Assembly: GCF_000003815.2 (NCBI RefSeq) | Contig: NC_049992.1 | Span: forward strand, 9,051,671-9,115,670 | DNA from: Branchiostoma floridae | Taxonomy: Eukaryota; Chordata; Leptocardii; Amphioxiformes; Branchiostomatidae | Length of the DNA stretch: 64,000 nucleotides | Reading direction: 5' to 3' | Shown: piece after piece, positions 1 to 64,000 of the stretch | How the letters are laid out: every line of letters begins with the position of its first letter | Numbering within the stretch: position 1 is the stretch's first letter | Notes under the pieces: generated by a model | Told to the model about the DNA's origin: nothing | Seen by the model: only the letters and a program-made list of their open reading frames with translations | Databases searched by the model: none | Translations under genes and position numbers: made by a program

Positions 1-14
1 TATGCCATGAACAG

Positions 15-3000
15 GTGATGATGATACTGGACCCTACTGGCACGGGATCAGTGTCGTGTGACAGACTGACACAGCTGACTGTAGCGGAGCTGAAGGCTGT
101 GGCTGAGGTCATGTCCTCCGACCCTGCGAACACGGAACAGTACGAGTACAAACACTTCTCACCCGAGGATGTCAGGTACGGTAGAACAGTACGAGTACAA
201 ACACTTCTCACCTGAGGAAGTCAGGTATGGTAGAACAGTACGAGTACAAACACTTCTCACCTGAGGACGTCAGGTACGGTAGAACAGTACGAGTACAAAC
301 ACTTCTCACCTGAGGAAGTCAGGTATGGTAGAACAGTACGAGTACAAACACTTCTCACCTGAGGACGTCAGGTACGGTAGAACAGTACGAGTACAAACAC
401 TTCTCACCTGAGCAAGTCAGGTACGGTAGAACAGTACGAGTACAAACACTTCTCACCTGAGGATGTCAGGTATGGTAGAACAGTACGAGTACAAACACTT
501 CTCACCTGAGGAAGCCAGGTACGGTAGAACAGTACGAGTACAAACACTTCTCACCTGAGGTACGGTAGAACAGTATGAGTACAAACACTTCTCACCTGAG
601 GAAGTCAGGTACGGTAGAACAGTATGAGTACAAACACTTCTCACCTGAGGAAGTCAGGTACGGTAGTCAGGGTAACAAAAGGGCCGGTCCATTTTGAGGG
701 GGTGTACAACTTGCTCTTAACCCCTCTAGATGTGTTTTTGAGTCTTACTATCATCTGAGACTAACAACTAACAATTCAGTTATAGATTGATGTACCTTTT
801 TTTACTTTGAACTAACTTCATCACAGTTGCTTGTCAAATGGTAGAAATGATGTTGTGCTTATATAAGTTTATAATGTTTGCTAGGTGAAATACATGTAGC
901 CATGTATGGAAACAAACCCCAAAAACAGATCATTGCAAAAATAAAAAAGTTGTGGCTGAGACACATTCTATTAAGATCAATAAGAACAGAAAATTAATAT
1001 GACTGTAACTTTTGTATTGTGTATCTTATTACTTGGATGTCTAACCTTTGTAGATATACTTAGTAACTACTTTTACGACTATTTGACAGCAAGACATAAC
1101 CTGACAAAGAAACCTACAATAATGTAGTTGTGTCTTTGGACCCACAGAATAAAATAGCCCCATTTCTATCAATATCATTTTCCAGGTCTGTGATCATGTT
1201 AGCTTATGATGCAGATTCTGATCGACTTGAGCTGGAAGCCTTTATCAAGAAGTACCAGGAGGCACTGCACGGGTCCGAGAAAATAGCCAGAGAGGTTAGT
1301 CCTGACTATGACCAAGGAGGTTAAAGAAAGCTTTAACCTCCTTGCTATGACTATACATGTATCGGCTCTTCACAGTAAAGATTCACACATTGAATGACTT
1401 TGACTTTAACTAAAACTAAAACTGTGATAACTTTGATAACTTTCACCTTTTAACCTGTGTAGAAGATATATATTAAGACACTGAACGACATACAATGCTG
1501 GTACATGACAAGTAAAAGTTACAATCCTTTGAACAGCATTCATTGAATAGGGCAATACCCATCTCCATTTCTATACCCCTTGGGCCACACAATTGTGCAA
1601 GAACTACAGTAGGGGGTTAGTCCAACAGTAGTGATGTGTTTGAAAAATCAATAAAAACTAGAAAGGCCGACATTTGCTTAGGAGCAAATACAGCATATTG
1701 CAATCCATCTTCATCCTTGAAAAAATCCCAAAATTCAACAATTTGAAGTAATGTTTGCTCTAAGGGAAAATGAAGTACCGTGGGCACTTGTCCTTAGGTC
1801 ATTTGGTGTCAATATAATGGCATAGGAGCCAAAAATATACATTTTTAGTTAAAAATGGCTAAAAATCGCAAAATAACTCATTCTATAAGTGCTCTATGAA
1901 GAAAGTGTTGATGGGGTCCTGTTGCCATATGTCCAATTTACCTTTCTACCAAATTTCAGGTCATTTGGTTTACATACAAGGGCATAGAAGCCAAAAATAT
2001 ACATTTTTAGTCAAAAATGGCTGAAAACCCCAAAATAACTAATTTTTGAAGTGATCTATGAAGAAAGTGTTGATGGGGTCCTGTGAGCATATGTTCAATG
2101 CACCTCTGTACCAAATTTCAGGTCATTTGGTTTCTATACAAGGGCATAGGAGCCAAAAAAATACATTTTTAGTCAAAAATGGCCAAAAACCCTAAAATAA
2201 CTCATTTTTGAAGTTGTCTATTCAGAAAGTGTTAATGTTTTCCTGTACTCATATGTCCAATGCACCTCTGTACCAAATTTCGGGTCATTAGCTTGTAATA
2301 CCAGGGCACAGGGGCCCAAAATATACATTTTTGGTCTAAAAATGACCAAAAACCCTAAATATCATAAATTCTAAGGTCTCTATCAAGAAAGTGAAAAAAA
2401 CATCTGGGGGTATTTGCTATTTCTACCACCCTGCCAAATTTCAGCTCATTTGGCCCAAAAATGAAAAAGTAGAATCCATTTGAAGATTTGACATGAGGAG
2501 GAGAAGAAGGACAAAGGAAAAGCAATATATTGCAATCCCATACTGTAGTATGGATTGCAATATAAAAATAAAAAATAAAAACAGTAGTGATGTGTGTTCA
2601 GCTGCAATACTCTTTCTCATAAGTGCTGGGTGCTAAACAGAGAAAGCAGTGTGTACCGTTTTTAATGTCTTTGATATAACCTGACGATTTCAAACAGTTG
2701 ATTTTACAACATAGATCTTTACAACACCTTAGATGACAGTACAGGGCTCGAAATTCATTTTTGGGATTAGGTACACTGGTGCACCCAGCTTGAAAATTGG
2801 GTGCTCCAAAATATTTTGGGTGCACCACTTAAATTTAAGTAGAATGTCAGAAAATCCGAATAATAAAACTTAGTTACAAGTTATCAAATTCTTAAACAAG
2901 TACCATGACAGACATTTTATAATCTTTCTAACCCTTTTTAGATGTCAAGAATATGATATATAACATCCATTGGCATAATACCGGTCGGTTTACTGCAATT

Positions 3001-4993
3001 TCTCAAGCAATGCTAATTTGGCAAATGATCAACGCATCATTTTCTCCAGTTACATGTTGCTGTTACAGCATACCTTTGCCACTTCTTCTGTGTAAATTAT
3101 TTTGTCTCTCTGGTCCTGCTAAAAACATAATATCGTAATTGGAACACACCGCGGAATTGCACGGAGAACGGGCGCGTGGTTGGAAGGGGGTGCACTATAC
3201 CGGTCGAACGAAACACGGCACAATTAACTGCCGCTATGTACCTTTATACATCCTCTGTTGTTCCTTTCTTTCCTGTTAGTAGTCGCACAAAACAAAAATC
3301 TGCATGAGCATACAAAAAGTCATGAGAAAATGGGCGTATACTGACAAGAATTTTCATTTAATTTTGATCCGTCACAACCGCTATGACGTAAAACTTTACT
3401 GCTGGCCGTAGCATTAAAAATGGCAAGAAAATGGCGGCGTACGTTCAATTTGACCCATTCAGCCGTAGATCCGGGCGATAATGCAGCGGTTCCTCACACT
3501 TTTACACGAGTTGTAGGTCACCAAAAGAAATTCAAGATTGCTGTTGAATCATGCTCACATGTGATTATTATCTACAAATCTGGCGATGAACGTGACAGTG
3601 TGTTTGTCCCACGACGAGCTCGCCTGCCCCGAAAATGACCTGAAAACTTTTGGCTTTGTTGTCTTCGAATGCATTGTTATCGATGCTTTGTAAATTATGT
3701 ATTGGACACCTAGATGTCTGAAGTGTGCATACCTCAGAAATAACTATTGTTGCATGTGTAGATCTCTTTAAGTTCCACTATTTTTAATTGACCGGTATAA
3801 GGCTTATGACCGGTATTATGCCAATGCATGTTACAAGTATACTTTGATATCTTTACATACATACATAAAAACATACATAAAAAAAAATTGGGTGCACCAG
3901 TGCACCCACATAAAATAATTGGGTGCACAGCTCCAGTTTTAAGTGCACCCGTATTTCGAGCCCTGAGCGTAGAAATATTGTTTTTTGGGGATTCAGCACT
4001 GAATTTTTATTTGTTTTCACATTTTGCAGGTGTTTGAAATGCTGGACCCAGAGAACAAAGGATATGCTAACAAGGATGACCTGAAGGGAGGCATGAGCCA
4101 GGTGCTGGACATGTTCACACCCAGACAGTTGGATGATCCTGCAGGTAAGTACTGAGCAATTTGAACAAGATCTTTGTTTGTCATTCCATATCTTATATCA
4201 ATTTATAGATAATGCATGGTGAGGGTATCATTCTTGCTGCCTAGACCTGAGCTACAGAATACAGTACAAGAAACATGTACTAATTTCTAGCATAAAGCCC
4301 CTACCTTCATTTAGAACTTGATGATTACTCAACACACATCTTATGCTAGAGTCCTTATTTTACAATGGGATTGATACAGTAACTGTAATTTACTGTAGAA
4401 ACCGTTTTTGAAATTAAAGATTGCACACCCCATTTGTCAATGTATTTTGTGCAATTATCCGTGTGGTGCAACAATGTGAAGTTCGAAGTTCGCTCCTATT
4501 TGGGATTCCGTACATGCCATTAGCAGAATATTCTGTTGTGCAATTAACAGGCTTCTACTGTGTTTTGTTTTTAAATTTCATAGCCTACATGTATGTACTG
4601 ACAATTATATGTATGACATACTGTGTACAATTATGACGTACTGTGACAGAATGATACTTGAGAAACTCATGTGACATCAGTAATAGCAAGTGTAAGATCA
4701 AATTTAACATTTTTGTTGCAGTTACATTACTATGTGAAAACTTGCTCATGTTAGTTTTGTCTAATTCTGTCTTGTGAAGTTACATATATGATGATGAAAT
4801 ATTGTATTGTTTGTTTTATGGTGTTTTCCTACCCTTTTCAGGCATCCAATGGCAGCATGCGAAGATGGAAGACGAAATGTTCCGCAAGGATGCAGAAACC
4901 CCCATGCAGACCCACAGCAGGAATGCAGAAACCCCCATGCAGACCCACAGGGAAAATGACAAACAAGCAGATCATGCCCATGGTGAATTGTAG
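15..4993 (+). CDS. EF-hand-like protein, 3' part (4 exons)
   Basis: Exons 15-175, 1186-1294, 4030-4144 and 4842-4993 join in frame (junction phases 2, 0, 1) with consensus splice sites, ending at a TAG at 4991-4993. The gene starts left of the window. Three helix-loop-helix-like segments can be seen, with loops LDPTGTGSVS, DADSDRLELEAF and LDPENKGYANKDD. They look like EF-hands, but the loops lack the usual glutamate at position 12, so calcium binding is doubtful. The hydrophilic C-terminal tail holds a perfect 10-residue tandem repeat (NAETPMQTHS/R) encoded by a 30-bp DNA duplication. No signal peptide or membrane segment is seen in this part. The family member was not recognised; an EFCAB-type cytosolic or ciliary protein is one possibility. 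The first visible exon ends inside a minisatellite that multiplies its 5' splice site. Confidence 0.6.
135..668 (+). repeat. 49-bp minisatellite made of an exon end plus 5' splice site
   Basis: Eleven head-to-tail copies of a 49-bp unit begin at 135, 184, 233, 282, 331, 380, 429, 478, 527, 568 and 617. Copy 9 is short (41 bp). Each unit holds the last 41 coding bases of the EF-hand exon and the donor CAG|GTACGG or CAG|GTATGG. The first copy is the real exon end. Since 49 is not a multiple of 3, use of a later donor would shift the frame, and a stop follows at 215. Confidence 0.9.
1313..1346. repeat. Inverted repeat with AAGGAGGTTAAAG arms
   Basis: Two perfect arms of about 14 bp, reading CAAGGAGGTTAAAG and its complement, surround a very short loop just after the donor of the second EF-hand exon. 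The same AACCTCCTTGG string recurs at 6508-6543, 10628-10641 and 11018-11030, so it is part of a dispersed family. Confidence 0.6.
1624..2595 (+). mobile_element. Retroposed modular repeat with 16-bp target duplication
   Basis: The body (1640-2579) is flanked by identical 16-bp direct repeats, AACAGTAGTGATGTGT, at 1624-1639 and 2580-2595. It ends in an A-rich tail (AAAATAAAAAATAAAA). A long direct repeat plus an A-rich 3' end is the mark of LINE-driven retroposition. Inside are about four tandem modules of roughly 162 bp, each with an ATACATTTTTAGT string and ACCAAATTTC.GGTCATT. Just before the tail is a near-perfect hairpin of about 16 bp per arm (2541-2577) built on ATTGCAATCC. No reading frame is present, so it is non-autonomous. 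It lies in an intron of the EF-hand gene. Confidence 0.7.
2742..3965. mobile_element. DNA transposon, non-autonomous, long inverted ends (CAGGGCTCGAAAT family)
   Basis: The element starts CAGGGCTCGAAAT and ends ATTTCGAGCCCTG. Inverted similarity runs about 250 bp inward: CATTGGCATAATACCGGTC near 2968 has its exact complement near 3809. The subterminal parts carry many GGGTGCACC strings. The middle has no recognisable transposase; the 72-codon open frame at 3420-3638 resembles nothing I know. The target duplication could not be identified for this copy, but two shorter relatives at 31136 and 34581 show 5-bp duplications. Confidence 0.75.
4416..4565. repeat. Dispersed repeat shared with 39434-39600
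   Basis: The string TTGCAC..ATTATCCG..TGGTGCAA.AATG..TTTGGGATT..TGTGCAATTAAC..G.CTTCTACTGT is matched in order at 39434-39600. It sits in an intron of the EF-hand gene and has no coding potential. The element class is unknown. Confidence 0.5.
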
Positions 4994-7165
4994 ACACACT
5001 TTTGAATTTAGGTTTATCTATTTAATCAATGAGGCATTTCTGATTAGTGTATACTTAGTATGGTCCTAGATCAATATGGGTGTGATAAAAAAAGGAATAA
5101 AAAAGATAGAAATTATTTACATCAAACACATTCTTGTTTGATTTGTCAACTGTGGATGAGGATATTTGCTGCTATCACTTTGGTTTATGACTATGAGGAG
5201 AACTGTTGAGAAAACGTATATTTTGTAAAATATTTTCACTCTGAATTAAGACTACTTCACATTGAAAATGGAATCTATGCAATTGATATGAATGAAAAAT
5301 TGTATATTTTCCTGGAAAAAAATCTGTGATCTTACATCATGAGTGTGTGAAGATATTCTGTGACATTAAAATGACTTAATGACTAATATATCATCAGAAA
5401 TCATTCCAGCATGAAGATTAAGTAAATTTTGTAGACTGTCTTCTTTTTCACTTCCTTGTACCATCTGCCCATTATAACAGATCATGGTGGATGCTCCCTT
5501 GATTCATACTCTGCCCAAACCCAGCTCACATTTAGAAGACCTATTGTTGATTTGATTATTTGGATGACAGACTCTATCTGGGTAACCCAAAAACTGATAC
5601 AAGCATGTGAATGAAAGAAAGTTAAATTTTGTGTCTAAAATGATTTGAGCATTACTAATTCTTTGTGAGGGTAACTGGTTTATATTCGGAAGTTTAAGGT
5701 TAGTTCACATTTTATATTGGGAGGTAGGTTATTTTCAAAGGAGCCAGCTCAGCATATGGAACTGAAAATTAAGCACCATTGATATGAAATTTCTGCTATC
5801 ATTCACATGAAATTTGCTCTTTTCTGAAAACATCTAGTCTTTAAATCAACTGCCAACAGTGTGCTCTTTGGTGGAGGAAACTTAGTCTAGCAACGTCACC
5901 AAAATGAATTCTTGCCATGGATAGTAGGTGATGGGGAGAGTCCTTTCTGTGATGTCATGACCCGTTAAGAGATTTTTATGTGAATGATAGAGGAAATTTC
6001 ATTCCACTGGTAATTCAAAGGGGTAAAGGTGTCAAATAGACTTTAATATGCCAGTTTGCTGCTACATTCGCTGTGTATGTACTCCATACGCCAATGTACT
6101 AGGATAATAGTACAAGGATTTAAGTAAACATTAAAGATTGTTTGGTGATTTAAATGTCTGTTCGTTATTGCTAACAATCTATGATAATAAGTCACATAGC
6201 CTAAATCACTGACATCATAAAGAATTCACCGACTGTAGTTTGTTTTGTTTGTATTTACTCTTCAGTGCCTGCTTTTCCTGGCTTGAATCGAACACACACT
6301 TATAGATGGTACAGATGGTCTACATAAGCCACTTATTTTATGCAGATTAGTACCTTGTTTGCATAATCGATGAGAAAGTGTTACATTTCATGCTAAGTCT
6401 GAATAGTCATGCCTTTATTGGAATATTTCCAATCCTGTGGTTGGAGGGGCATTCAGAAACGGGGAAGAAAAAATGTACATAATTCACATTTCGGGGCATA
6501 AATGTAAGGTATAAAGGAGGAGGTCATATATAACCTCCTTGGTATAAAGCTTTATAAATGTCAATCACGTTTCAATACCTCACTAAATATTTCCACAATG
6601 TCCGCATAAATTTGAATTTAAATTGAATGACTCTTGGTTGTCCGTCGTGGCCACACAGCTCTCAAATCACATGCACTGAACTGACTTTTTTCTTGTCCAT
6701 GATTTTTTTTTTCACTTTTTGATCTTCAAAAGAGCATCGCTTGCAAAATAATGGCAACAAATCACAACGGTTTTAAATTTGGCGGGCATTGAAGAAAAAA
6801 TATTACGTCAGGACCTGTAAGTTATGGCTCTTCACTCCCGGTAAGGCTTCTCACTTTCTGAATGCCTCTCTTAGGCAATGACGCTATATAGAGCCACTGA
6901 TTTACTGTCATACGCCATACGTCATGACTAATGGCAGCAGATGATGCCCATTTATGTTCGCCTTCATCATAACGGCGAACTGCTCAAAGTCCAGCCTGCA
7001 GAAAAAAAAAAAAGATTTTCACATTCCCTGAAGTCAATATTAAAGGAAGGTCGCCCTGGTTAAGGTCTTTTGTTGGCACTTCAACCACGACCTATAGCCA
7101 GACAGTATCGTCTTGGAAAGTTGAATGCATTACATAACAAGACTTCAGATCTGACCAGGGTGAAA
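4994..7165. other. 3' UTR and intergenic DNA
   Basis: AT-rich sequence after the EF-hand stop, with an AATAAA-type poly(A) signal near 5096. A short hairpin (AAGGAGGAGGT / ACCTCCTT) lies at 6508-6543. No exon with supported splice sites was found. Confidence 0.5.
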
Positions 7166-7988
7166 ATGTTGGCAAAGGTATGTCTATCCTCTTCATTTTG
7201 GAAAGTCTGGTAGAGGCAGGGTAGTTAGTTCCTCTTTTGAACACCAACATATGAGTATAACTTTGTTGTCCTTAGGGCAAAGACTAAGCGCGTTCTGTTA
7301 CATCCATTTTGTCCGCACTAACAGTGATAACTTACTAGTAATTGCTACTCAACCTGAATCAGACGTTGTAGAAGATCGTTATGTTTCCCGAATCCTGATA
7401 GCCGGATCATGTCTATGCGGCCACCCATGGCCAGTCACCCGTTGTTACAGTTCGTAGATTATCGTCCTTCCGATGAGAAATTGAATAGTTGGGAATGGTG
7501 GTTGTCAGAGAAGACCGGCTGGCATGCAGCTTTGTGTTCAGATAATTGTTTGTGACCATTGACCAACAAAATTTTCTCATGATCTTTATGTTTTGGGGCA
7601 CAAAATTTGCAATGTTGCACCACTCGGATTATTGCACGAAATGCGCTGGCAATTGGGGCTTCTAGCTATTCAATTCATTGCTATTCACCCTGCCCAATAG
7701 ACCGGGCCGGTTGGCCATGGTGATGGGCCCCACGTCTCCGATCTTCCCGCCGTTGATGTCAGCTCCGTCATCATGTTCCTGATGTTTGGTCTCCTGCTGG
7801 CGTCCTTGACATGGCTCTGCTGCTGTGGTTGGAAGATAGAAGGACCCATGACCGACACATGGCGGACCAAGCCAATCAGAGAGCCTCTTGGATTCGGGAG
7901 AGAACTTGAAATGAAGTTGAAGAGCGCCAGCCAATCAACGATAAGTACGAAGGATTCAGGAGAACCGCGGCGCATATCGTTTGTGTGA
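7166..7988 (+). CDS. Small single-pass membrane protein (2 exons)
   Basis: A proposed tiny first exon, 7166-7177 (ATG TTG GCA AAG, then donor GTATGT), joins in phase 0 to 7701-7988 (acceptor CCCAATAG), giving 99 aa with a TGA at 7986-7988. A hydrophobic segment (FLMFGLLLASLTWLCCC, about residues 35-52) is followed by a hydrophilic, partly basic tail. There are four cysteines at or next to the membrane border. No family was recognised. The layout resembles the next gene at 10145-11945: a short first exon ending in lysine, phase-0 introns, and a last exon with one membrane helix. The second exon is better supported than the first. Confidence 0.4.
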
Positions 7989-10144
7989 GATACGACTGGT
8001 CAATGTTTCATTTTGATTATAGTAGAGTGAGTTCGTTTAGGAAGGTTAGACATCCAGGTAGACAATATAATTCTATTGACGCTGTGATAGATATCACTCG
8101 AAATGTCCGGAAGTAAATCTCCGTTTTTTTAATATCCAGTTGTAGAAATTAAGAGAAAATTGAAATTGTATTTGATCATGAGTAGGTTTTACGTATGAAA
8201 GTGATTTTAAGATGACAGTAACAGTATCATCATCACGATCGTCATCATGCCTGCTATCATAATGTCATTGCAGTAGCTATACGGGACCTATAGTTATGAA
8301 GTGAATATGGATGCAGGGATTTTATACGTATACGTACGTAGCAGCAGCAATGATTTACATGTAGGCGAGCTGTCTTAACTTCATTTCTCTAAGATGTTTC
8401 AGATACTTCTCGCAAAAGCATATTTAGTATATGTCGTAACGAAGTTTGTGAAAGATTTCTGTCGGTTGTTTTAGTACGTTATGAGTTATACTTCACTAGT
8501 GCCACCTTGCCATGACTAGTACAAGAAATATACGATTGCCTTTTTACTTGACAACGTTCAGAGCTACCTGTTGATATTTCAGTAACATGTATTTCTATAT
8601 AGCAGGTTAGACTTAGAGGACAGGCACACCTGACCATGCCCCTTTTCATACCATGTATGGTTTATCGTGCCAAGGTCGCATGTGGTTGGGAGTTGCTCGG
8701 CGAAACTGCCTACTACTGATTTTACAATTGAAACTCGAGAAAGTCATATAAGATTAAATACATTTCATACGTAACTGTCCCCATTATGAGGATAAAAGAA
8801 ACAACCTTTTTGACACAATCAAAACAATATTTCCAACTTTTCACCAGCTAGTAGACCTCCAAAAACTACATTCCTGTTACAATCACAGAACCCACTAATC
8901 ATTGAAGACGTGGGACTTTTCGTCAAACCTCCCAGTAAAGAATGTAGAATCATGCATATAGATAGCTGTAAAGAATAGACACTTGTTACTTTTTACTGTG
9001 CCCTTGCAATTAGCCTACGAGTATTGATTTGCAAATAAATGAATTAAAAAGATTATATTCTTCATAGATGCAATCAGAAAAGGGCACTGGAGCTAGAACA
9101 GGCTGGATCAGTCTATGCTACCACCAACGCTGACCTTGGTTGGATAGTGGTCGGGGCATGCAAGGTCGATAGGGATGTATTGAATGCGTCACAGGGACCT
9201 AACTCGGGTTAACAATTAATACTATTCTCACAAAAATCTGCTAGTGTCAGCTGAAAGGTTTACACAGCATTTATCATTGTTATTTTGGAGCTATATTGGA
9301 GCCAGCAAGCGGGCCATTGCCCGTAAGCATCATCGACGATGACCAAGATGGATGACGCACTGTCAATCACTTCCATATACAACCTGGCTGCTCTAATGAC
9401 CGGAGGTCTCTGTAAACTCCTCACCCGGGCACGGATCAACTTTTGCCCCCTGCACTGCAGATAACCCCCTCACCGACTTGTGTAGGATCTCTGTTATGCT
9501 ACGGTAGTGTGCGTTGCTGGTCATAGTTTAGGCCGTAGGAGTGTATTTCGAACCTACGTACACGTATCGTACTCTGAGAAGTGTGTTTATTTGTCTATTC
9601 AAAGCACAAACAGTAAATAATGAAATGTATCAGAAGCAAGTGCAGGAAGAGAGAGAAAGCCTAAAGGCACGCTGATATTTTTGGGTACTATTGTTCTCTT
9701 TCTTCATGTATTCGCGTACATGGGATGTAGATCCACAGAAAGCAGGAGAGGCATTGCAAGAAGTGTAGGTCATTCGGAAAAAAAAACGTTTCTCATATCA
9801 CAAATCAAACCCGTTTTGCACAATTCCAAAATGAACTGACCAGTGACTGCATGATAGATTGAACTTGTGATGTATGACAAGGTCGTAACCTTAATACAGG
9901 TCAGTTATATGTGCAGTGGGGGGTGGCACGGACTAATTTGGGCAAAATGTAAGCGTCGGAAGAATGTCTTCATTTGGAATAAACAACCGCAGGCCTAGAG
10001 TCATACAAACCGAAGAGAGCTCTGGAGAGTTGTTCCCCTTATCGCAAACGTTGCCTTTGTATCTTCATCTATAAGTACTAGTCTTCCTTGTTCTGAACAC
10101 GATTGGAGGTGGACTGGCGTTCAGATAAGGTATTAACAAGAGCC
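7989..10144. other. Intergenic DNA, no supported gene
   Basis: No exon with coding look and splice sites was found. Scattered short open frames, for example one starting near 9339, end quickly. A fragment reading GAAGGTTAGACATCCAGGT near 8041 belongs to a dispersed repeat also seen near 1036, 30760, 61745 and 63398. Confidence 0.4.
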
Positions 10145-11945
10145 ATGGGCAAAAGAGGATCGGCGAAAAAGAAACCCATCTGGCGTCGGAGTATGCTGTG
10201 TGCCGAGGAACTCAAGACAGACACAGTGTTAACAAAGGTACGGTATGAGTTCCTCGCGTCTGCGAAATTATCAGAAGAGATACAGCATTTCTTTCGTAAT
10301 GGGTGATATACCATGTAGTTCCCATATATGATTAATGTTGGATAGTGTCAGATTTTTTCAACGTTTCTGCGGGGTGGGGTGTTGTACCTGAAGGGTGTTT
10401 GGCCGGAAGCCAGGGGTCCTGAGTTGAAATTCTATCATGCTTCCGACCTTGTGCTATATGTGTTATTTTTTCAATCAACCATTTTTTGCAGCGCATTGTT
10501 AGTTTTAAACGAACGAACCCCTGTCTCTATCTTCGGTTGCACCGTCGGAATTTTCCGTTTCGTGAACGGCCAACGACATTGGTGGCAGACAAAAGACGTA
10601 AAGTCGAAAGATAGCAAAATGATTTTTTAACCTCCTTGGTTTAAGAGACGCCGACGCCTCGAAATAAGAATGCGTTGTGAGTGAGATGTAGCAACTGAAG
10701 GCAACTGTACCTTATAGATACATGTACAATACATCACTTGCCGTTACATTTCGAGGAATTCAAATCTTTTAGTTCATGTTTTCTAGACAGAAACGGCGAG
10801 GGCTGGTCCCATCGTCGATGCTGCTGCGCCAACATTCCCCAAAGGTTACGAGATGAGTAAGGTGAGATATATTTTCTTCAACCACTGATTTCTCCGAATG
10901 GCGGTGCTAGCCTGTTTCTTCACTGATCATAAGTCCCTGTCACACATAAGAAGACGAAGCTTAAGACATTTAAGGGGTAACAATTGTAACATTGCATAGC
11001 AATCTGTACAAATGTAACCCAAGGAGGTTGAAAAAAAGGAACCAGTACACATAGGCAACCACTGGTCCCCGAACTTCTCCACACCATGGTTGGGAGTTAG
11101 TCGCGAGCACGATCATCAGCCAGTGGTTGGGAGTTGGTCGGCAAGGTTGCCGTTCAAAAGCCATCTGAGCCAGCTGACTATGACGTTCGAGAATTAAAAT
11201 TGGGAGAGTCATAATCAGATCAGAATAGTGAGCTGGAGCTACAATTGGTCATAAGATGGATCCCAACTAACTGTCGATCCAGCGGTCGCGAGCGAATTCG
11301 TCGGAAGGTCCAGAGGTTGGCTATCGCATCGCTTGCAGGCGAGGGGGATTTGGTTGTTGATATCTATGAATTTACCACTTAACTTCATGATGATTGTATA
11401 ATGCGCACATTCGATACCAATGGCTGCGTAAGGGGGTACATAGATGGGCTTTTTAAACAATGTGATAGTAAGAAGACAACGACAAATGCGCGATCAACAA
11501 AGATTTGGCAACATTAAACGCCAAGGAGTAGCCAGGAGCCTGGTTACTATAATTGCTATTCGATAAAGAATTGGTTTGCAATGAGAGAGAATAGACATGC
11601 CTATTTTCAACTCTGATCTAATGATTTTTTTATCCACAGGTCAACGTTGATATCCTTCCACGTCAAAGTGTCCAAGTACCCATCCATTTTGTTGTTCTGC
11701 TGACGGTGTTCCTCCTGAGCGCGTTCCTGATCTTCTGCCGGGGCAGTCGCGCCAAGTCGGCGGGCTCAAAGTCATCCAAGGCCGCCCATTCACGTCGATC
11801 CTCCGGGGCAACCAGCACGAATAACGTCGCTTCTAGAGCCGTGAAGAAAGTGACCTCGGATAAGGGAAAGAGCTTAGACGTATCTAATGATAAGAAACCT
11901 ATCAAAAGAAGTATTAGCAACGGATCAAACAAGAAAGTCATCTGA
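10145..11945 (+). CDS. Small basic single-pass membrane protein (3 exons)
   Basis: Exons 10145-10237, 10787-10861 and 11640-11945 join in phase 0 at both junctions and give 157 aa. The ATG is in a good context (GAGCCATGGGC). The N-terminal 55 residues are hydrophilic and start MGKRGSAKKK. One hydrophobic helix (FVVLLTVFLLSAFLIFC, about residues 73-89) follows, then a Ser/Lys/Arg-rich tail of about 65 residues with no acidic cluster. There is no cleavable signal, so a type II or tail-facing single-pass topology is likely. No family was recognised. It may be a distant tandem relative of the gene at 7166-7988, judged by exon layout only. Confidence 0.55.
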
Positions 11946-13279
11946 ACATTGAATTCTTTAATATATTTGGTTCGCTGTTTTGAAGCATGGGGAGATGTCA
12001 GAAGTGTGTGGTAGGTAGGTGGTCATCGTTGCCAGTGGTAAAACTGACAATTTTCACATTGCCGTACTGCCTTTAAACTGCCTGTTATATGATAATATAA
12101 CTTATTGTATCTTCGCTCATGTTATGTTAATGTATATACACAATTCCCCACTTTTACTATAAGGTAACGTTTGATATTTATCGATTTATATATGTTTAAT
12201 TAACTGATCAACTGATATCGATATGTTGAGAAAGTCTGCCGCTTGACGTTACAATTTTTACTTTGCGAACAAACCCATGTTGACTCAGGGATTTCTATGT
12301 AATATCATATGTATCATATCATATGCTATCTTGTTTTATCATATCATATCATATTTATGACAAAAATTTAAACTACATACACACAATTTAATTTCTTCCT
12401 ATGATATGATATCTTGTTTAATCATATTATATTATATCATATCGTATCATATCATATCATGTCATGTCATAATCGTAGCATTATCTTCTTTATTATCTCT
12501 TATAGATATGATAAAGTTATTCGATTTGCATGCGCTAATGTTTAGTTAACGTTAAAGGGGTCCTAAAGGGGTCCTAAGAGGCTGCTATTTTCCAATAGAC
12601 TATGTATCAATGAATGAAGAAGCAGCCGACTTTTTTTTTACAGCATTCCACTTGTGAATGACGCAACGGGCGTTTGTAAAAACTCACTAAACCAATGTGA
12701 ACTGATTAAGAAGTCGGATAAAACGTTGATCCTCTATATGCTATGAGACTAACTTTGGGTATAGGTATTTGTTCATTATTTCGTGAACACATTTGTTGCG
12801 ATGCAATATATCAAAAGTATCACGTTAATACTGCCCCGATTGAATTATCATTAAATTCATAACTTTTTTTTTCAGTATTTCGGTACAAATAAGGTTTATC
12901 ACAGTTTTGTGTTGCTGTGACAGTGATCCCTTACCCGGCCATGTAGGCTAGCTGCAGTTAGCCCCCAGTACCTAAGGCAGACGCAGGTCCCTTTGCTAAG
13001 GTCACACACCGTATATATATATATAGTGAGTGAGGTCGGCTGAGCAGACGTTTAATATGATATCTCTAGTTTAAGCTACAGCCGATAACGAACATTTTTG
13101 GAAAACGTTAACGTTCTAAATCAGGACAAATCGTGACCACTATTACTATCACTTCCCTCCGAAAAAAAAAACACCTCTGCTTGAAGAATGTGGACTCATT
13201 CAGAAGACCGTAACATAATCCCACATCCTACCCTGACGCTTCACTTCCGGGTTACTTAACTTCCTTAAAAGTAACTCCA
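11946..13279. other. Intergenic DNA with pentanucleotide microsatellite and TATA-like tract
   Basis: An imperfect (ATATC/TCATA)n tract covers about 12300-12472. A (TA)n tract at 13011-13025 lies about 255 bp before the caspase-like ATG and could act as a TATA element, but nothing else supports that. No gene was found. Confidence 0.5.
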
Positions 13280-16200
13280 ATGGCGGCTGTAGAGAAAAGT
13301 GTGGTGTCAGAAACCTTCCAGGGAAAAAATGACCCTTCACTGCAACGGAAACACACGGAGGGTACTACGGATGGATCAGCGGTGCTGTCCCGGTACCTTA
13401 GCTCTCCTTGTGCCGCTGAGGCCCAGGGAACCGTCCGATTCAACCCTCGTACGAGCTACGCTGTAGTCGCAGGTATGTTAACACTGGAACAGAACAGAAC
13501 AGAACACAACAAAACACACACAACAGTACATAACACAGTACAACGCAACACACAGTAAAATTGGTGCAAATGTCGTGTGTATGATACATGTCATACATGT
13601 TTTCAAATCGCCTGACCTTGCAACACTGATTCGGGCGTATTGTCTTAACATTTCACAGGATGTGAAAGTAGACATAACAAACAACGGTTTTTCCACTGCT
13701 TCCAAGGACAGTCACAGTTTGCATAGCAAGAACCGCTGATGGTTAAGCTGGGGAAGAGACAAGACGGCACACACTTACTTAACTGTTACAATGCATCAAA
13801 AACTTTTATTAAAGAACGACAAACTATCGCTAGACTCAATAGAAATGCTATCTCATGTTGCTACAGTGAAGTACGTTGAGGCGGCATTCATTCATTTGCT
13901 TGCTTGCTTGTTCGTTCATTCATTCATTCATTCTCATCCTTCGGCCCCTTCTTCCCTCTCTCCGGTCCCCCTTCCCTTCTTTCAATCCCCCTCCTGTGGG
14001 TGTTCTGCAGGAGTTGGGAGACAGCTATGTCCGGAGGCTGGGGTGACGGACTTAGGGTCCACCGCTGACGGAGATGCTGCCATCATCAGTAGTATTCTAA
14101 CAGGAACATTCCAGATTCCCAAAGTAAGTACCATGTTTTTTGTGTGCTTGACGATATGCTGTGCTCTGTGAATATTGTATTGTATGTGTTATTTGTATGT
14201 GTACCCATGGCCTCCCTGAAAAGCAGTGCTAGTCACTGATGTGAGCTTACCCTGGTAAAAGAATACAGAAAGAAGTAATTATAAATAGACTAGAGTTCGG
14301 CGACCTCATACCTCCATGAATATTTAGAGCTTTTGTTAATTTCATGCAAATGATTTAACATTTACATGATTTCTGCATGGTGTTGTTCATCATTGAATAA
14401 CGTACTTTACACATGTCACAAGTAAAATTCCCAATTCAGATCATTAATCATTAAGTTGTTTTGCAATTTTTGCATAACTTATGCAAATAAGTTCATCATT
14501 TGCATATTTGTTATCTGCATATGTTCCACCGATTATAATTACATTTATCGAAGACCAGTTATTGCAAACAATGGAATTATACAATTTCCTCATTAATTAT
14601 GCAAATTAAGTCCTTATTTGCATAAAATGCATATCATTATGAACACCTTTGCCCAAGCTACCTGCATGCCTAAAATGATGCCAATCCGTCGTTCCTTTCT
14701 GCAGTTATCCTCTTTGGAATGTTTTGACAAAAATGCCCCTGCAGTTCCACAATTAAATGTTAGGGGGCTGAAACTTGATCCAATTTGTCATGGCACTAAA
14801 ATCTACCTACCACCTAAATGTCAAGACCATAGCATGTCTGAAACAAGAGATACATTGAAAAAACTGCTATTATAGAGTATTCTCATTAATTATGCAAATG
14901 TATTCCTATTTTGCATAATTAGTATTTTATCGTGTACAACATTGTCTAAGGTACCTACATACCAAAAATCATGACAATCCGTTGTTCCCTTCTTGAGTTA
15001 TCCTCTTCAGAAGTTTTTGACAAAAATGCCCCTGCTATCCCAAAACTAGACGCTAGGGGGCCCAAACTTATGTCATTTCTTCCTGAGCACAAGAGCTATC
15101 TAACACTCAAAAATCGTGACCATAGCATGTTCAGAACATTGAGATGGCAAAACCGGAAGTTGCGCTGCAGTACCAAGGGGAGCCGCTAGGGGGCCCAAAA
15201 TCTAATCATTTTTAGCTTTCATCACACACTACCAACACACCAAGTATGAAACCAATCCACCCAGCCGTTCTTGAGTTATCTTGTTTACACACACACACAC
15301 AAACACACAGACAGACAGACAGACACACAAACGCAGGGTAAAATATAACCTCCATGACATTTCATGGAGGTAATAAGTACACGCAGCGTTAGGATTCTAC
15401 ACCATATTGTACGCAACCTTTCCCGATAATCGACTTTAACACAACACCCATCTTTAGCGAGGTTTATATCATTCATAAGCTTCGCCGCACTCTGGCACTC
15501 TATTATCATTTTAGGCCAGTGGAAGAATGTCCGTTTCTCTACATCCATTCCCGTTACAAGACGTACGCATGTATACCTGTAATTTGTTCACTTGATAATT
15601 TTCAACTTTGAATAGGGTATGTATCGATATGTAAACTTTGACTTTTGATGTACTCAGACAATCAGCAAATGTCAAACACACTTCATGCTATTCTATTTCC
15701 CCCTATTAGAAACACGTCACCGTTTTGAACAGCCGTACCGAACATGCAACATCCGGCGCCATCAAGACATCTCTCTGTAACGACTCTGCCAAAGTTGGAG
15801 AAAACGGTGTCCTTGTTTTCTACTTCTCTGGACATTGTATGCTGACCAAACATGGCGACAGACTCTTCCTAGCACCGGCCGACTTCAGACGTACTATAAA
15901 CACTGTGATAACCCCTATAGACATCATTAAGGCTGTTGAAAAATGCACAGGGTACATAATACTTGTCCTCGACTGCTGTTATGCAGGACTGTTTGCTGAA
16001 CGCTTAATAACTGAAGCGGAGGCAAGTGGGCTGAAAGTCTGTGTGTTGGCTTCTTGCACGGGTGAGGAAAAATCTCTATCGCATACTGAGCTTGGTAACG
16101 GATTCTTTACGTACTTCTTGGCTTGTTTTCTGCGCGGAGTTGACGAGAACTGGACCGAAGGCATGACGTCTGAGTTCCCGGTGGAAGGCAGCGTTCAGTA

Positions 16201-19200
16201 CTGCCGTCCTCTGTGCGAGGCGATGCTCTCTTTAATGAGGTAACGTTGCATAGTAAAAAGTATTTTCTTTGCTGTAAACACAGATGCAAACATGCTTTTG
16301 TGTACTAAACATTTCTACCTATTGTACCGGCGATACATTGTTGGCTGGGGAGCAACAGCTACTTACCAGAATACCATGATAACTATATTTGCACGACATG
16401 ATAAGGGTTGTCATAAAGGTATGGCATCATTTCACCAGCCCAGTAGAAAACAGATTGAATCAAGTCTCTCTTGGGAACATATCATCATCATGAGATAATC
16501 ACAAGTATCAAACAATACGCAGTGCACTTGGCTTAAACATACACTTATAGATAATACTCACCATTTATCAACGGTTATGTCAGAAGATATGCGTGGAAGC
16601 TGCAGTTATAGACAGTTGACTTAAAATTTCTCTCTACTATATACAGACCCGGTTACGGCGACTGCGCCAACATGACACCAACAGTAGCGTTCAGCAGTCT
16701 CGCCACAATACAGATGTACCTGGCCTCCCCTGGGGAAGATGTGGTAGACGGGCAGCAGGTACGTCTGTAAGTCAACATAGTCTCCAAGCAGACCCATCGG
16801 TACCTTAGAGATAATATATCAAAGCTGGCAAAGAGTATAGCCGGCCAAAGGGAGATAGCCGGCTAAGGGAGTCAAACGGGCACCTGGTGCCGCTATACTA
16901 AGTCCATGGCCAGCTTTGATACTATTTCTAAGGCACCGTTGGGTCTGCTTGGAGACTAAGTCAACAGGCGTGTTCTTGTATCTAAGGATATTTAAACCCC
17001 TTTAGCTTTGCGAAATCCAACGATATTGCATACACGAGGGCAGTATGTAAAAGAATTTTGAAAAAGTAAAAAGTAGGATATAGAAGAGAACAAAAGACGT
17101 AAAACGTAAAAATGATTAATCATGAGCACAATGTTTGCATGTTTCTAGATACAAAAGTGTATTTTTCGTTTCAACGAACAGTCTGGCCGGGCCCCAAGTA
17201 GGAAATGTGACCTAAGCATAACACATCTGGCTTTTATGAAAATGTAAAAGAATGCTTACCATAACTAATGTTAGAAACCATGTATGATTGCAATGTAGGG
17301 GATGGTATTTTGGCTTTGCTTGACTTACAATAATAAGAAAATTGATATTGTTCAGGTAATTTCCAACATCAATTTAATGAAATGCCATGCTGTGCCTTAA
17401 AAAATGAAGTAATTTTTCCATGATTTAAGAATTTTATCTCGTCTTAACACTTAGTCTCGTCAATATTTCGCGTTGAAATACCTCACGCACACCAAGAAAG
17501 AAGGAAGACGCTGTGACCTCCCGGAAGTTCCTCAGTCCGTCAGACGATGGTTGGCCGAAGACGCGTCCGAGGCGCTCCGACGGTTACACCGCGCATGCGC
17601 CTTGGGTAAAGAGGAGGTGTACGTCACCGCTATGGGGATGACGTCACAGTCCATGGCACAGATCATGTTTGAGGACAGTGACAGTTCGACTTCAAACAGA
17701 TCAGTCATTTTGCAAGTAAGAACATTTCTGGTGAATGGTCTCTCTTCTTACGATCTGCGCATCTTTATATTATATACATCTCTATATCTCAAATATTACA
17801 TGTATATAGTGCTGTCTCCTTGTACAATCATCTATTTCATGCATGTATAAAAATCTTCATTCGCTGCTTTATGAAGATATATGTTCACAACTATATATTT
17901 GAGTATACTCTGAAAACGTTTCATTTTTCTAAACGTTTGATATGTACTTTCTGCTTACAATAGGTTAACACATTTTTATGTTTTTATCTCAAGATTTGGC
18001 AATGGACATAGCAAAGATGTCTAACCTTGAGATTGATGGAAACCTGTTATTTATTTTCCCCAGCCGGACCTGTTCATATTCTGCTTCTTCCGCCTGTCGG
18101 AAGTTTTAATTCAGATAGACCCGGACCTGGTTCCTGATCTGTGCTATATGGAGCACTGTTTGGAGCATTACATGAAAAAGGTACATCTTCAGATGTTCGC
18201 AGTGGTTTTGTCTTCTCTTTCCGACGAAATAAATAATAAATCTTTATCATACAGAGATTATGAGAAAGACAAAAAATAATGTTATCGAGAGGCGTTCTAC
18301 AAATTATTGAACTTCCTTCGTCCTCGCCCGTCTTCTGTTTTCCTCAGCACTTTGAATGGAAATCGAAATTTGTCATTTCGGCTGGACCAAGAACATTTAA
18401 GATCGTTATATGAAGTCATTGGCTGGACAAAACACAAGTAGTAACGGTTCCGAATCGCAAATGTACCATTCATTCGAGTTTGAATTTCACTGCTAAACGA
18501 TCCACGTTTAAGATAACCCCTGACATGTCAAGTACAAAGTATATGTGATGTTTCGTATATTCAATTCAAGTTTGTTGAGGTTTAAAGATTGAGTGCAGCG
18601 CCATTTTGTTTCATTGAACAAACCTTTTTAACAAAGTATAGAACACTGTGTCAATAAGCCAGAGGCAATTAACTTGTAAATGGTTCATAGTGTAACGTAA
18701 CAAAACCCCACGTCTACCATAGGTGCACGATCTGACACAAGCAGACGTAGAGGGGGAGGAGTTTCGGGATCTCATCAGCTTACTCACCCGTGTCGTGAGT
18801 GACCTGAACAGCCAGGGGGCGCCTTTGGTCAGGGCGCGGAGGACGCCGGTCAAGACGGGGGCAGATACAGTTGACGGACATGCAGAAAACCCTACGGTAA
18901 TGTCAGATAGCGTTAGTTTTTTGCCAGATAATATTTACCCTCCATCCTTAAAAGGAGCTCATGGCTAGGAGCCTATGACCACCGGTAAAGCACAACAAGA
19001 TACAGTAAATGCTAGGTTAAATGAGAAGTTACAAACTCTACTATATAAATATCTACTTGCCAATGGATATTGCTGGTAAATTGCATCATTGGGAGGGCAG
19101 TTTGCAATAACTTCTACACTCTTGCATTGAAATGATTTCATTATCTTTGTGCCAGCAGAATTGTCTCAATTTATGATTTTTGTATCTGTGTTTCCTCTGG

Positions 19201-19280
19201 GACAGGTGGAGGACATCATAAGGAGTCTCCCTCCATCTGAAGTGGGAAGGATCTATGCAGTGGAACTTCTGGAAGATTGA
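13280..19280 (+). CDS. Caspase-like protease (peptidase C14), 8 exons
   Basis: Exons: 13280-13472, 14011-14123, 15710-16239, 16647-16758, 17455-17715, 18064-18180, 18723-18896, 19206-19280. All phases agree and give about 524 aa. The caspase fold starts near residue 60 (YAVVAGVGRQL, first strand). The catalytic histidine is in FYFSGHC and the catalytic cysteine in VLDCCYAG, both encoded by exon 3. This is the His-Cys pair of clan CD family C14, so cleavage of protein substrates is likely. No death, DED or CARD domain is seen in the 60-residue N terminus. The C-terminal 240 residues, with helices such as LPEVPQSVRRWLAEDASEAL, match nothing I know. The motifs look closer to meta/paracaspase-type single-chain enzymes than to apoptotic caspases. 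The ATG follows a GC-balanced leader (CTCCAATGGCGG). Confidence 0.8.
14300..15375 (+). repeat. Modular dispersed repeat ending in a hairpin (LINE/SINE-like)
   Basis: About three tandem modules (period near 300 bp, starting near 14641, 14940 and 15222) share TACC.ACATACCAAAAATCATGACAATCCGT and a TTGAGTTATCCTCTT-like end. They are followed by a (CA)n/(GACA)n tract (15285-15330) and a terminal hairpin ACCTCCATGA / TCATGGAGGT (15348-15372). It fills intron 2 of the caspase-like gene. The layout mirrors the 1624-2595 element: modules, then a hairpin. Confidence 0.5.
16770..16966. mobile_element. MITE, hAT-like, 8-bp target duplication
   Basis: The element (16778-16958, 181 bp) has inverted ends TAGTCTCCAAGCAGACCCA / TGGGTCTGCTTGGAGACTA. 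It is flanked by the 8-bp direct repeat AGTCAACA at 16770-16777 and 16959-16966, a length typical of hAT transposons. It begins 11 bp inside the donor of exon 4 of the caspase-like gene. A relative lies at 58108-58245. Confidence 0.8.
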
Positions 19281-19630
19281 TACATTATAACAAATATGTA
19301 GTACCAGTAACCACATATCTTATCACCATCACATTTCCTTTTAGAATTAAACAATGAAATCGTGAGCATTATCTACAGGACAGGCTTTGGAGGAGCCTTC
19401 TAAATTTGATATCTTTTGGGCGTAGTTTGTTCACAGCTAAATAACGTTACATATAAAACCTTGCATGTTTAGGATTTTACATCTATTTTTGCATTTTGCG
19501 ACTTGCAGTCGCAAAATGCCTTCTATCCATAGTAGTCGCCGTTGTGATGGAGTGATGTTGAGATGAACGGACCTGTTCAATCCATGCCAAACATTTCTAT
19601 ACCTGTTAAAACAGGCATTTCTTCAACATG

Positions 19631-19850
19631 TTCGCACTGGCGCAGTGGTTAAAGTTTACGCATTCTAAACCATCTAAACCAATGCACCCGGTTCGAATCC
19701 GGGGAGGTAGATTTTTTTTTTTTTTCTTTTTTACATCCATTAAAATACTAATTTTTACATCCATTTGGCCACACCAATTTATTTCTTTGGTTAACGGATT
19801 CGCCGCTTCGTTTTTTTGCCGAATAGAAATAGAAATTAAAAAAAAAAACT
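19631..19850 (+). mobile_element. tRNA-derived SINE
   Basis: 19631-19710 looks like a tRNA: A box TGGCGCAGTGG, B box GGTTCGAATCC with a paired CCCGG/CCGGG T-stem. The would-be acceptor stem does not pair, so it is not a working tRNA. Fifteen T residues follow directly (19711 on), a strong pol III stop. The tail carries CCACACCAATTT, which matches the terminal repeat of the element at 37647-38033. Confidence 0.65.
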
Positions 19851-21124
19851 TAAAAATGCCCCGCAACAGAGCTCACTCAAAAACAGGCAGTGTAGTGAAA
19901 TTTGCTGCAGTTCACGCAAATTTTAACAGGTGGCGTCTAGATCTAGATTCAGGCACATATGTGAATCTCTCCATGCGCCAATATCAGGTTTAGTTACTCT
20001 GTTCTATTTATATGACATTCTAATAACTAGAAAAAAACGTTCACACACGCAAACATTGGCAAAATGCCAGCTTTTTTAAAAGCACTTGTTTTAATGATAT
20101 TGATAACAAAATAAGATGGTCAAAAGTATTATCATACTTTATGTGATCATGATTGTGTTAGTAGATACTTGTACACATGGCTTGGCAATTTAGCTATATT
20201 GTACAGGTATATATAATCTGGTGCAAAAATAAATCATTTTTGTTGTATAAACTTTCATATCATATCTTTGTTAATGTTACTGGCTAAAATTACATGTACT
20301 AAGAAGGGGTGTCTACTATCTATTTGATAACTCTGAAGACCCCTTAACACATGAGGTGTAGACTGTTATGCACAGTATGCAACATTACGATTGTTAGAAA
20401 AATAATCATTACATCTTAAGAATTATCACCATATTGCAAATAATATGCTTGACACTATGCAAAGTTGTCATAATGTGCAGAGTTGTCATGGTGTGCTGCT
20501 TATACCCATATTTGGCACTTGATACATACATACTGACAATAGGCCTATGGACTAGTCCATTGAGAAAGGGAGTGTTCCCATGTTCCCCATTTCACAAAAT
20601 GAACTTTTAACTGAAATACCACTAGTTTGAGCTTGGAACATGAGGCTCTAAAGCTAAGTTTAAACTTTAGGTATAACATAACATAATATAACAATTAAAC
20701 TACACGCGACTACTAAAACGGTCAATGTGCATCAATGAAAATAAAAAGTTAAGAGATACATTTGACATACAAATGTAAATGTACAACATCAAAGTTGGAA
20801 TCAATAGACAACTGCAGACTCTACATCATCTGTATCAGATAGAAGAAACTGATTAAAAGCACAAATCAAATAAAACACAATAATGTGCTAAAATCAAGAA
20901 CAAATTGTTTAGCACGAATGGTTAAAAGCCCTAGAACATATGAATCACTATTCACGAATCTAAAAAAAAAGGAAATCTAAATGAATGAATCTAAAAAGGA
21001 AAAACTACGAGACAAATTCTGACAATTGAATCTCAAATCTTTGTAAAGTTTTCCTACATCGTACATTTGTAAACTAAAAATGAGCTTAAGACTATCTGAG
21101 TATCTGTTATACTAGTACTTTGCA

Positions 21125-21418
21125 CTTCTTCCTGCCCTTGTCCAAGTGTTGGATGATGGCCTTTAATTGTAAATAATGAAGCTACATGTATGATAAGTTT
21201 CGCTGCAACTTTCCCTACAACTTGTGGATTCCATTGACTGTAATTTCTTTCCTTTCTTCCTGCCCATGTCCAAGTGTTGAATGATGGCCTATAATATTGT
21301 AAATAATGAAGCTACATGTATGATACATTTCCCTGCAACTTTTCCAACAACTTGTAGACTACAGACATTGACTGTTATTTCCTTCATTTTTTCCTGCCCT
21401 TGTCCAGATAATGGATGG
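21125..21418 (-). repeat. Two extra copies and a stub of the nuclease gene's terminal exon end
   Basis: The last codons of the nuclease gene (GCC RTC ATC CAA CA, coding [12 protein letters not shown]) and following DNA recur as diverged tandem copies near 21125-21240 and 21250-21380, with a short stub at 21385-21418. Read on the minus strand, each copy is preceded by AG at the same point, so each could in principle act as an alternative last exon. Confidence 0.65.
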
Positions 21419-24400
21419 TTATTTCTTTCGTTTCTTCCTGCCCTTGTCCAGATGTTGGATGACGGCCTGTGCATCCTCCTCTCTCTCCCGCATCCTTCTG
21501 TCCATCTCCTCAAACTGTCGTCTCAGCTGGGAGCGCACACGCGCCGACTCCTCACGCTCTCGCTCCTACCACATGCAAACAATTGTTATAGTACACTTTA
21601 AGAACAAACTAAAGAGACGATACTAATTTCTGTTATTGAATCTTCAGCTGACGCAAAATACAAGACGTTTAAGACAATTAGAAAACATAATTTACTTAAA
21701 GTTGTAACTACATGTATCAAACAATAATGCAAAAACTTTTGGTCAGTTTGAATATGGAAAACAATAGGAGTGTGGGCAATGCTACATGTAGTTTAGAGTC
21801 AACTCTTCTAAGTTATGATGAGAAAAAGATGTCGCTGTACATTTAGCCATGTTGAAAATGAAATACAAGGTGTAAAATTATTTAGTTTTTTAAGATGTTC
21901 AGTGTTTTGAACATTCAGAGTGACCCGTTAATATACGAGGGGCGTGCAATAAGTAATGGTCCTGACCCACTTCCAGTTGTCTGATCTAAATGAAATTTTG
22001 TATGTGTAATAATTCATATCTCTATGGGTTATGTTGCAAAAGACAGCTCTGAACTAATTGTGGTTTCTGATTTACTGGTGTTTGAACTTAGTCAGGTGCG
22101 AAATGGACCAGGTGTGAAATGGAACCAGTTGAGTGTCGCGCAGTGATCCGGTTTTTGTATTTGAAAGGACGCACACCAAAGAAGACTTTTGATGAAATAA
22201 ATGAAACTTATGGTGATGATGCCCCATCATATGACCTTGTAAAACGCTGGCATCCTGAATTCAAACGTGGCTGGAAGTCTGTGGAAACAGCTCCCAGACC
22301 TGGTCGTCCCTCTTGTGCCATTGATGAGGCATCAGTTGGAGGACCAACCTGGGGTGTCCTACAAAATCGGTGTCCAGAGCTGCATCAAACGATGGGAGAA
22401 ATGCATAACTCTGGGTGATTCCTATGAAGAGAAAGACTAATAACTGTGCCAAGTTTCATTAATCTCCTGCTATGGGAAATGGGTCAGGACCATTACTAAT
22501 TGCACGCCCCTCGTATCATGATACAGTCATCTTACTTTGAGGAACACAATGAAGGAGAAACACTTCTCACCAGTCTGCCCAGCTTACTCCTGAAGTCCCT
22601 TTCCTCTGCCTCTGCCTTGGCCTGTCTCCTTTCTGCTTGTGCCTTAACATGTGGACAAGGATATGAAATACATTTACAAACTGTAAGTGAATGTTATTAG
22701 TAAAGATGCAGAAAAAGAAAAGATTCATATTACTAAGAAGTATAAGTCAATGGGAAATGAATCTATTTGATGGATAACTCTCAAAACCACAAAGGATTTT
22801 CCTTGCAATCGGTAGGCTGTGAGTTCAATCCTTGGGTAATTCATACCAAAGACCTTAAGATGGAACATGTACTGCTTTCTCTGCTAAGAACTTGGCATTT
22901 GTGAAAGAGTATGGGAGTTAAGCACACACCACTACCAGAGCCCTGCTGTAATGATTGCATAAAGTCATCATGATGGAGATCGGTACCTCAATAGGCACCA
23001 TGTATAGTGTGAAAGGACTTAACTTTTGAAGCAAGTCTTAAGAGAAGCAAGAATATTTTCTCAAAGAGGCAACAATCAGCAGATTTTCTTTGATGTACAA
23101 TGTAGTACCTGTCTCCTCCTACCTTCCTCCTCACAGAAGCAGCTATGGCTCCATAGTCACCATGTACATGTAAAACTATATAGAGGAACTTTAAATTCTA
23201 AGTTGCCAGTGCCCAAGTCTTGATAGAAGCAAGAACATCTTCTTAAACAGGCAAAAATTTGCAAACTTAGTACCTGTCTCCTCCTGACTTCCTCCTCACA
23301 GAAGTAGCGAGGACACCGCCTGCTGGACCGGTTGTGCCCCTGCTGACCACAGGCTCCGCACGTGGTGGTGTTCTGTCGGGGGGTACCGGCCTGGGCACCA
23401 TCAGAAGTACTAGGGGTACCACTACATGCAGGGGTATCACTTCTATCACTTGTGCTTGGTCTGGATGTAGATGCCGAGCTCGAAGAAGGTCCCTGCAGTG
23501 GGTGAAGATATAAAACACAAGCGTGCAAACATTACAACAATTACGCATGTCTGAGATTTGACAGCAACAAATCTCACTGTTTCTCTAAGATTTGTTCTAT
23601 CACAAAATTAGTAGCTTTTTAAGATCTAGGGGGCCTCCATGCTATATAAATTCTGAAAACCACAAATTTCCTGTAGCACTTCCCAAATGAGTACCATTCA
23701 ATGTTTACAGTAGATTTAGTCATGACGCTAAAGTAAAAGCGTCATGACTACATATACTGTTATGTGTAAAATTGAACTTACCAATAATTCTTTTATGAAG
23801 TCAAAGTCACCTCAAGTTGTTTTGCTGAACATGGCTTCTAATGATTGTACAATGTGATCAACGTTTATAAAGATTCGATTTCCAAAAAAGGCAGGTACAC
23901 AATGAACGATTCTACAGAACACACAGTCATTGAATTTTGAATCGTGTGGCTTACTTGGTGTGTTGGTGGTGTCCATGTGGCATTTGAAGTACCAGGGTTG
24001 GCATCATGTGGTGGCAACCTAGACATTTGTTTTCATAAAAAGGACATGAAAATGTATCAAGTGATTGTGAACCTGATTCTGGAAAACATTGACCACAACA
24101 GGTGTTGAATGGACATCTAGAGCTGCTGGGCTTAGGATAACATTATATAATGTAAGACAAGAATGTCTTCAAAAAGAAAATCTATGTTTCAATGTTTCCA
24201 AATTTAGTTAATTGGAGTTTCATTAAAGCTATATAATAATTATAGCTTTCTTGTACAGAGGACTAAAATGTGTGCAAGAGAGCAGAATCTAAGGGAGTTT
24301 TCTCTACCTACCCTGGTGGGATGTCAGGAAGGTCATCATCATCATCATCATCCATGGTGAAGGTTTCAGCAGCAGGGGGCCCTGATGCATACTGGGATAC

Positions 24401-26941
24401 ACGACAAGGGCTTGATGCTGGCGTTGATTTGGAGGCAGCTGCTGCAGGTTGAAACAAGTGGTGACTGGGTTAGCAAATGATTTTCAAATTCTTCTAATAA
24501 GATCACATATTCTAATTCAATACACAATATACATGTATCACCTAGCTAAGGTGAATGATTGCATTCATGCTTCGGGTCGAGGACCTTAAGAACGCTATGG
24601 GGGACAGAGAAGTCTGGAAGGAGAGTTCAGTTCAGTTCAGTTCAGTTCACCTTTATTTATACTGATAAGCCCTATCGGCCAACATGTAGGCCGTTCTTCC
24701 TAGGGGACCAGTTAAGGACCAGTTGAGGGGAGGTGTCACGGGAGAAAATAAATAGATAAACAAAATAGACATTAATACAGTTATTTACACTAGATACAAT
24801 CATAATATCAAATTCAAACTCATAATATCGATATCCGCTAGCAGTTCGAAATTAATCCATGTCGGAAGGCTCGCAAAGAGGGAGAATTCCGTACATCTTC
24901 TGGGATGACGTTCCAGACTGCCGGACCCGCCACCGCTAACGACCTCCTCACACACTCCCTGCTCACACGGGGCGCAATCAACTTCAGGGTTGAAGATTGT
25001 CTGGTAGCTCTAGCTGCGTTTTCGCGGCATGTCATAAAAAGTTCACCCATGTGGGCTGGTAGCATGTTGTTAAGCGACTTGTACACTACCAGGAGCTTAT
25101 GCATTTTGTGTATGGATTGTATATCTTTCCACCCAAGGAGATGGTGCACTACAGTAGTTGGAGTTCTGGACTGAACACCCAGAATAAGTTTACCCACTCT
25201 GTTTTGCATCCTCTGCAGTCTTTGGATTTGCACTGTACTGGCTCCATCCCACACTGAGGAACAATAGGTAATGTGAGGTAGAAAAATGGTTTCATACATT
25301 GTTAAGAGTGCTGCCTTTGTCACAAGTGGGCGGACTTGTCGCATCATGTTAAGTGCACGCTTCAGTTTGCTTAACACGGTCTCTACATGCATGTCCCATT
25401 TAAGTTCTTTATCCACAGTAACACCTAGATACTTATATGCTGGGACTACGTTCAACATGTCATTGTTTATGTGAACGGACAATTTGTGTGTGTTCAAGAG
25501 CCGTTTGTTGGTTCCAATGAGCATTGCTTTGCATTTGTTTGCATTTATTGATAGGCTATTGGCAACAAACCAGTTTGACAGTCTGTCTAGGTCAGATTGT
25601 AAAGCAAGTTGAACACTTGCTAAGTCAGGATGACTAACATAAAGTATAGTGTCATCAGCATATAAAGCAATATGGCATTTACATACACAGTTGGGCATAT
25701 CGTTCACATAAATTAGATATAACAGAGGGCCTAGTATAGAGCCCTGGGGGACTCCATAATTAACTGTACAAAAATCTGATGTATGACCATTGACTGAAGT
25801 GCAGTGGGATCGCCCAGACAGATAGGACTGGAACCACTTAGCGGACTGACCAATTATACCATAGGCTGACAATTTTTGCATAAGGATACTATGATCTATG
25901 GTATCGAAGGCCTTGGACAGGTCAATAAAAATTGCACCTGTGATGTTTCCATTGTCAATTGCCTTATACCACTCCTCAGTAACAAGGTGTAGGGCAGTTT
26001 CAGTCGAATGTTTCCGACGGAAACCAGATTGTCTGTCAGACAGCAGGTTATTTTCCGTCAAAAACTGATAAACTTGTATGTGAACTGCACGTTCAAGGAT
26101 CTTAGAGACTGCCGGTAGGATACTGACCGGTCTATAATTACCCGCCTCCGTTCTGTCCCCAGCCTTGAAGATTGGCACAATCCGTGCTTTTTTCCAGTCT
26201 GTGGGAAATTCTGAGGTTAACAAGGACAAATTCATAATGGAAGTTAATGATGGTGCAATGACAGGAGCAGCTGCTCTAAGCAGGCGACAGTTTAGCCCAT
26301 CCAGCCCACTGGCTTTGTTGACTTTCATGGTTAGGAGTTCATTCAAGACAAATGATTCAGAGATGGGTTGGAAACTAAACATAACCTTACTGTGTTGCAG
26401 AAACTGCAAAGGGTGAAAGAGAGACGTGCATCTCTGTATCATAGCAGCTAATTTGCCTGCTGCATGGCCAAAAAAGGAGTTAAGTTCTCTGGCTATAGCA
26501 GAGGGTGAAGACTCTACTTTACCATCACTGTTTACCAAGCTGGGTATCTCAGAGGACTTCTGGCTTCCAGTCAACCTATGGGGAGGGTGGACTTGGTCCG
26601 GGCAAACAGCCCGCGATGATGATGATTAACAGATAGCATATGTAATTCACTATATTCACTTTACTGTGGAAGAACATGGCATTTGTGATTTCTATGATCA
26701 CATAATTAACTTAAAATAGAATGCTACAGGTGACCGAAACCTCTGAAAAAAGAGGGTGAACTGAACTTGGGCAACATGCCCGAAGCGATGAATGAAAGAA
26801 CCATACAATATCCTTCCAGCTAGCTGAGTAGAATCATAGTGTTTATAGAAGGCATGCATTATTATAGTAACACATTGTACCTGTTGCTCCTACTGAAGAT
26901 GTCCTGTAGTGTTGTGCTTGGAGCCTTCTATAGTCTTCCAG
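21419..26941 (-). CDS. Nuclease gene exons 24-29: zinc knuckle and coiled-coil C terminus
   Basis: Exons 26881-26941, 24312-24441, 23955-24018, 23274-23492, 22571-22642, 21419-21565. Exon 25 has a run of Asp after ETFTM. Exon 27 is Ser/Thr/Pro-rich and then gives [17 protein letters not shown], spacing C-x2-C-x4-H-x6-C, the zinc-knuckle form known from TAF1 rather than the retroviral CX2CX4HX4C type. Exons 28-29 code a highly charged helix ([17 protein letters not shown], then [17 protein letters not shown]) ending KGRKKRKK, likely a coiled coil with a basic end. A CR1-like LINE lies in intron 24 and a deleted mariner in intron 28. Confidence 0.75.
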
Positions 26942-29900
26942 CTGAGTATGGAAGTACACAATGTCATGTATATACAGGAGCTATAATTTTCATACTACAT
27001 GTAGCAAGTTAAACTTAAAGATATGACAAACATTCATGATATACTTCTTTGTCAATGGAAACATCTCCATATGCTTGAAATTCAGTTTGACAGCTATTTC
27101 ATAAAATGAACAAAGGCTTTTAAACTAAAAATTGAATATTTATAATATTGTTTACCTGTTGTGCAGACCTCGCCCTCTCTCTTCTCCTTTCTCTGAACAC
27201 AGCAGGGCCTTCACTGGTTTCAGAGGAGCTACTGTTGGGAGTTAACCCTCTCTTCAAATTTGGACTACCGACAGCACTGCTGTTACTGCTAGTGCCTGAT
27301 CCTTTGGAATTCAACTCCTCGCTGAGTTTCCTAGCCAGTTCCAAGTCTTTCTCATATTGCGTCTGTGAAGAGTTTTTCTCTTTCTCCAGTTGCCTAGCTA
27401 ATGCTAAGTCCCTTTCATAATCAACGTCAACTTTGATTCTTTTTGGAGAGTTCACCACTTCTGCAGGTTTTCCGTTCAATTCCGCTTCTAGCTGTCTAGC
27501 TAGTTTAAGATCCTTCTCGTAATGAAGATCGAGTTTTCTCTTTGCGTTGGATGACTTTACGCCTCCTAAGACTTTCACTGCTTCTGTAGATTTGCTGTTT
27601 TCAGGTTGTAAGGCTTCCTGGTTCATATCTTCCTGTAGTTTCCTTGCAAGTTCCAAGTCTTTATCATTACTGCATTGCTCTTTCATTTCCTCCTTTTTTA
27701 CTTGGGAGGTATCCATCTCGCTTAACTTTGAGTTCAAATCTTCCTGTAGCTTTTTTGCAAGCTCAAAGTCTTTATCATGACTGCATTGCTCATCCATTCT
27801 CTCCTCTTTTACTCTGGAAGTGTCCATCTCACTTAACTTAGAGCAAGAGCGATCACAGTCGACTTTCTCTTGGAAGGCCACTCTCACAGCGAGCTCAAAA
27901 TCCTTTTGAAGATTTTGCTTAGTGTCTTTGTCTTTTTGAGACATAGGTAGGTTCTTTCCACCACAGTTACCTGCTATGGAAGCTGTGGAACTGTTTTCCT
28001 TTTCACTGAGCTTCAGTGCAAGGCATAGATCCTGGTCTGTGTCATCGATTTGAGATTCAAAATCCTGGAAATCTTGTAAACTCTCATTACGGTTTAGAGT
28101 ACCAGTGTTCCCACTTAGGGAGGCTGCTAGTTCTTTCAGCTTATTTTCATTGTCTTCCGGACTGTCGCTTTTTTGTCTGCTTGGCTGTAAAGCTTGACCA
28201 AAGTTTTCTTCAATAAATTCCTCTTCCTGAACACTGTTTTCCACAAAGGAGAAAGGTTTGTCTTGTAGCACTTGTTCAGTAGATATTGCACAGGACAAAA
28301 TGTCAGAATTGTTCTGGCCACTCGCATTTCTGCCTTGTCTTCCTTTATTGCTAACTTTCTCAGAATCCTTAACACTAGTGTTAGTGACTGTGTGGTTGTT
28401 GCTTTGTTGGCCCTGTGATGCTTTCTGTCGTATCAACTCCTCATCCTGTTTCTGAGAAGCTATGAACTCGTCTTTACTTAACTTGAGAGCTAATGCCAAG
28501 TCCGGATCAAGCTCTTCCTCCACACCAGTATCATTTTCCAAACATGGCTCATCTTCTCTTTTTACTTTGGAAATGTTTGGTTTATCTACTGCATGGGTAG
28601 CGGCAGGGCTAGCGTTACTTTTGGCCTTACTTCTTGTGACTCTTTTTTCTACACATGCCTCTGCATATCGTTTTTGGGCCATTTTTGCCTCTTCCTGGCT
28701 TAGTCTGATGGCCAGGGCCAAGTCAGGGTCCATTTCCACATTTTCAGTAGTTGAGTCCTCTTTCTCCTTGTTACATGTATGACTTCTATCATCACTACTG
28801 TTCAACATTTTGTCACTGTTTGAATCAAAAGGCATGGCATCTTGGCCATTTTGGCTTTGGGTGGTAGTGTCTTTGAGCATTCCAAATGGTACATCTACGT
28901 CGTTTTTGGACTTTTGCTGCATTTGTTCCAGTTTAGCTCCTCCTTCACAAGTAGATTTCCTTAAATCTAAGGACTTTTCAAACAGCCTTGAATCAGACAC
29001 ATCTGATTCTTTGTTAATTGCACTTTCTTGAGTACTGGTGTCTTCCACATTGAAACCATTGGTTGTACTGATAACTTGTTCAATGGAACAATGCGCTTTC
29101 TCACTGTTTGTCTTATTTGGTTTCTCTTTCTCAGTAACATTTGACGACAACTCTTCTTCTTGGGTGTCTGAAGAGCTTGATGTAAGCTCTAGCGCTCTGG
29201 CATCTTGTACAGCTTCGTTGCTAGCACCTGTATTCTGCGAATCGTCGCTGATTTCTATAGGATAGTCCTTTTCTTCCACAACTGACTCAACAGTGTCCTG
29301 AGAGTCAATGATTTCTATTGGCTCTTCCAGAGAAATGTCTTTACCAGCACTACCTTCAGTTTCAGCGACGGTTTCATTTACTTCCTGTGAATCAATGATT
29401 TCTATGGGATCTGTTTCATCTAGACTCTCGGTTGACATGTTGTTAGAGGTGTTTTCGAAGTCTTGCTGTTTGTCAGGAACAATACGGTGCTCCTGCATGG
29501 TGGATGTCTGTCTCTCATGTTCCATCAGACTCAAACGAAGAGCTTCTGCTAGCTGATCTTCCTCCTCCCTAAGAAATGAACAAATTTTCAATGTGTTGAA
29601 GAACAGTTTCCCAAGGTAAACTAAACTGTCCTTAAATTTAATAACACACAAATATTAGATGTACAATTCTTCTCCACATGAAACTCACAATGAACAGATT
29701 AGCTAAAAAGAAGAGCAGTATTACCTGTTAACATCCTCTGTCTTGTCTGCATCACCATACTTTTCTGTTGCTGGAAGGGTCTCTGCTTTGCTCAGCTCCA
29801 GGGCCTTAACATGAGAAAGATAAATGCCAAAACTGTCAATGGTAATCAAGAATGGATACGCATTTAGGCAAATATCAGTAAATAGCAAAAGCACTTACAT

Positions 29901-32900
29901 GTACATTTGCATACTTAGTAGATTCTGTTGTATCTTTAGACATGGCTTTAAATTCCTTTTTGTGGGGCATAGGACCTGGTGCGATAGTGCACCTTAAAAA
30001 TGTAGGTGCACAGGAACAAATTTGGGTGCTAATGTATGAAATATAGTAAAGCAAAAATATGAGACTACAGCAATTCTATGAAGCACTTGTACCTGTTGTA
30101 TCATGAGGTCCTCATTTTGGGAGTCTGGTGCAAAATCGTCAGTGGAAAGTGATCCTAGCCTTCTACCTTCATCGCCTCCCATCCTTGCATTTACCATACC
30201 ACCAATGTCTGCTGTGAGGTCAGGCAACGGTGGATCATTGCCCATTTCCACATTGGAACGGTCCTGTTGTCTACCTTGTGAGGGTTTCCTTCTGCCTACA
30301 GTAGTGGAACCAGCTACTCTTCTGTTGTTGGGAGGTCTAAGAGAGAAACGAAATAATTTACCTAAGCATATTTCAAGAAATTGGGTGTATCAATCATTAT
30401 ACTAGACAGAAATTTGAAAACATGCGTGCACTGGAAAAAGGAGGCAGCTTGCATTTTACACATACATGTAGTACGCCAAATAGCAATTACTCAAGTATAT
30501 AGGAGAATTCTTGTACACAACCAGGTTAAATTTACTTGCTTGCGTTTCGGTGTCTATCAGACAGCTTCCTCAGAGCTTCTGACTGGATTTCTGCTTCTCG
30601 CCGCCATATGTACATATACTGATATAGCTACTGTAGCTATATCAGTATATGTACAAGAATTCTCCTATATCCTTTATTCTACCAACCTGATGAAACTATT
30701 TTTGGAAGCAATTACTCCAGCAACTAGATATACTATTTGGTGTACCTTGCTACCTGGACGTCTAACCTTCATCAACAAATATGAAGTAGAGTACGGCCAA
30801 GCTATCTATTCTTGACACAGCTCAATGAATATGCAAATGACATGCTAATACTGGGCACATTGAAAGTAGGTGCAAATCTCCTAAGTCCTGGTGCAGCACT
30901 GTGTACGGTATTTGGAATGTAAAAGGTTGCTATATATATTGGTTGTATCACAGGACTGTCCCTTGGATAAATGGAGGCCCTGTGTTTGAGGAAAGCCACA
31001 GCTCGAGCACTTATCCAAGTAGGGACCCTTCCCGGTGTGAAAGAGTCAGTTAAATCTGTCTGGAAATGCAGCTTGAACTCTTCAGTACAAACTTGGTGGG
31101 TTATGCCATGAGGCAGTTTTCCGCATATGCAATACCAGGGCTCAAAATACCACCTGCATATGCAGGTTAGTATAGTGCAGGTAATATTGGAACTGTGCAG
31201 GTATTTCTGGTATCTACCTGCACCTAACCTGCACTGGTCCATGTACTGGGTTTATATGTCATATTTCATGATGGGGACTTTACTGGCTGCACTGTACTGT
31301 TGTCACTTATGAAGAATAGAAAGAAATAATGGCAATAGTTTCTGAACATATTCTAGCATGATCAATACTTCCTAAATTCAGAGTGGTGCAGGTAAAATTT
31401 GTCTGGTGCAGGTAATTTTCAAAGTTACCTGCACCAGTGCAGGTATGCAGAAGAAAGTATTTCAAGCCCTGAATACAAACATCACTTACAGTTGTGGTGC
31501 TCTTCTATTATTTCCTCTGCCTCTTCCCTGTGCTCTTCTCCCTCTGCCTCTCCCTCTGAGAGGAGCACCACCTCTATAGTCACCATCATCATCATCATCA
31601 TTGTCATCATCATTGTGGTTCAGAAAATTGTCCAAGAAGAGTGCTTCGTTTGGCGCGGCATTGTTGCGGTTTTGTCTGTACATGTTCTCAAGTCGCTGGG
31701 TCTCTTCTGGTGTCTCTGTCCTCTTCACATGGCAGCCTAGATGGACCTGAGGTGAAAACATATACTGTATGTCTAGGTGAAAATGTACATGAGCAAGTTA
31801 CTGTAAATCTTGAAGTATTCGAGGCGGTTTTGTTTTGCTTCCTCTCTACTGTGAAACGATGACACTGCAAATACTGTGTTTTTATACCAAAGTATGGTGA
31901 ATTGTTTTGATTGCAAACTTAAACTGTGAAAACTTTCTTTTCTGTTCGCTGCATTATGACATGGGCAGGCAGTCTAGCATTGTTTGTCATAAGGACAGAC
32001 TGTATAAGTGTATAGTACTGACACTATGATTCACTCTTATTCAATGGAAGATTCTTTACTATTTCTCATAAGTGGACTAACAACATCATATTCTGAAGCA
32101 CAGAATCCCTTACAGTAACAATAGTTGAAGACATATTAATTCTTAAAAGCAATGCAAAAGACACTATTTTTGGCTAAACCTTACCTGAAGCCAAAGCTGC
32201 CAGTAGCAGAAGACATCAAAGTGAATCAGTTCTCTCACACTGGCTCCAAGCATGGTGTCCACTATCTCTGTACAGTCATGGAACACAAACAATAAAATAT
32301 TGATTGCCAATAAAGTACCACTCCTCTTTTCCTGAAATACCTTCCTTGTTGTTAAAATACTACCCCTGGTGTTGGGACAATTTCCTTGGTACTGGAACCA
32401 AGATAATTCCCTCATTGCAGAAATGCTGTCCCTGGTCCTAAAATGCTTTCACTGGTGCTGAAGTACTTTCCATGGTATGGAGTGCTTTCCATGGTGCTGG
32501 AATACTTTTCCTGGTGCTGAAATGCTTTAACTAGTGCTAAATTGCTTTCTATGGTGTTGAGGTAATTTCCCTGGTGCTGAAATACTTTCTATGGTGCCGG
32601 AACACTTCCCTAATGTTGCAATTCTTTCTCTGGTGCTGAAATGATTTCCCTGGTGCTGAAATACTTCTCTTGCTACTGAAATGCTTTCCCTGGTGCTGAA
32701 ATGATTTCCCTGCTACTGAAATGCTTTCCCTGGTGCTGAAATGATTTCCCTGCTACTGAAATGCTTTCCCTGGTGCTGAAATGATTTCCCTGCTACTGAA
32801 ATGCTTTCCTTGGTGCTGAAATGCTTTCCCTGGTGCTAAAATGCTTTCCTTAGAACTGAAATGTTTTTTCTGGTACTGAAATACTTTCCTTGGTGCTGAA

Positions 32901-35900
32901 ATGCTTTCATTGGTGCTGAAATACTTTCCCTGGTGCTGAAATGCTTTCCCTGGTGCTGAAATACTTTCCCTGGTGCTGAAATGCTTTCCCTGGTGCTGAA
33001 ATACTTTCCCTGGTGCTGAAATGCTTTCCCTGGTGCTGAAATACTTTCCCTGGTGCTGGAATACTTTCCCTGGTGCTGAAATACTTTCCCTGGTGCTGAA
33101 ATACTTTCCCTGGTGCTGAAATACTCTCCTTTGAACTGAAATACTTGCCTTGGACTTGAAATGGTGCTCCTTGGTGCTCTTGTCTGTCACTTGCTGGTCC
33201 TATTCTGATCTTTTCTCTTACTTTGTCCCTTCACAATAATTTAATCATAGCAAGTATAAACATACATACATGTAGGAAGGTATTGACATGACATGTGCAA
33301 ATAAGATAATAAAGGCTTTTGTGTACCTCTGACTGTCCTATTTCCAGCCTGTTGGTTGAGGTACTCTGCCAGGGCCCTGTCCTTAAACTTCTGACTGTTC
33401 TGTAACCATTGAAAAACAATAATAGGTATACAGATAACAACAACAGATATTATATATTGTACTCAAGATTCTTTTATAAAAACTATATATATCAACCATC
33501 TTCAATTCATTACCTGTTTCGTTCTGGACTGGACCACAATTTTATGAAAATTGCATAATCGAAAGAATCTATAACCCAACATAAAATTGACTAGGAAAAC
33601 ATGCCAAGTAGTAATTGACGTAACAAAAATGTTGGCTCATGTATTGCAACATGTGCAAATGCATATAGGATCTGGTATGTGAATATAGAAGTAACTGTGG
33701 TCTGTGACAAACCTTATTGTACACCTCCAGGTCATGTAAGATCAGGAGAGGTCGACTCCCTCGTGACCTCTGGGTGGGGGGAATGTCCGGCAGGTCAGTT
33801 TTGGCTGCATCACTGAAGTTGGTCTCATCGTGGAACTCCCTACAAGTATGGCAAAGTCACAAAATGCATTTTATAAAGAGATATCACTTGGTATTGAAAA
33901 GATTGTTATTTCTATTTGTCATGCAGTTACATCAGTTACAGATTTAATATTATTTCCAAGCTAACAATAGAATGTATGAAATAGTACCTGAAGACTATGT
34001 CTACAAGTTTGTCAGCTGACCACCTGTGGACTCCAAGATAGTCTGCCCTGGGTCTGGCTTCAGGAGCAGCAAAGTTCTTACTACTGGCTCTGGTGGAGTA
34101 CTCTGCATAGGTTATCAGTCCTCCACTGGTACCTGACAATGCAGGGAAAACAAATTAGACTTCTTTAAATAATGTAAGTTGATTTATTTTTTGTAGGAAC
34201 TTAAGTTCATTGTTAAAGAAGGAAGGAGGAGTTTTTGCTGTGTTTAAAAGTTTGCAGTCAAAATTATTCTGTAGTATAGCAGTTTATATTGGAAACACAT
34301 ATTTACACAATTCAGCATTATGACTTTGCAGTCACCGCAAAAAAACAACATTGCAAACAATTCATGATTTAAAGCAATATGCTATAAGAAATATGCAATC
34401 TCCTAACACCTGAATCTCTCCTAAAAGTTGTTTTTTCACATGCAAAGCGATAAACCAAACAAAGCCCCAAAAGTAGAGGTGACTAGCAGTCTGCTTCACG
34501 GTTTAACATGTAGCAAGAGATGCTTTACTTTAGTTAGTGCTTCTCAGGTTTCTCACAGGTGTTTCTTAAGCACCTGTGTGCAGGGCTCGAAATTCATTTT
34601 TGGGATTAGGTGCACTGGTGCACCCAGCTGAAAAAATTGGGTGCACCAAAAATTTTTTGGGTGCACCACTTGAATTTAAGTAGAATGTAAAAAAAACCTA
34701 GTAACAAAACTCAGTTACAAGCTACCAAATTCTTAAACAAGTAAAAAGACAGACATTTCTATTATCTTTCTAACACTTAGATGTCAAGAATGATGTATAC
34801 TAGTATACATGATATTTTTCCATACATAAACCTAAGAAAATATTTGGGTGCACCCTGTGAACCCACTGAAAAAAATTGGGTGCACAGTTCCAATTTTGGG
34901 TGCACCTAGGTGCACATGCAGCCAGTATTTCGAGCCCTGGTGTGAGACCCTTTTTTACCTGTGTTGTGCATGTCAGCTGCCATGGCTGTGAGCTGCAGCA
35001 GCCACTGTGCAGTCTTCAGCCATGTGCCGGTCCTGTTCACCAGGAAACCATCCGTCATCTCTAGGTTCAGCAGCTGGTTCTAAAATATCACAGGAGGGAA
35101 CAATATAACACTTGTTGTAAACTTTTGGCTAACTGAAAATAACTGCAATAAGACAAAGAGTGGAGAACAATGTAATGTTCTTCTTTAGTCTAAATCCTCC
35201 TCTAAAATTTATCTTGTTGGGTTTGACTTTTTTCCAGAACAGTGGAATATGAAAGATTCAACTTATGTAAAACCTACAGGTGTCCAACAACATTCTAGAA
35301 TATTCTACTGCACAGGCAGTGTTGTAACAGAACATTTAAAAGACTTCATTTGCCTCCTTTGCAGGCCTTCTATAAGATCTTCTTTTTGGGGAAGCATCCA
35401 AAAGTGATCTCCCACCCACAATACCGAGCCTAGTCTGGTGATTAAAATCAGTACTCCCCACACAAACTTATGCCTGTGCTCCTAGAAGGCCTGCAAGGAT
35501 GCTAAGACTCTATCACAAGTATCTGCACACACCTCAAAATACTGTATTTGTTCCTTCGACGGTCGTGCCCTCATATCAGATGGATGTCCTTCCACTAGGT
35601 AGAACAAGTCTCTTAACCCACATCTCTGTACAACCGTACATACGGAGAGAAATATTGTTAACTCACGCATGAGATGGTGTATTGTAATACATCTTTTGTT
35701 CTGTAAAGAGGGCACAATTCAGCCTTTGGCTGCCACGCCGTTCTGACAAATAAACCATTTGATTGATCGATTGATTTTAAATATATGTGGATTTCTGGAC
35801 TATGGTTGGTAAAACTGTGTTTCCATGTATCCCACTCGTAGAATACTGTAAATGCAGAAATGTTCGTGGTGGATTAATGTTCGGGGTTTTAGCGGTGACC

Positions 35901-38900
35901 ACTTTACCGCGAACTTAAAACCACCGCGAACATTTTTCTATAATGGTATTAGACTGCAGTCTATGGTGTTACTGCGAACTTAAATCCACCGCGAAAAGTC
36001 CCTTTTCCCGCTACCGCGAAATTAAATCCATGCAAACTTAAATGCATTTACAGTAGTAAGAAACAATAAGATTTTAAAACGTTGAAAAATTAACAAATTA
36101 AAAGTAGCACCATGTCTGAAGACGACCACAGTTTAAGTACATTAAAAAACATATCAGGTCTTAAGATAGTTGTGGTAATACCATTTCTTCACATGGTCTA
36201 GATATACATGTGTGTATCACTGTTCTCAAAGTGCATGTTATTGCATGTGCTGACTGAAAGGGATTTGTATTTGTTAGCCGTGCAGTCTGTACCTTCATGG
36301 CCTCCACCTGGTTGCGGAAGCGCCTGGTGCTCAAGCTGTGCTGCAAGTCGTCCCATGTCTTACGTTCAACTATATGCGGCAGCACCTGTCATGGAAACAG
36401 AAACAGGGGCATTGAAACTAGCACATCTAGAATGTAGATAGGGATGTTCCTTTAGTGCCTTCAGTCTATGTCATCTAACACTCTGTGGATTTCGACAAGG
36501 TGAAGATACTTGATTCCGAAAAGGATTATTTTCTCAGGGGAGTGAAAGAGGCCATTTACCTCAAGCAAGATGGGGGCTGATACCGACTGCCAAGCACTTT
36601 TGACCCTTTGCTCACGTCACACTTCTGGTCCAGATGTGTGACCTAGGATCTTGGTCATTTCAACTTGATAAGGATTAAAGGACTGATTGAAAGATTGTGC
36701 GTAAGCGCTTTATTTTGTGTACAGATAATAAGGTCTGAAAATTGTAACTTAGACTAGACCTGTTCATCATCTGGGCGCACTGCAGCATAGTCCACTCCAG
36801 TTGCGGGGGGGAGCAGGATCCAGAGGAAGTCACCTACAGGAAGGTCTCTGATCTGTGCTGCCACGCCCTGTCTGTGGGCCAGGGCCGTCATCCGCTCACA
36901 CAGAGGCTCCTTAGAGTCCACCAACAGACAAACTCGTCTAGTACCACACTGGCTTCTGGAAAAACAATAGATGAAAGTCAGGATCAGGTATCAATGCAGT
37001 TCTTTGTTGTCATACCTGGGTGGCAATAATGGATTTGGACATTGGAATTGTTGTTATTACCATTTTTTGTTTGAGAACACCACATTTTCTCTTTTTTGCA
37101 TTGAAACATTGTGTTTTCTCAGGTGCGCGTGATAAAATAAATGAAATACAACACTGTGTATTCCCTCCAGCCTTTGGGCAATCCGACTTGCAAGGGGGCT
37201 GGGACCGAGGGTGATGCATAGTGTTGTACTCTACATGTATAAAACCTCCCTGGTGATTTTGGTGGGCAAATAAATTGATAGCTTTCATTTTCTTATTTTC
37301 CCAAACTACATTCATTGCAATACGACTGTGATGAACTGGGAGGGGGAAAAGACACTAAGCAAAACTCTGATTGATTACTAACCCTCCTAGTTGAGGTACT
37401 TTTGGAACTCTGTTCATGTCCAGAAGCTCTTCCACTGCCTGGTGAAACTCCGTGCACTTCTGAGCTAGGGCCCTTCCAGGCTGCAGCAGGGAAAATCTGC
37501 AAGGAAAAGTATCAATAACTTATCACTGTAAAAACATTTTTAGTCTTTCGTGTTGCTGTTTCTATGGTAAGTTTAGAATTCTGTAAAGACGTGTATGTAA
37601 ATAAAACTGGGTTAAGTACCACGAAATAAATAATACAACTATAAGGCCACACCAATTTTATTTCTTGTTTCTTGGATTTCCTGACCCTATTTTTTCCTAT
37701 TTGAAAAAAAACAAACTTTTCAAATTGATGGCCACACCTCTTGTTGGCAAAATTTCATTGCCTCTCCTTCTCAAATCAACTATAGGCCTCAAATTCCAGT
37801 GGATGTACGTGCCTATTTTGGACGGTACCTTTTTCATTTTTCTTCAAACTTTGAACTTTGCTCTCAGTGACTCTCTAAATGGTGAAATGTTATTATGTCT
37901 GTTGTGTAACTTGAGTAAGCCCCTCAATCTCTCCTACCCCCACCTTTTTGCAAAAGTTACTTTTAATTTTTTTTCTGACCGACCCAATTTTTTTCCGAAT
38001 AAATCTGAGAAACAACAAATAAAATTGGTGTGGACCAAGGTTGCTATTTCTTCAATTACACTTGGCCAATAACTGCAATCTTAGTATGTGATATATCAGC
38101 AGAAACAATCTGATCGAATACTGACCAATCAAGACGGATAGACAATTCAATGTACACAAACCATGACGAACCTGGCATTTTCTCCAGCCTCTCTCTGTAC
38201 AAACCCATTGATCTGTAAAGTGTTCTGCATGTTGTCAAACCCACCAAAAAACTTTCCTACAAAAAGAAATAATTATGCTGGTTACAATACAACAACTTCA
38301 ACTAGTGTAGAGTTAAACACACAAAAAGAGATGTTAAAGAGGTCATTTCTACCTGCTGCCCTGTCTGACAAGTCAGTATCGGTGAAGACCTGGGCTCGAG
38401 ACTTGATCTCATCAGCCGTCATACTCATGATCTGGGGTACCTGGCTCAGGCCTCTGTGGAGGGGGAAAAATTGAAAAAAGGATAACCTCTTTTACTACTG
38501 AAGATACATTATCTTTCATATTATACTGAAATTATTTACCAGCTCTCCAACATATTAGTATTAGTTTCATTGATTAATTTAGTAAATCTAGAACAATTAC
38601 TTGTACAATGTTAGACAGCAGCTTGGAGAAAAGTAATATAATGAAATTGACTTACTTGAAAAGAGCCACCAGCATTGCAAATGGTGCTTTGTACGCCTGT
38701 AAACATTAATATTAGCGGATTCAATTACCCATGTTAGGAATATACATGTATGATGGTCTAAATCATATGAAATCCCTATGTATCATCTATTATAGTATTA
38801 ATGTATGTATGTGCATTACTCTGAGCTGTACACAATCTTTTGATAATGTATATCAGTACGGTCTATGAAAAAGTTCCCAGGACGCTGATCTATGCAATCT

Positions 38901-41900
38901 TACAATAACAGTTACTAATAAATACAATGACAGCCCTTCACAAACACTCACTGTCAATAGTACAATCTAAATGTACTCATCATCAAAATTACATTTGTCG
39001 TACAAAAATATCCATAAACCATTCACCTTGGGGGTGTAAGACTTTGCAGCCTTCGGAGCTTCTTCCACATCTAAAAGAAACCGTATATATTATAAGGTAT
39101 AAGACGATGTAAACAAAAGGAAAAGATATGTATTCAGAAACACAAGTTTGTAAATTTGTCTATGTTTGTATCAGTTTAATTTTGTGGTAGGAGTATAAAG
39201 AAGGCATTTGCTGACTTTCAGCTGTGCAGTTGAAACAATGATATCACAACGCAAGGCACATAACATGTTAACTGGGTCATGATTTAAAAAACAAACATAA
39301 AGAGTTAAAACAAAACGAATATTTCAAGATTCACAGTACTTAAGAAAGGCATTAGCAATAAAATAAATCTCGACGAGTACAATCCAATTCATTCTTAAGC
39401 ACTAAGCAAGGAGTCAAATGATTGTACTTATAATCAATTGCACGGACTACTTGCCAGTGAATTTCGCGAAATTATCCGGCTGGTGCAATAATGAGTTATG
39501 AAGCTAGACTGCACCAGTTTGGGATTTGGGGACTCCATGTACATGTAGTTAACAGAAGTGTGCTTTAATCAGTTGTGCAATTAACTGGCATCTACTGTAA
39601 TAGATTATGGGCACCTACTGTATCATTAACAAGCTGAAAGACAAGATAAATGATGAGACCTTGGATATTGTGATGTCTTCTGGCTCTTCCCTGATGTAAC
39701 CTGTCACAACACGGCTGACACAGTACCAGCCCTCCTTCACACTGGATGTACAATTAAGTAAGGTAAATAAGCGAGAACATGAGTTCACACATTGTACCTC
39801 TATGAAATATTTGGAGATTTTGAAAGAAAAAATTATTCAAATTTGTAAAATCCATTCATGGTAATGTTTATGTCATCATTATTTAGTTAGTACAAAAAAA
39901 GTTAAGTCTTTATGATGAATCAATCCAATGATATAGTGAAAACATGCACTGCTGTTTTAGAAGGTATCATTGCAATGCTACAGCTACACATGTAATACAC
40001 ACATTTGAGTGTGCATCACTGCAACTATGAAGTTGCAAGAGAATGCTTCATTGCAATAATAAGTTACAGGAGAGTGCACCATTGCAACTAAGAAGCTGCA
40101 ATATTCTAAGGTAAAAATATTGTGAGGCTCTGCTTGTTCTGGTTGATACAATAATCCTTTGACTATTTGTGTGACTTCTTCATGATATAGGGAGGAACAG
40201 CATTCTTGTACAGCTTGACTTTCTTTTGGTAGACATCCACAATGTTTTGCAGACATCCACAATGTGTTGCAGGAGAAGATACATGTACACAAGTATAGAT
40301 CCTCGTGATTGCTTGGGTCAACCATGGCATCGGAAGTGAGTGTGGAATCGTTGTCACCTCTGCCGCCGCCATCTTGAATCAATCTTGACCTTCGTTTTTT
40401 ACAAATCATACTAACTTACTTATTTACTTTGGTTGAGTTCCTACCCACCTACCCAATACGTTTTTATCATTAACATCCATCCAAAGCTTCTTTTGAGTTG
40501 AATGGAAATAAACACAGCAACATACAAGCAAACGGCGAACCAAGCAGTAGGACATACTGTAAAAACACTGAAGTCCTCTGGTTAAACACAAACAAGCCAG
40601 TCGTCTCTTGTACGAGTAATTAGTTGTGACCTTACATGTGCCTTCCCAGGTCATTGAGTGAACTTTCACCTTTCTGACGTCAGTTGTTCAACTTTGACAT
40701 TTTGCCTCAAGTAAAGTTAAGAGACAGGTTAACCGGTTAGACTGCATTTACAGACATTACTGACTGACAGATCAGCACTGTAAGCTTGAAAAGTTCTAAC
40801 ATTGTCTCGCAGGTGGGAATATTTTACTGTACAGATTTTAGGTGAAGGGATGAAGCTGTCTTCTGTCGCTATGAACAGGGTTGAAAAGCTACATAGAAGG
40901 TTATTACACGTATATACACATTCAAATTTTAGACAGCATGCACGAATGTTTCCTGAAGATTATATGCAAAACAAACAAAATAGTGTTCTACACTTACTGA
41001 CAGAAGACATTAGCCTAAATGAATTCAATTGGTGGGTTAAGTCATAGATGTTGTAGTCCAGCTACATGTATGTCTTATAGTTTGGGCGAAAAGACATGAG
41101 CGCAAAACAACGTAGTATTAGAGCCGAGTAATGTCGCATTGGAGCCACTAGGGTTAATTATGTACCCGTTGTTCGTACGTCGTAGTTGGAGGAAGTACGT
41201 CGTAAATGAATTTTGTTTGGAAAAGAAAGCCACACTGTGACTGTGATGTGTAGTCCCAGCGAAAATAAATGCACATAGATAAAATAAAATAGATGTACAG
41301 TAAGCAATTATCCGCAGCGTTACACGACTTTATTGCAAAGCTTTTGAATTCCCTGTCTGGCTCATAGAATATATTACTTACTAGATCTTTGTATTTTCCA
41401 CAGATTCACAACAACAATAGTACATAGAACAGACAATAGACAAAAATACATCGACATGGAGTCTAAACCCGCTCTTCTCGCAGTCTGCTTAGCTGTGGTT
41501 TCCGTGTTCATCACCCAACATGGACGGGTTAGAGGACAACTCCCCCCACCTGTGTGTCAGACCTGGAACTCAACAACTGTGGTGTGTACAGGGGATAGGT
41601 GGGAGGGTGATCCAACCCACGCGCGTCTAACGCATGTACCACCCGGCATCTCTGAGTCTGTCATCACGGTGGATCTCAGTTGGAACAACATTACTGAAAT
41701 GTACAACAATTGTTTCAGTGGGTTAAGATACCTAAAATCCTTAGAACTGTCTTATCAAAATCTGCATACAATCGAAGTCGGCACGTTCGCTGGGCTGGAG
41801 AATTTAGAACGACTTAATATATACGTGGATCGATGGAGAATGGTACCCCAGTATTCTCTTCAAAATGGACTTTTTCGAGATCTGCGAAATCTGAACTATC

Positions 41901-44900
41901 TGACCGTGCTGACTTACACAGGTACAGTCAGTACGGGGGTGTTCACGGGACTATCTAACCTGAGGCATTTAGAACTCAGTGTGAAAAATATCACAGATTT
42001 ACCAGATCACATTTTTGATTCTTTGACTTTATTGGAAAGTCTGAAGATAGAGGAACTCGACAGTACTATAAAAGAGGACCAAAATACCACCAATAGAAGA
42101 GTCCACAGCGGAAGTGGGCTGTTACAACGACGCCAGCTGTGGGCACCGCTGCATAACCTTAAGAAATTGAGTCTTCATTCACCAAGACGAAGTGACGTCT
42201 ACTTTGGGCCTGCATTTAGAAATCTGTATAACTTAGAGACTATAGAAATATATCCACATGACTATTCCCTCAATGTTCAAATGTTTCGGCCGTTGTTACT
42301 TACTCTGAAACATCTACGCCTTGGCGGCCAAACACATTTGGTAGAGCCCGGCCTTCTAAAGTCACTCCCACATCTGCAGACGTTGTACGTCAACCTAGGT
42401 CCAGACATTATGGACGTTTTGTCCGAACTCCGACACACGCAGATTCAGGAGCTGGCATTTGACATGTTGGAATCCAGAATAGACAATATAACATCTGATA
42501 CACTAGCGGGAATAAAAGGTCTGAAATACTTAAAAACTTTGCTTTTAGGTATTAGCCACATTGACATCATACAAACTGATGCCTTTGCGGGTTTGTCACA
42601 CTTACAAAGGCTGGACTTGACCTTTGGCGGCGGGTCGGATTGGAGCGACTTAAAGATACAAAACATGGCTTTCAGTGGACTGAACTCACTCACTCATCTT
42701 GACTTAACATATAACCAACTTTCTACTTTACCAGTGGGCATGTGTAAAGGACTGACCTCTCTTACTCATCTTGACTTGACACGAAACAAAATTTCTACTT
42801 TACCAACGGGTATGTTTGAAGGACTTACCTCTCTCACTCATCTTGACTTGTCATATAACCAACTTTCTACTTTACCAGCAGGCATGTTTGAAGGACTGAC
42901 CTCCCTTACTCATCTTAACTTGAGCCACAACAACCTGAAAACCTACCAAGCTCAGATTTCAGACACCTTGGACTATCTTGATCTCAGTTACAATAACCTT
43001 CAAACACTATGTGCCTCCAAAGCTTTAAAAACCGTGAATCATCTGAACTTGAGTCATAATGCACTGACAAATTACGTTCACAGTTGTCTACCTTGGAATA
43101 CTACTGAGCTTGATTTGCAGCACAACAAAATTTCAAAGATCATTGAATCATTCCCGAGTATTTACTGCATTAGGGAAAGATTTCGGGACCCTAAACTTTC
43201 TACATTCAAATTCAAATCATCTAGTAACAAGACATATGCATGTGAGCCATCTTTAGAAACACTTCGGCTGGATAACAATGAATTAAGGGAATTTTGGAAA
43301 TCACCGATCATGAACTTCCCAAACCTAAAAACTTTGACTGTTTCTCACAACTACATTCAGCGTATAGCAACAAAACAACTCTCTGGCCTGGTGCTGAACC
43401 GGTTGGAGCATCTAGACCTCAGTCATAACGAGATCAGCACCATTATGCCATCCGCCTTCCGTGGACTATCTCAGCTGAGAGTCCTAGATCTCAGATACAA
43501 CCATATACAAAACCTAGGAGAGAAAATATTTGAAGATTTGGGCAACATGAAACAGTTAAACCTGGCATTCAATTGGATATCTGTGATAGGGGACGCCTTT
43601 CACCGTCTGTATGGATTAAAGGACTTGGATATGAGTGGAAATAAGCTAGCTGTTTTGAATCAAACAGCACTGAGCCCTGTTGTCAACCGGCTGGAGAAGC
43701 TGAACCTCGCAGACAATCCGTTTCTGTGTGATTGTAACTTACTGTGGTTTGTTGAGTGGGCCAATGATAAATACGACAGGGTACCAAACTTCTACAACCC
43801 TTATCCTGACATCGGTCGAGGCTACAAGTGTACTCGTCCCACACAACTGCGCGGACAACGTTTGATAGACGGGTTGATCCAGAAACAACAATCCAATGAC
43901 GGACAGAATCCATCAGAACAAACATTCTTTAATACAATCTGTAGTCATGGATTCCAACCCAGCCGACTCCTGGCTTGTGTGCTCGCCTCTTCCGGCATTT
44001 TTGTTGCCATGATTACCATTTTCTTGTTCGACTACAACATAGGCCGTGTTCAGTACTACCTGTGGCAGTTGGCCAAGTGGAGGAGACCAAAGATTGGCGA
44101 AGTAGAGAACCAACAGCTACCCAGATACACGCACGATGCTTTTATTGCCTACAACAACCAGGACGTCATGTGGGTTGTAGATGAAGCAATAGTGAATCTG
44201 GAACCTGACTACAGTCTGGTCATACACGAAAGGGATTTTGCAGTCGGTGCTCCTATTGTGGAGAACATCGCAGATGCCGTGGAAAACAGCCGGAGAACTA
44301 TCTGCCTCATCACCAGGAACTTCCTGAAGAGTAAGTGGTGTGAGTACGAGTTCCAAATGGCCCAGTACAATATGTTTGAGGAGGGGGGAGGGAGGCGTCT
44401 CATCCTGGTGTTTCTGGAGAGGATTCCTGACAGGATGCTGAAACGGTTCCACCATCTGAACGCCGTAATGAAGAGGGACACGTACCTGACGTGGCCGGAT
44501 GACGTGCGGAAAAGGCCGCTGTTCTGGGGGCGACTGCGAGAGGCTCTGGGCGTTCCTCTACCCCGGAACCCAGAGCCTCAGCAGCAGGCACAAGATCCCG
44601 AACAAAACATCCCTGAACAGCTTGTACAAGATCAAAGACGGAACATTCCGGAACAACAAGCTCTTGGCCAGAACATTCAGGAACAGCAGGTATACTATCT
44701 GGAAAACAACATTCTGGAACAGCAAGAACATGCTCCAATCAGGAACATTGTGGAGGTGCAGGTACATGGCCCCATGCAGAACATTCCGGAACAACAGGCA
44801 CAGGACCGGAACATTCCAGAACAGGACGATGAAATGTTATTACCAGAGCCAGATGACCTGTGGTTTGGAGATGGGGATGACGTTCCTCTCCTACCACTGT

Positions 44901-47900
44901 AGCTTCTTCCTTGTTCTGAAGCAACGTTGAACTTTAGTTTCCAGCACAAAATTGAGCAGTGGATCGTAAATTGTAGAAAGTTGATGGCAACCCCCGTTTC
45001 TGTTAAGGCATGGTTGCAAAGCCCTGATGGAAATGATTTACCATAGTGCAGTTCTTTTTTTGGGATCCACGACATATCGTTAAATTGTTCACGTCACACA
45101 GCTTGTTCTGCAGCAAAGTAGAACTGGGATTTCCAAGACAAAATTGGACATATCCAAATTTTTGACCAACCAACTCCAGTCGCTGTAAAGGAAAGAGTAA
45201 TCCATTCCTTCTGTGACGTCGTGTTATGCAGATAGAACAAGTGACTGTAGATCCAGCCTTGTTGTGCTTTTACATGTAGTTGCTCCCTAAATTGCGGAAG
45301 CTGACAACAAGGCTGGCTTCCAGGCTACCAGGCTACCAGAGGCAAACGTCTGCTTGGAGAGAACTGATGGCTTGGGTATCTAGTCTCCTTCGCAAACTTA
45401 CGGAGCAGTGGCATTTATTGGGGGGGGGGGGGGCGTCAAGATACCATCTATCGGAATGGGCCCCTTCAGAGATCAGCTGTCAAAAGTTGTAGGGGCCACC
45501 AATCCGTCTTGAGATGAAATAGACACTATTCAATTAATTTTCAAACGTGCAGTGATATACCAGCCTGAAGAAACTATTCACAGATAAAAACAATCTGCTT
45601 CATAACTTAATATAATATTTAATGTAACATGTCAAAGATGAGAGCCAAGGCCCATACCTGGGCACAGTACTTTGTGGCATTCTCTGCTTCACAGTCGTCA
45701 CATGGTCTGGGCCTGGTCTGTCTCCTTCTCCCACCATTTCTTTTGTTGTTGTTTCCTCTGGCTCCTACTGCATTCCCACCCTGTTCAGCGGGACCAGCAC
45801 TGCCTGGACCATCGTTAACGGGCCCATCACCTGGCCCTGGGGCTAGCCAAGTGTGAGATAAAAAATCAAATGTATTTGTAATGGTTCTCCCAAGAATTCT
45901 GCAGCATAGTGGAGGGGCTGACAAAAATAACCCGAACCAACACGCTGCGCTTTTCATCAAGCCAAGTGTGAGATAAAAAACTAAATGTAATTGCAATCAT
46001 GAATGTCTAAACTTGATACAACATTGATTGACAGTGAAATAAGAGCAACTTCAGACATAAGTGGTTTGAAACCTCACTGCAATTGGAAATAGTAACAGTA
46101 ATATTTGACACCTTAAAACATTTTAAAAATGATTCACTACAAAGTAGCAAAAAATCACTACAAGTTGTTTGCTTTACAGATTCCTAAGTCGCAAATATGG
46201 CAAATGTCCAAATTTCCCCAGTTCTTGCAATGTTTTCTAACACTAGTGAATTGATCACTTCACATACATGTATGTTGTCTTCTACTTTTTTTAACCATTA
46301 TTTCAAGTACAAACTCAAAGATGAAACTTTTGCTTATCTATGTGCTGAGAACTTAAAGAACTACATCATCAAATGAATTTACAATTTAACACACCATTTG
46401 GATCCCTAAAGCCCAGCTTGACTGCATGACGGTGCACAAACGATGCCAGGGGGTCTCTCCTGTGGAGGTCAATGTTCTGAAACTCCTCCTGGAGCTCTTG
46501 TAACGCTGTCCGTGTGAACTCGCTCATGTGAACAGGCTTCCGACCATTGGTCTGCAGACATGTCCACAGGTCCTGTAATGTAGGCAGGTGCGGTGGCTGG
46601 TGTCTCTCAAAACTTTGGAAAAAGGACAAGAATATTGATTGTCTCAAGCATGTACATGTCATACCTATTTGCAATTTCTACAAAAACCTGATACAGCACA
46701 ACAGTGTGTAGCAGAATAAAATCAATTTGAATCAATAATATGCTAAAACTTTCAGCAAAGCAGTAAAGTTATTGGTTGTTTCAGGTCAAGTACAGGCCAT
46801 ATGATGAATAAAACACAAAACATTATTGACTGCATCACCAACTGCCTATCATTTATGGAATTCAATGTTAGAAAATTTTGGTTGAATTTGTGCTATTAGA
46901 GTTACTTAAACTAAAGCATGGATGCTGTAATGGCATGTGTGGAAATCAAAGTTTATAATATTTTACAGCAACATCCATATCATAGCGTTTGAACTTCCAG
47001 AAATGTAAAACTGCCCATTTCACCTAACTTCTCACCACAGCATGATAGGCATGTGCTTCTTTCCATGCCTTGCTTGATCATTCTGCTCCCTTGTAATGTT
47101 CTCCCTAGAAAAAATCTGATACATATAGACTCACCTATTGCTATTGAAGAGCACCCCAAGTGCTGCGACCCTGTTCAGGATAAACTGGTGGGTCCAGCAT
47201 CGAAAAAATCCCTGTACACATATATTGATCTATTACCGTCGCCTTATGTTGTACCATGTAAAAATGTCGTGCAATAAAGTTCTTTCATATAAAGACAAAC
47301 CTGTTGCTATTGAAGAGCACCCCGAGTGCCGCGGCCCTGTTCACGATAGACTGGTGAGTCCAGCGCTGTTTCTTCTGGTCCGTTGGGTTGTTGGCGGCCT
47401 CCTGCTCCACAGCGCGGAGTCTGATGTACATGCACGCCGCCCAGAATGGGTTACTACAGCTCTCCAGGATGGTGCCATCTTGAAGATTGGAGTATGCGAC
47501 AGACCTTAGGGAGAAATCAAAGTTTGTTTCTTAGTATTCTTCATTGCATTAATAACTGATGGGCAAAAAATATCCTTGTTCACAATCATACAGATTAATA
47601 CTAAGTAACCTCTTTCACAGAGGTCAGAACACATGTGCGGCAACAGGAATTCTTAGTTGATATATGTCAAAGGGTAAGGCCCTGAAAAAGAAAACAGTCC
47701 TTGTTTTGACCATTGTTTCGGTTTGCATAACAATGTCCAGACAGGTTTTGTTTACTTTTTGTGGGCCTTACCCTTTGACATATTACCTATAGTAGAATTC
47801 TTGTCGCCACACGTACGTTCTGATCTCCGGGAAGGGGGTTATTAAACATACCTGTCTTCATCCAGTAACTGGTTATTGTAGTACAGCTCATCTAGCTTGC

Positions 47901-48673
47901 AGTTGATCCGTCTTTTCACTGTCTGAAAAATAACAAAGATCCAAAAATCACCACAACAATGGAATAATTAATGTAGATGTGTAAGGCTTGTGTTGCATAT
48001 TCTTAGCCTCTACCAGGCTCCACAGGTCGCTAGAAAAATCGTAAAATTCAGGTAAATAAGACAGAAAACACACCAGACGAGTACAGTTTGCGACCTAGCC
48101 CAAATTCATTATTAACTCCTACTAGTACTAACTTGGCCGAAGTCCCCTTATTCGGCCAGGTGGGAGTCTTCTTGTGGTAGTGAAATCTTAAAATCCAGCT
48201 ACAGCAAAATTCTTTTGTGACTCACAAGTTTCCCACCTTTGGAGAGTGCTTTTTTGTCATGTCTTTTGTCAACAACAACAACGTGACCCCGCCCCCATGG
48301 GATTTACCCAGCGTGGTTTCACAAAGTTTGGTCAGCAGAAAGCTTGAGATAACGCCTCATATTAGACAAGAATAAAGTACTAGTTCAAAGACCCTTGCTT
48401 CCTCTGCTTCTTTCCCTTCTACACGATACTAAGGACTGCGAGTTAAAGGTGTTGTATCCATAGAAAATCAGAAATTTATGGTTCCAAGAAATCTTATTTT
48501 GAAGAAAGGGCAAACATAAATTATGGCGCCACATCTAACTCTTCAAGAAAACTTACCTCTCTGACGTGTTTAATGAGAACATCTCCTGGATTGTCCACAT
48601 CTAAAAAAGGAAGAGGACTCTCTGATGTCTTGGGATCGTATCGCCCCTTATTTCGGACATATATACGGACCAT
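21419..48673 (-). CDS. UBL/B-box/MUS81-like ERCC4 nuclease with SIM and UIM arrays (29 exons, whole gene)
   Basis: Whole-gene entry; parts are detailed below. Twenty-nine exons run from the ATG at 48673 to the TAA at 21419-21421, about 1,959 aa. Every junction has a GT..AG pair and a matching phase. Domain order (residues approximate): ubiquitin-like 1-75; B-box 248-295; winged helix 300-400; ERCC4 nuclease 420-545; HhH2-like remnant 590-640; acidic and RG-rich linker 755-850; SIM-like motifs 975-1040; UIM array 890-1730; TAF1-type CCHC zinc knuckle 1855-1880; coiled coil 1887-1959. MUS81 is normally about 550 aa and pairs with EME1 to cut branched DNA; the extra 1,400 residues here are ubiquitin/SUMO-binding and zinc modules. 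Likely nuclear. Introns hold a TLR gene, a LINE, a mariner and several MITEs. The gene could be mis-joined, but phase continuity and a B-box completed across intron 5 argue against that. Confidence 0.8.
21936..22513 (+). mobile_element. Internally deleted mariner
   Basis: Inverted ends CGAGGGGCGTGCAAT..AGTAATGGTCCTGACCC and complement are flanked by TA (21934-21935, 22514-22515). From 22119 the + strand codes the N-terminal helix-turn-helix of mariner transposase ([32 protein letters not shown]). The catalytic D,D34D core is missing: the sequence jumps to the C-terminal end ([14 protein letters not shown]) in another frame. Non-autonomous. It ends 55 bp from the donor of nuclease exon 28. Confidence 0.85.
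23107..23165 (-). repeat. Diverged copy of nuclease exon 27's 3' end and donor
   Basis: The end of exon 27 (CTTCTGTGAGGAGGAAG..AGGAGGAGACAG|GTACTA) and about 75 bp of intron are repeated about 165 bp downstream in the gene's sense. The copy keeps the donor but carries the CysGluGluGlu part in degraded form, so use as an exon is unlikely. Confidence 0.6.
23717..23750. repeat. Perfect 13-bp inverted repeat, 8-bp loop
   Basis: Arms TAGTCATGACGCT and AGCGTCATGACTA in the intron between nuclease exons 26 and 27. No link to a known element. Confidence 0.8.
24625..26628 (-). mobile_element. CR1-like LINE, 5'-truncated
   Basis: An open frame of about 578 codons (24838-26574, possibly open up to 26623) codes a reverse transcriptase with the usual blocks: [37 protein letters not shown] and the catalytic [10 protein letters not shown]. 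The apurinic endonuclease that normally precedes it is absent, so the copy is 5'-truncated near 26628 beside a (GAT)n run. The 3' UTR (24651-24837) holds AATAAAG and ends in four TGAAC repeats, a CR1/L2-type tail. The frame has no stop, so the insertion is fairly young. It lies in intron 24 of the nuclease gene in the same orientation. Confidence 0.85.
27156..29568 (-). CDS. Nuclease gene exon 23: 804-codon exon with SIM-like motifs and UIM array
   Basis: One 2,413-bp exon. It opens with a canonical UIM ([18 protein letters not shown]). Three SUMO-interaction-like motifs follow: two copies of PIEIIDSQ and one PIEISDDS, each hydrophobic-x-hydrophobic with acidic flanks. Then come UIMs [28 protein letters not shown] and [14 protein letters not shown], a weaker [14 protein letters not shown], and five more related repeats of the form [12 protein letters not shown], the last of which ([12 protein letters not shown]) regains the serine. 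The canonical UIM core is acidic-x-hydrophobic-x-x-Ala-hydrophobic-x-x-Ser. The stretch between is low-complexity, Ser/Glu/Lys-rich and probably disordered. Several K-rich clusters (KRKLDLH, KRIKVD) may be nuclear localisation signals. The acceptor (TTTCTTAG at 29570) and donor (CAG|GTAAAC) are both good. Confidence 0.85.
29725..33839 (-). CDS. Nuclease gene exons 17-22: linker, acidic and RG-rich stretch, first UIM
   Basis: Exons 33713-33839, 33327-33399, 32185-32267, 31490-31746, 30093-30336, 29725-29804. Exons 17-19 code a mostly helical, unassigned region ([26 protein letters not shown]). Exon 20 carries an acidic run of Asp (coded by a CAT/CAA-type triplet tract near 31586-31617) and then RG-rich sequence ([15 protein letters not shown]), a type often bound to nucleic acid. 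The exon 21-22 junction forms a [18 protein letters not shown]. Intron 18 contains a 20-bp minisatellite and introns 15 and 20 contain related DNA transposons close to the donors. Confidence 0.75.
29955..30045 (-). repeat. Fragment of the CAGGGCTC/GTGCACC transposon family
   Basis: Short stretch with GGTGC..AGTGCACC..GTAGGTGCAC..TTGGGTGC strings like the subterminal parts of 2742-3965 and 34581-34939. Its ends are not preserved. Confidence 0.4.
30497..30670. repeat. Foldback repeat with nested perfect palindrome
   Basis: Outer arms of 21 bp (30497-30517 and 30650-30670) read ATATAGGAGAATTCTTGTAC and complement. Inside the right half is a 45-bp perfect palindrome (30610-30654, 22-bp arms around one T). 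The left part (30497-30612) is similar to 61285-61400, so it is a dispersed family. Confidence 0.75.
31131..31476. mobile_element. Short DNA transposon, CAGGGCTC family, 5-bp target duplication
   Basis: Element 31136-31471 with ends CAGGGCTCAAAATAC and TATTTCAAGCCCTG and flanking AATAC (31131-31135, 31472-31476). The interior is full of GTGCAGGTA strings in both directions. It ends 13 bp after the donor of nuclease exon 20. Confidence 0.8.
32420..33150. repeat. 20-bp minisatellite
   Basis: About 36 units of ATGCTTTCCCTGGTGCTGAA or ATACTTTCCCTGGTGCTGAA, nearly perfect from 32880 to 33120 and more diverged toward 32420. It lies in intron 18 of the nuclease gene. Three units make 60 bp, so the minus strand stays open for 146 codons by periodicity. 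Confidence 0.9.
33988..39741 (-). CDS. Nuclease gene exons 6-16: B-box second half, winged helix, ERCC4 nuclease
   Basis: Exons 39660-39741, 39027-39070, 38656-38696, 38353-38453, 38172-38256, 37383-37496, 36760-36955, 36293-36385, 35533-35625, 34959-35079, 33988-34132. Exon 6 ([16 protein letters not shown], then paired His) completes the B-box begun in exon 5. Exons 7-11 read like the MUS81 winged helix ([39 protein letters not shown]). Exons 12-13 hold the ERCC4 signature: LLVDSKE, VGDFLW, then VERKTWDDL, with the acidic residues and ERK triad in place. Exon 14 ([13 protein letters not shown]) and exon 15 ([10 protein letters not shown]) match the following MUS81 strands. Exon 16 ([22 protein letters not shown]) looks like a reduced HhH2. 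An active endonuclease is expected. The MUS81 N-terminal HhH is absent. Confidence 0.8.
34576..34944. mobile_element. Short DNA transposon, CAGGGCTC family, 5-bp target duplication
   Basis: Element 34581-34939 with ends CAGGGCTCGAAATTC and GTATTTCGAGCCCTG, flanked by GTGTG on both sides (34576-34580, 34940-34944). Its terminal 100 bp closely match the element at 2742-3965. It ends 14 bp after the donor of nuclease exon 15. Confidence 0.85.
35690..35778 (+). mobile_element. LINE 3'-end fragment
   Basis: The string GCCACGCCGTTCTGACAAATAAACC followed by TTTGATTGATCGATTGATT looks like the 3' end of a CR1/L2-type LINE with its short tandem tail. No coding part remains. It is just upstream, in gene sense, of nuclease exon 14. 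Confidence 0.4.
35844..36055. mobile_element. MITE, TA target site, CTGTAAATGC ends
   Basis: About 208 bp between TA dinucleotides, with ends CTGTAAATGCAGAAATGTTC and AATGCATTTACAG. The interior repeats CGCGAA..TTAAA..CACCGCGAA in both directions. It lies in intron 13 of the nuclease gene and has a relative at 62819-63026. Confidence 0.8.
37647..38033. mobile_element. MITE with CCACACCAATTTTATTT ends
   Basis: Inverted ends CCACACCAATTTTATTTCTTG and its near complement (AAATAAAATTGGTGTGG) about 390 bp apart, matching for about 35 bp. The interior is T-rich with no reading frame. A target duplication was not clear. It lies in intron 10 of the nuclease gene. Confidence 0.65.
39434..39600. repeat. 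Dispersed repeat shared with 4416-4565
   Basis: Second copy of the family described at 4416-4565; here it contains TTGCACGGACT..ATTATCCGGCTGGTGCAATAATG and ends TGTGCAATTAACTGGCATC. It lies in intron 6 of the nuclease gene. Confidence 0.5.
40358..40372 (-). CDS. Possible alternative first exon of the nuclease gene
   Basis: The minus strand reads CAAGATGGCGGCGGCAGAG|GTGACA: an ATG in a typical metazoan start context, four more codons (MAAAE), then a donor. Phase 0 would fit exon 6 at 39741. Such a transcript would lack the ubiquitin-like part and half of the B-box. The call rests only on the start context, donor and phase. Confidence 0.25.
40373..41455. other. 5' flank of the TLR gene
   Basis: No coding exon is supported. 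TTTTCCACAG at about 41394-41403 would be a good acceptor for an intron in the TLR 5' UTR, with the 5' exon somewhere in 40700-41300. Confidence 0.4.
41456..44902 (+). CDS. Toll-like receptor, single coding exon, with Gln/Pro/Glu-rich C-terminal tail
   Basis: An uninterrupted 1,148-aa frame. Signal peptide ([13 protein letters not shown], residues 1-28). Leucine-rich repeats from about 70 to 780; three in the middle (42690-42910) are nearly identical at DNA level (24-aa unit [19 protein letters not shown]), a recent duplication. A single LRRCT ([13 protein letters not shown]) just before the membrane makes it a V-type (single cysteine cluster) TLR. Transmembrane helix about 837-861. TIR domain about 891-1033 ([12 protein letters not shown]; box 3 FW). 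The BB loop reads [13 protein letters not shown], so the usual RDxxPG proline is replaced. A 115-residue tail follows the TIR with eight or so degenerate NIPEQQ-type repeats and an acidic end. It should sense a microbial or endogenous ligand at a membrane and signal through a TIR adaptor. The gene is nested, opposite strand, in intron 5 of the nuclease gene. Confidence 0.95.
44903..45657. other. 3' flank of the TLR gene, inside nuclease intron 5
   Basis: No exon is supported. A run of G at 45420-45432 and a phrase GTCAAAAGTTGTAGGGGCC (45480) similar to one near 62636 suggest a repeat fragment. Confidence 0.4.
45658..48673 (-). CDS. Nuclease gene exons 1-5: ubiquitin-like domain and first half of B-box
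   Basis: Exons 48557-48673, 47852-47922, 47301-47504, 46395-46612, 45658-45842. The protein starts [13 protein letters not shown]. Exon 2 to 3 reads [19 protein letters not shown], which fits the ubiquitin fold's late strands (compare the ubiquitin segment around LEDGRTLSDYNIQ). Exons 3-4 code about 140 residues of helical, hydrophilic sequence not assigned to a family. Exon 5 is Gly/Pro-rich, then basic, and ends [15 protein letters not shown], the first Cys pairs of a B-box. The donor CAG|GTATGG follows. The start is chosen because it is the first ATG of the frame and lies just after the upstream sequence rich in CACGTG/CCAAT-like strings. Confidence 0.75.
47135..47211 (-). repeat. Diverged copy of nuclease exon 3's 3' end and donor
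   Basis: On the minus strand about 67 bases (TGG ACC CAC CAG .. TTC AAT AGC AAT AG|GTGAGT) repeat the last 22 codons of exon 3 and its donor, about 90 bp into the intron. The copy codes [20 protein letters not shown] against [20 protein letters not shown] in the exon. An upstream GTACAG could serve as acceptor, but inclusion would shift the frame. Confidence 0.7.
47624..47823. mobile_element. MITE with about 80-bp inverted ends
   Basis: TCAGAAC..GTG.GGC.ACA.GAATTCT at the left is matched in reverse complement at the right, and the inner part ATATGTCAAAGGGTAAGGCC is a perfect inverted pair. About 200 bp long, non-coding, in intron 2 of the nuclease gene. Confidence 0.75.
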
Positions 48674-50227
48674 TTTTGGAGCAAACTTTCACTTTCTTTT
48701 ACAGACGACACCGAGAGTCTCATTTCAAGATGGCGCCCATACTTCCCGCCAATCACGTGATTTTTTTCACTTAGTTGTGATTGGTCTAAATGTACCCAGG
48801 ATGAGTCCATAAAAAATAATACGAAAGGGAAAATGCACAATAGCTTCTTTACAAAAAGAAAGATATTTTCCCACAATATTATAGACAGCTGTCATTAAAC
48901 AGAATTTGTATATTATATATAACTGTTATTGACATTTTGACCCTATCTATTGTTAAGCTACAACTAATAAAAATGGTAAATATACCCCTTTTAGCGCAAT
49001 GGAGTATTCTGAAATTTGACCCTATTTGACCTGGTGCTCACAATATTTTGATCAAGGACCATTATGTATAATGTCCTTGACTTGATAAAGCATTTAACAC
49101 TCCTATAGCAGGAGTCTGTTACCCATGTATATAGGGCTCACTGTATCAACTGTCCAGTCCAATGAGGAACAATTTGCTAATGGCAAGGAGGTAAAAATCA
49201 AGGTAAATCAAAAGAAATTGCAAGCTTTTTCTTTTGTTTTTGTTTGTAAAACTTCAGATCAGAATATTTTGTTACCTCTAAGTCTTACCATTTTATAACC
49301 ATTGCTTTAACGAACCCTGTTACCAATACTTGTATATACAAGTCAATTGGAATTCAGAAAGACAATTATCATTGATATACTCAAATTTGAATATTCAGTG
49401 CAGAACCTAGAACAATTATCTCTGCTGTTGCTGCTGCACATAATTGGTATAATTAGCAGGCAGGGGTGGGAGATAATTGGTCAACCCCTACCTCTCTATG
49501 CCCATATATGGCTAAAGCCATGATTATCAGCACAGGGCAGCTGGTCTACCAGGGGCCCCTGGGTGATGTTGATAACACCCATATCAGATTATCAGGGTAT
49601 TGAATTCCTGCCAAATCTCTCTCCTTGCAGAATTTTGCAGTCTTTACTGTTGGAAACAAACATCTTTGGCCCAAGGATTCAGCAGTCTTTATCCAGTATG
49701 TATAAATGTTATGTATAAATATCCATTGTTTATCACCTGGTATGTATATGGAGATATCATATGACTGTAGGGCCCTGCACAGGGATTTTGCATGCACGCA
49801 GTGCACCAAAGGTTACCACTTCTTTTGCAGGATTTGGTGGTGTCAATGCATTAGTTTTATTAAACATGGACAAGGTTTTATCATTGGTTTAATATGTTAT
49901 CTTCTTAAATATTTCATAAAGTATTCTTTGCAATTTGAGTAGAGCGGGTAGCTGTATATTTGACATTGACTCTAGCAAATAGCATATGCAGTTGTTGAAA
50001 ACGTATGTCTGTATATTGTTGTATATATATGACGCATTTCCAGAATACACTGAAAAATGATATCTCGATCATTGCCTTGAATGAGCCAAAAAATATCCAA
50101 GTACTACATATTGCAGTATAACATTTATCACATTGATATGTGGATGATAATCATAATCTTTATACATTCATATGTGAAAATTATCGCTCATAGTACTTTG
50201 CTTTGTGTATAGAATTTGACCCCAACA

Positions 50228-50300
50228 GTATAATAATAAGGAAGTTTATTTGCAAGTTCTTGCCCGAGGGCTAATTGCAACATGAAACATACAGAAAATA
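50228..50300 (-). mobile_element. LINE 3'-end fragment
   Basis: Read on the minus strand, the stretch CCTCGGGCAAGAACTTGCAAATAAACTTCC followed by (TTA)n resembles a CR1-type 3' end with poly(A) signal and triplet tail. No coding part is present. Confidence 0.35.
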
Positions 50301-50403
50301 TAATAAACATGTATAATGTACACACATGCATTATGTATATATTAATTATTATGAGCATGTTCTTTATTCAATTTGTAAGTGTTTTTCATCATTATATGTT
50401 TTA

Positions 50404-50485
50404 GATAATCAAGCCTACAACTGTGAGGAGGAATTCTTGTGATCAGGGAGATTCAAGCTTAGAATACTGATCAGCAGAGAAATAT
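50404..50485 (+). other. Possible 5' UTR exon of the DUF3504 gene
   Basis: ACAGAGAAATATG|GTAAGA supplies a good donor at 50486, and the next acceptor in the gene is at 51070 (TTTGTCAG). The start of this exon is a guess. Confidence 0.3.
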
Positions 50486-51079
50486 GGTAAGATTTTATGA
50501 CATGTTTTTGCAGCCTTATTAAGTTACACGTGACTGACCTAAATCTGATATAGGGTAGGGATTATAGCTTACATATAATGTTATACATGCTTATATATTA
50601 AATCATGCAGCCCAGTCTAATCCAAATGATTACACACCTACCTTTTGACATCCCCTTACCTTCAATATATAAATCCTAATCCTAAACCTTTAATTATTTG
50701 ACCCTAACCCTTTACATGCACATGGGAATGTTGGAATATAGGGGTGTATCTTAGAGCTTTGTCCTTAATTCAAACTTAGAGGAGCGGTTATGGCAGGATA
50801 ATTCATATTATGTAAACTTCACCCTAAGGGAGTGAAGTGATGATTTCAGCTTGATTGTCATGTCTGTGATAATGTGATTAAAGACAGGCATGTCTAAATC
50901 TGATGGCCTCGGAATTTAAGTTTTGCAGTGCTATTTACTAACTTGCATAGCTCTTTATCGTCATCTTTCAATTTATTTCATGTTATACAAATTATCAAGA
51001 GTAATAGTAGTTCTATTTCTGTCTCTGATCATGTGATTATATCTAACTTTTTTTGTTTATTCTTTGTCAGGCTGAAACC

Positions 51080-54000
51080 ATGGAGCACCGTCACCTGAAC
51101 AGGCTGTACAAGTGTGCGGAGTGTGAGTTTACTGTCAGCCACGAGCTGATGGTTTACGTCCTACGCCATTTCTTCAGGTGCACGTCCAACAAGTATGTGG
51201 ACGAGCTCGAGGTGTGGTCACCTCCCCATCTCAAGATTAACGGCACTATGAGGAACGCAGGTCCGACAGAGAGCATTGCCTGTGAACGTCATCTCCCCAC
51301 GAGGGAAGAGGAACACAGCAGAACACCTGCAAACGCTTCTGACCACAGAAGAGTGAGCGAAGATAGCAGATTATTGCACTCCTCTCATTCATCCACAAGG
51401 CAGGAGGAAGAAAGCAGAACATTTGCAAACACTCATACCCACAGGAGGGCAAGTGAAGACAGCAGAGCATTGCACACTTCAAACATTCACAGCCAAAGAG
51501 GAGTCCAAAATGTCAATGCTCACAGCTATGGGGGAGAAGACAGAGCTACCAGTACACATGTCAGCAAAGGAACTGAAGTTTCAGATGTGACACCTGTACA
51601 GGTTACAAGCATGACGGGTTCCCCCATGGTATGGATAGTGCAGCCTAATGCAAATACACAACAACAGATGTGGCCGAAAACGTCTTCATCTTCTAGTGTT
51701 TCTTCGCGAGCAGAAATGCCAAAGCCTGTGCACAGGCACATTGTTCTTCACGAAGAGATGCCTCCTGAAGGGAGTGGCCAGGGCAGACAACAGGAGAACC
51801 AAGCTGAGAGAAGGCAGACTTCACATAACAGTGAAACAGAGGCGGGGGACCTCTGTGAAGAAGAAGATGATGAAAATGAGGAAGGTAAGCAAAAATGAGG
51901 AGGGCAAGTAGTATATACATGTATGCCTGATTGGTACAGTAAACATATCAGCATTTATGTCTTGGTATGAAATTCATATTCCTGTTAGTTAAAAAACTGC
52001 TTCACAGTTAGTACTTGTATAATTAACTCTCAAAATTACACTGGGGGCCATAATACTGCCACATAAAAAAATAGACGAATTTAAATAGATGTGCCAATGA
52101 AGTATTAGTAGAATCATGAGGTATATACATATCAGATATTTAGGTGTTCAAGATAATATTGAGAAGGCCTCTATAACAATATTTTTGTCAATGTGGCAAT
52201 ATTATGGATTGTTGACTTGAGTTGATGTTAACTTGTTTTGTTAAGGTAATTTAGTCCTGGGACACTTGAAAATAAAGTCACTGTGCCACTTACTTTTTTC
52301 CAGTCATTGAGCTCAACCTGAGTTGCTCTCCTGTTCCGATGTGCAATCCCGCAGAAACCAATGACCAAATGGTAACCATGGCAACCACCTCACCAATGAT
52401 GAACCTGACACAAACTCCCAGCATCCTCCAGCAGCAGCTACATCAAAACCCATCTTTTGACAGGATGAAGCGTGGCAGGCCGCAGAAACCCCCCTACTCA
52501 ACTGCCGCAGATGCGGAGCAGCCCAAAAACACCAAAAGGATGAACAGGTAATACATTGATTAAAGACTTTAAAAGTAAGAGGGTGCAAGACAGTTGATAA
52601 CCAAAGCCAGGTACTAATTCTTACCTGAGAGAAGTGAGGAAAGTTATAAAGTGCGTTCCCAAGGGCACATACAAGGGGACTCAAACCTATGTCCTCTTGG
52701 CCTTGAGCTGAACACTGTACCGTTATACTGCGCAATGCCATGTAAATGTAGCGGTCTTAAGGTTCTTGGCAGAGTTATGGGAGTTCATGTCACCAACCAA
52801 TTGTTTGTTTCCAATAGTCTTTCTTGTTGACCTAGACCTAGTCTCACACTCTCGCGAGACTAGGTCTCTCTGTCACGATGTGAACAAGATGGACTAATAG
52901 CCATCAAAAATTTGGAGGTACATGTGTATACCTTTAAAAAGACAAAAAGAGTAAAATTATATTAACTGTGCTCATATATGACTAATGAATCTCTTCAACA
53001 ATCTCTCTTGTTGGTACTGTTTGTAGATGGGCGGTTCGAGTGTTGAACAGCTGGGCAGACAAGCGGAACAGGGAAGCGAGCGCCTCGTCAAGCAACCAGG
53101 ACCTGAAGCCCGTGCCGACTAACTGGGCTGCCATGACAGTAGAGCAGCTGGACCATTGGCTGAGCCAGATGGTTAGCGAGGTGCGGCGGGACGATGGACA
53201 GTACTACCCATACAACACACTGTACCTCATGTTAACTGGGGTTAATAGGTATGTATGATTATGGAGAATATCACATGGTGCATGTATATCCCAAGGTTTA
53301 TTCTCCTGTAAATGTGGTGGTTTTATGTTCGCAATGCTTCACCACAAACTCAAAACTGCTGCAAATTTTGCTGTTCTGTCTTTTCCCCGCCTATACCCTT
53401 TTGTCTACATGTAAGTGCTACATGAACATGTAACATCAGGAATTATTGTACAATTCATTGTACAGTATTATGATGTTTTGGAGCACCTGTACATGTTGTG
53501 GTGGTCCATACATACCATAGGTTTAAAGACTTTTGTAACATTTTCATTCTCCATATTTACGCTCACTTCCGTCCTTATCACTGGAGTAGGCTGTTTGTCT
53601 GTACTTAGAAAACTACTAATACGAGGGATCGCTGTTGTTGTTTATATCCGGGGTATTGGACGGTTGGTGCCTACCAGGACGTCAGCAGATTGGATTAAAA
53701 ATTGATATTTAAATTAGCAGATCAAATTACTGGTTAAAATGTAAATCAATCTTTTGCCAAACACCTGCATTTTGCCTACAAACGAACTTTGTTAAGTCAG
53801 CTACCTCTTTAATATCATCAACAGATATCTCCGGAATGACTGCGATCGGAAGGATGTCAACATTCTCGTTAAAGATAACGGCAGATTCCCCCAACTGCGA
53901 CAAGCCATGGAAACGCAGAAGAAGCTGTCCATCGAACGCGGCATCGGACAGCAGGAGGATAGGAGACGACACAACACAGAGCTTTTCCCTCACGGCATGG

Positions 54001-55619
54001 AAGCTCGCCTGTGGGAGTCCAAGGTATTCAGTCTCGAAAAAGATCTCAGTATCTCCTACGCCGTGTTCTACTACACGACAAAGTTGTTTGGCGTGAGCAG
54101 TGGTGAGGAACACCACAGCCTCGTCGCAGAACAGTTCTCCTTGGGCTGTGACAGTGTGGGAAGGTTTGTGGCATTCAACAGGCTCGGCAAGAAGAGTAAG
54201 ACGACAAAAGTGTACGCACTTCCATCGGATCCGTTCTGTCCGGTACTTTTGTACGAAGTCTACCTCGGGTATATCCCGCCAACTGGTCCATTGTATAGAA
54301 GGCTTCAGAGGGATCCAGAGGGGAGGATGTACTTCGGACCACCTGTCGGGAAAAACTCGCTAGCAACGTATCTCAACAATATCAAGAGACTCGGGTACTC
54401 TCAGGTACAAGTAGTGTTCATGTTTATAGGAGGGTGACTTCTGTAACATTGGCAAATCTGTCTTCTACATGTAGTTGTGTGTAAATAACTTTGATATTCA
54501 AGTTATTACAGAGTTTGACAAAGTGTAGTAATTGAACTGAGTCTTCCTTGTACAACAACTTACTGCTGTAGCTCAACCATGATGATGTTTGATTCGAGTG
54601 CCCTGTTGATTGCAATTGCTGTTGTTACAATTTCTCATTCAAGTGCACCAAATTTTCTTAACTTCTGATGCTTTTTGCATTAAAATATGTGCTTTCTCTG
54701 GTAGATATGACATAAATGAAATACATCACAGTGTATAATCTGCATCAGCCTTGGTTCCAGCCCTGACCACCCTTTGGACTTTGGGTGATTCTACCCTTGG
54801 TCGGGCTGGTACCTTGTGTGATATTGCACACACTATTTATTATGCTATACGTATAATTGAATATACTGTTGCATCATGTATTCTGACACCGAAGATTAGT
54901 GGTGCGGAACTGGAATTGTTCAGGTCCAAGTCCAAAAAAACCTAAATGTCGGGAACCAAGTCCGAACTTGCAAAAAGCTATCTCTCACTTATATTCCCTT
55001 TATTGTTCTAAGCCATCTAAAACCTTGCATAGATAGTGAAATTTGCACTGGAAAAGGACAAAAAAACATATCGTGTTTATTACTGACCTTCTGTGATTAC
55101 ACTGGCTGTAAAAAATTTGCATGTATTTTTTACATTGCATGTCAATTCATGCTAACATGCAATTTTATATGTAGCACCCCCCCTCCCCCTCCAAAAAAAA
55201 ATTCTAGCCCGCATAATACATGCAATGATGGGTTCCTGAACTGCTGGATCTGAATCCGGACCTGAATCTGAGTTTGAGTTTAGGTACGCACCACTACCAA
55301 AGATTGAACTTTTCTTATGCCTGTGTGTTTACAGGGCAACCTTAGACCCAGCTCAACTGGACCTTACCTCACTGGGCCCCACCTTACAGGCCCCCACCCC
55401 ACTGGGCCCCACCCCACTGGGCCCCAGCCTACCTGTAGTACCGCAGCAGACTTCAGCCTAGAGAACAGCCCTTTGTTAGACTCTGGGGAAGTGGCTAAGA
55501 GACACCACAGCCAGTCAACAGACGGGTCTGAATGCAGCACAGAGCCGTCACCCAAGAGGATTCATACGTGGAACTTTGACCAGACGTTGTCTTCCTACTC
55601 ACCACTCAATCAGTCTTGA
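51080..55619 (+). CDS. DUF3504 protein, Crypton recombinase-derived (5 coding exons)
   Basis: Coding exons 51080-51884 (exon starts 51071), 52304-52547, 53027-53248, 53825-54404, 55335-55619; about 711 aa, all phases agree. The N terminus has a short Cys/His cluster (YKCAECEFTVSHEL, HFFRC) that may bind zinc. Residues 85-265 are polar and probably disordered. Exon 2 has an AT-hook-like MKRGRPQKPP. Exons 3-4 code the DUF3504 domain (WAVRVLNSWADKRN; VEQLDHWLSQMVSEVRR; YNTLYLMLTGVNRYLR; FYYTTKLFGV), the region shared by ZMYM2/3/4, QRICH1 and KIAA1958, which descends from Crypton tyrosine recombinases. The recombinase catalytic Arg/His/Tyr set was not recognisable, so a domesticated, probably DNA-binding regulator is likely. 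The last exon opens with TGPHPTGP-type repeats. Confidence 0.8.
52835..52867. repeat. 12-bp inverted repeat in an intron
   Basis: AGACCTAGTCTC and GAGACTAGGTCT flank a short loop between DUF3504 exons 2 and 3. It may be the remnant of a MITE. Confidence 0.5.
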
Positions 55620-55991
55620 TCCATTTGTTTAGGTACAAGTCGTGTGAATATCCAAATGTGTGTTTGTGACATTATACAGGTACTATTTAAACTTATACTG
55701 TTGGAGATTTGATATTCTCTCTATCTCTATTTCTCAAACATAGCAATACATGTGATTAGAATGTACAAATGTAGCATTTACTTAAGTCAGAGGTATTACA
55801 AGTCTTAGTACAACTGTAAATGGCCCTGTTCTGTATCTCTTAAGATATAATGATATAAATGAAGTAAGTAGGCTGGTTTTATAGAGTTGTGAGGAAATGT
55901 GTTTTTATCACTGTGAAACGCTACATGCATACTGTTTGCACAACTAGTCCCTTCAACAAGTGGTATGTCAAAATTGGTACCTAGCTAGCCT

Positions 55992-56052
55992 CCATAGCAG
56001 GCTCTCTATGGCCTTTTTTGCACTTTTGCTGGCCAGAGAGAGCCTGCTATGG
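55992..56052. repeat. Inverted repeat, 22-bp arms
   Basis: CCATAGCAGGCTCTCTATGGCC and GGCCAGAGAGAGCCTGCTATGG around a 17-bp loop; MITE-like, with one mismatch. Confidence 0.7.
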
Positions 56053-56179
56053 TATCAAACATATAGAGTGCTGTACAGTTTTAGTAGATTAGATATACAA
56101 TGTAGGATGTAAAGCTACATTGCAGTAAATTCTAAAACGATTAGCCATTCATCTGCCCTATTAACACATACGTTAGGAA

Positions 56180-56579
56180 NNNNNNNNNNNNNNNNNNNNN
56201 NNNNNNNNNNNNNNNNNNNNNNNNNNNNNNNNNNNNNNNNNNNNNNNNNNNNNNNNNNNNNNNNNNNNNNNNNNNNNNNNNNNNNNNNNNNNNNNNNNNN
56301 NNNNNNNNNNNNNNNNNNNNNNNNNNNNNNNNNNNNNNNNNNNNNNNNNNNNNNNNNNNNNNNNNNNNNNNNNNNNNNNNNNNNNNNNNNNNNNNNNNNN
56401 NNNNNNNNNNNNNNNNNNNNNNNNNNNNNNNNNNNNNNNNNNNNNNNNNNNNNNNNNNNNNNNNNNNNNNNNNNNNNNNNNNNNNNNNNNNNNNNNNNNN
56501 NNNNNNNNNNNNNNNNNNNNNNNNNNNNNNNNNNNNNNNNNNNNNNNNNNNNNNNNNNNNNNNNNNNNNNNNNNNNNNN
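56180..56579. other. Assembly gap (400 N)
   Basis: Exactly 400 unknown bases, so probably a scaffolding gap with an estimated size. It lies in the intergenic region. Confidence 1.
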
Positions 56580-58107
56580 ATTGACTCTATTTGACCAATT
56601 ACTACAATTAGACCACGAAACCAGGGAGCCTGGTAGAGGCTATAAGAAATAGATTGTCCTCGAGCAGTGCATTGCATTGTCAGGATGTACATCTATGTTA
56701 TATTTGTATGATCTTGTCTAATGTAGTCCATGACAGATATCTTATGTATTATCTTAAGTTAATAATTTGTGCTGGCAATCCATACCCCAGAAAAGCATGC
56801 TTTGTTATTCTAGTTACTAGTGTGAAATAGCAATATAGTTGAATATAATAACGCCAAAGTGAAATTTTACGGTTCAGGTGTAGGTACTATAGTGGGTGTA
56901 GGTTGCTAACAAGCGAAAGTCGTGAGCCAGCGGTTACTACGGAGGATGATACTCAGGCTATAGGTACTAATGCTTTTCAAAAGATGACTTGCCCAGACTT
57001 TACAAGGAATTATGAACAGTTTTGTTGTTCACTGTAGATGTTTCTGTTCCAAGCATGGACTTTCTCTACGTCGATAGTATTTCTGTACTTCTGACAAATT
57101 TTTAATCATATTTATGTTTTACTATAATAGTTCCTTCCAACATCTGTTTAGCAAGCATTGACCACAAGACAAAGTCAAAGGGTACTTTTAAAAGTTTTCT
57201 TTATTGTAATAGTAATCTATTTACATGTAACAAAAAGTGTTTTTTAAATGTATTTACATGGTGTAACACCTGATTTAAAACCTGTAAACATATGGTAGTG
57301 CTAATACTGAGGTAGGGTGTTTAACGTTAACATGCCAGTCAAAGATGACTGTTAAGTATTTTACAAGTATGTGGCATTAATTTTCTGACTTTGTAAAGAC
57401 TACTCAGACCTGTCAGTCTATATTTTCTAAGACATTCCTGTTAAGTTATAGCATGTTCCCACCAGATAATGTTCCTATTTCTTAAGACAATGTTTTTTTT
57501 TTATCTAGCTATGCTTCCTTACAAGTTAACAACTGCTTGGTGGTACAACATAGATAGAATTATATAATATTTGTGGGATGGCTGTAGGAAAATAAATAAT
57601 GATAAATACAATATGCACCAACAAGGTGTAAACATATGTCCAACTTAATAATATCATCTTTTACAAAATAAATGTCCAAGCAGATTTGCAGCCAATTTCG
57701 GTTTTCACTTTCATTCAATTGTCCATAGGAACTTTCAACATTAAATTTCGTTTCTTTTGAAGGCTTTGAAGATGAAAAATGAAAAGTAATTACAGTGCTG
57801 TCACTCTTACTTGAGCATACACTTTCATGTGTTTTGCTAAAACCTGAGACCTGGAATTGTTTGTTTTTGTGCCCCAAAAGATACATGTTCAACGTGTATA
57901 AAGAGCTCCCAGATATTTCCACTAATATGTTTTGAGGTAAGAAGTGGTCATAGTTGCTGTTGTTAACATTTCGTAAACACCATTTTAAACATGTCAACAC
58001 ATTTTGGGCGATGCCTGAAGGGCGGAGCCATAAAAAATTGTAACAGGTTTTTGTGTATGTGGAAAGATGTAACTTGCTACTCTGGCAGTCTATATACATG
58101 TAACTTA

Positions 58108-58245
58108 TGATCTCCAAGCAGATGTTGTGGACTAAGTTGTAATGTTTGCTGGTGTCTCAATTTCTTTGTTACTTAAGTGACACTGAAGATTTCTAAGACT
58201 GATATAAAGGTGTCAGGATACCCCACAATGTCTGCTTGGAGGTCA
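58108..58245. mobile_element. MITE, TGAYCTCCAAGCAGA family
   Basis: Ends TGATCTCCAAGCAGATGTTG and CAATGTCTGCTTGGAGGTCA. Related in its ends (CTCCAAGCAGA) to the hAT-like MITE at 16778. A clear 8-bp duplication was not seen (TGTAAC is shared on the two sides). Confidence 0.65.
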
Positions 58246-59727
58246 TTGTAACAAAGTCACTAGATATTGGGTTACAGTATACCATAACATTTTTACAGTG
58301 GAAGAAACATCAACCTTGTCATAACCCTTTCACTACAAAATTGTGATTACATCTACTTTGCTAAAATGCATACATTTGTATACATAATATACAGATTTGC
58401 CACTTCAAATTGTCTTAATTTGTATACACAACAAAAACCTTTGTCCTTTAGCATCGAAAAAGTCCCCATAAAAATAAATGAGTTAAAGTTTCCATTCAAG
58501 AGTGAAGTTTGATACAGTTCCTGACAAGTTTGGTCACAAAGGGTTCAAAACTATCACAAGGACAGTCACTGCATGACAAAGACTTACATTTTTGAGGTAA
58601 TACTTGTGTACTGTTCATAGAAAACCCTTAAAGAATAAAATCTTTTAGGTTCTGGGCAAAGATTCTGACAGTGTGTCTTTCGGTCTTTTTTGCACTGTTA
58701 CAAAGCCCTGAATTTGTAAAGGTACTCAGTTGTACCCAGTTGCTGTACGAGTAAAGAACAGAGACTCACAGATCAAACAATTACTGAGTTAGATAAAATT
58801 GAGGTCACTCTATGCGAACCACTTCCTGATGTTTCTACTTTTGAGTATTGTTTGAATTTTCCCTTTGCGGTCAAGTACAAGAAGTATTTGTAACAATACA
58901 CCAACGTCTATCTACTGTTTTACAAGTTAACAAACTAGACATTTTCATGTCAATTTCAGATAAGTTGCTTCGACAAAAACAATGTCTAGTCACATTTTAC
59001 CTGCTTATTATGTTACAATATTTCGAGTTTTCAATCATTGTTAATGTGAAGGTGAAATCGTTAAGTATGTACAAGTTTTGCTACGTCAAGGACATGTATA
59101 AAACCCTGATTATTTTTTTCGGAAACTTGTCATCCATTCTAAACGTTTTTTTCTTTATCTAACATCAGAAGATTTGGCTTACATTAGATTAGGTAATACT
59201 ATCAACATTTTTGGGATTTAATATCTAGCAAAATCTTGTTGACGAATCTTAAATTTCCACAATGTTTACATGTAATAATAAATCAGTACTTGGGGAAGTA
59301 ATGCCTACTTGTAGGCATAATTTTTTCGTTATTAAACTTACTTGTCATGTACTTAGCCTACACCTGAATACAATGTACAAAGTTGTATCGCATAATATAT
59401 ACATACAATCATGTATTATCCCAGCTTTCATATATTACATGTAATAATACTGTGTTAATGTTTACTCAATTATCATTTATCGGCTGAGTTACGTACATTT
59501 TCTATATCCGCTACTTTGAAAAACAGTGTGATTGAGAGTTCTCCAGTGCAGCATCCCAAGGTATGCACAGTATAGATACATATGAGTGCATTTTGGTGGA
59601 TGTTGCATGGGAGATCTCTTTAGAAACATTTTCCAGGGTGGCAGATATGCTTGTACATAGACAAATACCATTGTTCATGACTTGTTGTACACTAATAATA
59701 TCTGGAATGGAATGAAAGTGGGTTTAT

Positions 59728-62700
59728 CTATTGTGAAACGATTGCAGCGCTCCCTGCCGCTTGCATGTTGTGTTTCTGTGCCTGAAGCTTCGCTGCAAGC
59801 TGCCTCAACCGGCACATGTAGTTCGACAGTTGGTTCACGCCAACCGGCTGGATACTGAAGGAAATGTTCTTCACGTCTTTCAGCGGGCGCCGGTAAAACG
59901 GCCCGGACGAGACGGGAAGATGCCCGACGTAGCTGTGGTATAGTTTAACCAGACATCGCGAGTTGGTCGGATCCGCTATCAACCGCTGTCTCCCCGTGGG
60001 GTGCACGATGTCCATGTACTGACATGTGCCGTCTGCGTTTAAACCGAAAACAAACTGTTTCAAGTGCAGACTTCGATGGTCTTGTATACTGCGGAGACCG
60101 AGCAGTTTGCAGTTGTAATAGAACACGGACGTGATCAATCCTTTGTCGCACTCGAGATCGAAGACTTTCGAGTTCCAGAAGTACGCTTCTTCTTCGTCAG
60201 AGAATGTAAGGTTGGCCCCCTCCTTCATGTGCTTGCCAGAGTTAACACTCCCTAAGCCCAAGTCTTCCAGCCTCTTCATTTCTGCGTACAGAGTGTCCTG
60301 TAACTGACGGTACGTGGCATTGTGCCTGGCCAGAAGGTGGGTGTCGGTTCGCCCGCATTCTTCCGTCAGGTAGCGACTGATGCTCTGCACCAATAAAAAA
60401 ATTGTAGAGAGTCATTTTATGGCATGCCGCCTCTGAATCTGAATCAGATACCTGATAATCAGCCAAACCTCGGATCAAAGACAAAGACATGAACTTACTC
60501 GAACTGTGAATACTATGATATTGCTAGGCCAATTATTGTTCCTTACAAGTTACCACCTCTTTACAGAGGCCACCTGTCTATAGTGGCCAAATTTGTCCGG
60601 TCCCTTGACTGGCCGCTATAGACAGGTTTGACTGTAGCTACCATACAACATCCAAGGCTAAGATCCTCTCTGGATAACTTCTGTATCTTTTTATCCGGGA
60701 CTGTATAAAGACATTTCAGAATAACACTCCTTTGCTGGGGAAGTTTTTCTGTAATATTACACTTAATGACCAGTCACCAGTGTCACACCTAATCTTTGCA
60801 CATCTATAGCTGTAAGCTCTGTTTAAAACTATCTTGTACTATCTGTCAAGGTCGGTATCTTTTAAGTATTGACCTTTCTGTTAGGGTTAATATTTCCTTA
60901 TGAAAAAAGACACAACATCAGAGTTGTTACAGGACCAAATCCACAAACCAGTGAATCGGCCAATCAGATTCAAGGCCACATTAAGCTAGCCAATCAGAGT
61001 AAAGAACACATGTGATGTAATCAAGGTAAGGTACATGTCACTGGGTCTATACCTGCATGATGTGGTAGATTGTTTTTGGCGGGAAATGCTGTCCGTCCTT
61101 GCGTCTGGTTTCCACGACAAATTGACAGAGCCAGTAGTTCAGCTCCTCCGGACTGGCCGAGCTCCACTCCTTCGGCAGGGCCTGGAAACTCCCATGTGCT
61201 CCTGGCAAGGAAAACAATCATTACAGATTCTATCAATCAATGGTAGAGCAATGTTCTAACATATCACCTTGCTTATTGTTGGATATAGGAGAATTCTTTT
61301 TACACAACCAACAGGAAACTTACATTGCTTACATTTTGGTATCTTGCAGTCAGAGCTTCTAACTGGAGTTCTGCTTCTCACTGCTGTATGTAGCCGATGT
61401 AGGTGGCGCTTTTGCGGTGAGAAAACAATCCCAAACGTGGCTAAACTTGTATCCTTATTGTTCTTGGCAAAATCTAGAGCAACTTGTCTGCAGTAATTTT
61501 CATTTTTTCAAATTGCTACGAAGTTTTACAATAGGTTCAAGTACTATAGATATTCTTAAGATTTATCAAGTAGCAAACATAAACAGTTTGCTACTCTAGT
61601 CTAGTCTAGAAATGACAATCTTTTCTAGCTAAGAACATGCCAAATGGATTCTTGCAACCTAATTTCAACTTATCAACTATCTATCTAACCTCATTCAGAG
61701 CATCATATCCATGAGCAACTGCTTTTTGGCATATTTTACTATCGGGATGTCTGAACCTTCATTGACGTATCTAACCTTGTTCCTGAAGTTGTTTGGCCTT
61801 CTCCGTTGCCCAGGAGCACAGTGTTCTCATGGCCCAGTGGTTCATCTGGATGGTTTTCTTGGCAGGGTAGGGATTGGACAATCTCTGGTTGGGAATGTGG
61901 TGATAGCTTCCTGCGGAGACGTCCGTGGTGATGACCATGGGCTGGTGGCGTACCAGCTGCGGGTACAGCGGATGCTGGAGGATGGCGGGAGAGCCGACCT
62001 CTGGCACGTCCACCACATCGTCATCCTCGTCATCTTCGATATATGCGGGTGAGTTCATCGTTTGTTGGGTATCTATACAAGAGAGAGCGAGCCCAAAAGG
62101 CGGAATTGTCATTATTTTACAGGATTTCACACACTGGCTTGACGTCATTAAAAGTTTGAGTCACAAAATAACTAATCTTGTTCTTTAAAACATCTAATTC
62201 CAAACTGGCCAAAGGAAAATCCATGTATTGTAAAATGGAACAACTTAGCAAGAGTCAAACATTAGTGGCATTAGCTGTTTTGTCCTTTTTGCTGTTAAAA
62301 AAATTGCAACAATATTCCCTTACCTAAATGAAAGCATTTTATAGTAACTTTCAAGATTCTAATGCTGACATGTTTTATCAAGGACATTATATATACATAT
62401 GTGTTTGGTTTTACATGTCCATTGGAAAAGTTGCAAGGTTTTCCATGTTTATAGTTGGTGCAGATGACTTATGAAGTCCAATAGGCAACGTCACAGACAG
62501 ATGCTAAAACATAGATGATTTTGCTTATGTGCCTCCAATTGCATCTATGGTGTGGAGAAGGTGGGGATGCCATGGTGGCTATGTGTGACTGGCCTTTTTA
62601 TCTATCTATTTATTCTTCTCAAAACAAGTGGGTAGCCCCTACAACTTTTGAAAGTTGATTTCCAAGGGGGCCCATCATACATGTGAAGACAAACAACGTT

Positions 62701-64000
62701 TTACATTCAGTCAAAGTTAAGACACCAGTGGACAACATACAGTGTACAGTAGATCACATGAAAACCGAGGCGTCAAAACAAAATCAGTGTCCATTTCACC
62801 AAGGAGCTTTCATCAGCATACTGTAAATGTACTTAAGTTCGCGGGGATTTAATTTCGCGGTAGCGGGAAAATGGACTTTTCGCGGTGGTTTTAATTTCAC
62901 GGTAGCACCTGATGATGCACTGTAGTCTCTTACTCTTGTGGAAAAATGTTCGCGCTGGTTTTAAATTCGCGGTGAAGCGGCCGCCGCGAAAATTAATCCA
63001 CCGCGAACATTTCTGCATTTACAGTACCTTCCTCCAGACTGTCTGAGGTCCCCTCCTCCTCGGCAGGGTGTACCGTGTGTGGCCCCACCCCTCCGCTGTT
63101 CACACTCAGCCGGGGCTGGACAGAAGACTGAGATGACTGGCTACTCACTGACTCCTGCGACATCACCCGGTACGACCTGATTAACAAACAGCCAATCAAA
63201 GTTAGCCATGATAAGTATGAATGACATCCAAGCAGATGTTAAGAAGGATAAATCCTGTTTTTCTGGTAGTAAGATCTTGCGACCAGATTTATTCTGATGA
63301 AAGACACTGGATGGTTGTCTGAAACGTCTGACCGTTGCCGAAATCATCTTCAGGTGCTTGAGTAACTGCTTTTTGGCATATCTTATTACTTGGATGTCTA
63401 ACCTTCATGAAAAAAAAGGTTTGCTTGAAATGTCATCCTGAAGAGATATTTCTCCCCCACCCTTCCAATCCTTTCATCAAGTCTAAACAATCACCCAAAG
63501 ACAACCACCTTTGCTGTGAGTGTGGATTGTGCATGTGGTGGTCTGAAGTCATCACTCCGCTCAGCTCCGAGGACTGCTCCTGCTTCACGTACAGCCCCCC
63601 TCCCCACTTCAGGGGGTCAGGCGAGGACACGGCTTTCCACTGGAGCGCACTGGTACTGACCGACAGCCTTCTCTGTACGGGGCTGGGAGATGGGGGGGAC
63701 TGCGTGTGATGTGGAATGACTGCTCTATGGGTTTGTACTGCAGGCTCTTGTCTCTCGCCATGACTCTCCTGTATCATTGTCTGCCTGCTGCCCACACTTG
63801 AAGCTTGCTGCACTTGACTTGCGACATGATCTTCAGCTGACAACATGACCGGTTGGGGGAAACTCGTGTCACCGCCAGCCAGGCTGTTGGCAGTGTTTAG
63901 AGAAGAGGGCCTGGAGGGGCTCTTCTGTGTGGCAGCTGCAGGGTGGTGGTGGATGGTGATGGTCTGTTCTCTCTCGTGTGCGTCGGGAATTTTCGCTTCG
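59728..64000 (-). CDS. Second DUF3504 protein, Crypton recombinase-derived, C-terminal part
   Basis: Exons on the minus strand: 63509 to beyond 64000, 63028-63176, 61776-62072, 61053-61201, 59728-60384; phases agree and give about 581 aa before the edge. The first exons are Ser/Gln/His-rich, with VKQEQ, a common sumoylation-type site. Exon 61776-62072 has an acidic patch (EDDEDDDVVDV) then NHWAMRTLCSWATEKAKQ, which begins the DUF3504 domain. It continues with LPKEWSSASPEELNYWLCQF, then SISRYLTEECGR and FWNSKVFDLECDKGL, VFYYNCKLLGLRS, PFYRRPL. Domain order and key strings parallel the plus-strand gene at 51080-55619, so the two are paralogues arranged tail to tail. A role as nuclear regulator is inferred from the ZMYM/QRICH1 family. 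Confidence 0.8.
60561..60637. repeat. MITE-like inverted repeat, CCTGTCTATAG arms
   Basis: TACAGAGGCCACCTGTCTATAGTGGCCA and its near complement in the intron before the last exon of the second DUF3504 gene. Arms of about 27 bp, several mismatches. Confidence 0.6.
61285..61400. repeat. Dispersed repeat shared with 30497-30612
   Basis: GGATATAGGAGAATTCTT..ACACAACC..TTAC.TGCTT.C.TTT.GGT and ..CAGAGCTTCT.ACTGGA.TTCTGCTTCTC match in order at both sites. Neighbouring GGATGTCTAACCTTCAT strings at 61745 and 63398 also recur near 1036 and 30760, which suggests one longer family. Confidence 0.55.
62819..63026. mobile_element. MITE, TA target site, abutting a 5' splice site
   Basis: Same family as 35844-36055: CTGTAAATGT..  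and TGCATTTACAG ends between TA dinucleotides (62819-62820, 63025-63026), interior with CGCGGT..TTAATTTCGCGG. Its right TA forms intron positions +2 and +3 of the donor of the exon at 63028-63176. Confidence 0.85.

Follow-up and report, generated by a model that had tools for sequence, protein, structure and literature searches.

A candidate lancelet gene combining a diverged MUS81-type nuclease core with a putative ubiquitin/SUMO-reading tail

Main finding

A gene model on the minus strand of a Branchiostoma floridae contig may encode a single protein about 1980 aa long that would belong to the XPF/MUS81 family as a second, strongly diverged member beside an ordinary MUS81 and whose SUMO/ubiquitin-reading tail would recruit the nuclease to chromatin. 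We adopt this reading, which is built from sequence comparison, tentatively and with a confidence somewhat short of even. Most likely, such a protein would be a branch nuclease that possesses its own SUMO/ubiquitin reader, which MUS81 borrows from SLX4. The block from the B-box to the ERCC4 domain is well tied together, because the zinc ligands of the B-box are distributed over exons E6 and E7, the winged helix over E8-E12 and the ERCC4 domain over E13-E16; the tail from E19 onward is tied to it less well. Counted against the proposed explanation are the (HhH)2 region, which is not recognisable, the weak ubiquitin-like domain, the weak splice sites of E7, E13 and E27, and the five of six introns that do not coincide with those of MUS81.

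Gene model and surrounding elements

The window, by which we mean the whole stretch of DNA analysed (64,000 nucleotides, C14:9051671-9115670, of a 513.4-Mb genome in 431 contigs), contains the gene at C14:9073089-9100343. The model was curated by hand, the exons being chained by reading the minus strand, and it extends from an ATG at 48673 to a stop codon ending at 21419; the strand and both end points had been placed correctly in an initial annotation of this DNA. That annotation had also described 29 exons with matching phases and about 1,959 codons. The matching phases still stand, the model contains no internal stop, and the counts are replaced by 30 exons (E1-E30, Table 1) and a coding length of 5949 bases, that is, 1982 codons plus the stop. 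All 29 introns are GT-AG, and the stretch 21419-48673 is free of N.

Table 1. Exons of the gene model and the domains assigned to them (window positions)
Feature	Position	Strand	Evidence
E1-E3, possible ubiquitin-like domain, aa 1-79	48557-48673, 47852-47922, 47301-47504 (part 47456..48673)	-	gene model, weak ubiquitin-fold matches
Remainder of E3, E4, E5, aa 80-226, no recognised domain	part 46395..47458; E4 47036-47104, E5 46395-46612	-	gene model, Pfam
E6, linker and first half of B-box (CxxC.8.C, aa 274-286)	45658..45842	-	gene model, Pfam, PDB match
E7, second half of B-box; weak donor, alternative at 39614 in phase	39660..39741	-	gene model, splice scores
E8-E12, MUS81-type winged helix, about aa 326-420	39027-39070, 38656-38696, 38353-38453, 38172-38256, 37383-37496	-	alignment with lancelet MUS81
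E13-E16, ERCC4 nuclease domain, Pfam aa 456-601, GDXnERKX3D	36760-36955, 36293-36385, 35533-35625, 34959-35079	-	Pfam, PDB, alignments
E17-E18, position of MUS81 (HhH)2, not recognisable	33988-34132, 33713-33839	-	Pfam, shuffle test
E19-E22, linker, acidic and RG-rich in places; E22 ends with the first half of a UIM	33327-33399, 32185-32267, 31490-31746, 30093-30336	-	gene model
E23, second half of the E22/E23 UIM	29725..29804	-	gene model, Pfam
E24, 804 codons, with three SIM-like motifs (29244-29408) and, besides four UIMs, another five MIU-like motifs (27315-27770)	27156..29568	-	Pfam, patterns
E25-E27, linker; weak acceptor at E27	26881-26941, 24312-24441, 23955-24018	-	gene model, splice scores
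E28, CCHC zinc knuckle	23274..23492	-	zf-CCHC_6 above Pfam cut-off
E29-E30, charged C-terminal region, RKKRKK then stop	22571-22642, 21419-21565	-	gene model

When scored with a simple consensus matrix, 27 of the 29 donors and 28 of the 29 acceptors reach at least 2, compared with 19% of 1781 GT and 24% of 2056 AG on the minus strand of the gene, an excess that is no independent test because the exons were picked partly by splice score. The weak sites are the donors of E7 (0.2) and E13 (1.3) and the acceptor of E27 (-1.3); apart from these, and from three further acceptors (2.3-2.5) slightly below the lowest one of the ordinary MUS81 gene (2.9), the scores lie within the range of that gene. 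The alternative donor of E7 scores 2.3, lies 45 bases further and leaves the phase unchanged. E27, with its poor acceptor, is the least certain exon, and the zinc-knuckle frame of E28 requires entry in phase 0. On codon usage, the model frame outscores the other two frames in 27 of the 30 exons, the exceptions being E6, E7 and E28; the support is weak, as the codon table was trained on E24 itself and a nested Toll-like receptor.

An automatically produced exon chain of 2678 aa was set aside, as it had taken in pieces antisense to the Toll-like receptor as well as LINE reverse transcriptase. The receptor, of the LRR-TIR type, is encoded in an uninterrupted frame on the opposite strand inside intron 6 (window 41348-44902, plus strand; LRR_8 7.1e-83 and TIR 2.2e-17, 41471-44899), and the LINE-type reverse transcriptase forms one open frame on the strand of the gene in intron 25 (24841-26625, minus strand; RVT_1 4.2e-39). 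Intron 29 holds a Mos1-type transposase HTH fragment (22092-22415, plus strand; 1.3e-10), and intron 19 a minisatellite-like stretch (32420-33180, minus strand) with units of about 20 bases, which is open over 107-148 aa in all three minus-strand frames. The window also contains two DUF3504 frames (53796-54434, plus strand, 2.4e-10; 59731-60411, minus strand, 2.8e-17), which we take to be Crypton-derived, and a caspase match below threshold (15710-16240, plus strand; E 0.0017, 18.5 bits vs 21.4).

Nuclease core

The initial annotation had proposed a MUS81-type ERCC4 nuclease preceded by a winged helix, and had named an ERCC4 match that fails against profile models as a ground for giving up its reading. 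Pfam recognises the domain (E 2.6e-23) well above its cut-off of 24 bits, at 82.9 bits for the full protein and 89.4 bits for the fragment, and all four PDB matches found with the core at E up to 1 are MUS81, which bears out the assignment. The catalytic motif GDXnERKX3D of the XPF/MUS81 family (PMC5962103) is complete: GD, ERK and DD are invariant in a four-row alignment with three MUS81 sequences, and VDxKE, which among the three MUS81 pieces only the lancelet one covers, is common to that sequence and the window gene. The NCBIfam matches of the domain to archaeal Hef and Xpf are far below their cut-offs. In pairwise comparisons, the core scores 73.6 bits with zebrafish MUS81 (37% identity), 70.5 bits with human MUS81 (38%) and 65.1 bits with lancelet MUS81 (31%), compared with 35.0 bits for lancelet XPF, to which it is 31% identical over a shorter stretch and with about half the bits. 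Judged by these pairwise scores with MUS81 and XPF and by the PDB matches, the core is closer to MUS81 than to XPF.

The winged helix is without a match in Pfam, and its presence is borne out by the comparison with lancelet MUS81, where it scores 71 against a shuffle maximum of 51 (0 of 1000 shuffles reaching its score); MAFFT misaligned this region, and BLAST and the shuffle test were used in its place. The intron between E11 and E12 occupies the same aligned codon and phase as an intron of lancelet MUS81, and the remaining five of the six introns compared (two in the winged helix, three in ERCC4) do not coincide with MUS81 introns. One common intron in six fits an origin in an intron-bearing MUS81 with long or fast divergence thereafter, and could also have arisen by chance.

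Downstream of ERCC4, the (HhH)2 region, which belongs to the catalytic core of the family (PMC5962103), has no Pfam match and is not recognisable in E17-E18, where the score of the best alignment to lancelet MUS81 is reached by 54 of 1000 shuffles. At the opposite end, the N-terminal HhH, with which MUS81 binds SLX4 (PMC5344696), was not found when aa 1-226 were compared with the lancelet MUS81 model (first exon absent), the best match having an E of 0.62 over 19 aa. Neither point had been remarked in the initial annotation.

The ordinary MUS81 and other ERCC4 genes

Whether the genome also has an ordinary MUS81 had been put forward as a check, and such a gene is present on contig C1. A zebrafish MUS81 query detects four of its exons at C1:16331193-16332110 (E 2.2e-12 to 6.3e-4), and the rebuilt gene (C1:16329806-16336324; L004:2807-9325, minus strand) has 18 exons and 591 aa, its first exon not being found. 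It carries an HhH, a winged helix, VDTKE, GDF, VERK and a C-terminal HhH region (the HhH being named by eye), and its identity is 71% with zebrafish MUS81 and 57% with the human protein. The window gene, with 37% identity to zebrafish MUS81 against the 71% of the C1 gene, is not the MUS81 orthologue of this genome. The same query gave one place on C10 (E 3.8), which reads VDMREF plus a further 20-letter protein stretch and is presumably XPF. The genome searches with the ERCC4 profile and with zebrafish MUS81 did not list the window gene itself, and thus they can miss copies.

A single-sequence query found no relatives on viral contigs, and a query with the four-row alignment found three viral loci, L024, L025 and L026, the last of which equals L025 in match length and E-value. 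The ERCC4 proteins encoded by L024:4995-5687 and L025:4926-5663 (IMG/VR) are 230 and 245 aa long and lack the tail, and both contain the string ERKTWDDA, which is close to ERKTWDDL of the window gene. They were rejected as cases of the same architecture, as neither RCGL..YLVE nor DGFxVxRT was seen in them and the tail is absent.

N-terminal region

Half of the zinc ligands of the B-box are encoded in E6 and the other half in E7, with the 5.9-kb intron 6 between them, and hence only the joined exons form a B-box. This zinc-ligand site and its match to CONSTANS B-boxes in the PDB (E 9.4e-4) uphold the domain named in the initial annotation, which is nevertheless weaker than had been stated: it obtains 21.7 bits as a fragment and 9.8 bits in the full protein against a Pfam cut-off of 27, and the joined piece matches the ANCHR-like B-box at 2.3e-4 and the B-box at 0.0018, both below the cut-offs. 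The N-terminal 330 aa have genome matches at E <0.05 at this locus only.

The label of a ubiquitin-like domain at the very N-terminus is not confirmed. This region has no Pfam match, and the best ubiquitin-fold matches in the PDB are TINCR (E 0.51) and a ubiquitin variant (E 1.1), the region being in register with both, while an unrelated chain matches better (E 0.11). Its alignment score was reached by 114 of 2000 shuffles with ubiquitin, 1148 of 2000 with SUMO1, 12 of 2000 with NEDD8 and 0 of 2000 with the TINCR piece, which had been chosen by search before its shuffle test.

Putative ubiquitin/SUMO-reading tail

The SIM/UIM tail and the zinc knuckle of the initial annotation both hold up, with the UIM and the knuckle (zf-CCHC_6) above their Pfam cut-offs and the binding to ubiquitin and SUMO being predicted. 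Motif numbers, counted by pattern, are far higher than in 2000 shuffles of the same protein; of the three motif types, Pfam backs the UIM alone. UIMs occupy four distinct places (eight overlapping pattern matches; shuffle mean 0.002, maximum 2), MIU-like motifs give seven matches, two of which are also UIMs (mean 0.004, maximum 1), and three SIM-like motifs are identified by pattern only (mean 0.051, maximum 2). A fifth UIM is formed across the E22/E23 junction, where the joined 59-aa piece, containing two UIMs, obtains 21.8 bits against a cut-off of 21 with its best stretch over the junction. In the PDB, nothing matches the SIM/UIM stretch at E up to 1, and no PIP pattern was found in the window protein. 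The C-terminus, with its last residues RKKRKK, is basic.

Alternative explanations

The weaker connection of the tail raises the question of whether at least two neighbouring genes have been read as one, a B-box-winged helix-ERCC4 gene ending soon after E18 and, downstream in the same orientation, an independent gene for the UIM/SIM/zinc-knuckle tail. Such a division is suggested by E17-E21, which are without a bridging domain and in which the (HhH)2 is not seen, and by the poor E27 acceptor, and it has a precedent in a report that argues novel domain joins in lancelets to be gene-prediction errors, describes one fused lancelet model that was split by ESTs, and regards agreement between two lancelet species as no proof of a domain join (PMC4967905). 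AATAAA/ATTAAA hexamers are also present in several introns, including those at 30678 and 29642, although such hexamers are common by chance in AT-rich DNA. On the other hand, the phases agree through E17-E24, joining E22 to E23 creates a UIM, and no Met precedes the acceptor of E24 in the open frame of that exon; on balance, we regard two genes as rather unlikely.

If the locus is a single gene, its ERCC4 core might still be non-catalytic and, like that of FANCM or SHOC1, bind DNA or provide a scaffold, with a tail that assembles ubiquitin-marked complexes. Family members without detected nuclease activity are described (PMC5962103), and the unrecognisable (HhH)2 and the high divergence from MUS81 would be in line with this, but the complete GDXnERKX3D motif differs from the ERRX3E of FANCM and the ERKX3E of SHOC1 reported in the same source, and we consider a loss of catalysis to be improbable. 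The same divergence and the same unrecognisable (HhH)2 could point to a decaying MUS81 duplicate joined by chance to open frames, which is scarcely credible for 1982 codons without a stop that retain the catalytic residues, E24 alone being open over 804 codons (a chance of about 2e-23 at the local base composition). It is also very improbable that the gene began as a TRIM-like factor, of immunity or ubiquitin ligation, and then acquired the nuclease domain. The B-box would suit such an origin, as would seven long open frames at other places in the genome that match the B-box weakly (E 0.05-2.9) and that we take to be TRIM-like, and the LRR-TIR receptor inside intron 6, which may be accidental; however, the combination of winged helix and ERCC4 is that of MUS81, and a RING is not among the five families that Pfam lists up to E 10 for the full protein, which leaves ligase activity without support.

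Proposed function

Our preferred reading is a single protein in which the nuclease is addressed by its own tail. This tail, which carries three SIM-like motifs, five UIMs, another five motifs that are MIU-like and a zinc knuckle, would bind mixed SUMO-ubiquitin chains on chromatin by avidity, in the manner of RAP80, and would deliver the nuclease, independently of SLX4, to forks that are stalled or crosslinked or to recombination intermediates. An EME1-like partner would probably be needed for DNA engagement. The nuclease may be stimulated in cis by the possible ubiquitin-like domain, much as Mus81-Mms4 is stimulated in trans by Esc2 through a SUMO-like domain (PMC6316474); alternatively, the possible ubiquitin-like domain may bind the UIMs of the same protein and thereby hold the nuclease inactive. 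A more specific proposal, possible but doubtful, is a chain-gated nuclease that operates scaffold-free in lancelets, alongside the ordinary MUS81. In such an enzyme, the reading role of SLX4 would have been taken into its own chain, the SLX4 dock lost, and the ubiquitin-like domain set in cis against about ten ubiquitin-binding motifs of the protein to gate its activity.

If the locus yields a single transcript, it would mean that the path from a ubiquitin/SUMO signal to MUS81-type cutting, which passes through a separate SLX4 in the cited work, can be fused in one protein. It would also offer a natural test of how much of the role of SLX4 is recruitment alone.

Comparison with known systems

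The initial annotation knew of no described equivalent, in agreement with the open-licence literature searched, where, among the matches listed, no MUS81 with a B-box, a ubiquitin-like domain and UIMs is described, either in lancelets or as a paralogue. The window protein resembles MUS81 in its ERCC4 domain with GDXnERKX3D, the preceding winged helix, the GL..YLVE and DGFxVxR parts and one common intron. It differs in having a B-box and a possible ubiquitin-like domain where the N-terminal HhH is expected, in an (HhH)2 that is not recognisable, in a tail of more than 1100 aa after E18, and in its identity to MUS81, which is 31-38%, whereas lancelet MUS81 is 57-71% identical to the human and zebrafish proteins. 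As for the B-box, it matches those of the CONSTANS and TRIM proteins, but a RING was not found in the window protein and the plant-type B-box pair is absent.

RAP80 (UIMC1), the adaptor of BRCA1-A, is a largely unfolded protein that reads mixed SUMO-K63 ubiquitin chains by means of a single SIM and two UIMs (PMC7692841). The window protein shares the combination of SIM and UIMs in a largely unfolded chain, with binding predicted from the motifs, and differs in having three SIM-like and about ten UIM/MIU-like motifs and a nuclease in the same chain. In the SMX complex, ubiquitin/SUMO reading is likewise coupled to a MUS81-type nuclease, as SLX4 carries a UBZ and SIMs (PMC6316474) and acts on MUS81 via the N-terminal HhH of the latter (PMC5344696); however, two proteins are involved there, whereas the window gene encodes one chain in which this HhH was not found.

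Structure-specific nucleases that are recruited by motifs of their own include FAN1, with a UBZ and a PIP motif (PMC5648898), and Yen1, with two SIMs (PMC8986097), and the predicted tail of the window protein would place it beside them. FAN1 differs in its UBZ and its PIP, a pattern not found in the window protein, and Yen1 in having two SIMs compared with three SIM-like motifs. The nuclease folds of both enzymes differ from ERCC4. Taken together, the examples of SLX4, RAP80, FAN1, Yen1 and Esc2 suggest that the window gene may encode a MUS81-type enzyme with its own SUMO/ubiquitin-chromatin address tag, in which case one animal would possess two MUS81-type genes with different addressing.
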